Source of the DNA: a virus | DNA length: 40,338 nucleotides | Direction: 5' to 3' (one strand) | Virus record (IMG/VR): IMGVR_UViG_3300031957_002537 | Coordinates: 1 to 40,338 of that record | Shown here: piece by piece, positions 1 to 40,338 of the stretch | Position numbering within the stretch: position 1 is the first letter of the stretch | How the letters are laid out: every line of letters starts with the position of its first letter | Notes under the pieces: model-generated | What the model was told of the DNA's origin: nothing | Databases searched by the model: none | Seen by the model: the letters and a program-made list of their open reading frames with translations, nothing else | Translations under genes and position numbers: made by a program

Positions 1-1
1 G

Positions 2-649
2 ATGGCCCAGGATCTGGTCGATCTGATGGCGGCTCTCGGCCACGACCGGTTCCGACTGGTCGGGCACGACCGCGGGGCCCGGGTTTCGCACCGGCTGGCG
101 ATCGACCATCCGGAACGGGTGGAACGCATGGCCGTGCTCGACATCGTGCCGACCATCGAGCATTTCGAGCGCGCCGATATGGCCTTCGCCATGGGCTATT
201 ACCACTGGTTCTGGTTCGCCCAGCCGCACCCGTTCCCCGAGACCGTCATTTCGGCCGCCCCGGAGGCCTGGTTCCGCGCCCATACCAACCGGGAGCCGAA
301 GGATGACGGGTTCTTCCACCCCGACGCCTTCGCCGACTACCTCGCCGCGGCCCGCAATCCGGAGATGATCCGCGGCATGTGCGAGGACTACCGGGCGGCG
401 GCGACCATCGACCTGGAGCACGACCGGGCGAGCCGGGAGGCGGGCAACCGCATCCGCTGCCCGCTGCTGACGATGTGGGGCACCAAGGGCAAGATCGGCC
501 AGTGGTACCACCCGGTGGCGATCTGGACGCAGTATTGCGACGGCCCGGTGACCAGCCAGGCGATCGACACCGGGCACTATCTCGCCGAGGAGGACCCGGA
601 GGCGACGCTGGCCGCGCTGGTGCCGTTCCTGGCTGTCACTGGACACTAG
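2..649 (+). CDS. alpha/beta hydrolase, fluoroacetate/haloacid dehalogenase type (5' partial, 3' end interrupted)
   Basis: Host gene, cut at its 5' end by the window edge and at its 3' end by the prophage. The visible part has the nucleophile elbow VGHDRGARV, with Asp in the nucleophile position as in haloalkane and fluoroacetate dehalogenases, the cap region with YHWFWFAQPHPFPE, and the catalytic His in DTGHYLAEEDPEATLAALVPFL. The family normally ends one to a few residues after this last helix. The prophage starts at 634, so the final residues V-T-G-H and the TAG stop are encoded by phage DNA. Only the last few native residues are lost, and the enzyme may still fold. The true start lies upstream of the window; the first ATG here is internal. 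Substrate specificity cannot be read from the sequence. Confidence 0.85.
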   Translation: MAQDLVDLMAALGHDRFRLVGHDRGARVSHRLAIDHPERVERMAVLDIVPTIEHFERADMAFAMGYYHWFWFAQPHPFPETVISAAPEAWFRAHTNREPKDDGFFHPDAFADYLAAARNPEMIRGMCEDYRAAATIDLEHDRASREAGNRIRCPLLTMWGTKGKIGQWYHPVAIWTQYCDGPVTSQAIDTGHYLAEEDPEATLAALVPFLAVTGH

Positions 650-662
650 GTTCTAGAGTGAC
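634..662 (+). repeat. attL end with transposase site L1
   Basis: The left terminus starts TGTCACTGGAC and carries the core AGGTTCTAGAGTGAC at 648-662. It aligns without gaps to the reverse complement of 40236-40264. In Mu-type elements the transposase binds such a core near each terminus and cuts at the TG/CA end. The exact cut point is inferred from this alignment. Confidence 0.85.
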
Positions 663-755
663 CCGAGATAATCCGGGATAACCCGCGACAACTCGAAACG
701 GCCGCGGAGTTCTGCGGGTTTGTCACCCCTCGGGCGGCCGATCGGTTTGACGGAC

Positions 756-770
756 AGGTTTTAGAGTCAC
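756..770 (+). repeat. internal transposase site L2
   Basis: AGGTTTTAGAGTCAC repeats the L1 core about 108 bp further in, in the same orientation. Spaced L1 and L2 sites at the left end are characteristic of Mu, where L1 and L2 are also separated by about 80 bp or more. A third left site was not identified with confidence. Confidence 0.75.
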
Positions 771-805
771 CCCCCAAATCGGCGCCACTCGGCGGCCAAG
801 AGCGG

Positions 806-852
806 CATTTAAACGGCGACCGTCTCGGCCGTTCAAATGGCATTTAAACAGC
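806..852. repeat. TTTAAACGGC-type motif cluster, left end
   Basis: CATTTAAACGGC (806-817, +), the complement of CATTTGAACGGC (828-839, -) and CATTTAAACAGC (841-852, +). The first two form a near-perfect inverted pair. The same motif recurs in non-coding DNA at the centre (20337-20656) and right end (39172-39215) of the prophage. The role is unknown. Confidence 0.7.
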
Positions 853-910
853 GGTTGTCTGCCATTCTCTGCGCGCCTGGCCGCCCCTGGAAGAGGATCA
901 GGGCCGGGCT

Positions 911-957
911 CATTCTGGGAAGAGCAAGGAAATAGTTGGGTTATTCTTCCCAGAATG
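911..957. promoter_or_regulatory. 13-bp inverted repeat, candidate operator or hairpin
   Basis: CATTCTGGGAAGA (911-923) and its exact complement (945-957) flank a 21-nt loop. CTGGGAAGAG occurs again at 1020-1029, giving three copies of one word within 120 bp upstream of the acetyltransferase gene. This looks more like a regulator binding array than a terminator, because no T-tract follows. Confidence 0.5.
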
Positions 958-1170
958 GCGAAACGCGGCGGGAGCCCGCCAGTTTCGCGAACGACAGCCG
1001 CTCATCGGTCCATGGCAAACTGGGAAGAGATTTTTGCCGAAGGAAGGTGATTCGCGGTCCGCGCGGGGACAGGTCGATCGCGGCACGGCAGCCGATCCAA
1101 AGCGTTACGCGGATTAAAACTTGGGGGAATACAGCGACAGTACACTTGGCGCCTAGCCATGGAGGCGCCA

Positions 1171-1923
1171 ATGCTGCCGGATCTGAAGCATCCCAAGTCC
1201 ATCGGCAAATCGCCGAGCGAGGCCGAGGGGATCCTGTCGACGTTCGAGTCTGCGATGCGCAGATTAGCTGCACGCCACAACTACCGGGTGGTTGTCTCAA
1301 CCGATATGGAGGCCTTCGTTGGCTTCCTGGCAGGAGCGCCAGGGAATGACGGTGTGTCGCCCGTGTTCAACCCCGCAAAGGTCAAGATCGACGACGCCTT
1401 CTGGATCGCCGTCATCCATCACGATCAGGTCATCGGCACAAACGCCCAGCGGTTCTTCAACTGCGCCAACGCGGGATACTACGACCAGATCCGCTCCGGT
1501 GTGGTGTTTGGTGCCGAGCCGCTGGCCCCGATCGAGCTGCTCCACAAGGAGCCAGGTACCCGCGGGAGCTGCTCGCATAGTGGAGGGATCTACGTCCATC
1601 CATCCTATCGAGGCACGGGGCTCAGCTGGTTCCTCCCCCACCTGGGGCGAGCGATCGCCATCAGGAAATGGCAGATCGATATGTGCTACGGCATGGTCTT
1701 CGACAGCCTGAGACGCACCAACATTGCGGAGAAGAACTACGGCGCTCAACGAGTTATCGAGATGTACTCAGGCCCGTTCCCGCACAAGTCCGGCAACATT
1801 CTGCTTTGGAGCGTCGAATCTGAGGCCGGCTTTCTTGTTGAGCGAATTAGGCAGTCTGTCTTCGAGATTGCGAACGGCCCCAACAAACAGATGAGTGACT
1901 TCGCCCCGGTGGTCAGACGTTAG
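1171..1923 (+). CDS. GNAT-like acetyltransferase (accessory gene)
   Basis: About 250 aa. The central segment GGIYVHPSYRGTGLSWFLPHL matches GNAT motif A, in which the R-G-x-G loop binds the acetyl-CoA pyrophosphate; it is followed by a helix and a downstream strand ending in an N-x-x-x-x-x-NYGAQ-like segment. I chose ATG 1171 because GGAGG lies five bases upstream; ATG 1159 is also in frame but covers that site. The substrate is unknown. The gene sits between attL and the repressor, outside the core modules, so it is probably lysogenic-conversion cargo. Its last 156 bp overlap the convergent PAS-like gene. Three CTGGGAAGAG words lie upstream and may regulate it. Confidence 0.65.
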   Translation: MLPDLKHPKSIGKSPSEAEGILSTFESAMRRLAARHNYRVVVSTDMEAFVGFLAGAPGNDGVSPVFNPAKVKIDDAFWIAVIHHDQVIGTNAQRFFNCANAGYYDQIRSGVVFGAEPLAPIELLHKEPGTRGSCSHSGGIYVHPSYRGTGLSWFLPHLGRAIAIRKWQIDMCYGMVFDSLRRTNIAEKNYGAQRVIEMYSGPFPHKSGNILLWSVESEAGFLVERIRQSVFEIANGPNKQMSDFAPVVRR

Positions 1924-2367
1924 GGGAATTATCAGCCTGCGATACACGGTCGACAAGCCCAACACGCCGTCCTCGATCTCTATTTGGGTCAATGAGGTCC
2001 GGCGATCTTCCTTCGCCTCCCTATAGTCCTTCAAGGAGTCCGAGCGAAGCGCGGACCAATCGATCGACGTCACAGGCTTGCGGGCCAGGGATTTCCCACC
2101 TTCCAGACGGCAGTGCTGATTGTACTGCTCGAAGAAGTACCCCTCCGGAGAGGAACTCGACACATCCACAAGATGCGCGGATCCGAGCATTCCGGATATG
2201 GCCAAGCGGTCAATTCGGATGTCGTCTACATCCACCAGCTGATTGGTCGGCTTCTCATTGAGCAGCTGCTGGAGCCGGATGAACGGGCTGTCGACACCAA
2301 CGATATAGCCGGATCGCGCTTTCCAGATGCGACCTCTCGAAGAATACAGCTTTGAATACTGCAACAT
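1768..2367 (-). CDS. PAS-like (PAS_5-type) domain protein
   Basis: 199 aa, with the pattern of short alphaproteobacterial PAS_5-type proteins: an N-terminal helix, an acidic DVDDIRIDRL stretch followed by AHLVDVSSSSPEGYFFEQYN, and a C-terminal strand YRRLIIPLTSDHRGEVTHLFVGAVR. Such proteins are mostly uncharacterised single sensory domains. No output domain is present. The start directly follows the stop of the upstream gene (2370-2780), so the two are probably co-transcribed, perhaps with the repressor. The 3' end runs convergently into the acetyltransferase gene by 156 bp; the last 30 or so residues lie outside the recognisable domain. The family assignment is by eye and moderate. Confidence 0.6.
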   Translation of the reverse strand: MLQYSKLYSSRGRIWKARSGYIVGVDSPFIRLQQLLNEKPTNQLVDVDDIRIDRLAISGMLGSAHLVDVSSSSPEGYFFEQYNQHCRLEGGKSLARKPVTSIDWSALRSDSLKDYREAKEDRRTSLTQIEIEDGVLGLSTVYRRLIIPLTSDHRGEVTHLFVGAVRNLEDRLPNSLNKKAGLRFDAPKQNVAGLVRERA

Positions 2368-2369
2368 AT

Positions 2370-2780
2370 TCAGACCGCCATCACATTCAACATTTGGCAG
2401 TCACGCACGAAGAATGGACAAATTAGGAAAACACCAGATTGCGAGGAGCTGTTGTCGCAGTATACCAGCGTTGGTGCTTTAATTTGCGCTTCGCGCTGAA
2501 AAACCCACTCACCCAAACCGACGAGTAACCGCTGTTCAGCGCAATGCTGCCTGGGGAATATCGAAACCTGATCGACAGAAGCAATAATCATAGCTGAGGC
2601 ATTTAGTGTGGGCTCAGATAGAAACGCCTCCAAACTATTGAAGCGGTTCTGAGACATCCACCGTCGCGCCAATGAAGTTACGCGATCAGTGCACTGTCTG
2701 ATCCCAAGCTCTTTGACATATACCCGCCCTGCGTAGCTTCCACGCGGGAACATCAATACATTTGGTGGAGCTATGTTCAT
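2370..2780 (-). CDS. hypothetical protein, low-GC accessory gene
   Basis: 136 aa, not recognised. No clear motif, signal peptide or membrane segment is visible; there are scattered Cys residues (CTDR, QHCAEQ, VYCDNS, LICP, RDCQ) without zinc-finger spacing. Base composition is clearly lower in GC and codon choice less biased than in the phage core genes, as is typical of recently acquired cargo. It lies between the repressor and the PAS-like gene on the same strand, 61 bp after the repressor stop and 2 bp before the PAS-like start. No strong ribosome binding site is seen. Confidence 0.5.
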   Translation of the reverse strand: MNIAPPNVLMFPRGSYAGRVYVKELGIRQCTDRVTSLARRWMSQNRFNSLEAFLSEPTLNASAMIIASVDQVSIFPRQHCAEQRLLVGLGEWVFQREAQIKAPTLVYCDNSSSQSGVFLICPFFVRDCQMLNVMAV

Positions 2781-2841
2781 TTACCGTGACTGCCAGGGAC
2801 AACCTAACATGGTACGAATAGTCCGGTATTGTAGCTATGAG

Positions 2842-3252
2842 TCAAGCCGATTCCTGATCGGCGGCATCGACCTCACCCCGCAGGACCATCAATGCCCGCT
2901 TGGCGGCCGCCATGCCTATCTGCTCAGGCGATTGCTCACCAAAGTACGGCGCCATGCGAAGGGCAAAGGGAACCGCATCGGAGATGGCCCGTTCCAGTTC
3001 GTCGTCTGAATACCCAACCGAATCTCGAAGGCCGGTCAGCCAGTCCAGCGACCGACCCGTAGCGCGGCAGATCTCCTTGCCCGCGTACAGGGGCATCTTC
3101 GTTGCACCGCTGCGCCACCGATAGACCTGGTCGTGCTTCACGCCGACGAGCGCAGCCGTCTTCGGTACTCCACCTAACTCGTTGATGCAAATATCTAAAC
3201 GATCCTGGAACTCTTGCTCCCAGCCTCTGGCAGGGCCGCTGTTGTTCGACAT
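2842..3252 (-). CDS. phage repressor (c-type), HTH protein
   Basis: 136 aa from the start chosen at 3252, where GGGAG lies seven bases upstream; an in-frame start at 3309 would add 19 residues inside the operator region. The N-terminal half holds a Cro/C1-like helix-turn-helix: DICINELGGVPKTAALVGV-KHDQVYRWRSG, followed by KMPLYAGKEICRATGRSLDWLTG. This last part is typical of XRE-like regulators and transposable-phage repressors. The C-terminal half is helical and may serve dimerisation. It is divergent from the Ner-like gene across a 160-bp region with inverted repeats, the position of Mu c. It probably represses the early operon. No peptidase S24 self-cleavage domain is visible. Confidence 0.75.
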   Translation of the reverse strand: MSNNSGPARGWEQEFQDRLDICINELGGVPKTAALVGVKHDQVYRWRSGATKMPLYAGKEICRATGRSLDWLTGLRDSVGYSDDELERAISDAVPFALRMAPYFGEQSPEQIGMAAAKRALMVLRGEVDAADQESA

Positions 3253-3290
3253 CCGTAGCTCCCGCACTCGAGTTTGCACACGGATGCCTT

Positions 3291-3332
3291 CCATTTTTTG
3301 CGCAATCACAGTTGCACCTTCTCAAAAAATGG
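3291..3332. promoter_or_regulatory. candidate operator between repressor and ner
   Basis: Perfect 10-bp arms CCATTTTTTG (3291-3300) and CAAAAAATGG (3323-3332) flank GCAA/TTGC words. A second pair, GTCGCA (3343-3348) and TGCGAC (3370-3375), lies closer to ner. The location between divergent repressor and ner genes suits repressor or Ner binding and the early promoters. The assignment is inferred. Confidence 0.6.
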
Positions 3333-3411
3333 CAGATATTTAGTCGCATCCGCGCATAAGCGTCGCGTCTGCGACCGGCGGAATCAACGCTTCTAGTAGC
3401 TAGGCGCTTGA

Positions 3412-3717
3412 ATGTCCGACGTTTCCGAGGGTTCCAACGCTGATCCGTTCTGGATCGAAGCCGAAGTTAAGCGCCGGGGGAGCCGGCTTGCTGAGCTGGC
3501 ATCCGCCGCTGGCGTGCACCACAGCACCGTCACCCGCGCAAGATTTCGAATCATCCCCAGGGGAAATCGCATTATTGCGAATTTTCTTGGCACTTCTGTC
3601 CATGACCTCTGGCCTGAGTGGTTCGACGCTGCGGGCAATCCAATTCGGTCGTCTTGCGAATCGGACGATGGCCGATCAGCTGATCACCGTCACCGGCAAA
3701 AGGGTGCCGCGGCGTGA
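3412..3717 (+). CDS. ner: Ner-like DNA-binding regulator
   Basis: 101 aa. Residues about 12-70 match the Ner/Nlp family: FWIEAEVKRRGSRLAELAS is the first helix pair, AAGVHHSTVTRARFR the recognition helix, and IPRGNRIIANFLGTSVHDLWPEWF the conserved C-terminal part (usual form PRGERIIADALG...IWPSRY). In Mu, Ner shuts down repressor and early transcription once lytic growth starts. First gene of the rightward operon; its stop overlaps the GTG start of the ParB-like gene. The residues after about 75 (His/Arg-rich) lie outside the family domain. Confidence 0.85.
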   Translation: MSDVSEGSNADPFWIEAEVKRRGSRLAELASAAGVHHSTVTRARFRIIPRGNRIIANFLGTSVHDLWPEWFDAAGNPIRSSCESDDGRSADHRHRQKGAAA

Positions 3718-4628
3718 CAAATCAGCCCGAAAACGTTGCCGTGCACGAGCACCTGCCGAGCGCCACTCACGTCGACCGACTGGCGCACCCGATCAGTGTG
3801 GAAGGCGTTGTCGTTCAAGATCGGTTGCGGGCAATCGACCCCGACCACGTATCGGGTATAGCCGTCAGCATGGCCGACATCGGCCAGCAGCAGCCCATCG
3901 TGGTCGCGGAACGCCCCTACGGTCTTCGGCTGGTGGCTGGGCTCCACCGACTCGCGGCCGCCAGACTGCTTGGATGGAAGACGATCTCCGCTGTGCTCGA
4001 AGTCGGCACTGACGAGGAGCTTAGGCTCGTCGAGATCGATGAAAACCTCGCCAGGCGCAACCTCTCCGAACTGGACCGGGCGATCGCACTCTTCGAGCGC
4101 AAGAGGATCTACGAAGAGCTGCACCCCGAAACAAAGAACGGCGGGGACCGCAGGAGCGCGGAAAAGCGGGGAAAAGATCAGAACGTCAACATGACGTTCT
4201 GGTCCCCGGAGGCCACCAGGGCCGCATCGTTCAATGACGAGATTGCGGGAAGGCTCGGTATCTCCACGAGCAAGGTTCAGCGGATCACGAAGATTGGCAA
4301 GGCCCTGACGCCTGAAATGCGTGAGGCGCTGTCCGGTCATGCTGTCGCCAATAACCAGGCCGAGCTTCTGAAGCTGGCCAAGCTGTCCGCGGACGAGCGC
4401 GGCCGCGCGATCGAGCTTCTCACCCGCACCGAAGCCCCGGCGCATAACGTCGGCGCGGCCGTCGAGATCATCCGCGGCCACCGGGCCACCGCCGAGCGCT
4501 CACCTGAAGACAAGGCGTTCGAGCGGCTGATCGATCTGTTTGGCCGGGCGCCGAAGAAGGTTCAGCGGCGTTTCATCGAGCACCTGCAGGCCAGCGGCAA
4601 GCTCGACGATCTGAAGGGGGGCGCATGA
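3714..4628 (+). CDS. ParB/Spo0J-like nuclease-domain protein
   Basis: 304 aa from a GTG start that overlaps the ner stop (GTGA). It contains the ParB N-terminal fold: ADIGQQQPIVVAERPYGLRLVAGLHRLAAARLLG, with the G-L-H-R box at residues 76-79, and IDENLARRNLSELDRA, the E-N-x-x-R-x-N-L box at about 110-117. A helical central region, IAGRLGISTSKVQRITKIGKAL, looks like the ParB helix-turn-helix. No ParA partner is encoded, so plasmid-style partition is unlikely. Related genes occur in early operons of alphaproteobacterial Mu-like phages, function untested. It could bind DNA specifically and regulate or organise the phage genome; the repeated motifs at ends and centre are possible targets, which is speculation. 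Confidence 0.8.
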   Translation: MTNQPENVAVHEHLPSATHVDRLAHPISVEGVVVQDRLRAIDPDHVSGIAVSMADIGQQQPIVVAERPYGLRLVAGLHRLAAARLLGWKTISAVLEVGTDEELRLVEIDENLARRNLSELDRAIALFERKRIYEELHPETKNGGDRRSAEKRGKDQNVNMTFWSPEATRAASFNDEIAGRLGISTSKVQRITKIGKALTPEMREALSGHAVANNQAELLKLAKLSADERGRAIELLTRTEAPAHNVGAAVEIIRGHRATAERSPEDKAFERLIDLFGRAPKKVQRRFIEHLQASGKLDDLKGGA

Positions 4629-5278
4629 TCGACCTCCGAAATGCATCGCAGCTGCGCGCGCACCGGATCTTCGGCGGGTATCCGATTACCCTCGCGGATC
4701 CCAACTGGCGCTTCGACACGCACAGCGAGAAAGGCCAGGGCAAGAGCCCGAGCCAGCATTACGACACCATGTCGATCGACGAGATCTGCAGCGTCGATGT
4801 CGGCCTTCTGGCGGCCCAGGATGCTGTGCTCTTCCTGTGGGTGACCTGGCCGCACATGCCTTCCTGGACGCGCGTGATCGAGGCCTGGGGCTTCGAGTAT
4901 GCCGGCCTCGCCTGGGAGTGGCGGAAATTCAATCCGGAGACCGGCAAGTATGCCTTCGGTCCGGGCTACGGGTCCCGGAAGAACCTGGAACCGTGCCTGC
5001 TCTGCAAGCGAGGCAACCCTCAGCTTCGCAAGCCCACGGCCTTTTTCGGAGACGTCGAGATCCCTGACGGCGTGCACAGCGTCCGGGACTTCATCGACTG
5101 GTGGCCGCAAGACGAGATCCGCTCTCCCCGCCGCGGCCATAGCCAGAAGCCGCCCAGCCAGTACGAGCGTATCGAGACGATGTTCGACGGCCCGTATCTG
5201 GAGCTGTTCGCGCGCAACACGCGGCCGGGCTGGAAGTCCCTCGGCGACGAGGTCGCCAAATTCGGTGAGGTCGGATGA
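4625..5278 (+). CDS. MT-A70 family adenine-N6 DNA methyltransferase
   Basis: 217 aa, ATGA overlap with the ParB-like gene. It matches MT-A70 proteins: YPITLADPNWRFDTHSEKGQGKSPSQHYDTMSIDEI at the N-terminus, FLWVTWPHMPSWTRVIEAWGFEY in the middle, and SRRGHSQKPPSQYERIETMFDGPYLELFARNTRPGW at the C-terminus. The catalytic tetrad usually DPPW is DPNW here (residues 25-28), a variant found in several phage members. The likely action is methylation of adenine N6 in phage or host DNA, giving protection from restriction or altered regulator binding. It lies early in the operon, next to the transposase, so methylation could happen before or during transposition. Confidence 0.88.
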   Translation: MIDLRNASQLRAHRIFGGYPITLADPNWRFDTHSEKGQGKSPSQHYDTMSIDEICSVDVGLLAAQDAVLFLWVTWPHMPSWTRVIEAWGFEYAGLAWEWRKFNPETGKYAFGPGYGSRKNLEPCLLCKRGNPQLRKPTAFFGDVEIPDGVHSVRDFIDWWPQDEIRSPRRGHSQKPPSQYERIETMFDGPYLELFARNTRPGWKSLGDEVAKFGEVG

Positions 5279-5751
5279 TGGCGAAGGCTCGCAACGACAG
5301 CCTGACGATGGACCTGCTCGACCTGCTGAAGAAACAGCCGGTCCCAGAGCCCGCCATCAGCTACGAGAAGGGCGAGGTCAAGGGCGCGACCCTGGACGTC
5401 CGCATTGCGGCCGCCGTCTCGAAGTCCATGAAGGACAGCGAGATCAAGCGCGACGAGATCGCCCGCCTGATGAGCGAGCACCTCGGTGAGACGGTCACCG
5501 AAACCCACCTCAACAACTACGCATCGCCTGCAAAGAAGGACCACCGAATTCCGGCGGTCCGCCTGATCGCGCTCGCGAAGGTCCTGCAGGATCCGCGGCT
5601 GCTGTCGATCGGCGCCGAGGACATCGACTGCATCGTCGTGCCGATACAGCACGGCAAGCTGATCAAGCTCAGCCTGCTCAACGAGCAGATCCGCACCTTG
5701 AGCGAGCAGCTGGAGAAGCAACGCGGCGAGCTTGGGGAGCTGCTGTCTTGA
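5275..5751 (+). CDS. hypothetical early protein, HTH-like
   Basis: 158 aa, ATGA overlap with the methyltransferase gene. The central part IKRDEIARLMSEHLGETVTETHLNNYASPAKKDHRIPAVRLIALAKVL resembles a degenerate Cro/XRE helix-turn-helix, followed by DPRLLSIGAEDIDC. The C-terminus LSLLNEQIRTLSEQLEKQRGELGELL is a short coiled coil. Similar proteins sit directly before the transposase in Mu-like phages of Alphaproteobacteria, with no tested function. It may be a DNA-binding accessory factor for transposition or early regulation. Confidence 0.75.
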   Translation: MMAKARNDSLTMDLLDLLKKQPVPEPAISYEKGEVKGATLDVRIAAAVSKSMKDSEIKRDEIARLMSEHLGETVTETHLNNYASPAKKDHRIPAVRLIALAKVLQDPRLLSIGAEDIDCIVVPIQHGKLIKLSLLNEQIRTLSEQLEKQRGELGELLS

Positions 5752-7718
5752 TCGGCTCCTGGTTCACCGCTGATCAGCTCGCGGGTCTGTCCCTTCCCGG
5801 CATTCCGAAGACGAAGCGCGGCGTCAACCAGGTGGCATCCGAGCAGGCCTGGTCGGACGCCAAGACGATGGACGGCCGCCCGCTTGCCCGGCGCAAAGCC
5901 GGCCGCGGCCGAGGCTACGAGTATCACGTCGACGTGCTGCCGGCGCCGGCCCGCGCCGCCCTGCTGGCCCGCGCCGCCCGGCCGCGAAAGATCCAGAGCG
6001 AAGAGCTGGACAACGACAACCGGGACAGCGGCGCGCGCTGGCAGGCCTTCGAGAAGCTCAGCGACAAGGCAAAGGGCCACGCCCGCAGCCGTCTGGCGGC
6101 CCTGCACGCCGTCGAGCTGCTCGAGGCCGGCGGGTCGAGCCGGACAGCCGCGATCTCCGTGGTGGCCGCTCAACACCAATGCAGCACGTCATCGCTCTGG
6201 AATTGGTTCGACCTGGTGGCCGGGTGCGACCGCCGAGATTGGCTGGCCTACCTGGCGCCCGCCTACAAGGGTGGCGGCCATGCGAAGGCCGAGATCGACG
6301 ACGAGGCCTGGCAGTATTTCCTGGCCGACTACCTGCGCGGCTCAAAGCCGTCGCCGGCCGAATGCTGGCAACGCCTGCAGGACGCCGCCCGCGACCATGG
6401 CTGGACGCTGCCGAAGAGCCTGAAGACGCTCACACGCAAGCTGCAGCGCGAGGTCGATCCGGCCGTCATCACACTGAAGCGAGACGGCGCGGACGCCCTG
6501 GCGAGCCGGATCCCGGCCCAACGCCGGCGGCGCGACAATCTGCGGGCGCTGGAGGCGGTCAACTACGACGGCCACAAGCTCGACCTCTTCGTGCGCTGGC
6601 CGGACGGTACGAAAGACCGTGCGATCCTGCTCACCTTCCAGGATCTGGCCAGCAACAAGATCCTGGCCTGGCGCCTCGACACCAGCGAGAGCGCCGAAGG
6701 GTTCCGGCTGGCATTCGGCGACCTGGTCGAACGCTGGGGCATCCCGGACATGGTGTTCTCCGACAACACCATGGCAGCAGCGGCCAAGTCGAACACCGGC
6801 GGGTCGCGCTTCCGGAACCGCTACAAGATCAAGGACGACGACTTCGTCGGCCTCTTCCCGGCTCTCGGCATCGACCTGCGCTTCACCAAGCCCGCGCATG
6901 GCCAGTCCAAGCCGATCGAGCGGGCCTTCGGCGACCTGTCCCGATACATCTCCAAGGCCCCGGAATGCGAGGGCGCCTATACCGGCAACGCCCCTCAGAA
7001 CAAGCCCTGGAACTATGGCGCGCGGGCGATCGATCTTGCCGACCTGCTGCCGGTCTGTGAGCGAGAGATCAACCGCTTCAACAGCCGGACGGACCGCAAC
7101 TCGTCCGTCGCGAAGGACCGGTCTTGCGATGACGTCTTCGCCGAGAGCTATGCCCGCGATCTGATCCGTAAGCCCGTACCCGGCGATGAAACCCTGCGGC
7201 GCCTGTGGCTGCTGTCGGTCGAGGGTCTGACCTGCCGCGCTCCGTCCGGCGAGATACACCTTCACGGCAACCGGTATTGGACTGAGGCGCTGGGCCGGAT
7301 CGTCGGCCAGAAGGTCGCGGTCCGCTTCGATCCCGATCGCCTGCACCAGCCGATCCACGTCTACGACCTGGATGGCCGATATCTCTGCGCGGCCGAGTGC
7401 ATCGAGGACAGCGGCTTCGTGGACCGCGATGCCGCAAAGCGTCACGCCAAAGCGCTTGCAGACCATCGCCGGGCAACCCGCGAACTGGCGGAGGCCGAGC
7501 TGCGGCTGTCGGCGTCCGACGTCGCCCGCCTCACGCCGGCCGTCATCGATCAGCCTGCCCCCGATGCGCGGGTCGTCCGTGCACACCGCTTCCGGGGCAA
7601 CGCCGCCGTGAAGGCCGCGCCCGACCTCCTGGAAGACCAGGATCGCGGCGCCTTCTCGGACCAATTCGTCGCCAACGTCCTGCAGTGGAAGGCGGAGAAG
7701 GATCGTCACGGGCTCTGA
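5748..7718 (+). CDS. MuA-type DDE transposase
   Basis: 656 aa, close to Mu MuA (663 aa). It starts at TTG, overlapping the previous stop (TTGA). The N-terminal winged-helix domain (about 4-75, SWFTADQLAGLSLPGIPKTKRGV ... GRGYEYHVDVLP) corresponds to the Mu enhancer-binding domain. Helix-turn-helix domains that bind the end sites follow (about 95-245). The RNase H-fold core carries the DDE triad at D274 (NYDGHK), D339 (VFSDNT) and E391 (KPIERAF), nearly the positions of D269, D336 and E392 in MuA. A C-terminal beta-barrel and a basic tail (KRHAKALADHRR) follow. It pairs and cuts the prophage ends for replicative transposition and integration. Confidence 0.95.
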   Translation: MIGSWFTADQLAGLSLPGIPKTKRGVNQVASEQAWSDAKTMDGRPLARRKAGRGRGYEYHVDVLPAPARAALLARAARPRKIQSEELDNDNRDSGARWQAFEKLSDKAKGHARSRLAALHAVELLEAGGSSRTAAISVVAAQHQCSTSSLWNWFDLVAGCDRRDWLAYLAPAYKGGGHAKAEIDDEAWQYFLADYLRGSKPSPAECWQRLQDAARDHGWTLPKSLKTLTRKLQREVDPAVITLKRDGADALASRIPAQRRRRDNLRALEAVNYDGHKLDLFVRWPDGTKDRAILLTFQDLASNKILAWRLDTSESAEGFRLAFGDLVERWGIPDMVFSDNTMAAAAKSNTGGSRFRNRYKIKDDDFVGLFPALGIDLRFTKPAHGQSKPIERAFGDLSRYISKAPECEGAYTGNAPQNKPWNYGARAIDLADLLPVCEREINRFNSRTDRNSSVAKDRSCDDVFAESYARDLIRKPVPGDETLRRLWLLSVEGLTCRAPSGEIHLHGNRYWTEALGRIVGQKVAVRFDPDRLHQPIHVYDLDGRYLCAAECIEDSGFVDRDAAKRHAKALADHRRATRELAEAELRLSASDVARLTPAVIDQPAPDARVVRAHRFRGNAAVKAAPDLLEDQDRGAFSDQFVANVLQWKAEKDRHGL

Positions 7719-7732
7719 GCCCGGACGTAGAG

Positions 7733-7756
7733 CGGCGGGTGCTGGAACACCCGCCG
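7733..7756 (+). terminator. hairpin between transposase and ATPase genes
   Basis: CGGCGGGTG (7733-7741) pairs perfectly with CACCCGCCG (7748-7756) around a six-base loop. A second small hairpin GGGCTC/GAGCCC spans the transposase stop. No T-run follows, so this is more likely an attenuator or mRNA-stability element that sets the A:B ratio than a full terminator. Confidence 0.5.
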
Positions 7757-7784
7757 GAGTCGTAGCAAAGGAAGGGATATAGAC

Positions 7785-8750
7785 GTGCAAATTAGCAACA
7801 ATCTGCAAGTCGTGGAAGGGTCAGCGCCGGATACCGACGCCGACCTGATCCAAAGGTTCGACGCGGCCCGTGAGCGCCTGGCACTGAGCCAGAACGATGC
7901 GGCCAAGAAAATCGGCATCAACGCCGGGGCCATCAGCGGCCTGAGAAACGGGAACTACACCGGCAACCGCGAGGCCGTCCGTCAGAAGATCCAGCAGTGG
8001 CTCGCGACCAACGAGCGCCGGTCAGCGACAACCAGCGTGCTGCCAACCGCGCCCCGCTTTTTCCAGGGTCCGACGGCGACGCAGATCATGACCGCTCTTT
8101 CCCTGGCCCATGTGACGGCGGACATCGCCGTCATCTTCGGCGGGCCGGGCATCGGCAAGTCGGCGACCTGCGAACACTACCGCGACACCAACCAGAACGT
8201 CTGGATCGCGACCATCCCTCGGCACTGCACGTCGATCATCTCGATGCTGCACCAGGTGGCCGAGGCGGTCGGATGCAAGCAGATGCCCCATGCCGGCGCG
8301 CGCAAGCTCTTCGGCGAGATCTCGGCGCGGATCTCCAACACCGACGGTCTGCTGGTGGTCGACGAGGCCCAGCACCTTGGGATCGAGGAGCTGGACGAGC
8401 TGCGTTGCCTCTACGACGAGGCCAAGATCGGCATGGCCTGGGTTGGCGACATCCGGCTCGACGAGAAGACCCGGCCGAGCACGTCCGTCCCGCCGCAGCT
8501 GAGCCGGCGCATCGGCGTTCGGCGCGGCATCAAGAAGGCGACCGAGGCAGACCTGAAGGCGCTGGTCGACGCCTGGGGCCTTGCCGACCAGGAGGCCGTC
8601 CGGCTTCTCGCTGAAATCGTGGTGCGGCCTGGCGCGCTGGGCCAGGTGACCAAGTGCCTGCGCCTGGCGGCGATCGAGGCGTCGGGGATCGACCACGTCA
8701 CCGCCGAGCATATCAGGGGCGCCTGGGCCGCCCTGGGAGGCGGGCAATGA
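7785..8750 (+). CDS. MuB-type transposition ATPase
   Basis: 321 aa, similar to Mu MuB (312 aa). It starts at GTG with GGAAGG upstream. Residues about 20-75 form an N-terminal helix-turn-helix (LALSQNDAAKKIGINAGAISGLRNGNY). The AAA+ core has Walker A GGPGIGKS (119-126) and Walker B LLVVDEAQHL (D193, E194); RLDEKTR and LSRRIGVRRGI suit sensor and arginine-finger parts. MuB polymerises on target DNA, delivers targets to the transpososome and stimulates MuA; it also gives target immunity. It lies 66 bp downstream of the transposase, separated by a hairpin. Confidence 0.93.
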   Translation: MQISNNLQVVEGSAPDTDADLIQRFDAARERLALSQNDAAKKIGINAGAISGLRNGNYTGNREAVRQKIQQWLATNERRSATTSVLPTAPRFFQGPTATQIMTALSLAHVTADIAVIFGGPGIGKSATCEHYRDTNQNVWIATIPRHCTSIISMLHQVAEAVGCKQMPHAGARKLFGEISARISNTDGLLVVDEAQHLGIEELDELRCLYDEAKIGMAWVGDIRLDEKTRPSTSVPPQLSRRIGVRRGIKKATEADLKALVDAWGLADQEAVRLLAEIVVRPGALGQVTKCLRLAAIEASGIDHVTAEHIRGAWAALGGGQ

Positions 8751-9004
8751 TCGCCGAGAAGATCGAGGGCGTGCTGGCGAAATGGCACGAGACGATGCTG
8801 GAAACCGGGCAGTTTCCCTACGAGTTGTTCCGGCGCGGCATCGACGAACTGGAGGATGCCGCGCGCATGGCGCGGCGCCTGGAATCCAAGCCGATCCCCC
8901 GGCGTCTCCGGACAATCGCGTCGACCGACCCGAGAGATCCGGTCGTGGATCTTTCGTCCTTCCGCCGCCGCTCCAAGCGCCCGACCTCGGGAGCCAGCTC
9001 ATGA
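8747..9004 (+). CDS. small early hypothetical protein
   Basis: 85 aa, starting at an ATG whose first bases overlap the ATPase stop (ATGA) and ending in the same way with the next gene. It begins MIAEKIEGVLAKWHETMLETGQFPYELFRRGIDELEDAARMARRLE, an amphipathic helical segment, then a basic Ser/Arg-rich tail. No known domain. The tight coupling and consistent codon usage support a real gene. Confidence 0.65.
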   Translation: MIAEKIEGVLAKWHETMLETGQFPYELFRRGIDELEDAARMARRLESKPIPRRLRTIASTDPRDPVVDLSSFRRRSKRPTSGASS

Positions 9005-9276
9005 GCGCCGTGGTGGACACCGCCCCGCTGTACCCGGCTGCAGGCGCGCGCATCAGCTGGGTCGAGGGCAAGGGCGCGTCGGCCGTTCGGATCGACGCCG
9101 TCGTCTCCAAGACCCGGCCGAGCGGCCACATGCAGGTCTGCCGTCTCGACTTCTTCGACGGCACCTCGGTGGCCGCCGTCATGGACGCCAACCCGGACAG
9201 CGGGGCGATCTCGATGATCTTCGAGACGGCCGACGGTGAGCCGCACCTGGTCGCGCTCGAGGCCGACCATGGCTAA
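9001..9276 (+). CDS. small early hypothetical protein
   Basis: 91 aa, ATGA overlap with the preceding gene. The composition suggests a small beta-rich fold: GARISWVEGKGASAVRIDAVVSKTRP, then MQVCRLDFFDGTSVAAVMDAN and SISMIFETADGEPHLVALEAD-like strands. Not recognised. The position suits the semi-essential early region of Mu-like phages, where host-takeover proteins lie. Confidence 0.65.
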   Translation: MSAVVDTAPLYPAAGARISWVEGKGASAVRIDAVVSKTRPSGHMQVCRLDFFDGTSVAAVMDANPDSGAISMIFETADGEPHLVALEADHG

Positions 9277-9361
9277 GCGCCGCGGCCTGGTCTGGCTGAT
9301 CCGCCAACAACTGCGGTGGTGGCTGCTCGGCAGCCTCCATCGCTCCCGCTTCATTAGCTGA
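9269..9361 (+). CDS. possible 30-aa basic micro-protein
   Basis: ATG at 9269 overlaps the end of the preceding gene and runs 30 codons. The product is basic and Trp/Leu-rich (KRRGLVWLIRQQLRWWLLG), which could be a membrane-active or amphipathic peptide. It fills the gap before the next gene and has the overlapping start typical of this operon. The evidence is position and composition only. Confidence 0.35.
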   Translation: MAKRRGLVWLIRQQLRWWLLGSLHRSRFIS

Positions 9362-9374
9362 GGAGACCGATGCA

Positions 9375-10193
9375 ATGAGCGAGTCAAACTCACCCCGAAA
9401 TCTAGGCCCCAAGCCGCGCCTGGAGTTCCATTCGCCCAGCGTTCTGACGATAGACGATCGGTACCAGCGCAACACCGACAGCGCGGCCAGCAAGGCCGTC
9501 ATTCGGCGGATCGCCGAGAACTTCTACTGGCCGCTCTTCGGCGTCGTCATGGCGACGGACAATGGCGACGGCACCTACAGCGTGATCGACGGTCAGCACC
9601 GCGTTGAAGCGGCGAAACAGATCCCCGAGGTCCGCGCGGTGCCGGTCCTGGTGGTCGAAGAGATGACGCTGGCCGAGCAGGCGCAGGCCTTCATCGCCGT
9701 CAACCAAACCCGCGTGCGACTTAATGCGCTGCAGATCCATCGTGCAGCCGTTCGGGCGGGCGATGAGCACAGCGTCGAGCTTGACCGTGTCGCCAAGGAG
9801 TGCGGCCTCACGATCCCCGGTAACGTCCGGACCCCGAGCGAAGACCGCCCAGGCGAGGCTCTCTGCATCAAGGCGCTCGCCTCCATCTTGCGGGCACACG
9901 GCCCTGACCACCTGGCACTGGTGATCAGCACCACGCTGGACGCCTTCGAGCGCAACTCGGCCGACCTCCGATCCCAGGTATTCAAGGCCGTCTCTGCCGC
10001 AATCATGGGCGGGACGAACGCCAGGGACGTCAAGGCGGTGCTTCGCAACAACGATGCCGCCAGCTGGATCCTGCGGGCTCAAACCAGGGCCAAACAGACC
10101 GGCATGGACACCGTCTCGGCCTTCGCCGGGATGCTGTCGAGCCCGCGCGCCAAGGGCGACGCCAATCGATCCACCGCTATCACTGCAGCATAG
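9375..10193 (+). CDS. second ParB-like (DUF6551-like) protein
   Basis: 272 aa, ATG with GAGGAG nine bases upstream. The N-terminal third is a ParB-like fold: VLTIDDRYQRN, YWPLFGVVMATDNGDGTYSVIDGQHRVEAAKQI with the G-Q-H-R box, then VNQTRVRLNALQIHRAAV. The C-terminal part is helical and lacks a clear helix-turn-helix. Unlike the first ParB-like protein it lacks the ENLxRxNL box. Such proteins are frequent in phage early regions with unknown function. It may bind nucleotide or act on DNA; no partition partner is present. Confidence 0.7.
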   Translation: MSESNSPRNLGPKPRLEFHSPSVLTIDDRYQRNTDSAASKAVIRRIAENFYWPLFGVVMATDNGDGTYSVIDGQHRVEAAKQIPEVRAVPVLVVEEMTLAEQAQAFIAVNQTRVRLNALQIHRAAVRAGDEHSVELDRVAKECGLTIPGNVRTPSEDRPGEALCIKALASILRAHGPDHLALVISTTLDAFERNSADLRSQVFKAVSAAIMGGTNARDVKAVLRNNDAASWILRAQTRAKQTGMDTVSAFAGMLSSPRAKGDANRSTAITAA

Positions 10194-10202
10194 GAGCCAG
10201 AT

Positions 10203-10850
10203 ATGAGCGATCAACTCACTCTGCCCGTTTCCAGCCGCGAGATCCCGGCCGGTTACGTCGAGGACGCGAAGGGGAGGTTCGTCACCGAAGCGAGCGTCCG
10301 CCCGGTCCAGCAGCTCGAAGATCAGATGGTCCGGAAGGTCCTGGCCTACGCGGTCGATCTGCACAACCAGCTCAAGCGCTTCAAGGGCCACGTCTTCGCC
10401 GACACCGGGTCGTACATGAGCCTCGCGGAGGAGGAATACGGCGCCACGAAACGGGGCGCGAAGGGCCGCGGCAACGTTACCTTCATGACCTTCGACGGTC
10501 TGATGAAGGTGCAGATCGCCGTCGCCGATCACCTGAAATTCGGTCCCGAGCTGCAGGTGGCGCGTGCGCTTTTCGACGAGTGCATTTCCGACTGGACCGA
10601 GAATGCCCGCGACGAGCTGCGCACCCTGGTCGATCAGGCCTTCCAGGCTGACAAGGAAGGGCAGGTGAGCCGAGACGCCGTCTTCCGACTGCTGCGCCTG
10701 GATTTCGACGACGCTCGGTGGAAGCGCGGCCAAGAGGCGATACGGGACAGCATCCGCGTGATGGGCTCCAAGAGCTACGCCCGCTTCTACATTCGGAACG
10801 ACCAGGCCGATGGGTGGCGCGCCGTGCCGATCGACCTGGCCGCGGTATGA
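10203..10850 (+). CDS. DUF3164 family early protein
   Basis: 215 aa, ATG with AGGAG upstream. It follows the DUF3164 pattern through its length: IPAGYVEDAKGRFVTEASVRP, LVAYAVDLHNQLKRFKGHVFADTGSYMSLAEEEYGA-like helices, GKGNVTFMTFDGLMKVQIA-like strand, LFDECISDWTENARDELRTLVDQAF, and MGSKSYARFYIRNDQADGW near the end. DUF3164 proteins are a hallmark of Mu-like early regions; their role is unknown. Co-transcribed with its neighbours. Confidence 0.85.
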   Translation: MSDQLTLPVSSREIPAGYVEDAKGRFVTEASVRPVQQLEDQMVRKVLAYAVDLHNQLKRFKGHVFADTGSYMSLAEEEYGATKRGAKGRGNVTFMTFDGLMKVQIAVADHLKFGPELQVARALFDECISDWTENARDELRTLVDQAFQADKEGQVSRDAVFRLLRLDFDDARWKRGQEAIRDSIRVMGSKSYARFYIRNDQADGWRAVPIDLAAV

Positions 10851-10860
10851 GGAGGCGACC

Positions 10861-11124
10861 ATGCGCGCGCTCGCAAACCGCCACGCCCGACCCGCCGCCG
10901 ACGATCTGATCCAGGTCGAGATCTACGAGGCATCCCGTCCGGCCGAGGTCCCGGTGGTGCACGTCGATCTCTGGTACGGCCGCCGGGACCTGTGGGTCTA
11001 CCGCGCGGCCGGCGGCGAGGTCCGCACCGTGACCCCCGTGCGGGGCCTGCCGACGCCGCTTCCCGACGCCGAGTGGCTCGGCTGGCCCCCGATCGGCGAG
11101 TTCCTCGCCGGCCAAGGGGTCTGA
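10861..11124 (+). CDS. small early hypothetical protein
   Basis: 87 aa, ATG directly after a strong GAGGAGG site. The product begins MRALANRHARPAADDLIQVE and continues with alternating strands (VPVVHVDLWYGRRDLWVYRAAGGEVRTVTPVRGLP). Not recognised. It is one of a run of short genes between DUF3164 and GemA that share spacing and codon usage. Confidence 0.65.
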   Translation: MRALANRHARPAADDLIQVEIYEASRPAEVPVVHVDLWYGRRDLWVYRAAGGEVRTVTPVRGLPTPLPDAEWLGWPPIGEFLAGQGV

Positions 11125-11125
11125 C

Positions 11126-11347
11126 ATGGACCGCGTCTGCCCCGTCCGCGGCTGCGGCGCACCGCTCCGAAAGGGCCACGCCATGTGCCGTGAGTGCTGG
11201 CGCCGGACGTCGACATTCCATCGACGGAATGTCAGCCAGCGCTGGCGGCAGGTTCAGAACAGCCCGATCGACGAGCGGCTCCAGGCCGTCAACCGCTATC
11301 GCGGCGCCCTGGCGCTGGCGGTGTCGGATAGCGAGACGCGGCGATGA
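11126..11347 (+). CDS. small zinc-finger-like protein
   Basis: 73 aa. The N-terminus VCPVRGCGAPLRKGHAMCRECW has a C-x4-C ... C-x2-C arrangement that would bind one zinc ion. A basic helical region follows (RRNVSQRWRQVQ). It resembles other small phage zinc fingers that bind nucleic acid or host proteins. No family name can be given. It overlaps the next gene by four bases. Confidence 0.65.
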   Translation: MDRVCPVRGCGAPLRKGHAMCRECWRRTSTFHRRNVSQRWRQVQNSPIDERLQAVNRYRGALALAVSDSETRR

Positions 11348-11625
11348 CACGGCCGCTCGACGACGCGCTGCTGGGCTTCTGGGCCGCCACTCGGCAGCTG
11401 CTGCCGCACCAGCCGACGGCGCTTCAGCACAATGTCCGCCGGGCGGCCACGGAAGTTACGAAGGCCGCCCGCGAGGCCGCAGAGCGCCCCGCCGGCGACC
11501 CTGCCACCGAGCTGCGCGAGGCCCTGGAGCGCGCTTCCGCCCAGCTCGGTTGGTCGGACGTCATGGTGATCGTGAACGCCACCGGCCGGCGCTGCGCCGG
11601 CCCTGCCAAGAGGGCCGCCGAATGA
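11344..11625 (+). CDS. small early hypothetical protein
   Basis: 93 aa, ATGA overlap at both ends. Mostly helical and Ala/Arg-rich: LGFWAATRQLLPHQPTALQ, then TKAAREAAERPAGDPATELREALERASAQLG. No motif recognised. It lies directly before GemA. Confidence 0.6.
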   Translation: MTRPLDDALLGFWAATRQLLPHQPTALQHNVRRAATEVTKAAREAAERPAGDPATELREALERASAQLGWSDVMVIVNATGRRCAGPAKRAAE

Positions 11626-12353
11626 CCGCTACCGCCGCTCGCTCCGACGACAAGGCCGCCCGTCGGCCCCGCGTGGCCAAGATCCAGATCGCCAAGAAAG
11701 AGTTGGCGATCGACGACGAGACCTATCGCGCGCTCCTCCGCCGCAAGTTCGGTGTCGAGAGCAGCACTGCGCTGACCCTTCGCCAGCTCGACGAGCTGCT
11801 CGACCATTTCAAGGCCCAGGGCTTCAAGCCCGCCAAGGCTGCCGCCCCGGCCCGCGCCGGCAGCAGGCGCCTGGCCACGAACAAGTATGCTCGCAAGGTC
11901 CGGGCGCTCTGGATTTCCCTCTATCACCTGGGCGTGGTCCGCGACCCGGCGGAGGCCGCCCTGGTCGCCTACGTCCAGCGGGTGACCGGCGGCCGAGGGC
12001 GTGGGCTTGAGGCTCTCGAGTGGCTGAAGGGCGAGGAAGCCTACAAGGCGATCGAGGCCTTGAAGGCCTGGGCGGAGCGTGAAGGCGGCGTGGATTGGAG
12101 CGCGGACGGCCTCGGAGCCTGGGCGCCCTACCTGCCGGTGGACGCGCACGAGCGCTTTGCCGTGGTGTCGGCGCAGTGGCGACGCCTGCGGGATCTCGAC
12201 GCCGTCAGCGATCCCCAGGAGACGCGCTGGTGGAACGTCGCGATCGCGGCCACCGATAAGACGCGGCCCGATCTCTACGAACCGGAGGATTGGTTCCGCG
12301 TCACCGAGTGGTTCGGCCGGGCGATCCGCGAAGCCATGGCGGCCAGGTCATGA
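11622..12353 (+). CDS. gemA: GemA-like protein (Mu gp16, DUF1018)
   Basis: 243 aa from ATG 11622, which overlaps the previous stop; in-frame sequence further upstream belongs to other genes. The N-terminal signature KIQIAKKELAIDDETYRALLRRKFGVESSTALTLRQLDELLDHFKAQGFKP is the GemA domain. ATNKYARKVRALWISLYHLGVVRDPAEAALVAYVQRVTG follows, as in the family. In Mu, GemA modulates host gene expression and DNA supercoiling, probably through gyrase. The C-terminal third (ETRWWNVAIAATDKTRPDLYEPEDWFRVTEWF) is an extension not needed for the family call. Confidence 0.9.
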   Translation: MTATAARSDDKAARRPRVAKIQIAKKELAIDDETYRALLRRKFGVESSTALTLRQLDELLDHFKAQGFKPAKAAAPARAGSRRLATNKYARKVRALWISLYHLGVVRDPAEAALVAYVQRVTGGRGRGLEALEWLKGEEAYKAIEALKAWAEREGGVDWSADGLGAWAPYLPVDAHERFAVVSAQWRRLRDLDAVSDPQETRWWNVAIAATDKTRPDLYEPEDWFRVTEWFGRAIREAMAARS

Positions 12354-12730
12354 CCCGGCGCATCCCCAATCGATGGATCTTGCCGGTGGTCTGCGAGATC
12401 TGGGGCGTTGACGCCTCCGACGTCAGGGGACCTGCCCGGCAGCGGAAGTTCACCGAGCCGCGGCAGGTCGCCTTCTGGCTGAGCGCCCTGCATGGCGAAA
12501 ACTCCCTGATGGCGATCGGCCGGTTCTACGGCCGCGACCACACGACCGTTTGGCACGGGGTCCAGAGCGTGACAGCCCGCCTCGGAAGGGACCACGGCTT
12601 CGACCATCGAGTGCAGACGGCGATGCAGCGCGTGGTGGCGATGCGGCCGATCGACGATCCGGATTATCAGATCGGCTGGCCTGTTCCGGTGCTGGTCGAC
12701 GCTGATTTTCAGCGCCTCGGCGGCGCGTGA
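12350..12730 (+). CDS. stand-alone DnaA domain IV-like protein
   Basis: 126 aa, ATGA overlap with GemA. Residues about 30-80 match the DnaA C-terminal DNA-binding domain: EPRQVAFWLSALHGENSLMAIGRFYGRDHTTVWHGVQSV, where GRFYGRDHTTVWHGV is the DnaA signature (usual form GxxFGGRDHTTVLHA). The ATPase domains of DnaA are absent. The N-terminus ILPVVCEIWGVDASDVRG also resembles DnaA domain III/IV linkers (VAEYFGVSVEDLKG). It could recognise DnaA boxes or compete with host DnaA during phage replication. Similar short proteins occur in alphaproteobacterial phages; function is inferred. Confidence 0.85.
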   Translation: MTRRIPNRWILPVVCEIWGVDASDVRGPARQRKFTEPRQVAFWLSALHGENSLMAIGRFYGRDHTTVWHGVQSVTARLGRDHGFDHRVQTAMQRVVAMRPIDDPDYQIGWPVPVLVDADFQRLGGA

Positions 12731-12754
12731 GGGGAGCTAGTAAGCCGGTGGCCG

Positions 12755-13003
12755 CTACCAACCCCGTGCATGCCCAGGCGCCGGCCGCTCCCAATATGCC
12801 GGCCGAGGAGCTACATCGAGCGACCCGCATGCACTGCATCGGAGCTTGCCGACCAGTTCGGGGAGCAGCAGGTCCGGTTTGTACTTGGCGGTCAATCTCG
12901 CGATCGGTATCTCGCGGTTGTGATGGCACGAATTGCAGTACGCCAATATTCGATGCACGTCGCTATCGAGCAGGAACTGGAGTGTGGGCGGATCGTCGGT
13001 CAT
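12755..13003 (-). CDS. small four-Cys zinc-ribbon protein, antisense to the operon
   Basis: 82 aa on the minus strand, with AGGTGGGGA just before ATG 13003. The core RILAYCNSCHHNREIPIARL ... LLPELVGKLRCSACGSLDVAPRPAYW has two CxxC pairs and the spacing of a small zinc-ribbon family common in alphaproteobacterial genomes. It stands between the DnaA-like gene and the divergent late activator, 28 bp from the latter, and is the only leftward gene outside the repressor block. It may be lysogenically expressed cargo or a regulator. The function is unknown. Confidence 0.7.
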   Translation of the reverse strand: MTDDPPTLQFLLDSDVHRILAYCNSCHHNREIPIARLTAKYKPDLLLPELVGKLRCSACGSLDVAPRPAYWERPAPGHARGW

Positions 13004-13031
13004 TCCCCACCTTGCCGCTTGGCTTTCCCAA

Positions 13032-13433
13032 ATGACAGGCCCTTCGCACCAGCTCCCGAAACTGCTGGCCGAGATCGCCGAGGCGATCGGGACCGGAGCT
13101 GCGTTGCGCCTGGCACAGGACCACGGTGGCCGGATCCTGGCCGTCCCGAAACAGCCCACGGCCGCGTTCGTCGACAAGGTGGGCGAGGCCACGGCCGCCT
13201 GGCTCTGCGAGAACCACGGTCCCGGTTATGTCGATGTTCCTCTAGGTCCGACCGGTGACCGCGCCGATCGGGCCGCACGCCTGCGGCAGGCCATCGAGCA
13301 GCGCGAGGGCAGCGCCTCGGAACTGGCCAGAAGGTTCGGTGTTGCGGCCCGAACCGTGAAGCGGCATCGTGCTCACGCCCGTGACGGCGACGGCGATCTG
13401 CCGCTCTTCAGCTCCCTGAAATCCGACACCTGA
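13032..13433 (+). CDS. Mor/C-like late transcription activator
   Basis: 133 aa from ATG 13032; in-frame codons upstream overlap the antisense gene and show no family features. It follows the Mor/C layout: LPKLLAEIAEAIGTGAALRLAQDHGGRILAVPKQP is the dimerisation half (usual form LIGLEAALKLVEAFGGTRIYVPK). REGSASELARRFGVAARTVKRHRAHAR is the C-terminal helix-turn-helix. In Mu, Mor activates the middle promoter and C the late promoters by binding dyads upstream. Only one such gene is seen here, and a palindromic late promoter starts eight bases after its stop. It is therefore the likely activator of both palindromic promoters. Confidence 0.8.
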   Translation: MTGPSHQLPKLLAEIAEAIGTGAALRLAQDHGGRILAVPKQPTAAFVDKVGEATAAWLCENHGPGYVDVPLGPTGDRADRAARLRQAIEQREGSASELARRFGVAARTVKRHRAHARDGDGDLPLFSSLKSDT

Positions 13434-13440
13434 TATGGCC

Positions 13441-13488
13441 GTGGTGACATGTGTCACCACTGATCCGTAGCCGAGCATCGGTCACGCT
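13441..13488 (+). promoter_or_regulatory. late promoter 1 (palindrome plus downstream box)
   Basis: GTGGTGACA-TG-TGTCACCAC (13441-13460) is a perfect 9-bp-arm palindrome. TCGGTCACGCT follows at 478-488. The same palindrome core and the same 11-base box at exactly the same distance occur before the capsid operon (20659-20708). It probably drives the lysis-packaging-head operon. Activator identity is inferred from the adjacent Mor/C-like gene. Confidence 0.75.
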
Positions 13489-13537
13489 TGGATCGTGAGC
13501 GGGGCATGGCCCCGCGCCCTACGTTCGAGGGACCGCG

Positions 13538-13969
13538 ATGTCCTTAGCCCTGCCCGATCCGAAGTCGTCCGTCATCCCGGACTGGCACTGGAAGAACTTC
13601 ACGCCCGACGAGTTGCGGTGCAAGCACACCGGCCTGCTGGTCGTGGTTCCGGACTTCATGGAAAAGCTGCAGACGCTCCGTGAGATCCTGGGTTTTCCGT
13701 TCATCATCAGCTCGGGCTACCGCCACCGCACGCATCCGGCCGAGCGCAACAAGGCGCAGCCGGGGACGCATGCCTACGGCCGGGCCGTGGACATCCAGGT
13801 CTACGGCGTCCGGGCTCTGGCGATCGTCGAGCAGGCGCGTGCCTTCGGCTTCACCGGCATCGGCGTGTCCCAGCCCAACGGCAGCGACGGACCGCGCTTC
13901 GTGCACCTCGACGACATGACCGCGGCCGAGGGCTACCACGCCCCGCGCCCGGCGCTCTGGACCTACTGA
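13538..13969 (+). CDS. peptidase M15-type endolysin
   Basis: 143 aa, first gene after late promoter 1. It matches the peptidase M15A family: FTPDELRCKHTGLLVV, SGYRHRTHPAERNKAQPGTHAYGRAVDIQ and GPRFVHLDD. Zinc ligands are H78, D85 and H123. There is no signal peptide, so release to the periplasm would need a holin or other membrane protein. It is expected to cut peptide crosslinks in peptidoglycan at lysis. The next gene encodes a membrane protein. Confidence 0.88.
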   Translation: MSLALPDPKSSVIPDWHWKNFTPDELRCKHTGLLVVVPDFMEKLQTLREILGFPFIISSGYRHRTHPAERNKAQPGTHAYGRAVDIQVYGVRALAIVEQARAFGFTGIGVSQPNGSDGPRFVHLDDMTAAEGYHAPRPALWTY

Positions 13970-13981
13970 GGAGACCGAGCA

Positions 13982-14596
13982 GTGAACGACGTGAAGAAGC
14001 ACTGGATCCCGGAACGCAAGTTCCTCGCCGCCGGGCTGTCCGGCATCGCAACCTGGCTGCTGACGCTGGTCCTGGCCGCCGTGGGCGTGGATGTCCCCAC
14101 CGAGATCCAGACGGCCGCGGTCGGCCTAGTCATGGGAGCGGTGCACTATTTCGTGCCGCCGGCCGCCCTGGACATCCTGCGGCGCATCGACAGCGACCTG
14201 AAGGCGACCTTCAAGGCGCCCGGCGACGCGGTAACGAAGGTCGCGCTGATGTTCCTGCTGCTGGGCGGGCTCGCCTTCGGCGGGCCGGTCGCCTGCGGCA
14301 CCTATGCGGTCTACAAGGCCGAGGCCGCCACACCCGCCCAGGCGGTCTATGCCGTCCAGTCGGACTACAATGCCGCCCTAGCGTCGGCGGCCGAGCTGAT
14401 CGAGAGCGGGCTGATCAGTGAGGACCAGGTACAGACCATCCGGCGCCTGGACAATGCGGCCTACGAGGCGCTGAAGCGCGCCCAAGTCGCGGTGCGCCGA
14501 GGGCACGATCCGACCGTGGAGGCGGCCGTGTCCCTCGCCCGCTCGGCCGTCGCCGAGCTTGCTGTCTATCTCGCACGCCAGGAGACGGGCCGATGA
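13982..14596 (+). CDS. membrane protein of the lysis cassette (holin candidate)
   Basis: 204 aa from a GTG with GAGGAG upstream. Three hydrophobic segments are visible at about residues 14-36, 43-65 and 82-104 (the last being ALMFLLLGGLAFGGPVACGT). A soluble helical C-terminal half follows (AVQSDYNAALASAAELIESG ... LARSAVAELAVYLARQ). It follows the endolysin directly, which suggests a holin or a holin joined to a spanin-like periplasmic part. The Cys in the third segment is not in a good lipobox. Function is inferred from position and topology. Confidence 0.65.
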   Translation: MNDVKKHWIPERKFLAAGLSGIATWLLTLVLAAVGVDVPTEIQTAAVGLVMGAVHYFVPPAALDILRRIDSDLKATFKAPGDAVTKVALMFLLLGGLAFGGPVACGTYAVYKAEAATPAQAVYAVQSDYNAALASAAELIESGLISEDQVQTIRRLDNAAYEALKRAQVAVRRGHDPTVEAAVSLARSAVAELAVYLARQETGR

Positions 14597-14790
14597 ATGC
14601 GTCCATGATCCTGATCGGGATCCAGATCGCCGACGCGATCGCCGCGGGCATCCCGAACGCGATCGCCGCCAAGCGGGCGATCGAGCGCATGGTGGCCGAG
14701 AACCGCGACCCGACCGATGCCGAGTGGGCAGACATCAACGCTGTCACCGACGAGCTGCGGGCCAACCTGCATGGGGACGGCAGTGCCTGA
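14593..14790 (+). CDS. small hydrophobic lysis-region protein
   Basis: 65 aa, ATGA overlap. The N-terminus ILIGIQIADAIAAGIPNAIAAK is moderately hydrophobic, and an acidic helix follows (DPTDAEWADINAVTDELRANL). Similar short proteins accompany lysis genes in Mu-like phages. The function is unknown; a second holin or antiholin is possible but unproven. Confidence 0.6.
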   Translation: MNASMILIGIQIADAIAAGIPNAIAAKRAIERMVAENRDPTDAEWADINAVTDELRANLHGDGSA

Positions 14791-14989
14791 TTTCGCCGAC
14801 CAGGCCAGCCAGTACGAAGAAGCTGCGCGCGCTTCCGCTGTGAGGCGCGTGCTCTCCGTGCCGAAAGGCGACGGTCGGACGCACGGCATCGACTGCGAGG
14901 AGGAGATTCCGGAGGCGCGTCGAGCTGCCGATCCGGGCGCGGTCACCTGTATCGACTGCCAACGTGACCGGGAGCGCCCGTCAAGATGA
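14771..14989 (+). CDS. TraR/DksA-like zinc-finger protein, one Cys missing
   Basis: 72 aa from ATG 14771, or 68 from GTG 14783; both lie inside the previous gene. The C-terminal finger THGIDCEEEIPEARRAADPGAVTCIDCQ follows the TraR/DksA pattern C-x2-C-x17-C-x2-C, but the first Cys is replaced by Gly (GIDC). The fold may still form with three Cys plus a His. TraR-like proteins bind RNA polymerase at the secondary channel and alter promoter choice. A role in late phage transcription is plausible. Confidence 0.75.
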   Translation: MGTAVPDFADQASQYEEAARASAVRRVLSVPKGDGRTHGIDCEEEIPEARRAADPGAVTCIDCQRDRERPSR

Positions 14990-15390
14990 TCGAGCTGGTC
15001 AAAGAGTTGAACGCGTGGGCCGGCCTGCTGTCGGTCCTCGGCATCGCGATCGTATCGATCGCGATGTTGTACCTCCGGAGCGTCTTCGCGCCGCGCTCCG
15101 ACCTGAAGGTTGAGATCGAGGCGCGGGACGAAGCCGCCCAGAAACTGCTCGGCCGGGTGGAGAAGCTGGAGCTGGCGGTCGACCGGCTCGAGCAGCGGGC
15201 GGCCGCCGCGCCGACACAGACCGATCTGCAGAACATCGTGATCGCGATCGAGTCGTTTCGAGGCGACGTCAAGGCGATGGCGTCGGAGGTGACGGGGCTG
15301 GATCGCGCGGTAAGCCAGATCGGCCGGAAGGTCGACATGCTGGTCGAGAACGAGATCAAGGGTGCACAGAGCCAGAGGGGCAGCACATGA
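14986..15390 (+). CDS. DUF2730-type membrane coiled-coil protein
   Basis: 134 aa, ATGA overlap. One N-terminal transmembrane helix (about 11-31, WAGLLSVLGIAIVSIAMLYL) precedes a long coiled coil (EARDEAAQKLLGRVEKLELAVDRLEQR and onward). This matches the DUF2730 proteins found before the terminase genes in Mu-like phages. A spanin-like or lysis-timing role has been suggested by position only. Confidence 0.75.
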   Translation: MIELVKELNAWAGLLSVLGIAIVSIAMLYLRSVFAPRSDLKVEIEARDEAAQKLLGRVEKLELAVDRLEQRAAAAPTQTDLQNIVIAIESFRGDVKAMASEVTGLDRAVSQIGRKVDMLVENEIKGAQSQRGST

Positions 15391-15692
15391 GCATCCAGGA
15401 CATGCTGCGCGAGGAGCTGCGGCTTACGATCATCGTGACCCTCAACGAGGTGCCCGGCCAGAGCGCCTATGAGGGTCTGCTGCAGGAAGCGATCGCGCGC
15501 TATCACAACCAGTTTCCGACCCGCGCCGAGCTTCAGGCCGAGCTGATCTGGCTGCGCGACGCCGGCCTGGTCACGATCACGGAGCATCCGCAGCCGGGTC
15601 GCGTGAGCTACACGGCCACCCTAACGGCGCGTGGCGAAGCGACTGCCACCGGGCGGTTGAAGACCGCCGGCGTGCGCCGCCCGAACGCTTAG
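15387..15692 (+). CDS. Mu gp26-like small protein, winged-helix-like
   Basis: 101 aa, ATGA overlap with the preceding gene. The sequence LREELRLTIIVTLNEVPGQSAYEGLLQEAIARY, TRAELQAELIWLRDAGLVTITEHPQPGRVSYTATLTARGEATATGR fits a winged helix. It matches the small phage proteins placed between DUF2730 and the small terminase in Mu-like phages (VpaChn25_0724-type). The molecular role is not known. It may help packaging or regulate the operon. Confidence 0.75.
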   Translation: MSIQDMLREELRLTIIVTLNEVPGQSAYEGLLQEAIARYHNQFPTRAELQAELIWLRDAGLVTITEHPQPGRVSYTATLTARGEATATGRLKTAGVRRPNA

Positions 15693-15700
15693 CGCTCGAC

Positions 15701-16276
15701 ATGCGAAAGCGCGGCCCGAAGAGCAAGATCGAGAAGCTGGATCCGGCCATCAAAGCCGAGATCGACCGGCTTCTGCACGTCGAAGGGCGCACGATCGACG
15801 ACGTCGTCGAGTTCCTTCAGACGCTGAAGCTGGATGACACACCGTCGCGCGGATCGGTCGCGCGCTACAGCGCCACGACAGCCAAGATGCGCGGCGACAT
15901 GGACCGAATGCAGTCCGTGACGTCCCAGCTGGCCAAAGAGTTCGGCGACCAGGACAACGACGCCGCCCGCTTCCTCATGCAGATCGCGCAGACCATCGCC
16001 TTCAAGCTGATGGACAAACACGCCGGCGCCGACAACGTCCTCGAGGTCGAGGAGTTCATGCTCCTGATGAAGGGCATGAAGGACATGGCCTCCGCGCGTA
16101 AGACCACGCTCGATGCCGAGGAAAAGGTCCTAGCCAAACTGAAGCGCGAGGCCGCCAAGCTGTTCGACCAGGCGCAGCGAGACGCCCAATCGGCCGGTGA
16201 AGGTAAAGGCCTGTCGGCCGAGCGCCTAGCGCAGCTCCGCCGCGACATTCTCGGCGTCCGGGTCCAGGCCACATGA
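15701..16276 (+). CDS. small terminase subunit, Mu gp27-like (DUF3486)
   Basis: 191 aa. The opening RKRGPKSKIEKLDPAIKAEIDRLLHVEGRTIDDVVEFLQTL is the DUF3486 helix-turn-helix, followed by PSRGSVARYSATTAK. The middle and C-terminus are helical and suited to oligomerisation. In Mu it recognises the pac site near the left end and hands DNA to the large subunit for headful packaging. It overlaps the large subunit gene by four bases. Confidence 0.88.
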   Translation: MRKRGPKSKIEKLDPAIKAEIDRLLHVEGRTIDDVVEFLQTLKLDDTPSRGSVARYSATTAKMRGDMDRMQSVTSQLAKEFGDQDNDAARFLMQIAQTIAFKLMDKHAGADNVLEVEEFMLLMKGMKDMASARKTTLDAEEKVLAKLKREAAKLFDQAQRDAQSAGEGKGLSAERLAQLRRDILGVRVQAT

Positions 16277-17925
16277 GTGAGCAGCTCCCCTCCGCGGCCA
16301 TGCCGCCGCCGCGATCGCCGATCGACGATCTGCCCCTGGGAGTGCTGCCGCCAGACGATCTCGATCCTCTGGCGGACGGCATTCTTATGGCCCACCAGGT
16401 GGAGTGGGTCTCCGACGAGTCCGACCTGAAGCTAGCCGAGAAGGGCCGCCGGACCGGCATCACCTTCGCCGAGGCCCTGGCGAGCACGTTGATCGGTGCT
16501 GCCAGCGCGGCCGCAGGCGGCGACAACACCTTCTACATCGGCGACACCAAGGAGAAGGGCCTGGAGTTCATCGGGACCTGCGCCAAGTTCGCGCGCAACG
16601 TCGCCGCCGAGCTGCTGTCCGTGGAAGACTTCCTTTTCGACGACGTCCAGGAGGACGGCAGCTCGAGGCAGATCCAGGCCTACCGGATCCGCTTCGCATC
16701 CGGCTTCCAGATCTGCGCCCTGTCGAGCCGGCCCGCCAACATCCGAGGCCTGCAGGGGCGCGTGATCATCGACGAGGCCGCGTTCCATCCGAACGTCCGG
16801 GGCGTCATCGACGCCTGCAACGCGCTGCTGATCTGGGGCGGCAAGATCCGGATCATCTCGACCCACAACGGCACGCTGAACGCCTTCAACGAGCTGATCA
16901 AAGAGACCCGCGAGGGTCTGTACGACTACTCGATCCATCGCATCACGTTCGACGATGCCGTGGCGAACGGCCTCTACGAGCGGGTGTGTCTGCTGCGGAA
17001 CTGGACGGCCTCGGCCGAGGGAAAGGCCGAGTGGTACCGCAAGGTTCGTCGGAGCTACGGCACGCGGATCGACGCCATGCGCGAGGAGTTGGATGCCGTC
17101 CCGCGCGAAGGCGAAGGCGTCATGCTGCCGCTTGCATGGATCGAAGCCTGCAGCACGAGAGACTACAAGGTTGTCCGGTGGGAGCCGCCAACCACGGATT
17201 TCGTGGATCAGTCGGAAGAGATCCGCCGGACGGCGATGCGGCTCTGGCTCGAGGAGCACGTTGCTCCACACCTGGTGGCGTTGGCAGCTCTGCAAACCGC
17301 GATCGGCGAAGACTTCGCCATGCGCCAGGACCGGACCTGTATCGCGATCGGTTATACCGCCAGCGACCTGATCCGCCATGTCCCGCTGATCGTGGAACTG
17401 AGAAGCTGCCCATACGACCAGCAGAAACAGGCGCTGTTCTATATCGCCGAGCAGCTGCGCGACCTTCGCGCGGCGATCCTGGACGCCAACGGCAACGGTA
17501 TGGTCCTGGCCCAGGAGACACGCCAGAAGTTCGGTCAGCACCGGGTTGTCGAGCTGATGGCGAACGACGCCTGGTACCGTGAAAACTCCCCGCGCTTTCG
17601 GGCGGCGTTCGAGGATCGCACGATCCTGCTGCCGGCCGACCTCGATGTCCGGGACGATCTGCGCCAGTTTCGGATGGTCGGCGGCGTAGGGAAGATCCCG
17701 CGGGACATCCGCAACGACGGCAGCGACGGGGGCCGGCGCCATGGCGATGCCGGCGTCGCGCTGCTGAACTTCTACACAGCGACGATGCAGGAAATCCCAC
17801 CGCCGGCCGGCGCGACGATCGAGGCGGCCCAGGACACCTACGCGACGCAGGCCGAGGCCGAGCGTCCGACCGCGCGCCTCCTGCCGCGCAATCACACCCC
17901 GCTCTTTGGCCGGAGGATGCAATGA
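16273..17925 (+). CDS. large terminase subunit, Mu gp28-like
   Basis: 550 aa, ATGA overlap with the small subunit. The ATPase half has KGRRTGITFAEA (58-64 as GRRTGIT) at the Walker A place, where the usual Lys is absent, and VIIDEAAF (D167, E168) as Walker B. THNGTLNAFNELI suits the coupling motif. The nuclease half has acidic residues in EDFAMRQDRTCIAIG, AILDANGNG and NDGSDGGRRHGDAG, as in the RNase H-like nuclease of large terminases. It drives headful packaging of phage DNA with attached host sequence. The Walker A change is shared by some terminases with an altered P-loop. Confidence 0.9.
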   Translation: MSEQLPSAAMPPPRSPIDDLPLGVLPPDDLDPLADGILMAHQVEWVSDESDLKLAEKGRRTGITFAEALASTLIGAASAAAGGDNTFYIGDTKEKGLEFIGTCAKFARNVAAELLSVEDFLFDDVQEDGSSRQIQAYRIRFASGFQICALSSRPANIRGLQGRVIIDEAAFHPNVRGVIDACNALLIWGGKIRIISTHNGTLNAFNELIKETREGLYDYSIHRITFDDAVANGLYERVCLLRNWTASAEGKAEWYRKVRRSYGTRIDAMREELDAVPREGEGVMLPLAWIEACSTRDYKVVRWEPPTTDFVDQSEEIRRTAMRLWLEEHVAPHLVALAALQTAIGEDFAMRQDRTCIAIGYTASDLIRHVPLIVELRSCPYDQQKQALFYIAEQLRDLRAAILDANGNGMVLAQETRQKFGQHRVVELMANDAWYRENSPRFRAAFEDRTILLPADLDVRDDLRQFRMVGGVGKIPRDIRNDGSDGGRRHGDAGVALLNFYTATMQEIPPPAGATIEAAQDTYATQAEAERPTARLLPRNHTPLFGRRMQ

Positions 17926-19382
17926 ACCCATTTCGTGGGCTGGCCCGCCTTGTAGGCATCGGGGCACAGGAAGATCCGCCGATCACCGACACGGCGCCGG
18001 TGCGCGAAGCTGTCGGCATCACGATCGACGAGGACGAGGACAGCTGGCGCCGTATCACCGGCGATGCCAGACGCGACCTGTCTCCGGTCACGCAACGGCG
18101 CATGCGCGACATGGCGACCTATGTGTGGGAAGCCAACCTGCTGGCCAACCGCCTGATCGAGCTGCCGATCGCCTATCTGCTGGCCGAAGGTGTGACGCTG
18201 GAGTCCAGCGATCCGGATGTTCAGAAATGGCTGAACGCCTTCTGGAGTGATCCGATCAACAGCATGGACCTGACGTTGCCGCGTCGCATGCGGCTGCTCG
18301 CCCTGAACGGGGAGCTGTGCTGGCCCGTCTTCGTGAACGAGATGAACGGACATGTCCGGCTCGGCACCTTGGATCCCTCGCTGATCGAGACTGTCGTCTT
18401 CGATCCCGACAACTCGGAGCAGCCGATCGGAATCGTGACCAGCCGGAACGCTCGAAGCAAACAACGCCGATACCGGATCATCGTGATCGGCCCGGAGCAG
18501 GTCTTCGGCGCCACCGCCCGCAAGATCCGGGAAACCTTCAACGACGGCGAGTGCTTCTATTTCCGGATCAACGATCTCGGCCGGCGGGGCCGCTCCGACC
18601 TGCTGGCCCAGGTCGACTGGGTCGACGCCTACGAGCAGTTCCTGTTCGGCGAGGTCGATCGAGCGCAGTTCATGCGCTCGTTCATGTGGGACGTCACGCT
18701 GAAGGGCGCCACCAAGGATGAGGTGGAAGCGCGGGCGCGTCAGATATCTGCTCCTCGGCCGGGTAGTGTTCGCGTCCACAACGACAGCGAGGAATGGAAG
18801 GCGGTAACGCCCGAGCTGCATGCCTCCGATGGCGATACGGCCGCCCGGACCTTCCGGACGCACGTGCTCGGCGGTGCGACCCTGCCCGAGCACTGGTACG
18901 GGGCCGGCGGCGACGTGAACCGTGCGACGGCTTCGGAGATGGGCGATCCGACATACAAGAACCTGCTCATGCGACAGCAGGTCTGGAAGCACATCCTGGA
19001 GCAGGTCGGCGCCTTCGTGGTTTGGCGGCGCCTGGATCCGACCGGCCTCTCCGCTCCGGATCCATCCGAGCCGGACGAGGCATACCAGGTGCGCGCTCAG
19101 TTCCCCGAGCTGGTCAGCCATGACGTCGCCAAATACACCGCAGCCCTGGCGCAGGTGGTTTCCGCTATGGCGGCCGCGATCGAGACCGGCCTGATCACCG
19201 AGGAGCTGGCCCTGCGCCATGTGCAGGCCCTGAGCGTGATGCTCGGCATCGAGTATGACGTGGATACCGAGCTGGCATTGGCACGGGAACAGCTGGCGAA
19301 GAAGCGTGAGGACGATGTCTTCCGCACTCCGCCCGACGACGAGGATCCCGAGGGACAGGACGACACGCCGTCTGCGGAGTAA
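17922..19382 (+). CDS. portal protein
   Basis: 486 aa, ATGA overlap with the large terminase. Features typical of portals: RMRDMATYVWEANLLANRLIELPIAYLLAEG near the N-terminus, a central wing region with LDPSLIETVVFDPDN and GEC-FYFRINDLGRRGRSDLLAQVDWVDAYEQF, and TLPEHWYGAGGDVNRATASEMGDPTYKNLLMRQ in the C-terminal half. It does not look like the DUF935 portal of Mu itself but like portals of B3/D3112-type phages. It forms the dodecameric DNA channel at one capsid vertex. The acidic tail (DDEDPEGQDD) is disordered. Confidence 0.85.
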   Translation: MNPFRGLARLVGIGAQEDPPITDTAPVREAVGITIDEDEDSWRRITGDARRDLSPVTQRRMRDMATYVWEANLLANRLIELPIAYLLAEGVTLESSDPDVQKWLNAFWSDPINSMDLTLPRRMRLLALNGELCWPVFVNEMNGHVRLGTLDPSLIETVVFDPDNSEQPIGIVTSRNARSKQRRYRIIVIGPEQVFGATARKIRETFNDGECFYFRINDLGRRGRSDLLAQVDWVDAYEQFLFGEVDRAQFMRSFMWDVTLKGATKDEVEARARQISAPRPGSVRVHNDSEEWKAVTPELHASDGDTAARTFRTHVLGGATLPEHWYGAGGDVNRATASEMGDPTYKNLLMRQQVWKHILEQVGAFVVWRRLDPTGLSAPDPSEPDEAYQVRAQFPELVSHDVAKYTAALAQVVSAMAAAIETGLITEELALRHVQALSVMLGIEYDVDTELALAREQLAKKREDDVFRTPPDDEDPEGQDDTPSAE

Positions 19383-19388
19383 GCGGCC

Positions 19389-20330
19389 GTGGTATCGGAC
19401 AACGATCGCAATCGGGCCTTCCGCGGCGAGCGGACGCGACAGCGCCGCCGCCTGACCGCAATGCAGCGGGACCTGTCAGCCGAGATCGAACGGCTTCTGA
19501 AGGAGGCGGAAACAAGCATCGCGGCCCGCCTGGCGGGCGCGGTGCCGGACTATGAGCGGTTGACCTTGCCGACCCTGCAGGCCTCGGTGCGTGCCGCGCT
19601 CGAGGAGGTCCAGCTCGGCATCGTTCCCGGCCTCACCAGGGGCGCCGACCAGGCCTGGCAGATCGGTATCGACCAAATCGACCTGCCGATCGACGCCGGC
19701 CTGGCGCTGGGCGAGCATCCGCTGACGTCCATTCGCACGGTGCTGCCGACCGTGGATACCCGACAGCTTCGTGCGATGAAGGTCTTCCTGACCGATCGCG
19801 GCCGCAACATCACTACAGTGATGGCAGACCGCATCAATTCGGAGCTGGGCCTGAGTATCATCGGAACCCAGACGCCGAGTGCCGTGGTGCCAAAGGTGGC
19901 CAAGATCCTGGGCAGCGGTCGGTCGCGCGCGCTCACACTCATACGCACCGAGCTGGGCCGCGCCTACTCGGCCGCGGGGCAGGAGCGGATGACGCAGGCA
20001 CAGGAGGTTTTCCCGGGGCTCCAGAAACAGTGGCGACGAAGCGGGAAACTGCACCCCCGGCCGGACCACGTCGCGGCCGATGGTCAGATCCAGGAGGTCG
20101 GCGATCCGTTCATCATCGCCGGCGTGAAGCTCGCCTATCCACGCGATCCCGAGGCGCCGGCGCGGCACACCATCAATTGCGGCTGCGACAGCCTGCCGTA
20201 CATGTCGAGCTGGGAGGTCCGCAATCCCGATCGGCTCCCGTTCACGGACCGAGAGCGAGCGGCCAACCGGTTCATTCGGAACTTCGACGGAGCGGTCCCA
20301 TCGGCGGCCGAGAGGGAGCCCAGCGGGTGA
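19389..20330 (+). CDS. Mu F-like minor head / head morphogenesis protein
   Basis: 313 aa from GTG 19389. The C-terminal half carries the Phage_Mu_F signature: LTLIRTELGRAYSAAGQERM, then KQWRRSGKLHPRPDHVAADGQIQEVGDPFIIAGVKLAYPRDPEAPARHTINCGCDS. The helical N-terminus is typical. In Mu, F (gp30) is a minor head component needed for capsid assembly and usually placed after the portal. Last gene of late operon 1, followed by the central non-coding region. Confidence 0.88.
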   Translation: MVSDNDRNRAFRGERTRQRRRLTAMQRDLSAEIERLLKEAETSIAARLAGAVPDYERLTLPTLQASVRAALEEVQLGIVPGLTRGADQAWQIGIDQIDLPIDAGLALGEHPLTSIRTVLPTVDTRQLRAMKVFLTDRGRNITTVMADRINSELGLSIIGTQTPSAVVPKVAKILGSGRSRALTLIRTELGRAYSAAGQERMTQAQEVFPGLQKQWRRSGKLHPRPDHVAADGQIQEVGDPFIIAGVKLAYPRDPEAPARHTINCGCDSLPYMSSWEVRNPDRLPFTDRERAANRFIRNFDGAVPSAAEREPSG

Positions 20331-20464
20331 CGCTTGGCGTTTAAGATCGTTTAAATCGAGAGCAGATCCACGTTGCATCCCTGACGAGCGCCCTCCAGCG
20401 AGCCGCTAGGAGCCTCCAGGACGGCCCAGATCCCGTTCGGAGCGCCGACGCTAGCCCAAATTCT

Positions 20465-20484
20465 CTTAAACGGCCTTAAACGGC
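20465..20484 (+). repeat. tandem CTTAAACGGC pair at the centre
   Basis: CTTAAACGGC occurs twice back to back, a perfect 10-bp direct repeat only 16 bp from the computed midpoint. Further related words lie at 20337-20357 and 20645-20656. One helical turn of spacing suggests a protein binding on one DNA face. Confidence 0.75.
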
Positions 20485-20658
20485 GCTTCCGGCCGACAGG
20501 GAGCCTATTCGGGTGGGTGTCGCAGCCAGCCTCTTGCCCGTCACCCCCGAAAACACCATGCTGGGGCCGTCCAGGTGCCGGGCTGGCGCCGGCGATGCAC
20601 CGCCAGGAAGGCGCACTTCGCTCGCTTCGGACACCAACGCTCCCCATTTAAACGTCCC

Positions 20659-20708
20659 ACATGGTGACAGGTGTCACCATGTTTTGGCGCCTGCGCGTCG
20701 GTCACGCT
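20659..20708 (+). promoter_or_regulatory. late promoter 2 (palindrome plus downstream box)
   Basis: ACATGGTGACA-GG-TGTCACCATGT is a perfect 11-bp-arm palindrome (20659-20682). TCGGTCACGCT follows at 20698-20708. The distance from palindrome to box equals that of late promoter 1. It should drive the capsid-tail operon that starts at 20740. Confidence 0.78.
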
Positions 20709-20739
20709 GTCTTCGGTTTCGAACACTGAGGGCAGCCTC

Positions 20740-21138
20740 ATGGCCAGACGATCGAAGAATACCCAGCGCGGCGACCAGAGCCCGGCCGGCAATTCGGCCA
20801 GCCAGGCATCCGCCGCCGAAGATGCTCCCGAGGCGGTAGCCGTCGACACGATTGTCGCGGCGACGGCGTCGGACACCATCGCCCCGGTCTCCGGTGCTGA
20901 CACCGTAGCGGGTGGCACGGGCGCCGACACCGTCACCGAGGGCCAGGCTGCCTCCACCATCGCGCCCGACCAGGACGACGATGACGATCCGGAGCCCGAG
21001 CGCCTCGATCAGCCGACCACCAGCCAGGCCGCCGCCGCCGTCGGGATCGACGAGGAAGAGGTCTTCGCCTTCAACTGGGATGGCGAGCAGCTGACCGTGG
21101 TCACCGTCGACGGCCAGAAGCTTCGGTGGAAGCCGTGA
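20740..21138 (+). CDS. hypothetical late protein, acidic and Thr/Ala-rich
   Basis: 132 aa, first gene after late promoter 2, with GAGGG eight bases before the ATG. The N-terminal two thirds are low-complexity and acidic (DTIVAATASDTIAPVSGADTV ... DQDDDDDPEPE), likely disordered. The C-terminus VFAFNWDGEQLTVVTVDGQKLRWKP is a compact beta segment. Its stop overlaps the start of the capsid fusion gene (TGATG). It may be a capsid accessory or assembly factor; not recognised. Confidence 0.65.
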   Translation: MARRSKNTQRGDQSPAGNSASQASAAEDAPEAVAVDTIVAATASDTIAPVSGADTVAGGTGADTVTEGQAASTIAPDQDDDDDPEPERLDQPTTSQAAAAVGIDEEEVFAFNWDGEQLTVVTVDGQKLRWKP

Positions 21139-23504
21139 TGCGGCCGGTGAACCGCGGCAAGGCCGCCTTCGTCGCCCAGGCGCTCGCCGCCTCGACGATA
21201 ACCATGCTGCGCGAGGCGCAGGCTGATCGCGCCTGGCCGCCTCTGCCGCCGCTGGGCCTGATCGGTGAGGCCGCACTCCGTGAGGCGTTCGAGGGCGACT
21301 TCCAACAGCTCGAGGAGCTGCTCCGCGGCGAGCTGCGCAAGCTCTTCAAGATGCAGGGCGACGACGATCCGTGGCCCTGGGTCCGCGCGGTGTTCGAGGA
21401 CGCCGTGGTGGTGGAGCGCGACGGCAAGTTCTGGCGCTACGCATACACCGCCGACGGCACCAACGTGACGCTGGCAACGCCGACTGAGGTGGTCCAGCGC
21501 TACCTGCCGGCGGACGGCAGTGCGGTGCGCGAGGCGGTCGGCGTGTTCCTGGAGGCCGAGGCCACTGCCGGCGGCCGATATCTGGTGCGCGTGATTCGAG
21601 CCGGTCTGTCCGGCAACGGAAACTTCTACCCCGACGCCGCGCTGCGTGAGGCCGTGGGCCTGTTCAACGGCACCCGTGTCTTCGTGAAATCCGACGAGGA
21701 ACACCTCAAGGGCAAGGGCAAGGACGTCCGGAACCTGGTGGGCCGCCTGACCGAAGCGAAGTTCGTGGCCGGGCCGCAGGTCGACAAGGGGGAGATCCAG
21801 GCAACCCTGGAGCTGATCGAGCCCGAGGGCGACGTGGGCGCCAAGCTGCGCGAGGCGCTGACCCGCGGCATGGGCAGCCTGTTCGGGCTGTCGATCGACG
21901 CCATCGGCCCGACGCACACCAAGAAGCTGCACGGCCGCAACGTCCGGATGGTCGAAGCCATCCAGAAGGTCGCGTCCGTCGACCTGATCGTCGAGCCGGG
22001 AGCCGGCGGCGAAATCATCAACCTGATCGAGGCGCAAGGAGACGACGCCATGTGGCGCAAACGTTTGATCGAGGCCATCCGCAAGTCCAAGCCGAGCCTG
22101 CTGTCCGGCAAACAGGTCGATGAGCTGACCGATGAAGACCTGGAGGGACTGCTGCGCGAGGCGCTCGGCACCGGCCCGGAGCCCGACGGCGGCGAGAACA
22201 GCGACGCCGGCGCGGATCTGCGCGAGGCGATGGCCGAACTGAGTCGCATGAACGACGTGCGGGAACACCTCCGCGAGGCGCTCGCCGAAAGCAAGCTGCC
22301 GCAACCGGCCCGCGATCGGATCAAGGCCCGGTTCAAGAGCCTGCAGCGCTTCACCGAGGCCGATGTCGACAGCGCGATCGCCGAGGAGCGCACCTACCTG
22401 GCGCAGTTCACTGAGTCCGGCACGGTGCTGGATCTCGGCGAGGGTCGTATCGAGCCCGGCGAAGGCCGCGACGTGAAGGTCCGCCAGATGCTGGACGCCT
22501 TCTTCGACCCGGCCAACCGCGAGGTCCGGTCCATCCGCGAGTGCTACATCGAGATCACCGGCGACCGTCGGGTCACCGGCATTCTGCGCGAGTGCGACCA
22601 GTCCGCCCTCCGTGAGGCGCTGGGCTCCGACAGCTGGGCCGACGTGCTCGGCGACAGTATCCGCCGCCGGGTGATCGCCGACTACAACGTGCAGAACCAG
22701 TACGACATCTGGCGCCGGATCTGCTCGGTGGTGCCCGTCAACGATTTCCGGACCAACGAGCGCACCCGCTGGGGCGGCTACGGGGATCTGCCGACGGTGG
22801 CCGAGCGTGATCCCTACCCGGCGCTGGACAGCCCGACCGACGAGAAGGCTTCCTACGCGGCGACCAAGCGCGGCGGCACGGAGACCGTCACGCTGGAGAT
22901 GATCAAGAACGATGACGTCGGCGCGGTGCAGCGGGTCCCGACCAAGATGTCCCGTGCGGCGAAGCGGACGCTGGCCAAGTTCGTGCTCGATTTCATCCGC
23001 ACGAACCCGGTGATCTACGACACCAAGGCCCTCTTCCACGCCGATCACGGCAACCTCGGCTCGACCGCGCTCGGTACGGCCGGTGCGCTGGCCGCCGCCC
23101 GCCTGCTGATGTCGAAGCAGACAGAGAAGGACAGCGGCGACCGGCTCGGTATCGCGCCGAAGTCGCTGCTCTGCCCGGCGGACCTGGAGGAGACCGCCGT
23201 GAACCTCTTCAGCCGGTCCACCAACAACGACAAGACGTTCATCCAGTCGCTGGTGCTCGACATCCTGCCGGTCTGGTACTGGACCGATACCACCGACTGG
23301 GCGCTTGTCGCCGACCCGATGGAGTGCCCGACGATCGAGATCGGCTTCCTGGATGGTGCGGAAGAGCCGGACATCTTCGTCCAGGACTCGCCGACTTCCG
23401 GGTCGCTCTTCAGCCACGATCAGATCACCTACAAGATCCGCCACATCTACGGCGGCGGTGTCCTGGACTACCGCGGCATGTTCAAGGCGGTGGTCGCGGG
23501 CTGA
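21138..23504 (+). CDS. prohead protease-scaffold-major capsid fusion protein
   Basis: 788 aa from ATG 21138 (TGATG overlap); GTG 21126 would add four residues. Three parts can be seen. Residues about 146-260 are protease-like: GRYLVRVIRAGLSGNGNFYPDAAL, H189 in DEEHLKGKGKDVRNLVGRL and S252 in FGLSIDAIG suit a His/Ser prohead protease. Residues about 300-480 are charged and helical, like a scaffold. Residues about 490-788 form a major capsid domain related to Mu gpT: NVQNQYDIWRRICSVVPVNDFRTNERTRWGGYGDLP, IRTNPVIYDTKALFHADHGNLG, MSKQTEKDSGDRLGIAPKSLLCP. In Mu these are separate genes. Cleavage between scaffold and capsid parts is expected during maturation. Confidence 0.88.
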   Translation: MRPVNRGKAAFVAQALAASTITMLREAQADRAWPPLPPLGLIGEAALREAFEGDFQQLEELLRGELRKLFKMQGDDDPWPWVRAVFEDAVVVERDGKFWRYAYTADGTNVTLATPTEVVQRYLPADGSAVREAVGVFLEAEATAGGRYLVRVIRAGLSGNGNFYPDAALREAVGLFNGTRVFVKSDEEHLKGKGKDVRNLVGRLTEAKFVAGPQVDKGEIQATLELIEPEGDVGAKLREALTRGMGSLFGLSIDAIGPTHTKKLHGRNVRMVEAIQKVASVDLIVEPGAGGEIINLIEAQGDDAMWRKRLIEAIRKSKPSLLSGKQVDELTDEDLEGLLREALGTGPEPDGGENSDAGADLREAMAELSRMNDVREHLREALAESKLPQPARDRIKARFKSLQRFTEADVDSAIAEERTYLAQFTESGTVLDLGEGRIEPGEGRDVKVRQMLDAFFDPANREVRSIRECYIEITGDRRVTGILRECDQSALREALGSDSWADVLGDSIRRRVIADYNVQNQYDIWRRICSVVPVNDFRTNERTRWGGYGDLPTVAERDPYPALDSPTDEKASYAATKRGGTETVTLEMIKNDDVGAVQRVPTKMSRAAKRTLAKFVLDFIRTNPVIYDTKALFHADHGNLGSTALGTAGALAAARLLMSKQTEKDSGDRLGIAPKSLLCPADLEETAVNLFSRSTNNDKTFIQSLVLDILPVWYWTDTTDWALVADPMECPTIEIGFLDGAEEPDIFVQDSPTSGSLFSHDQITYKIRHIYGGGVLDYRGMFKAVVAG

Positions 23505-23514
23505 TCGGTAACCT

Positions 23515-23557
23515 GAGCCGATCGGCGGCCGCACAGCCTTAAGGCGCCGATCGGCTC
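23515..23557 (+). terminator. hairpin after the capsid gene
   Basis: GAGCCGATCGGCG (23515-23527) and CGCCGATCGGCTC (23545-23557) are perfect 13-bp arms around a 17-nt loop. No T-run follows. Hairpins after capsid genes commonly stabilise the capsid mRNA or reduce read-through into connector genes. Confidence 0.65.
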
Positions 23558-23576
23558 TCATCCCAAGGAAGAGAGC

Positions 23577-23951
23577 ATGACAACCCAAGACCTTCCCATT
23601 TCGACGCCCGGCGTCCTGGTGCTGCCGTTCGTCTTCGCCGGCGCCAGCGCCGCCACCGCGGCTGCCCGCGCGCGTTTCGACCTGCCGTTCGCCGCGAAGC
23701 TGCTGGGCGTCCAGGCCTCCGCCCGCTCGGCGACCGGCACCGATCCGACCCTGGACATCGACGTCCAGGCCGACGGCGAGTCGGTGCTCGACGCCGAGAT
23801 CGCCGTGACCGCGGCGGCGGTGACCCATGGGGTGATCGCGACGGACCGGCTGGCCGACGAGGCGGAGCTGACGATCGACTTCACGATCGGCGGCAGCTCG
23901 TCTCCGACCTTCAACGACGTGCAGGTCGTTCTGACGCTCGTTCGGATCTGA
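23577..23951 (+). CDS. small beta-rich capsid-region protein
   Basis: 124 aa, ATG with AAGGAAGAGAG upstream. The sequence is made of short strands: GVLVLPFVFAGA, FDLPFAAKLLGVQASARS, PTLDIDVQADGESVLDAEIAV, AELTIDFTIGGSSSPTFNDVQVVLTLVRI. No known family is recognised. Its place right after the major capsid gene suggests a capsid decoration protein, by position only. Confidence 0.65.
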   Translation: MTTQDLPISTPGVLVLPFVFAGASAATAAARARFDLPFAAKLLGVQASARSATGTDPTLDIDVQADGESVLDAEIAVTAAAVTHGVIATDRLADEAELTIDFTIGGSSSPTFNDVQVVLTLVRI

Positions 23952-23965
23952 CGTCAGGGATCGAC

Positions 23966-24643
23966 ATGGCACTCGCCGATTTCCAGAGCCTGGTGGACGG
24001 GATGGTCCGCGACGACGAGAACCGCATCACGACAGATCATCGTGATGCGGCGATCGCGTTGGCGGTGTCCCGATACTCCGGCGATCGGCCGCGCAAGATC
24101 GTCGTGGACCTGACCGCCGCCGGCGGTCACTTCCTCGATCTGCCCGAGAGCTGGGAAGACGGCTTCAGCCAGCTGGAGATCCTCGAGTATCCGGTCGACC
24201 TGGTGCCGCCGAGCGAGATCTCGCCGGCCGAGTGGCGTCTCTATTCCAACCCGAGCGGCACCCGGATCATGGTCACCAGCGCCTTGGCCGCAGCTGCGAC
24301 CGTGCGGGCCACGCACACTGCGCGCCATGTGCTCAACGACGAGACGGACACCATCCCGCTCGACGCCCGCGAACCGGTCTCAGCCTATGGCGCATCCGTT
24401 CTTCTGGATCAGCTGGCTTCGGCGACGGCCAATTCCTCGGATCCGACGATCGGCGCTGACAGTGTCGACCATCGAAGCAAGAGCCGTGAGTATGCGGCGC
24501 GCGCCCGCGCCCACCGCCAGCGCTATCTCGACACCTTCGGCCTGGCCGAGCGCAAGAACGTCGCCCACGGCGTGATCGTCGATCTCGACCTGACCGACAG
24601 CCGTGGCCGCGATCGCCTAACACATCCGGGGCGCTATCGATGA
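23966..24643 (+). CDS. head-tail connector (adaptor) protein
   Basis: 225 aa. It is largely helical with a central beta part: ADFQSLVDGMVRDDENRITTDHRDAAIALAVSRYSGDRPRKIVVDLTA, WRLYSNPSGTRIMVTSALAAAATVRATHTARHVL, and a C-terminal LLDQLASATANSSDPTIGADSVDHRSKSREYAARARAHRQRYLDTFGL helix pair. This fits HK97 gp6-like adaptors. It would dock under the portal. The assignment rests on position and shape more than on a firm family match. Confidence 0.7.
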   Translation: MALADFQSLVDGMVRDDENRITTDHRDAAIALAVSRYSGDRPRKIVVDLTAAGGHFLDLPESWEDGFSQLEILEYPVDLVPPSEISPAEWRLYSNPSGTRIMVTSALAAAATVRATHTARHVLNDETDTIPLDAREPVSAYGASVLLDQLASATANSSDPTIGADSVDHRSKSREYAARARAHRQRYLDTFGLAERKNVAHGVIVDLDLTDSRGRDRLTHPGRYR

Positions 24644-25155
24644 CCGACTTTCAGATCGATATCGACACCAGCGCCGTGGATGCGGTGGTCCGCGCCTGGG
24701 CGGTCATGCCCGAGCGGGCGGTAGCCGCTCTGACCGGCGGCGTCACGGAGTCCACCCTGCTGCTGGAGCGCGAGACCAAGGAGCGCACACCGCGTGGGGC
24801 CACGCACGCCCTGGAGCAGTCGATTTCGGCCAGGCCGGCGCAGGTCAGTCCGGAGGCCGTTGTCGGGTCCATCGGCAGCTCGCAGCCGCATGCGCTGCAC
24901 GTCGAGCTTGGAACCAAGCCGCACATGCCCCCCGTCGATCCGTTGGTCGACTGGGTCAAGGCGAAGTTCGGTGTCGATCCCGAGGAAGCGGAGCGGATCG
25001 CCTGGGGCGTGGCCCGCAAGATCGCGGCCAAGGGTACCGAGGGGCAGCACATGTTCGCGAACGCGCTCGCCGACAACGAGGGCCAGATCGCCGCGATCTT
25101 CGAGCGCCACATCCAGGGCCTTGCGGCCGAGCTGGCGGAGGTGACCGGTGTCTGA
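24640..25155 (+). CDS. HK97 gp10-like tail completion protein
   Basis: 171 aa, ATGA overlap. The pattern TLLLERETKERTPRGATHALEQSISARP and HALHVELGTKPHMPPVDPLVDWVKAKFG is typical of HK97 gp10-like head-tail joining proteins (E-x-G-T-x-P-H-x-P-P). It helps join tails to filled heads. It overlaps the following GTG start by eight bases. Confidence 0.82.
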   Translation: MTDFQIDIDTSAVDAVVRAWAVMPERAVAALTGGVTESTLLLERETKERTPRGATHALEQSISARPAQVSPEAVVGSIGSSQPHALHVELGTKPHMPPVDPLVDWVKAKFGVDPEEAERIAWGVARKIAAKGTEGQHMFANALADNEGQIAAIFERHIQGLAAELAEVTGV

Positions 25156-25606
25156 TCTCGCCGCCACCCGCGCCGCGATCGTCGCCACCCTCAGTGGGGT
25201 CGCCGACATCGGGCGCGTCCACAGCTTCGAGCGGTACGACCGCGCCGAAAAGGACCTGAAGGCGCTCTACCTGTACGAGGGTCGCCTGCAGGGATGGTTC
25301 GTGCGCCGGCTCTCCACCCGCGTGATCTCGCCCGCGAAGGGCATCCGGACGGTGATCAACCGGTGGCGGATCCGCGGTTATCGCGCCCTCGACGACTCGG
25401 TCCAGAGCGAGATCCTGTTCGACGCCACGATCGAGGCGATCCGGGCGGCCTTCGATGCCAGCTCGACGCTCGGCGGTGTGGTGGAAACCACCCATGTCGA
25501 CGATCTCGCCGGCATCCAGCTCGAAGACAGCTCGCCGGTGATGTTCGCCAGCGTGCTCTGCCACGGCGCCCGCCTGGCGCTCTCTACCCGTCACCGAGAA
25601 AGGTAA
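25148..25606 (+). CDS. tail terminator-like protein (Mu gp37-like)
   Basis: 152 aa from GTG 25148 with GGAGG upstream. Layout: MSDLAATRAAIVATLSGVADIGRVHSFERY, KALYLYEGRLQGWFVRRLSTRVIS, INRWRIRGYRALDDSVQSEILFDATIEAIRAAF, then VMFASVLCHGARLALSTRH. This suits a small tail terminator or gp37-like protein capping the tail tube. The gene order (gp10-like, terminator, tube) is the standard one for non-contractile phages. Confidence 0.75.
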   Translation: MSDLAATRAAIVATLSGVADIGRVHSFERYDRAEKDLKALYLYEGRLQGWFVRRLSTRVISPAKGIRTVINRWRIRGYRALDDSVQSEILFDATIEAIRAAFDASSTLGGVVETTHVDDLAGIQLEDSSPVMFASVLCHGARLALSTRHRER

Positions 25607-25618
25607 GGAGGAGCCCCG

Positions 25619-25912
25619 ATGTCCGGAGGCCAATTCGTCATTGATCCGAAGACCGGCGAGCGCACGCGCGTCGGCGAACCGCCGAAGTCTCTCAGCCGCG
25701 CCGAGCGTCGGGAGCTGGCGGCCCAGGCCGATAGGAAGGCCGAGCCGTCGGCCGAGAAGCCGGTCCAGGCGCTGCCGAAGCCGGCGGCTGAGCCCAAGTC
25801 CGACAAGCCGGCGCCGCGGCGATCGCCGACCAGCGACAGCAGCCCGCGTCCGCCGACGTCGAGCGCCAGCTCGGCGAAGGCCGCGTCCGATCCCTCTACC
25901 GGTAAGGAGTGA
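25619..25912 (+). CDS. small disordered tail-region protein
   Basis: 97 aa, ATG with AAGGAGGAG upstream. After a short N-terminus (GGQFVIDPKTGERTRVGEPPKSLSRAERRELAA) the protein is Pro/Ser/Lys/Ala-rich and probably disordered. No family recognised. The tail tube gene starts six bases after it. It might accompany tube assembly. Confidence 0.65.
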   Translation: MSGGQFVIDPKTGERTRVGEPPKSLSRAERRELAAQADRKAEPSAEKPVQALPKPAAEPKSDKPAPRRSPTSDSSPRPPTSSASSAKAASDPSTGKE

Positions 25913-25917
25913 CCGCA

Positions 25918-27180
25918 ATGGCCGACGAAATCTCCATGAATACGGCCGTGCTGTTCAACCAGCTCGAGTCCACATACAACGTCTCTCCGGGTGCGATGAC
26001 CGCCAGCAATGCGGTTCTGATCAAGTCCATGACGGCCGTGCCGCTGACCGGCAACCGGGTCGAGCGCGACATCGTCACGCCGTACTTCGGCGCCAACCCC
26101 GGCAAGCTGACCGCCAAGCGCGGCACCATGCAGTTCACCGTGGAGGCCACCGGCGCCGGGGAGACGGCGCTCGATGCCGGCCAGGCGCCCGCATTCGGCC
26201 GGCTGCTGCGGCAGGCCGGCACGTCCGAGACGGTCCGTGCGCCGGCGGCGACGATCGCGGCGAGCCCGCCGACGGGCGTCGGCGGCCCCACTGGCACCTT
26301 CACCTACGCGGCCGCGGACCCCTACGAGGGGATCGTCGATCGCCTGGTCACGCTCCTGTGCACCACCGGGGGTGGGTCCGGCGTTGCGGAGTTCACGGTG
26401 AGCGCGCCGGCCACCAAGCACCTGGCGGCCTACGAGGCGACCGAACAGGTCATGACCGACGCCACGGACTTCGATCTGCTCCATGGTGCGAGCATCACGC
26501 CGACGGTCGGTACGGCCTTCGAGGTCGGCGACAGCTACACGATCCAGCTGTCCCCGCCTGGCTCCTTCTACGTGCCGATCAGCGACACCTTCGAATCCGG
26601 TGAGAGCTTCTTCCAGTATGGCCCGAACCGGCATCGCTTCGGCGGCCAGCGCGGCAACGTCACGATCAACGCTGCGGCCGACGGGTATTTCGACCTGCAG
26701 TTCGACTTCATGGGTCTGCCGGGTGCGCGGTCCAGCGAAGCGATCCCCACCGTCGATTTCTCCGCCTTCCAGGATCCGCTAATCGTCGACGACGACAACT
26801 CGCCCTATGTGGCGCTGGGCGGCGTGGAGATCGCGCTGCGGAGCTTCAACCTGAACGTCGGCCAGAACACCGTCCTGCGATCCCTGGTCGGTCAGAAGAA
26901 GGTTCGCACGTCCGGCCGCGCGGCTTCCGGCACGATCGTCTTCGAGGCTCTGGATCTCGACGATGCGGACTTCTTCGACAACCTCGACGACGGGTCGACG
27001 CTGACCTTCGAGCTGATCCACGGCCTGGTGCGCGGCGAGATCGTCCATCTGACCTGCACGCGGCTGGAGATCACCGGCCTGCAGTACCAGGACGAGGAAG
27101 GCGTGGCGATGTTCTCGGCCAACATCACCGCGCTCCCGTCCGACGCCGGCAACGACGAGCTGACCCTGGCGATCAAGTAG
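25918..27180 (+). CDS. major tail tube protein, siphophage type
   Basis: 420 aa from ATG 25918 with AAGGAG eight bases upstream; GTG 25909 is a weaker option. A beta-rich protein with TGNRVERDIVTPYFGANPGKLTAKRGTMQFTVEATGAG near the N-terminus and two related halves. The C-terminal half has PYVALGGVEIALRSFNLNVGQNTVLRSLVGQKKVRTSGRAASGTIVFEALDL and QYQDEEGVAMFSANITALPSD. This is typical of long tube proteins in transposable siphophages. The absence of any sheath gene next to it shows a non-contractile tail. Confidence 0.82.
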   Translation: MADEISMNTAVLFNQLESTYNVSPGAMTASNAVLIKSMTAVPLTGNRVERDIVTPYFGANPGKLTAKRGTMQFTVEATGAGETALDAGQAPAFGRLLRQAGTSETVRAPAATIAASPPTGVGGPTGTFTYAAADPYEGIVDRLVTLLCTTGGGSGVAEFTVSAPATKHLAAYEATEQVMTDATDFDLLHGASITPTVGTAFEVGDSYTIQLSPPGSFYVPISDTFESGESFFQYGPNRHRFGGQRGNVTINAAADGYFDLQFDFMGLPGARSSEAIPTVDFSAFQDPLIVDDDNSPYVALGGVEIALRSFNLNVGQNTVLRSLVGQKKVRTSGRAASGTIVFEALDLDDADFFDNLDDGSTLTFELIHGLVRGEIVHLTCTRLEITGLQYQDEEGVAMFSANITALPSDAGNDELTLAIK

Positions 27181-27200
27181 ATCCCAAGCGAAACCGAGGA

Positions 27201-27240
27201 GGACCTCGCCGGAACGGCAACCAAAAGGCCGGCGAGGTCC
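27201..27240 (+). terminator. hairpin after the tail tube gene
   Basis: GGACCTCGCCGG (27201-27212) pairs perfectly with CCGGCGAGGTCC (27229-27240) around a 16-nt loop. It lies 20 bp after the tube stop in a 169-bp gap. A T-tract is absent. It probably lowers transcription or protects the abundant tube mRNA. Confidence 0.7.
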
Positions 27241-27349
27241 GACGATCCGGGAGTAGGCCCGCAGCTGGGCGGACAGCTGCTGAACGCGGGAGGTATGGCG
27301 CGTGACAGCCGGGAGAGACCGGCACCCGGTTTTCTCTGAGGAGGGTCGC

Positions 27350-27886
27350 ATGGCGCCCAGGAAACAGAAGCAGGAGGACATCGACGCCTCGGACGTTCCC
27401 CTCGACGCGTTCGAGGAAGGCGGTCTGTTCGTCTTCGATGCCCGCCCGGTGGTTCGCAACTGGCCGGCGCGGATCCGCGTGCCGATCGGCGACGGCAAGT
27501 TCCGCTCGCACGAGATCCGGGTCGACCTCGATTACGTGGACATGGACGCCTACCAGGAGCTGCAGAAGGCCGTGACGGACTTCGCGGCCAAGGGTGGCCA
27601 GCTCGGCGATCCGCTCGCCGACCCGCTCTACAAGCACCTGAAGGGCTGGTCGGGCATCGCCGCCCAGGGCAAAGGCGCGCTCGGGTACTCCGATGCCGCC
27701 AAGAGCCAGCTGCTGCGCGACCCGCGGATCCGCGGCGCCGTGATGGAAGCCACCGCCCGCATGGTCCTGGGGATCGAGGAAAAAAACTCCGAGACGCCGC
27801 CCGAAGATGGGCAACCGCAGGCCGGCGGGCCAAACCGCGCGGCACGTCGGGCGGCGGAGGCGAAGAGCAGGAAGGCTACGGCATAG
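27350..27886 (+). CDS. tail assembly chaperone G-like (short form)
   Basis: 178 aa from ATG 27350 with GAGGAGGG upstream; an in-frame GTG at 27302 is not preferred. It begins MAPRKQKQEDIDASDVPLDAFEEGGLFVFDARP, with a central VDLDYVDMDAYQELQKAVTDFAAKGG and LKGWSGIAAQGKGALGYSD. It lies between tail tube and tape measure, the fixed place of tail assembly chaperones. Codons 144-146 (GAA AAA AAC) contain a -1 slippery site, so part of translation should continue into a second reading frame. The short form keeps its own C-terminus rich in Ala and Arg. Confidence 0.8.
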   Translation: MAPRKQKQEDIDASDVPLDAFEEGGLFVFDARPVVRNWPARIRVPIGDGKFRSHEIRVDLDYVDMDAYQELQKAVTDFAAKGGQLGDPLADPLYKHLKGWSGIAAQGKGALGYSDAAKSQLLRDPRIRGAVMEATARMVLGIEEKNSETPPEDGQPQAGGPNRAARRAAEAKSRKATA

Positions 27887-28278
27887 CCGATCAGCTGCGC
27901 GATGCCGGCCAGGACGTCGACGCCTTCCTCGAGGCACAGCGCCGGCGACGCGCCCGTCAACGCCGGCGGGAGCGGGAGCTGCCGGCGACTAGGCCGGCCT
28001 ATCCGATCCTGCCGGCCAATACCGAGGCAGTGATGGTGTTTCAGCGGTGCCAGACCCAATGGACGTATGCCGGCGACCCGCCGGCCCATACGGGTCTGCG
28101 CATCGAAGCCGTCACCGCGGTGATTGATGCGCTCGGCGTCCCGGCTGAGCGCCGGTCCGATCTGCTCGGCCGGATCCAGATCATCGAGATGAAGGCGCTA
28201 GAGGTGCTCAATAGGATCCGGATGGCGGACCTGGCGCGGATCCGTCGACAGCAGCCCCGGCCGGCGAGGTCGCGATGA
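27350..28278 (+). CDS. tail assembly chaperone G-T fusion by -1 frameshift
   Basis: Ribosomes slipping back one base at A AAA AAC (27781-27787) would join the first 146 residues of the short form to a 163-codon extension, about 309 aa in all. The extension frame is open without stops from 27787 to 28276. It contains EEQEGYGIADQLRDAGQDVDAFLEAQRRRRARQRR, then YPILPANTEAVMVFQRCQTQWTYAG and a helical end. The ATG at 28033 inside it is a possible but less likely independent start. The end overlaps the tape measure start (ATGA). The fusion form is thought to bind the tape measure and recruit tube subunits, as in lambda G-GT. Confidence 0.82.
27781..27787 (+). promoter_or_regulatory. -1 programmed frameshift slippery site A AAA AAC
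   Basis: The heptamer lies in the correct phase: GAA AAA AAC in frame 0. Seven A residues followed by C are exceptional in this GC-rich DNA. The -1 frame is open to 28278 and ends at the tape measure start. GC-rich downstream sequence could form a stimulatory structure. Confidence 0.85.
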
Positions 28279-31200
28279 ACGATATCGTCGTCGGCATCAC
28301 ACTGCGCGCGGACGGCCGGGGCTTTGTTGGCGAGGTTCGGCAGGCCCGCGCCGAGCTGGTAGGCCTGCGGGACAACAGCTCCGGCGCCGCGCGCGGTATG
28401 GAAGACCTCCGACTGCGCAGCAGCTCCGCGCTAGCCTCCCTGCGATCCCTGCAGACCGTCATCGCCGGCCTTGGCCTGGCTGTCGGCGTGCGGGAAGCGG
28501 TACAGGAGTTCGCCGCCTACGAGCGTGGCCTGGTCGGCGTCGCCAAGACGGCCGATCTGACGGAAGACCAGATCCGGGAGATGGGCGCGGCCGTCACCGA
28601 GATGGCCCGCCGGATGCCGTTCGCGCGAACCGAGCTGCTCGGCATTGCCCAGGCCGGTGGGCAGCTCGGCGTGAAGGGTGTCAAGGATCTGACGCTCTTC
28701 ACCGAGACGATTGCGAAACTTGGCACAGCCTCCGACCTCGCCGGCGACGAGGCGGCGACCAGCCTGACGCGGATCCTCAACGTCACCGGCGAGGCCGTCG
28801 ATAGCATCGATGTCCTGGCGTCGGTCATCGTGGCGCTGGGCAACAACGCCGCGGCCAGCGAATCCGAGATCACCCGTGTCGCCACACAGGTCGCCCAGGC
28901 CACCGCGATCTTCGGCGTCTCCGCCGGCGAGGCTGCGGGCTTCGGAGCGGCGCTGCGGTCCGTCGGCGTCCAGGCCGAGCTGGGTGGCTCCGCCGTCGGT
29001 CGGACGTTCCGGGCGATCGAGGAGTCCATCCGTGGCGGCGGCCAGCGCTTCCGTGAGCTGTCCGAGATCACCGGGCTCACCGGCGACCAGCTCCGCCAAA
29101 CCTTCGAGCAGGACGCGACCTCGGTGTTCGTGTCGTTCGTCGAAGGCGTGGGCGCTGCCGTCGAGAGTGGCGAGAGCGCGGCCGAGGTCCTGGAGCGCTT
29201 CGGCCTGAAGGGCGAGGAGCTGCTGAAGGTCCTGCCGACCCTGGCCGTCAACAGCGATCAGCTGAGCCGGTTCCTCGGCATCGTCGCCGACGAGACGCGC
29301 GATACGACCGCTCTCAACGAAGAATATCTGCGGTCCTCCAAGACGCTCTCCTCGCAGCTGGCGATTACCGGCAACGCCCTGGATGAAATAGCGGCTGCCT
29401 TGGGCTCGGCCGTCGCCCCGGCGATCGTCGAAGCGACCGAGGATCTGCGATCGTTCGTCCAGGAGGCGGTCGATTCCGGCGACGTCGCCGCGACCTTCGA
29501 CGCTGTGGCCTACGCCGTCGGCGCGCTCTCCAGCAACCTGGATATCCTCGCGGTCGCCGGCGGCGCCGCCGTCTTTGCCCGCATGCGACCGGCGATCGCC
29601 GGGGTGTTGCAGTCGATCAACGCTCTGGTGCCGGCCATTGCGTCCAGCACCACTGCCTGGGTCGCGCGGAACGCCGCCGTCGCACGGGGCGCCGCCGTCG
29701 ATATCGAGAGCGCCCGAGCGACCGAGCTGAAGTCGGCCGCACAGAGCCAGTCGGCCGCCCAGGCGCTTGCGGCGGCGCGGGCAGCCGAGGTGTCCGCGGC
29801 CGCCGAGCTGTCCAATGTCCGGGCGCTGCAGGCGTCGATCGCCGCCGAGCGCGATCGCGAGGTCCAGCGCCTTCAGGCACAGATCAACGAGCGCGGCCGG
29901 CAACAGTCGATCGCCCGCCTGGTCGCACTGCGGGCAGACGAGGCTGCAGCCGCGCGCCTGGTCGCCTCGGCCGAGGCCGAGCTGGCGGCCGCCAAGTCGG
30001 CGACCGCGGCCGCCTCCGCCAACGCGGCCCGTGCCGAGGCCGTCCATACCCGCGCCATGGCGGCATCGACGGTCGGCGCCCGGACGGCGACCCTGGCCAT
30101 GCGTGGCCTGTCCGGGGCCATGAACCTGATCGGCGGCCCGGCCGGTGCAGCTCTGCTCGCCGCCGGCGGGCTCTACTTCCTGGCGACCAGGCAGTCGGAG
30201 GCATCGCAGGCTGCTGACCTGCATGCGCGCGCGATCGAGGGCGTCAACCGGCAGCTCGGCCTGGGCGCCGGCCTCAGCCAGGACGCAGCGCAGCGCGCCC
30301 GTGAGGAGGCCGAGGCGAGCCTGGCGCTGACTGAGGCACTGATCGCCGAAACACAGGTGCGCGCGACCCGCGGCGGCCAGATGCGTCGTGCCGCGCGGGA
30401 GGACCTGGCCGCGCTTCAGCAGCAGGCGAAGGAGTTGCGGGAAGGCTTGAAGCTGCTCGACGTCCAGGGCGATCTGCGCGCCCTGTTCGACGGCAATGAG
30501 GGGCTGTTCGGTGGCGGCGGGCTGTCGGCGATCCTGCCGACCAGCGGAGGGGGCGGCGGCGATTTCAGCGGCATCGCGACCGACGTCCAATCGCTGGTCG
30601 ACCAGCTCGACCCGCTGGCGAAGGTCATGCGCGAGGCGAGCGACGCCGAAGAGCAGTTGCGCGCCTCCCATGAGAAGCTGACCGCGGCAGGCTATGACGT
30701 CGAAGCCCTGATCGAATCGCTGAAGCACGGCACCGACGCCTACGCCTTCGGGCTGGGCGCCGCCGCTCGAGCGGCCCGAGAGCAGGCCCAGGACACCACG
30801 CTGGCGCTTCAGGTCCGCAAACTCGAGGCCGACGGCACGGAGGAGGCACGCCAGGAGATCGTGCGGCTGACCGCCGCCCGCGAACTGGATCGCCTGGAGT
30901 CCCGCCGCCAGCAGGCCGTCATGGCGGCCGCACCCGGTCAGATCGGGGAGATCAATGCGGCCTATGCCGAGCTGCGCGCCGCGGTGTTGGCCTCCCGCGA
31001 CGCCGAGCTGGAATGGTCATCCGGCCAGGACCAGGCGCTCAAAGCGCTGCGCGCGCGTCTTGACCCGATCGCCGAGAAGTATCGCGACGTTGACCAGCAG
31101 GCCCAGCTGCTGATGCGGGGCTTCGAGGCGGGCAAGCTCACCTATGAGCAGTACCTGGATCTGATCGGCCGCCTTGGCAACCAGGTGGAGGCATGGGCGG

Positions 31201-34163
31201 CCGCGCAGAACCAGGCGGCAGATGCCGTGGTCCGCTCAGCCGAGGACCTGGAGTTCCAGAACGAGATCCGACGCCTGGAGCTGGAGAACACCGACGAGGC
31301 CCGCCGGCGGATCGTCGCGCTGACTACGGCGCGGAGGCTGGAGCAGCTGGAGTTGGAGCGGTCGCGCGCCCTGCTCGAGGCCCTGCCAGAGCAGATCGAT
31401 GCAGTGAACGCGGCCTACGATCGGATGCGCAAGGCGATCATGGACGAAGGCCAGGTGCGTGAGCTGGAGCGCATCAAGGATCAGGCCAACCCGCTGGCTG
31501 AGGCCTTCAAGACGGCGGCCGAGGGGATCCAGCGCGGCTTCAGCGATGCGATCACCAACGTCGTGCGCAACGGAAAGCTGCAGTTCAAGGATCTGGCGGG
31601 CAGTGCGAAGGACATCTTCGCGCGCATGTTCGGTGAGATCGCCACTCTGGCGATCGCCAAGCCGATCATCGTCCCGATCGTCGGCGCTCTCGGACAGGCC
31701 GTCGGTCTGTCTCCGTCGGCGATCGCCAGCATCACCGGGCAGTTCGGAGGCGGAACCGGCGGACTGACCGGCGCCCTGCCGGCCTTCTCAGGTGGCGGTG
31801 GCGGGCTGATCGGCGGTATCGGCGCTGGCATGGGCCTAATCAACTTGCTGCGCGGGGGCTCGCTGACCACCGGCTCGGCGTCGATCGGCAATCTCTTCGC
31901 GTCGCTGGGTTCGAGGCTGGGCGGTGCCGAACTGGGCGCGAGCTTCGGTAACGCCGGTCTTGCATTTGGGTCTCCTCTCGGCTCGATTGGATCCTTCGCT
32001 ACCAACCTGCTGCTGGATCAGCTCCTTGGCGACCGAGGCATTGGCTCGACGATCGGCTCGACAATCGGGGCGGTTGCCGGGTCCTTCTTCGGTCCCTTCG
32101 GCACCATCGCCGGCTCGGCGCTAGGAAATGTCGTCGGCGGCCTGTTTGGTGGCGGAGGCACTCCCTCGGTTGGTCCGACCGGTGTGGCGCGCATCCCGAA
32201 CGTGATCGGCAACAGCGAGATCCAGCTCTCGGCCGACAACGGTGGCGACCCGACGGCGGCAGGCGAGGTCGCCCGGCGGATCCGGGAGATCGCCACCGAA
32301 GCAAGCGAGCGCTACGGTGCGACTGGTTCCCGCGCCTACGGCCTCGATGTTGGCGCTTTCTCCAATCCGGAAGGTGGGTCCGGACAGCCGGCCGGCTTCA
32401 ACCTGAAGGAAATCTTCAACGGACAGGCAGCCGCGCAGGATCTGTTCAGAGGACTGTCGGCCGACGAGGCGGTCACCGAAGGCGTGCGTCTCACGCTCCA
32501 GAAGGCCTTCGAGGGCTTCGACACCGACCGCGTCGCGACCGCCCTGGAGAAGTCGTCGGCCAAGACGATCGAGGAGCTGCTCTCCGACCTGGATTTCGCC
32601 GCCGGCCTCGACGAGCTGTTCGTGCCGGACCTCGATATAGCCGGCCCGCTGAAGACGCAGCTGGACGCGCTGAAGGACGCCTTCGACGAGGCCAAGGAGC
32701 GGGCCAAGGAACTCGGCCTGGCGACGGAGAACCTGGCCGACAACTACGCGACCGCCGTCAGCCAGGTGCAGCAGGGCTTCCGCATCAGCCTCGAGGCGGA
32801 GGCTGCCGGTGTTGGCGGGCAGTACAACCAGCTCCTTACCCTTGCCGGCCAGCTCGACCAGCTCTCGACCGATGCCGCATTGGCCGGCGTGAGCGCCGAT
32901 ACGCTGGCGCAGGTGATCGACGGTCGCTTCCGTCCGGTGATCGAGGGTCTCGGCGCCAACGAGCTGCAAGCCCTGATCGATGCATTCAGCGGCGTGGCCG
33001 ACCAGGTGCAAGGTGCGGACGTCATCCTGCGAGAGCTGACCGAGAGCATGAACTCTCAGGTGATCGATGCGCTCACCGAGATGGCCGAGAGCACGGTCGA
33101 GGTGGCCGACGCCGCCGAGCGGCAGGAGGACGCCCGCAACACCCTGATCGAGGCCTACAGGCGCGAGAGCGCCGAGCTGGAGAACGTCCGCGACCGGATG
33201 AACGGCTTTGCCCGCTCGATCCGAGAGACCCGGCTCGGGCTGGAAGCCAGCGACCTGGCCAAGGGCGGCCCGACCGACCGGCTGGCCGCAGCGAAGGGCA
33301 TCTTCGACGACGTGTTCGCCCGCGCCCAGGCGGGTAACGAGGACGCGATCGCCGGCATCGAGCAGGCGGCGCAGAACTATCTGCAGATCGCCCGCGAAGT
33401 CCTGGTGGGCGCTGACTACAACGCCGCCTTCGACATGACGGCCGATCGACTTTCGCGGGTGGAGTCCGTCGCCAAGCAACAGGCTCAGATCGCCGACCAG
33501 CAGCTGGCCCAGATGCAGATGCAGGTCAGCCAACTGGTGTCGATCAACGACAACGTCATCTCGGTCGCCGATGCGATCCGGGACCTGGAAGCCGTGCTCG
33601 CCGAGAGTGCCGCCAACGGGACGGCGACCGGCGGCACGTCGGGCAGTGGCACGTCCGGCGGCGTCACCGACCAGTTCACCCGCGAAGAGCGGTATCTGGC
33701 CCGCTATCCGGACGTGCTGGCATGGGCGCAGGCGACGGCCGCGGCGGAGGGTGTGACGGATCCCGACCAGTTGCGCGTGCGCCTCAACCAGCTCGCCTAT
33801 CAGCATTACCACGGCGCCGGCGTGCAGGAGCGCCGAGAGTATGAGAAGGGCGGCTGGCATCCAGGCGGTCCGGCGATCGTGCACCCCGGCGAGCTGCTCT
33901 ACACCGGCGGGCCGATGCACGTCTTCAACGCCCAGCAGTCGCTGGCGCTGATGTCCCGCCCGGCGAACACCAACACGATGGACATGACGCCGCTGGTCGG
34001 CGCGATCGGCCGGACCACCTCGGCGATCTACTCGGCCGGCGATCGCCAGGCCATGGCCACGGCAGATCTGGCCGGCCAGGTGGAGCGCATGGGGATGACC
34101 ATCGCCGACCAGGGGCGCCAGATCCGCGATCTCACCATGCAGCTGTCGAAGAGGTCATCATGA
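28275..34163 (+). CDS. tape measure protein
   Basis: 1962 aa, the longest gene here, ATGA overlap with the chaperone fusion. Residues about 60-370 match the TP901-type tape measure core: FAAYERGLVGVAKTADLTEDQIREMGAAVTEMARRMPFARTELLGIAQAGGQLGV. Long helical, Ala- and Gln-rich regions follow (about 450-610, 780-1100). Three hydrophobic stretches lie at about 614-640, 1138-1200 and 1250-1297 (Gly-rich, GSTIGAVAGSFFGPFGTIAGSALG), able to enter the inner membrane during DNA injection. The C-terminus has REERYLARYPDVLAWAQ and GGWHPGGPAIVHPGELLYTGG, common in tape measures. Its length predicts a tail of roughly 290 nm at 0.15 nm per residue. No lytic catalytic motif was found. Confidence 0.92.
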   Translation: MNDIVVGITLRADGRGFVGEVRQARAELVGLRDNSSGAARGMEDLRLRSSSALASLRSLQTVIAGLGLAVGVREAVQEFAAYERGLVGVAKTADLTEDQIREMGAAVTEMARRMPFARTELLGIAQAGGQLGVKGVKDLTLFTETIAKLGTASDLAGDEAATSLTRILNVTGEAVDSIDVLASVIVALGNNAAASESEITRVATQVAQATAIFGVSAGEAAGFGAALRSVGVQAELGGSAVGRTFRAIEESIRGGGQRFRELSEITGLTGDQLRQTFEQDATSVFVSFVEGVGAAVESGESAAEVLERFGLKGEELLKVLPTLAVNSDQLSRFLGIVADETRDTTALNEEYLRSSKTLSSQLAITGNALDEIAAALGSAVAPAIVEATEDLRSFVQEAVDSGDVAATFDAVAYAVGALSSNLDILAVAGGAAVFARMRPAIAGVLQSINALVPAIASSTTAWVARNAAVARGAAVDIESARATELKSAAQSQSAAQALAAARAAEVSAAAELSNVRALQASIAAERDREVQRLQAQINERGRQQSIARLVALRADEAAAARLVASAEAELAAAKSATAAASANAARAEAVHTRAMAASTVGARTATLAMRGLSGAMNLIGGPAGAALLAAGGLYFLATRQSEASQAADLHARAIEGVNRQLGLGAGLSQDAAQRAREEAEASLALTEALIAETQVRATRGGQMRRAAREDLAALQQQAKELREGLKLLDVQGDLRALFDGNEGLFGGGGLSAILPTSGGGGGDFSGIATDVQSLVDQLDPLAKVMREASDAEEQLRASHEKLTAAGYDVEALIESLKHGTDAYAFGLGAAARAAREQAQDTTLALQVRKLEADGTEEARQEIVRLTAARELDRLESRRQQAVMAAAPGQIGEINAAYAELRAAVLASRDAELEWSSGQDQALKALRARLDPIAEKYRDVDQQAQLLMRGFEAGKLTYEQYLDLIGRLGNQVEAWAAAQNQAADAVVRSAEDLEFQNEIRRLELENTDEARRRIVALTTARRLEQLELERSRALLEALPEQIDAVNAAYDRMRKAIMDEGQVRELERIKDQANPLAEAFKTAAEGIQRGFSDAITNVVRNGKLQFKDLAGSAKDIFARMFGEIATLAIAKPIIVPIVGALGQAVGLSPSAIASITGQFGGGTGGLTGALPAFSGGGGGLIGGIGAGMGLINLLRGGSLTTGSASIGNLFASLGSRLGGAELGASFGNAGLAFGSPLGSIGSFATNLLLDQLLGDRGIGSTIGSTIGAVAGSFFGPFGTIAGSALGNVVGGLFGGGGTPSVGPTGVARIPNVIGNSEIQLSADNGGDPTAAGEVARRIREIATEASERYGATGSRAYGLDVGAFSNPEGGSGQPAGFNLKEIFNGQAAAQDLFRGLSADEAVTEGVRLTLQKAFEGFDTDRVATALEKSSAKTIEELLSDLDFAAGLDELFVPDLDIAGPLKTQLDALKDAFDEAKERAKELGLATENLADNYATAVSQVQQGFRISLEAEAAGVGGQYNQLLTLAGQLDQLSTDAALAGVSADTLAQVIDGRFRPVIEGLGANELQALIDAFSGVADQVQGADVILRELTESMNSQVIDALTEMAESTVEVADAAERQEDARNTLIEAYRRESAELENVRDRMNGFARSIRETRLGLEASDLAKGGPTDRLAAAKGIFDDVFARAQAGNEDAIAGIEQAAQNYLQIAREVLVGADYNAAFDMTADRLSRVESVAKQQAQIADQQLAQMQMQVSQLVSINDNVISVADAIRDLEAVLAESAANGTATGGTSGSGTSGGVTDQFTREERYLARYPDVLAWAQATAAAEGVTDPDQLRVRLNQLAYQHYHGAGVQERREYEKGGWHPGGPAIVHPGELLYTGGPMHVFNAQQSLALMSRPANTNTMDMTPLVGAIGRTTSAIYSAGDRQAMATADLAGQVERMGMTIADQGRQIRDLTMQLSKRSS

Positions 34164-35785
34164 GCCGCGGGCGCATCATGGCCTACCTTGCCGAGGTTGA
34201 TCTGACCGCGGCCGACGGCACGTCGCCGACGACACTCTATCTGAGCGACCTCCCGATGCGCCCGTGGCCGTCCACGGACGCCGACCGGCCAAACCAGTCC
34301 TACGACAGCCGGATCCTGGAGGCGCCCTCGATCGGGTTGGAGGTCTTCGCCGACGCCTCCCGGCTTACCGGGGCGCTCGGCACGGGGGCTCTGGTGCTCT
34401 CCAATGCCGATGGCGCCCTCAACCAGTACCGCGGCTCCATCTTCACGGCCGTGCGCGTCTGGTGGGGCGAGATCAAGCCGGACAGCGACGACGAGGAGGA
34501 TGAACGCTCCTTTGCGGCTGACTTCCGCAAGATCGTCGACGCCCGACCGGAGGCGCCAGCCTGGGACGTCACCGGCAGGCGGCCGAGCCGACTGGAAATC
34601 CCGATCTACGATCGCCGGGCGGACCTGGAGAACGACATCCAGGAAGAGACCTTCGACGGATCCAACAGCGGAGCGACCGGCTACGAGGGCACCGCCGACG
34701 ATCTGAAGGACAGCGTGAAGCCGCTGGCACTCGGCGACCTGGTTACCGCCAACATCCCGCTGATATGGGTCAACGCGACCGCCCAGGTCGCACAGGCCCA
34801 CGCCGGCGAGATGGAGGAGTATTCGGCGATCTACGATCGGGGCGCCGCCACCGGACTGACCGACGACGGGGACGTGTCCGGATCGTCCTTCGACAGCGCT
34901 ACTCCGTCCGCCGGCCATCGGGTCACCGACCTCGGCCGAGGGCTGCTGAAGGTCAATCAGTCCTTCGGCGGGGTGGTCACCGCCGGCGTGAAGGGTGCGG
35001 TCGACCTGGTGGCCGGCGCGGGCTACCTCGACACCGCTCCGGAGCTGATCGCCGCGCTGATCGAGAGACAGGACCCGGCGGCCACGATCGGCCCCACCTT
35101 CGCGGCGATCTCCGAGACGGCGAAGGTCGGGCTCTACATCGCCGAGCGAACGTCGACCGCGCGCGTCATCGAGGCCCTGGCCCGGTCGATCGCCTGCTGG
35201 GTCCTGCCGGATCCGCTGGGCGTTTGGCAGATCGGCAAGCTGCACCTAGCGACGGGCTCTCCGGACCGCACGATCGACGACGTCGACATCATCTCCATTC
35301 GGCCGGGCGATCCGGAGGTCAGCCGGCCGGTGTGGTCCGTGACGGTGCGCGGCGGTCGGCTGTACCAGACCCATTCGCGCAGCAACCTGGCCGGCGGCCT
35401 TTGGAAGACCGACGACGAGGAGCGCCTTCGCCGCGAGTGGCGGACCGGCATCAAGAAGGACACCGCGCTGCGCGACCTCTGGTGGCCCAATGTCCGATCG
35501 ATCGACCTGGAGACCGCGCTGCGCGATCCGGCCGACCTCACGGCCGTCGCAGAGCTGCTGTTCGACTGCATGTCGGTGCGCGAGGACGGCACGCCGTTCG
35601 CGGAGTGGGTGGTCACCGTGGAGCAGGATGAAGAGTGGCTCGACCTGCTGGCCGATCCTGGCATCGGCAAGGCGGAGGTCCGGCTCCGGTACAGCGCCGA
35701 CGATATCGACCGGGTGATGATCGTCATGGGCGCCCAGCCCGGCCGGCCGACCGGCGGTCAGCTCACCTTGAGGCTGTGGGGCTGA
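34160..35785 (+). CDS. tail tip / hub minor tail protein
   Basis: 541 aa, ATGA overlap with the tape measure and GAAGAGG upstream. It starts with a beta domain (AYLAEVDLTAADGTSPTTLYLSDLPM). A central ETFDGSNSGATGYEGTADDLKDSVKPLALGDLVTANIPL segment suits tail tip proteins of B3-like phages. The C-terminal half LIERQDPAATIGPTFAAISETAKVGLYIAERTSTARVIEALARSIACWVL ... VWQIGKL resembles a baseplate hub. It is likely to form part of the tail tip after the tape measure. The exact family is not named. Confidence 0.75.
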   Translation: MSRGRIMAYLAEVDLTAADGTSPTTLYLSDLPMRPWPSTDADRPNQSYDSRILEAPSIGLEVFADASRLTGALGTGALVLSNADGALNQYRGSIFTAVRVWWGEIKPDSDDEEDERSFAADFRKIVDARPEAPAWDVTGRRPSRLEIPIYDRRADLENDIQEETFDGSNSGATGYEGTADDLKDSVKPLALGDLVTANIPLIWVNATAQVAQAHAGEMEEYSAIYDRGAATGLTDDGDVSGSSFDSATPSAGHRVTDLGRGLLKVNQSFGGVVTAGVKGAVDLVAGAGYLDTAPELIAALIERQDPAATIGPTFAAISETAKVGLYIAERTSTARVIEALARSIACWVLPDPLGVWQIGKLHLATGSPDRTIDDVDIISIRPGDPEVSRPVWSVTVRGGRLYQTHSRSNLAGGLWKTDDEERLRREWRTGIKKDTALRDLWWPNVRSIDLETALRDPADLTAVAELLFDCMSVREDGTPFAEWVVTVEQDEEWLDLLADPGIGKAEVRLRYSADDIDRVMIVMGAQPGRPTGGQLTLRLWG

Positions 35786-35786
35786 G

Positions 35787-36641
35787 ATGACGACAGGTCG
35801 TATCCTTCTCGACAACCTGGCCCTCGACGCCACCCTGTCCGGTGGCAGCTGGGGCGGCACGCTCGACAACGTCCTGGATCCCCGGATTGTCAGCAAACCC
35901 GCGCGGTGCGCCGACCCGTCCGACCTCGAGGCGAGCCAGTTCCTGCTCACCTTCGACAAGAAGGTCTACCTGACCGGCCTGATGCTCTGCGGCCACACCG
36001 CTAGGCTGGACAGCCGCTACCAGGTCACCTGTTTCGAGGGCGAAGCCGAGCTGCTGCAGGTCGAGTGGCAGGACGTCTTCGGCCGCATCTATCCGACGGG
36101 CTCGCTGCCGTTCGAGCAGAGCAACTGGTACACCGGCAAGCCCCGTCTGAAGGATATCCAGGGCTACGGCCGGCATCTGCCGATCCGGTTCCCGACCTCG
36201 GTCGCGGCCGACAGTGTCCTGGTCGAGCTGGACGTCCGCGACGTCGGTGCGGTGGGGGCTGATTTCGACCTCGGCTATGTGATGGCTACCGCCGCGCTGA
36301 CACCGGGCTGGAGCTATGACTGGGGCCGGGAGCTGGCCATCAGCCGGCGGACCCAGGAAGAGGTCACTGTCGGCGGCCGGGTGATCAAGTCGCGGCGCAC
36401 CAACGCACGGCAGCACACGGTCAGCTTCTCCTCTCTGACCAAGGTCGAGGCCATGGCGATCTACGACCGCGCCATGCTCGACGATGAGCATCCGAACGTC
36501 TTCGACCCGGATCCGTCCGACCTGGTGCACGAGTTCCGCGAGGTGTTTCCCGCCGTCATGACCGTGGTGAGCCCACCCCGCCAGGTCGACGAAACCGGCG
36601 ACTGGTCCGTCACGCTCCGCTTTGAAGAGATGCAGGGATAG
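35787..36641 (+). CDS. minor tail protein, beta-rich
   Basis: 284 aa, one base after the preceding stop. It has an N-terminal LDNLALDATLSGGSWGGTLDNVLDPRIVSKPARC segment and a jelly-roll-like pattern (SQFLLTFDKKVYLTGLMLCGHTARLDSRYQVTCFEGE). The C-terminal part is TVGGRVIKSRRTNARQHTVSFSSLTKVEAMAIYDRAM. Such a galactose-binding-like layout would suit a tail tip or receptor-contact protein. The name is by position and fold pattern. Confidence 0.7.
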   Translation: MTTGRILLDNLALDATLSGGSWGGTLDNVLDPRIVSKPARCADPSDLEASQFLLTFDKKVYLTGLMLCGHTARLDSRYQVTCFEGEAELLQVEWQDVFGRIYPTGSLPFEQSNWYTGKPRLKDIQGYGRHLPIRFPTSVAADSVLVELDVRDVGAVGADFDLGYVMATAALTPGWSYDWGRELAISRRTQEEVTVGGRVIKSRRTNARQHTVSFSSLTKVEAMAIYDRAMLDDEHPNVFDPDPSDLVHEFREVFPAVMTVVSPPRQVDETGDWSVTLRFEEMQG

Positions 36642-36650
36642 GAGAGCAGC

Positions 36651-37214
36651 ATGGCAATCGACTTTGCGACAGCGATCAGCCGGCTCCTGGCCGGGTATTG
36701 GAACTCCGGGTCGAAGACCGAAGCCAATCCGGGCGGTTTCGGCAACGACGGACACACCGAGAACCTGCCGGAGCTGGCGGAGGCACTCGGCGTCGTCGGA
36801 AGCGAGGTCGCGACGAAGGCGACAGCCGCCAACGGCGATGCGTCTGACGCCTCTGACGCCGCCGACGCGGCCGGGCTCTCGGCAATCGCCGCTGCCAACG
36901 CTGCGAGCGCGGCGAGTACGGCCCGCAACAAGGCCGAGCAGTGGGCTGACGCCGACGAAGACACTGAGGTTGAAGCGGGAACCTATTCGGCCAAGCACCA
37001 CGCGGCCAAGGCGGCCCAGTCCGCTGTCGATGCCGCGGCGGCCGTAAACGGAGTGAGAGTGTCCGCCAATGACGACACCCCGAAGCACCTGGAGCAAGCG
37101 CTCCTGCCTGGCGCCGGCATTGAAATGAGTACTCAAAACGAAGGCGGCAACGAGACGCGCACTGTTTCCGTAAATCTCGGTCTGATCGCCGGCATCGCCT
37201 ACGCACTTAGCTGA
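36651..37214 (+). CDS. tail fibre-like protein with Ala-rich shaft
   Basis: 187 aa, GGAGAG before the ATG. It starts MAIDFATAISRLLAGYWNSGSKTEANPGGFGNDGHTENLPELAEALG. An Ala/Asp/Ser repeat region follows (about 60-105, ASDASDAADAAGLSAIAAANAASAAS), which is typical of trimeric coiled-coil fibre shafts. The KAEQWADADEDTEVEAGTYSAKHHAAKAAQSA segment is a frequent fibre motif. Probably a short side or tip fibre that carries the following proteins. Confidence 0.75.
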   Translation: MAIDFATAISRLLAGYWNSGSKTEANPGGFGNDGHTENLPELAEALGVVGSEVATKATAANGDASDASDAADAAGLSAIAAANAASAASTARNKAEQWADADEDTEVEAGTYSAKHHAAKAAQSAVDAAAAVNGVRVSANDDTPKHLEQALLPGAGIEMSTQNEGGNETRTVSVNLGLIAGIAYALS

Positions 37215-37230
37215 AAGAGGAGATTACATC

Positions 37231-37653
37231 ATGGCACTGACTAACACGCCGGTCTGGCCGCAGGCCCCGAAGATCGAGACCGCAGCCATCACCACGGCCA
37301 ACACCGCGACGGACGGCTCCGGCACGATCACGACCGTTGCCACGGCTGGCGAGAATGGTCGGCGCATCGCCGGCCTCTACGCCGGCGCGCGGGCCACTGT
37401 GACGGCCACGGCGGTCCGGTTCTTCATCTCCGACGATTCAGGGGCCACCTGGACCTATCTGCCACGCCTGGACGCGCTCATCCCAGCCCACACGCTGGCG
37501 AACACCACCGCAAACGCCGGGCGGGTCACCGTTATCGATCCGGAGGACCAGTACACGTTCCTGGACCTGCCGGCCGATGCCGTACTCGGGGCCACCATCG
37601 CCGTTGCGCTGGCAGGCGGTGTAGTAATCGTTGCAGAGGGGCATGATTTCTGA
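37231..37653 (+). CDS. small beta-rich tail fibre-region protein
   Basis: 140 aa, AGAGGAG before the ATG. Thr/Ala/Val-rich strands: TAAITTANTATDGSGTITTVATAGENGRRIAGLYAGARATVTATAVRFFISDDSGATWTYLPRLDAL. It resembles small structural proteins that precede fibre tips in alphaproteobacterial siphophages. Not recognised by family. Its stop overlaps the glycine-rich gene (TGATG). Confidence 0.65.
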   Translation: MALTNTPVWPQAPKIETAAITTANTATDGSGTITTVATAGENGRRIAGLYAGARATVTATAVRFFISDDSGATWTYLPRLDALIPAHTLANTTANAGRVTVIDPEDQYTFLDLPADAVLGATIAVALAGGVVIVAEGHDF

Positions 37654-38504
37654 TGGCTCACCCGATGCAGCCGGTAGGGGGCATGCCTTCCGGGACGCCG
37701 CCGGGGTATAACCGACAGGCCGTTGGCGGGTCGACCACAGCGACCATCGCAGCGCTGCTGGTAGTCGGCGGCGGCGGCGGCGGATGCGGCGACTACAACG
37801 GCACGCTGGCCCCATGTGGTGGCGGCGCCGGCGAGCACTACTACTCGGACACCCCGTTCAACATCCTCATGGGCTTTACCTACCCGATCACGGTGGGCGA
37901 CGGCGGTCTTGGGGGCGGTCTTGTCGGCCACACTAACGTTGCATTCGGCGGCCAAAACGGCGAGGCGAGCGCAGCGTTTCACATCACCGCAAATGGCGGT
38001 GGCGGCTCCGGTGATCTCGGCGGAACCAGCATTGAAGTCCGCGGCAAAGATGGTGGCTCCGGTGGTGGGGGGACGCAGGACGGGGGCGGATCCTCCGTCA
38101 AATTCAATAGCTCATCCGGCGGCACAAGTGGCTCGCAAAGCTCAAGCGGCGGCGCTGGTGGAGGCGCCACGAACTCGGGCTCCGGGAACAATGGCGGGAA
38201 CGGGACATCAACAAGCATCACCGGGTCGCCCGTCACGAGGGCCGGCGGCGGCGCTGGTGAAGGCGGAACCGGCGGGGCCGGCGGCGGCGGCAACGGAAAC
38301 GGTTCTGATGGAACAGCAAACACCGGCTCAGGCGGCGGCGCGGGCAGTGGCACGGCGGGCGGGGACGGAGGGTCCGGCGTTGTAATCATTCGCTATCTGA
38401 CCAGCCAGGGGACACTGGTCGCGACCGGGACTTATTCAACCGCGACCGATGGCGCCTATACGGTCGTCACCTTCACCGGAAGTGGAACCTTCAAACTGAT
38501 CTGA
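37653..38504 (+). CDS. glycine-rich tail tip adhesin-like protein
   Basis: 283 aa, TGATG overlap. From about residue 38 to 250 it consists of glycine-rich motifs (LVVGGGGGGCGDY, ITVGDGGLGGGLVG, TRAGGGAGEGGTGGAGGGGNGNG, GGAGSGTAGGDGGSGVVIIRYL). This pattern is that of phage adhesins built from polyglycine type II helices, as in phage S16 gp38-type receptor-binding tips, and of other Gly-rich fibre ends. The end has a beta domain (TYSTATDGAYTVVTFTGSGTFKLI). The variable loops between the glycine runs would set receptor specificity. A receptor-binding role is inferred. Confidence 0.75.
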   Translation: MAHPMQPVGGMPSGTPPGYNRQAVGGSTTATIAALLVVGGGGGGCGDYNGTLAPCGGGAGEHYYSDTPFNILMGFTYPITVGDGGLGGGLVGHTNVAFGGQNGEASAAFHITANGGGGSGDLGGTSIEVRGKDGGSGGGGTQDGGGSSVKFNSSSGGTSGSQSSSGGAGGGATNSGSGNNGGNGTSTSITGSPVTRAGGGAGEGGTGGAGGGGNGNGSDGTANTGSGGGAGSGTAGGDGGSGVVIIRYLTSQGTLVATGTYSTATDGAYTVVTFTGSGTFKLI

Positions 38505-38511
38505 GGCTGAC

Positions 38512-39159
38512 ATGACCGATTGGCAAAGAGTGGAGCTATCCGGGCCTACAAGCGTTGGGGAAGTTGGCGCATTGCCCGATTTCCTTGTCGGTTTAACCCT
38601 CGACACGTTGACCGACCTTAGCTTATTCGCGAGTGCCTATCCGGACCTAGACGGCGTCGGTTACTGGCCAGTGGTAGATCTTCCGCTACCAACACCGGGC
38701 CTTGGCCAAACCATCGGACAGACGCCGGGAATGTCGATCGACGCTGAGCTGAAGCATATCGGCCGTTCCTATGAGGTAGAGTTTCTGCCGTTGGCCGAGC
38801 GGAAGGCAGTGCTGAAAGAGGCGATCACCGAGGAGTTCCGCCGTCGGCGCAATGGCGGCACGACCGCCTCGATCGGCGGATTCGACGTCGAAGTCTCAAC
38901 GACGCACGAGGCAGCAGTCGAACTTGATCGGGCGATCGCCAAGATCACCCGCACCAATCCGGCTGGCACCATCCCCGTCGTCACCCGCGGCAAGGCTCGG
39001 GTGACCCTCACGGCGGCGATCGCAACAGACATGCTGCGGGCGATCGAGGACCACGTCGCCGCCTGCCAAGAGAATGAGAACAGTCTCTATGGAGAGGTGG
39101 ACGACGCCGAAACCCAGGCTGCGCTGACCGCCATCGACATTATGGCAGGCTGGCCGTAA
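38512..39159 (+). CDS. DUF4376-like tail fibre-region protein
   Basis: 215 aa. The C-terminal 120 residues follow the DUF4376 pattern: ERKAVLKEAITEEFRRRRNGGTTASIGGFDVEVSTTHEAAVELDRAIAKI, then ARVTLTAAIATDMLRAIEDHVAACQENENSLYGEVDDAETQAALTAIDI. DUF4376 domains occur in phage tail proteins and fibre assembly proteins. The N-terminal half (DWQRVELSGPTSVGEVGALPDFLVGL) is unassigned. It is the last gene of the tail operon. Confidence 0.8.
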   Translation: MTDWQRVELSGPTSVGEVGALPDFLVGLTLDTLTDLSLFASAYPDLDGVGYWPVVDLPLPTPGLGQTIGQTPGMSIDAELKHIGRSYEVEFLPLAERKAVLKEAITEEFRRRRNGGTTASIGGFDVEVSTTHEAAVELDRAIAKITRTNPAGTIPVVTRGKARVTLTAAIATDMLRAIEDHVAACQENENSLYGEVDDAETQAALTAIDIMAGWP

Positions 39160-39171
39160 CGGCCGCCGGAA

Positions 39172-39215
39172 GGCGTTTAAACGGTCCCTCGACTGCATTT
39201 GAACGCCGTTTAAAG
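39172..39215. repeat. TTTAAACGGC-type motif cluster, right end
   Basis: GGCGTTTAAACGG (39172-39184, palindromic core), CATTTGAACGCC (39196-39207, +) and the complement of CTTTAAACGGC (39205-39215, -). The cluster lies in the gap between the tail genes and the methyltransferase gene. It matches the words at the left end and centre. Confidence 0.7.
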
Positions 39216-39219
39216 ACTG

Positions 39220-39260
39220 CCCCCGCTTCTGGGCGGGGGACGGGCTGCGCTAACAGCCCG
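39220..39260 (+). terminator. double hairpin ending the late operon
   Basis: CCCCCGC/GCGGGGG (39220-39239, six-base loop) and CGGGCTG/CAGCCCG (39241-39260, six-base loop) follow each other directly. They stand 60 bp after the last tail gene. No strong T-run follows. They probably terminate the tail operon or separate it from the methyltransferase gene. Confidence 0.65.
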
Positions 39261-39368
39261 AGCCGCGGGATGGAGCCCCGCACCGGATACGCCGGCCGCC
39301 ATGGACAACCAGGTCGCCGGTCCCGCCCTCCCCGCGCGGGGGAAAGGCGAGCGTAGGAAGGTGCAGCG

Positions 39369-40184
39369 ATGGAGTCGACTCCGAGATTGTTCCAAGACGA
39401 AGTGGACGTGCTTCAGGGCCTCGCGCCCTGGCTCGGCGGCAAGCGGGCGCTCGCCAGCCGCATCGTGAAAGAGATCCTGCGGATTCCGCACCGATGCTAT
39501 GCGGAGCCCTTCATAGGGATGGGTGGCGTCTTCATGCGGCGGCCGAGACGGGCCGCGGCCGAAGTGATCAACGACGCGAGCGACGACGTTGTGAACCTGT
39601 TCCGCATAGTCCAGCGACACCCTGCAGCTCTGGCCGAGGAGCTATCGGGTCGGCTCATGAGCCGTGCGGAATTCGAGCAGCAGGCGCGACAGGATCCGGA
39701 AGGCCTCACGGACATCGAGCGCGCGGCCCGGTTCATCTATCTCCAGTACGCGGGATTCGGGGGCAAGGCCACGTCCAGGACCTTCGGAGTCGATCCTGGT
39801 TCCCCGGCACGCTTTCAGCCAAATCGGGTCATGCGGTTGCTGAGGAAGGTCCACCAGCGCCTCGAGGGCGTGGTGATCGAGCATCTCGACGCGGGGGCGT
39901 TCCTGGCCCGCTACGACCGGCCTTACACCTTGTTCTACTTGGACCCGCCCTACATCGGGTGCGAGGACGACTATGGGGCGCAGCTGTTCTCAGCCGTCGA
40001 CCATCGCCGCATAGCCGACCACCTGGAAGGTCTGGCCGGGGCGTTCGTTCTCAGCATCAACGACTGCGACGAGGCGCGAGAGCTATTCGGCCGCTGGCGC
40101 TTGCTCGAGGTTGAGCTGTCCTACACGATCAACCCCGCAGCTGCCGACGTGCGGCGGCGAGAGCTGATCGTGACGAACAGATGA
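39369..40184 (+). CDS. Dam-type DNA adenine-N6 methyltransferase
   Basis: 271 aa, ATG with GGAAGGTG upstream. It has the motifs of the D12/Dam class: PWLGGKRALASRIV (motif X), AEPFIGMGG (motif I, residues 45-53), and LFYLDPPYIG (motif IV, DPPY at 192-195). IERAARFIYLQYAGFGGK is also typical of the class. It would methylate adenine in a short target sequence of phage or host DNA. It lies between the tail genes and attR, exactly where Mu has the com-mom DNA-modification operon. It is preceded by terminator hairpins, so it may have its own promoter. Confidence 0.9.
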   Translation: MESTPRLFQDEVDVLQGLAPWLGGKRALASRIVKEILRIPHRCYAEPFIGMGGVFMRRPRRAAAEVINDASDDVVNLFRIVQRHPAALAEELSGRLMSRAEFEQQARQDPEGLTDIERAARFIYLQYAGFGGKATSRTFGVDPGSPARFQPNRVMRLLRKVHQRLEGVVIEHLDAGAFLARYDRPYTLFYLDPPYIGCEDDYGAQLFSAVDHRRIADHLEGLAGAFVLSINDCDEARELFGRWRLLEVELSYTINPAAADVRRRELIVTNR

Positions 40185-40214
40185 AGGGCGAGCTACCGGC
40201 TGTGGAGAATGCAT

Positions 40215-40228
40215 GTGCTACAAAACCT
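40215..40228 (-). repeat. internal transposase site R2
   Basis: On the minus strand this reads AGGTTTTGTAGCAC, a match to the L1/L2/R1 core with two changes. It lies 22 bp inside R1, a closer spacing than at the left end, as in Mu. Confidence 0.72.
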
Positions 40229-40235
40229 GCTGTCC

Positions 40236-40264
40236 TGGACTCCAAAACCTGCGGTCCGGCTACA
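40236..40264 (-). repeat. attR end with transposase site R1
   Basis: On the minus strand the end reads TGTAGCCGGACCGCAGG and continues TTTTGGAGTCC. It is the mirror image of the left terminus, with the AGGTTTTGGAGT core starting 14 bp from the end as at L1. Host or other DNA follows from 40265. Confidence 0.83.
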
Positions 40265-40338
40265 CTCCCTCCGCGCAGCGCCCCCGGTGGCGCGTGGCGA
40301 AAGGCGGCGGGTGGATCGCTGGCACCGTCCATCGACAC
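40265..40338. other. right flank, no gene assigned
   Basis: 74 bp outside the prophage. It starts CTCCCTCCGCGCAGCG and does not continue an obvious end of the dehalogenase gene. It is too short to identify. It does not begin with the CTGGC found left of the prophage. Confidence 0.5.

Follow-up and report, generated by a model that had tools for sequence, protein, structure and literature searches.

A candidate Mu SGS-type gyrase site at the centre of a transposable prophage, with related motif arrays near its ends

Introduction

Near the centre of the phage Mu genome, between the F/G and protease genes and just upstream of the late promoter PI, lies the strong gyrase site (SGS). The Mu record annotates the gyrase cut at 17879/17880, followed by ATTTTTAAACCGGTATTTAACGG; TA steps lie 15, 36, 48 and 70 bp from the assumed dyad, and a TTTAA pair with the unit TTTAACGG stands on one side of the cleavage core in Mu and in D108, which is near-identical to Mu in this stretch. 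In a cryo-EM model, the right arm of the SGS turns its AT repeats toward gyrase (PMC11626157), and the E. coli gyrase motif shows a 10.75-bp GC periodicity in its flanks, from -63 to -17 and from 20 to 66 (PMC6379681). Likeness to a gyrase site need not mean function, because gyrase sites inserted into Mu failed, with one exception (PMC10052514). A candidate SGS of Pseudomonas phage Ab30 (PMC5977238) is likewise intergenic and near the genome centre.

Here we describe a 40,338-bp window (the whole stretch of viral DNA that was analysed) with a candidate site of the Mu type at its centre. In contrast to this locus, Ab30 has no TTTAA pair in 17.5-20 kb and carries the inverted repeat GGCACATTGTGCC there instead. 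The exact pair was absent from the fetched central stretches of eight of nine other named phages (Ab30, D3112, B3, KS10, RcapMu, RR1-B, Psul1 and Mae-JY22), D108 being the one that has it.

Element boundaries and genes

The element spans 634-40264 (39,631 bp, or 39.6 kb). Its left end was confirmed by an unoccupied host locus in genome G435, 90% identical over the 633-bp flank. G435 also carries two near-identical prophages, G435a and G435b, with a transposase 61% identical to that of the window; the right end was placed from identity with the ends of both, which have 5-bp target duplications. With the tail protein at 34160-35785 as query, no relative was found, and Rfam at gathering thresholds returned no family in the window. 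The landmarks are as follows.

648-660, + strand: left-end transposase-type site 1, AGGTTCTAGAGTG (putative role), also present in locus L083 (at 352) and conserved in G435a and G435b at their left ends
756-768, + strand: left-end transposase-type site 2, AGGTTTTAGAGTC (putative role), at 458 in L083
5748-7718, + strand: MuA-type transposase (DDE_2, E = 9e-47; HTH_Tnp_Mu_1, HTH_Tnp_Mu_2, Mu-transpos_C)
19389-20330, + strand: Mu gpF-like head gene (Phage_Mu_F), adjoining the central site on the left
21126-23504, + strand: capsid/protease gene (Phage_capsid_4, Mu-like_gpT; head maturation protease PHROGs), second gene to the right of the central site
39369-40184, + strand: D12-class adenine methyltransferase, downstream of the right-end array
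40218-40257, - strand: two right-end transposase-type sites, 22 bp apart (putative role)

A shared motif clusters at three places

The original prediction counted eleven copies of two related motifs, all non-coding and grouped at both ends and the exact centre of the prophage. Eleven is correct if near-copies are allowed; strictly, C[AT]TTTRAACGGC occurs twice (806, + strand; 828, - strand), as does CTTAAACGGC, whose copies at 20465 and 20475 form the predicted perfect tandem pair at 20465-20484. The clustering itself is real: all six TTTAAA and ten of the eleven TTAAAC/GTTTAA fall within three clusters, the single exception lying at 38591. By a partly hand-adjusted gene list, which leaves 3,731 of the 39,631 bases of the element non-coding, every cluster lies outside genes. 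Dinucleotide shuffling of the non-coding sequence yielded on average 0.18 TTTAAA (6 seen), 0.39 TTAAAC/GTTTAA (10 seen) and 0.04 TTNAA pairs 9-12 bp apart (7 seen), and none of 1,000 shuffles reached any of these observed counts. The unit TTAAACGGC is present at the left, centre and right, a likeness that exceeds mere AT-richness. Exact TTTAA pairs (10-12 bp), searched in the whole window, occur at the centre only, at 20340 and 20466.

The wording "at both ends" is loose, because the left cluster lies about 0.17 kb inside its end and the right cluster about 1.05 kb inside. The middle cluster is near the midpoint rather than exactly on it, its symmetry centre being 40 bp off in the 39,631-bp element, compared with 68 bp in G435a and 378 bp in G435b. 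These two prophages keep the centre and end clusters, with five of six TTTAAA at the same three places, and G435 is the one related lineage in which the three-place pattern is seen.

The central site resembles the Mu SGS in position and layout

The central intergenic region contains five conserved blocks.

20338-20356, + strand: left arm, TTTAA pair of period 10 (57 and 67 bp from the dyad proposed here); five lineages agree at 13 of 17 aligned columns
20400-20430, + strand: core with CTAGGAGCCTCCAGGACGGCC and TAG at 20407-20409, the putative region of gyrase cleavage; five lineages agree at 19 of 31 columns
20463-20484, + strand: right arm, tandem CTTAAACGGC, lying 58 and 68 bp from the same dyad; 11 of 19 columns (20463-20481) invariant
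20534-20562, + strand: promoter-like TTGCCC-N17-CATGCT, where Mu has PI; 25 of 33 columns (20532-20564) invariant in five lineages
20646-20681, + strand: TTTAAACG, then the palindrome CATGGTGACAGGTGTCACCATG, likely a regulator site of the downstream gene; 29 of 42 columns (20643-20684) invariant in five lineages

As in Mu and D108, the site occupies a near-central position in the genome, in the interval from the gpF-like gene to the protease/capsid gene, with a TTTAA pair beside the core and, just downstream, a sequence of predicted promoter activity in the place of PI. Across the five lineages, TTTAA-type patches flank the conserved TAG core at -67/-57 and +58/+68, none deviating by more than 2 bp; 17 of the 20 patches read TTTAA, CTTAA or TTAAA, the other three being TTCAA, TTTCA and TGAAA. 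Arms and core together have 43 of 67 columns invariant versus 28 of 186 in the columns that belong to none of the five blocks, which were picked after the alignment was viewed. The AT patches are helically phased within GC-rich arms beside the core, at which cleavage would be expected. The outer patches, 66-69 bp out, reach the limit of the published gyrase motif or exceed it.

The pairs resemble the right arm of the Mu SGS. In Mu this arm is the important one, whereas here two symmetric arms surround the TAG core. A TTTAA pair alone is no SGS marker, because exact pairs occur at five places in the Mu genome. The Mu pair nearest an end, at 35224, lies inside gin, 1.5 kb from the right end; in the window, unlike in Mu, the central unit also builds arrays near both ends. 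A generic periodicity filter was not discriminating: depending on the period, 232-390 positions outranked the Mu SGS and 15-172 the central site described here.

The suggestion that the clusters are gyrase-related is well supported for the centre, judging from the Mu SGS gene slot, the pair beside the Mu cut and recurrence in relatives; for the ends, binding by gyrase or a bridging protein is a hypothesis.

Central TTTAA pairs recur among relatives

Recurrence was assessed in loci with relatives of the capsid gene (69 of 79 viral, 26 of 32 from genomes, and the window). At 85% identity these 96 loci formed 62 clusters; the viral loci come from the best 80 of 109 search matches. Sixteen loci were left out, most of them cut near or inside the capsid gene; one of the sixteen, L117, was usable and has no pair. 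With the window included, 25 of 62 clusters had an exact TTTAA pair no more than 3.2 kb upstream of the capsid match, some of these pairs falling outside the gap and probably coding (e.g. L038, L040), against 1.66 expected from the remainder of the same loci; the other 37 clusters had no exact pair in this slot. Clusters with a GC content of at least 0.55 had the pair in the slot in 20 of 48 cases versus 0.80 expected. Within the automatically found intergenic gap, the pair was present in 16 of 53 clusters versus 0.32 by shuffling, after removal of six clusters in which no gap was detected and three whose loci were cut too near. This count is low because the gap finder took other gaps in pair-carrying loci (e.g. 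L022, L044, L039 and L076).

TAG stands exactly 36 bp from the pair in six of 20 other loci (five clusters: L022/L072, L076, L026, L056 and L066), and a like unit occupies the slot of Paracidovorax, Paenacidovorax and Comamonas relatives (L096, L097 and L116). Centrality was counted over all 24 viral records of at least 33 kb, because nine scanned records had been chosen for having a pair: ten had a strict pair at a length fraction of 0.48-0.56, four had strict pairs elsewhere only (G005, G007, G008 and G018) and ten had none. Among transposase relatives in eight genomes, a central pair was seen in G435 and perhaps in G107, the ends of which were not located; G231, G084 and G312 had no central pair, and G099 and G262 showed none in the middle of their fetched parts (G130 was left out). 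A weight matrix built on the relatives' centres was dropped: its training overlaps the central matches in most records, so that only G022 and G023 are independent in the scan.

The signature is simple: TTTAA patches spaced by a helical turn in the slot ahead of the protease/capsid gene. It flags candidate sites in 25 of the 62 clusters, which form a direct list for testing. Because sites like Mu's central gyrase site occur in many relatives, what was an open question is now testable.

Arrays near the ends

The two outer clusters repeat the central unit at one common spacing (22-24, then 11 bp) and lack the TAG-type core of the central site.

806-852, + strand: left-end array, TTTAAA - 24 bp - TTCAAA - 11 bp - TTTAAA; same geometry in L083 (23, 11), also in G435a and G435b
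39172-39215, + strand: right-end array, TTTAAA - 22 bp - TTTGAA - 11 bp - TTTAAA; units shared with G435a and G435b, degenerate in G023

In the left array 28 of 46 columns are invariant in three lineages, versus 58 of 160 in the rest. The right array is kept at 92% DNA identity and has decayed in G023. A strict scan of loci with a GC content of at least 0.58, each patch matching at least 5/6 of TTTAAA, returned the two window arrays and one cluster, L050/L102 (at 435, upstream of the capsid gene by about 9.5 kb); it missed L083 because the middle patch there is TTCAAG. End matches in G006 (1213) and G010 (33058) looked coding and were dropped, those in G015 (39237) and G016 (1168) look non-coding and lack the end-array geometry, and a left-end pattern match in L157 looks unrelated.

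Two assignments of the array unit were rejected. The sequence of the transposase end sites, of the type AGGTTYTRGAGTS, differs from that of the array unit. The left array is nearly identical in G435a and G435b, yet the adjoining inverted repeats, putative operators, differ between them, so the two probably differ in immunity and the array is a poor candidate for an immunity operator. The transpositional enhancer/operator of Mu is left-end regulatory DNA that must meet both ends. The left array is likewise left-end DNA with a putative regulatory role, but it is not part of the immunity-type inverted repeats, being placed outside them, and the central and right-end clusters are built from its unit too. 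The setting of the right array resembles the com/mom leader of Mu-like phages: the array stands upstream of a leader, which in G023 precedes a Com-family gene (PF10122), whereas in the window a D12 methyltransferase follows the leader.

Proposed mechanism and alternatives

Judging from motif, geometry, conservation and likeness to the right arm of the Mu SGS, we consider it probable that an SGS-type DNA gyrase site is present in the central cluster (20338-20484) and that the end arrays may help hold the ends. Cleavage by host gyrase would fall close to the TAG core, at about 20408, with the flanking DNA wrapped so that the helically phased TTTAA patches are turned toward the protein. As has been proposed for Mu, bound gyrase would pump supercoils into both prophage halves and join the two ends for replicative transposition. 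The end arrays, sharing the unit and having no core, would most likely be phased, bendable DNA that helps to hold the ends at the loop base via gyrase, a nucleoid protein or the transposase; the arrays suggest that the ends in this lineage may carry topological elements too. More speculatively, the lineage could have spread a gyrase-wrapping unit to the centre and both ends, gyrase or a shared DNA-bending protein keeping a closed loop with pre-paired ends, and a central SGS could be common in transposable phages. If true, the Mu domain would exist here in a three-point version.

That the TTTAA units are instead sites of one sequence-specific phage protein, bridging ends and centre without gyrase, seems rather unlikely. 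The likeness of the unit at all three places would suit such a protein, as would the spacing between the left array and transposase-type site 2 (52 bp in the window, 53 bp in L083). The transposase N-terminal domain, the first ParB-like protein (3714-4628) and the CII-like regulator are candidates, and the transposase, MuB, the first ParB-like protein and the CII-like regulator all have homologues in G435a, G435b, G022, G023 and L083. However, a like unit is found in the gyrase-bound arm of Mu, in D108 and in the slot of L096, L097 and L116. Of the two ParB-like proteins originally suggested as binders, the second (9375-10193) had no tblastn match in seven related records from four lineages, some of them fragments (G435a, G435b, G022, G055, G023, G027 and L083), which speaks against it, while the first, still a possible binder, was matched at 37-38% identity in five of the seven; relatives from the ParB search were left out of the analysis.

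The SGS-type reading of the centre must also be weighed against ordinary transcription control, with an early region at the left, a late promoter resembling PI at the centre and, at the right, the leader of a mom-type operon. The conserved promoter-like sequence follows the central site as PI follows the SGS in Mu, TTTAAACG at 20646 stands beside a perfect palindrome, both blocks are as well conserved as the arms, and the Com-family gene in G023 fits a mom-type leader. We nevertheless judge this explanation unlikely: the central arms have a symmetry of their own, about the core, at a distance of 55-200 bp upstream of the promoter-like site, and the left array is nearly the same in prophages of probably different immunity. 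CtrA binding in an alphaproteobacterial host is highly improbable. The CtrA motif is TTAA-N7-TTAA, and exact copies occur in many relatives; N7 pairs, however, are also found in Acidovorax/Comamonas-type relatives, a like pair is found in Mu, and these hosts are not known to have CtrA. In the window itself, the central spacing is N6.

Clustering of TTTAA-type motifs in the element

The window carries a Mu-type prophage with transposase and head genes (GC 66%), in which TTTAA-type patches form three clusters:

806-852, left array: TTTAAA, 24 bp, TTCAAA, 11 bp, TTTAAA
20338-20484, central cluster
39172-39215, right array, spacings 22 and 11

All six TTTAAA words of the window lie inside these clusters, as do 10 of the 11 occurrences of TTAAAC/GTTTAA, which bears out the predicted clustering at the centre and both ends. 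Dinucleotide-keeping shuffles of 3731 non-coding bases of the window, a set partly adjusted by hand, gave expectations of 0.18 and 0.39, and the observed counts were reached in 0 of 1000. The eleven motif copies of the original prediction are recovered if near-copies are allowed, whereas the strict motif as worded matches at only four places.

The central cluster resembles the Mu strong gyrase site

In the Mu annotation, the strong gyrase site (SGS) and the late promoter PI occupy the slot that in the window separates the gpF-like and protease/capsid genes. Mu carries ATTTTTAAACCGGTATTTAACGG to the right of the annotated gyrase cut, and among the capsid-gene relatives L022, for example, carries GTTTAACCGGCGTTTAACGG in the same slot as the SGS. 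Of 62 clusters of loci, the window counted, 25 have an exact TTTAA pair, spaced 10-12 bp, in the 3.2 kb upstream of the capsid match, where the remainder of those loci would predict 1.66; the other 37 have no pair there. Within the automatically found gap, pairs were present in 16 of 53 (0.32 expected).

The window and four related lineages (L021, G022, G023 and G435) share a two-armed site, symmetric round a TAG core, that of G022 being read from its near-identical relative G055. Only 3 of 20 patches in these five lineages deviate, as TTCAA, TTTCA or TGAAA. Among 20 other loci, 6 have a TAG exactly 36 bp away from the pair; loci of the Acidovorax/Comamonas type vary more, with CTA 35, 41-42 or 70-71 bp off and none in L100. 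A perfect 22-bp palindrome, CATGGTGACAGGTGTCACCATG, lies at 20660-20681 just 3' of TTTAAACG; largely kept across the five lineages, it is probably a regulator site.

Gyrase is known to act at the Mu SGS (PMC10052514), whose right arm has AT repeats facing gyrase and GC repeats facing outward (PMC11626157), and the E. coli gyrase motif has flanks with 10.75-bp periodicity (PMC6379681). The central pattern of the window fits this geometry and would be compatible with gyrase binding. Because Mu, on which gyrase acts, has a similar unit, gyrase is the best explanation of the centre, and the cluster is rather likely to be an SGS-type gyrase site. Two points lower this probability slightly: the pair is missing from eight of the nine other named phages, and the nine records first used for centrality had been picked for holding one. 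A periodicity filter did not separate true sites, the Mu SGS included, from background.

Range of the central signature

Nine further named phages were searched for the pair in their central stretches: D108 alone carries it, and it is absent from Ab30, D3112, B3, KS10, RcapMu, RR1-B, Psul1 and Mae-JY22. Among 24 viral records of at least 33 kb, a strict pair lay at fraction 0.48-0.56 in 10, only elsewhere in 4 and nowhere in 10. From these absences in clusters, named phages and viral records we conclude that, as far as sampled, the signature is confined to Mu/D108 and part of the window's capsid family, and is not general to transposable phages. In Mu itself, exact pairs stand at five places, and the pair by itself therefore has no diagnostic value in that phage.

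Features of three further phages were noticed post hoc. In the G-I gap of RcapMu (L202 8250-8275) and RR1-B (L207 4860-4890) lie GTTAG pairs with an 11-bp spacing, which may be a variant form of this phased site, and the KS10 slot holds a single TTTAAA adjoining CTAGG. The candidate SGS position of Ab30 (L119) and D3112 (L121) holds an inverted repeat, GGCACATTGTGCC...GGCACAATGTGCC.

The papers listed by the literature searches deal with the Mu SGS and individual transposable phages. The covered portions of PMC10052514, PMC5977238, PMC3820752, PMC8705779, PMC2628397, PMC11626157, PMC12393610 and PMC6379681 contain no description of the TTTAA-pair signature or end arrays, a comparison that leaves out Oram and Pato 2004 and Oram 2006, which are key on Mu-like SGS sequences.

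Boundaries of the element

The left flank matches a 5.46-Mb contig of genome G435 at 90% identity over 633 bases; likeness to the host locus ends there, placing the element start at 634. Both G435 prophages, each flanked by a 5-bp target duplication (CTGTG and GAGGT), share the element's right end (GGTCCGGCTACA, 40264) exactly. The window's own flanks differ (CTGGC versus CTCCC, with no matching duplication), and its right flank (40265-40338) neither continues the left flank's host locus nor matches G435. The contig may therefore be chimeric, a join of two insertions, or hold a rearrangement, such as one made by transposition.

End arrays and candidate binding proteins

The left array is present in both G435 prophages (G435a and G435b), which we treated as one lineage because they are 97-100% identical across aligned stretches, and in L083 (transposase 60% identical) with spacings 23 and 11. 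Its conservation exceeds that of its surroundings modestly, with 28 of 46 columns invariant versus 58 of 160 in the remaining aligned left end. Transposase-type sites just outside it are the same in L083 as in the window. The G006 record, by reading, starts within the transposase gene. Inverted repeats occupy the same inner left-end place in the window (905-960), L083 (600-660) and G435a/b, all different; they are probably different immunity operators. The array itself does not behave as the immunity operator, because G435a and G435b share it almost unchanged and the inverted repeats beside it differ.

Of the six TTTAAA words in each G435 prophage, five fall at the left, central and right places and the sixth lies elsewhere (at 3977544 and 369277). 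The right array has the same spacings in G435, weak evidence because the whole stretch is 92% identical between G435 and the window; in the diverged G023 it has decayed to TTGAA/TTCAA-type words. Across the 5.6-Mb G435 genome, the two prophages hold 4 of the 6 TTTAAACGGC matches (reversed control, 4) and 4 of the 9 matches to the strict pair (control, 17).

The original prediction offered a bridging protein, perhaps ParB-like, or gyrase as binder. Seven related records (G435a/b, G022, G055, G023, G027 and L083) yielded no second ParB-like protein (ParB2); the first (ParB1, 3714-4628) has 37-38% identical homologues in five of the seven. The ParB2 gene (9375-10193) looks like a lineage-specific insertion. 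Gyrase is favoured at the centre by the likeness to the Mu unit, and at the ends it is one candidate beside transposase and a nucleoid protein, with comparable chances.

Next to the right array, a non-coding leader (39216-39368) is strongly conserved relative to G023 and has no Rfam match at gathering thresholds. The gene after this type of leader is of the Com family (PF10122) in G023 and a D12 methyltransferase in the window.
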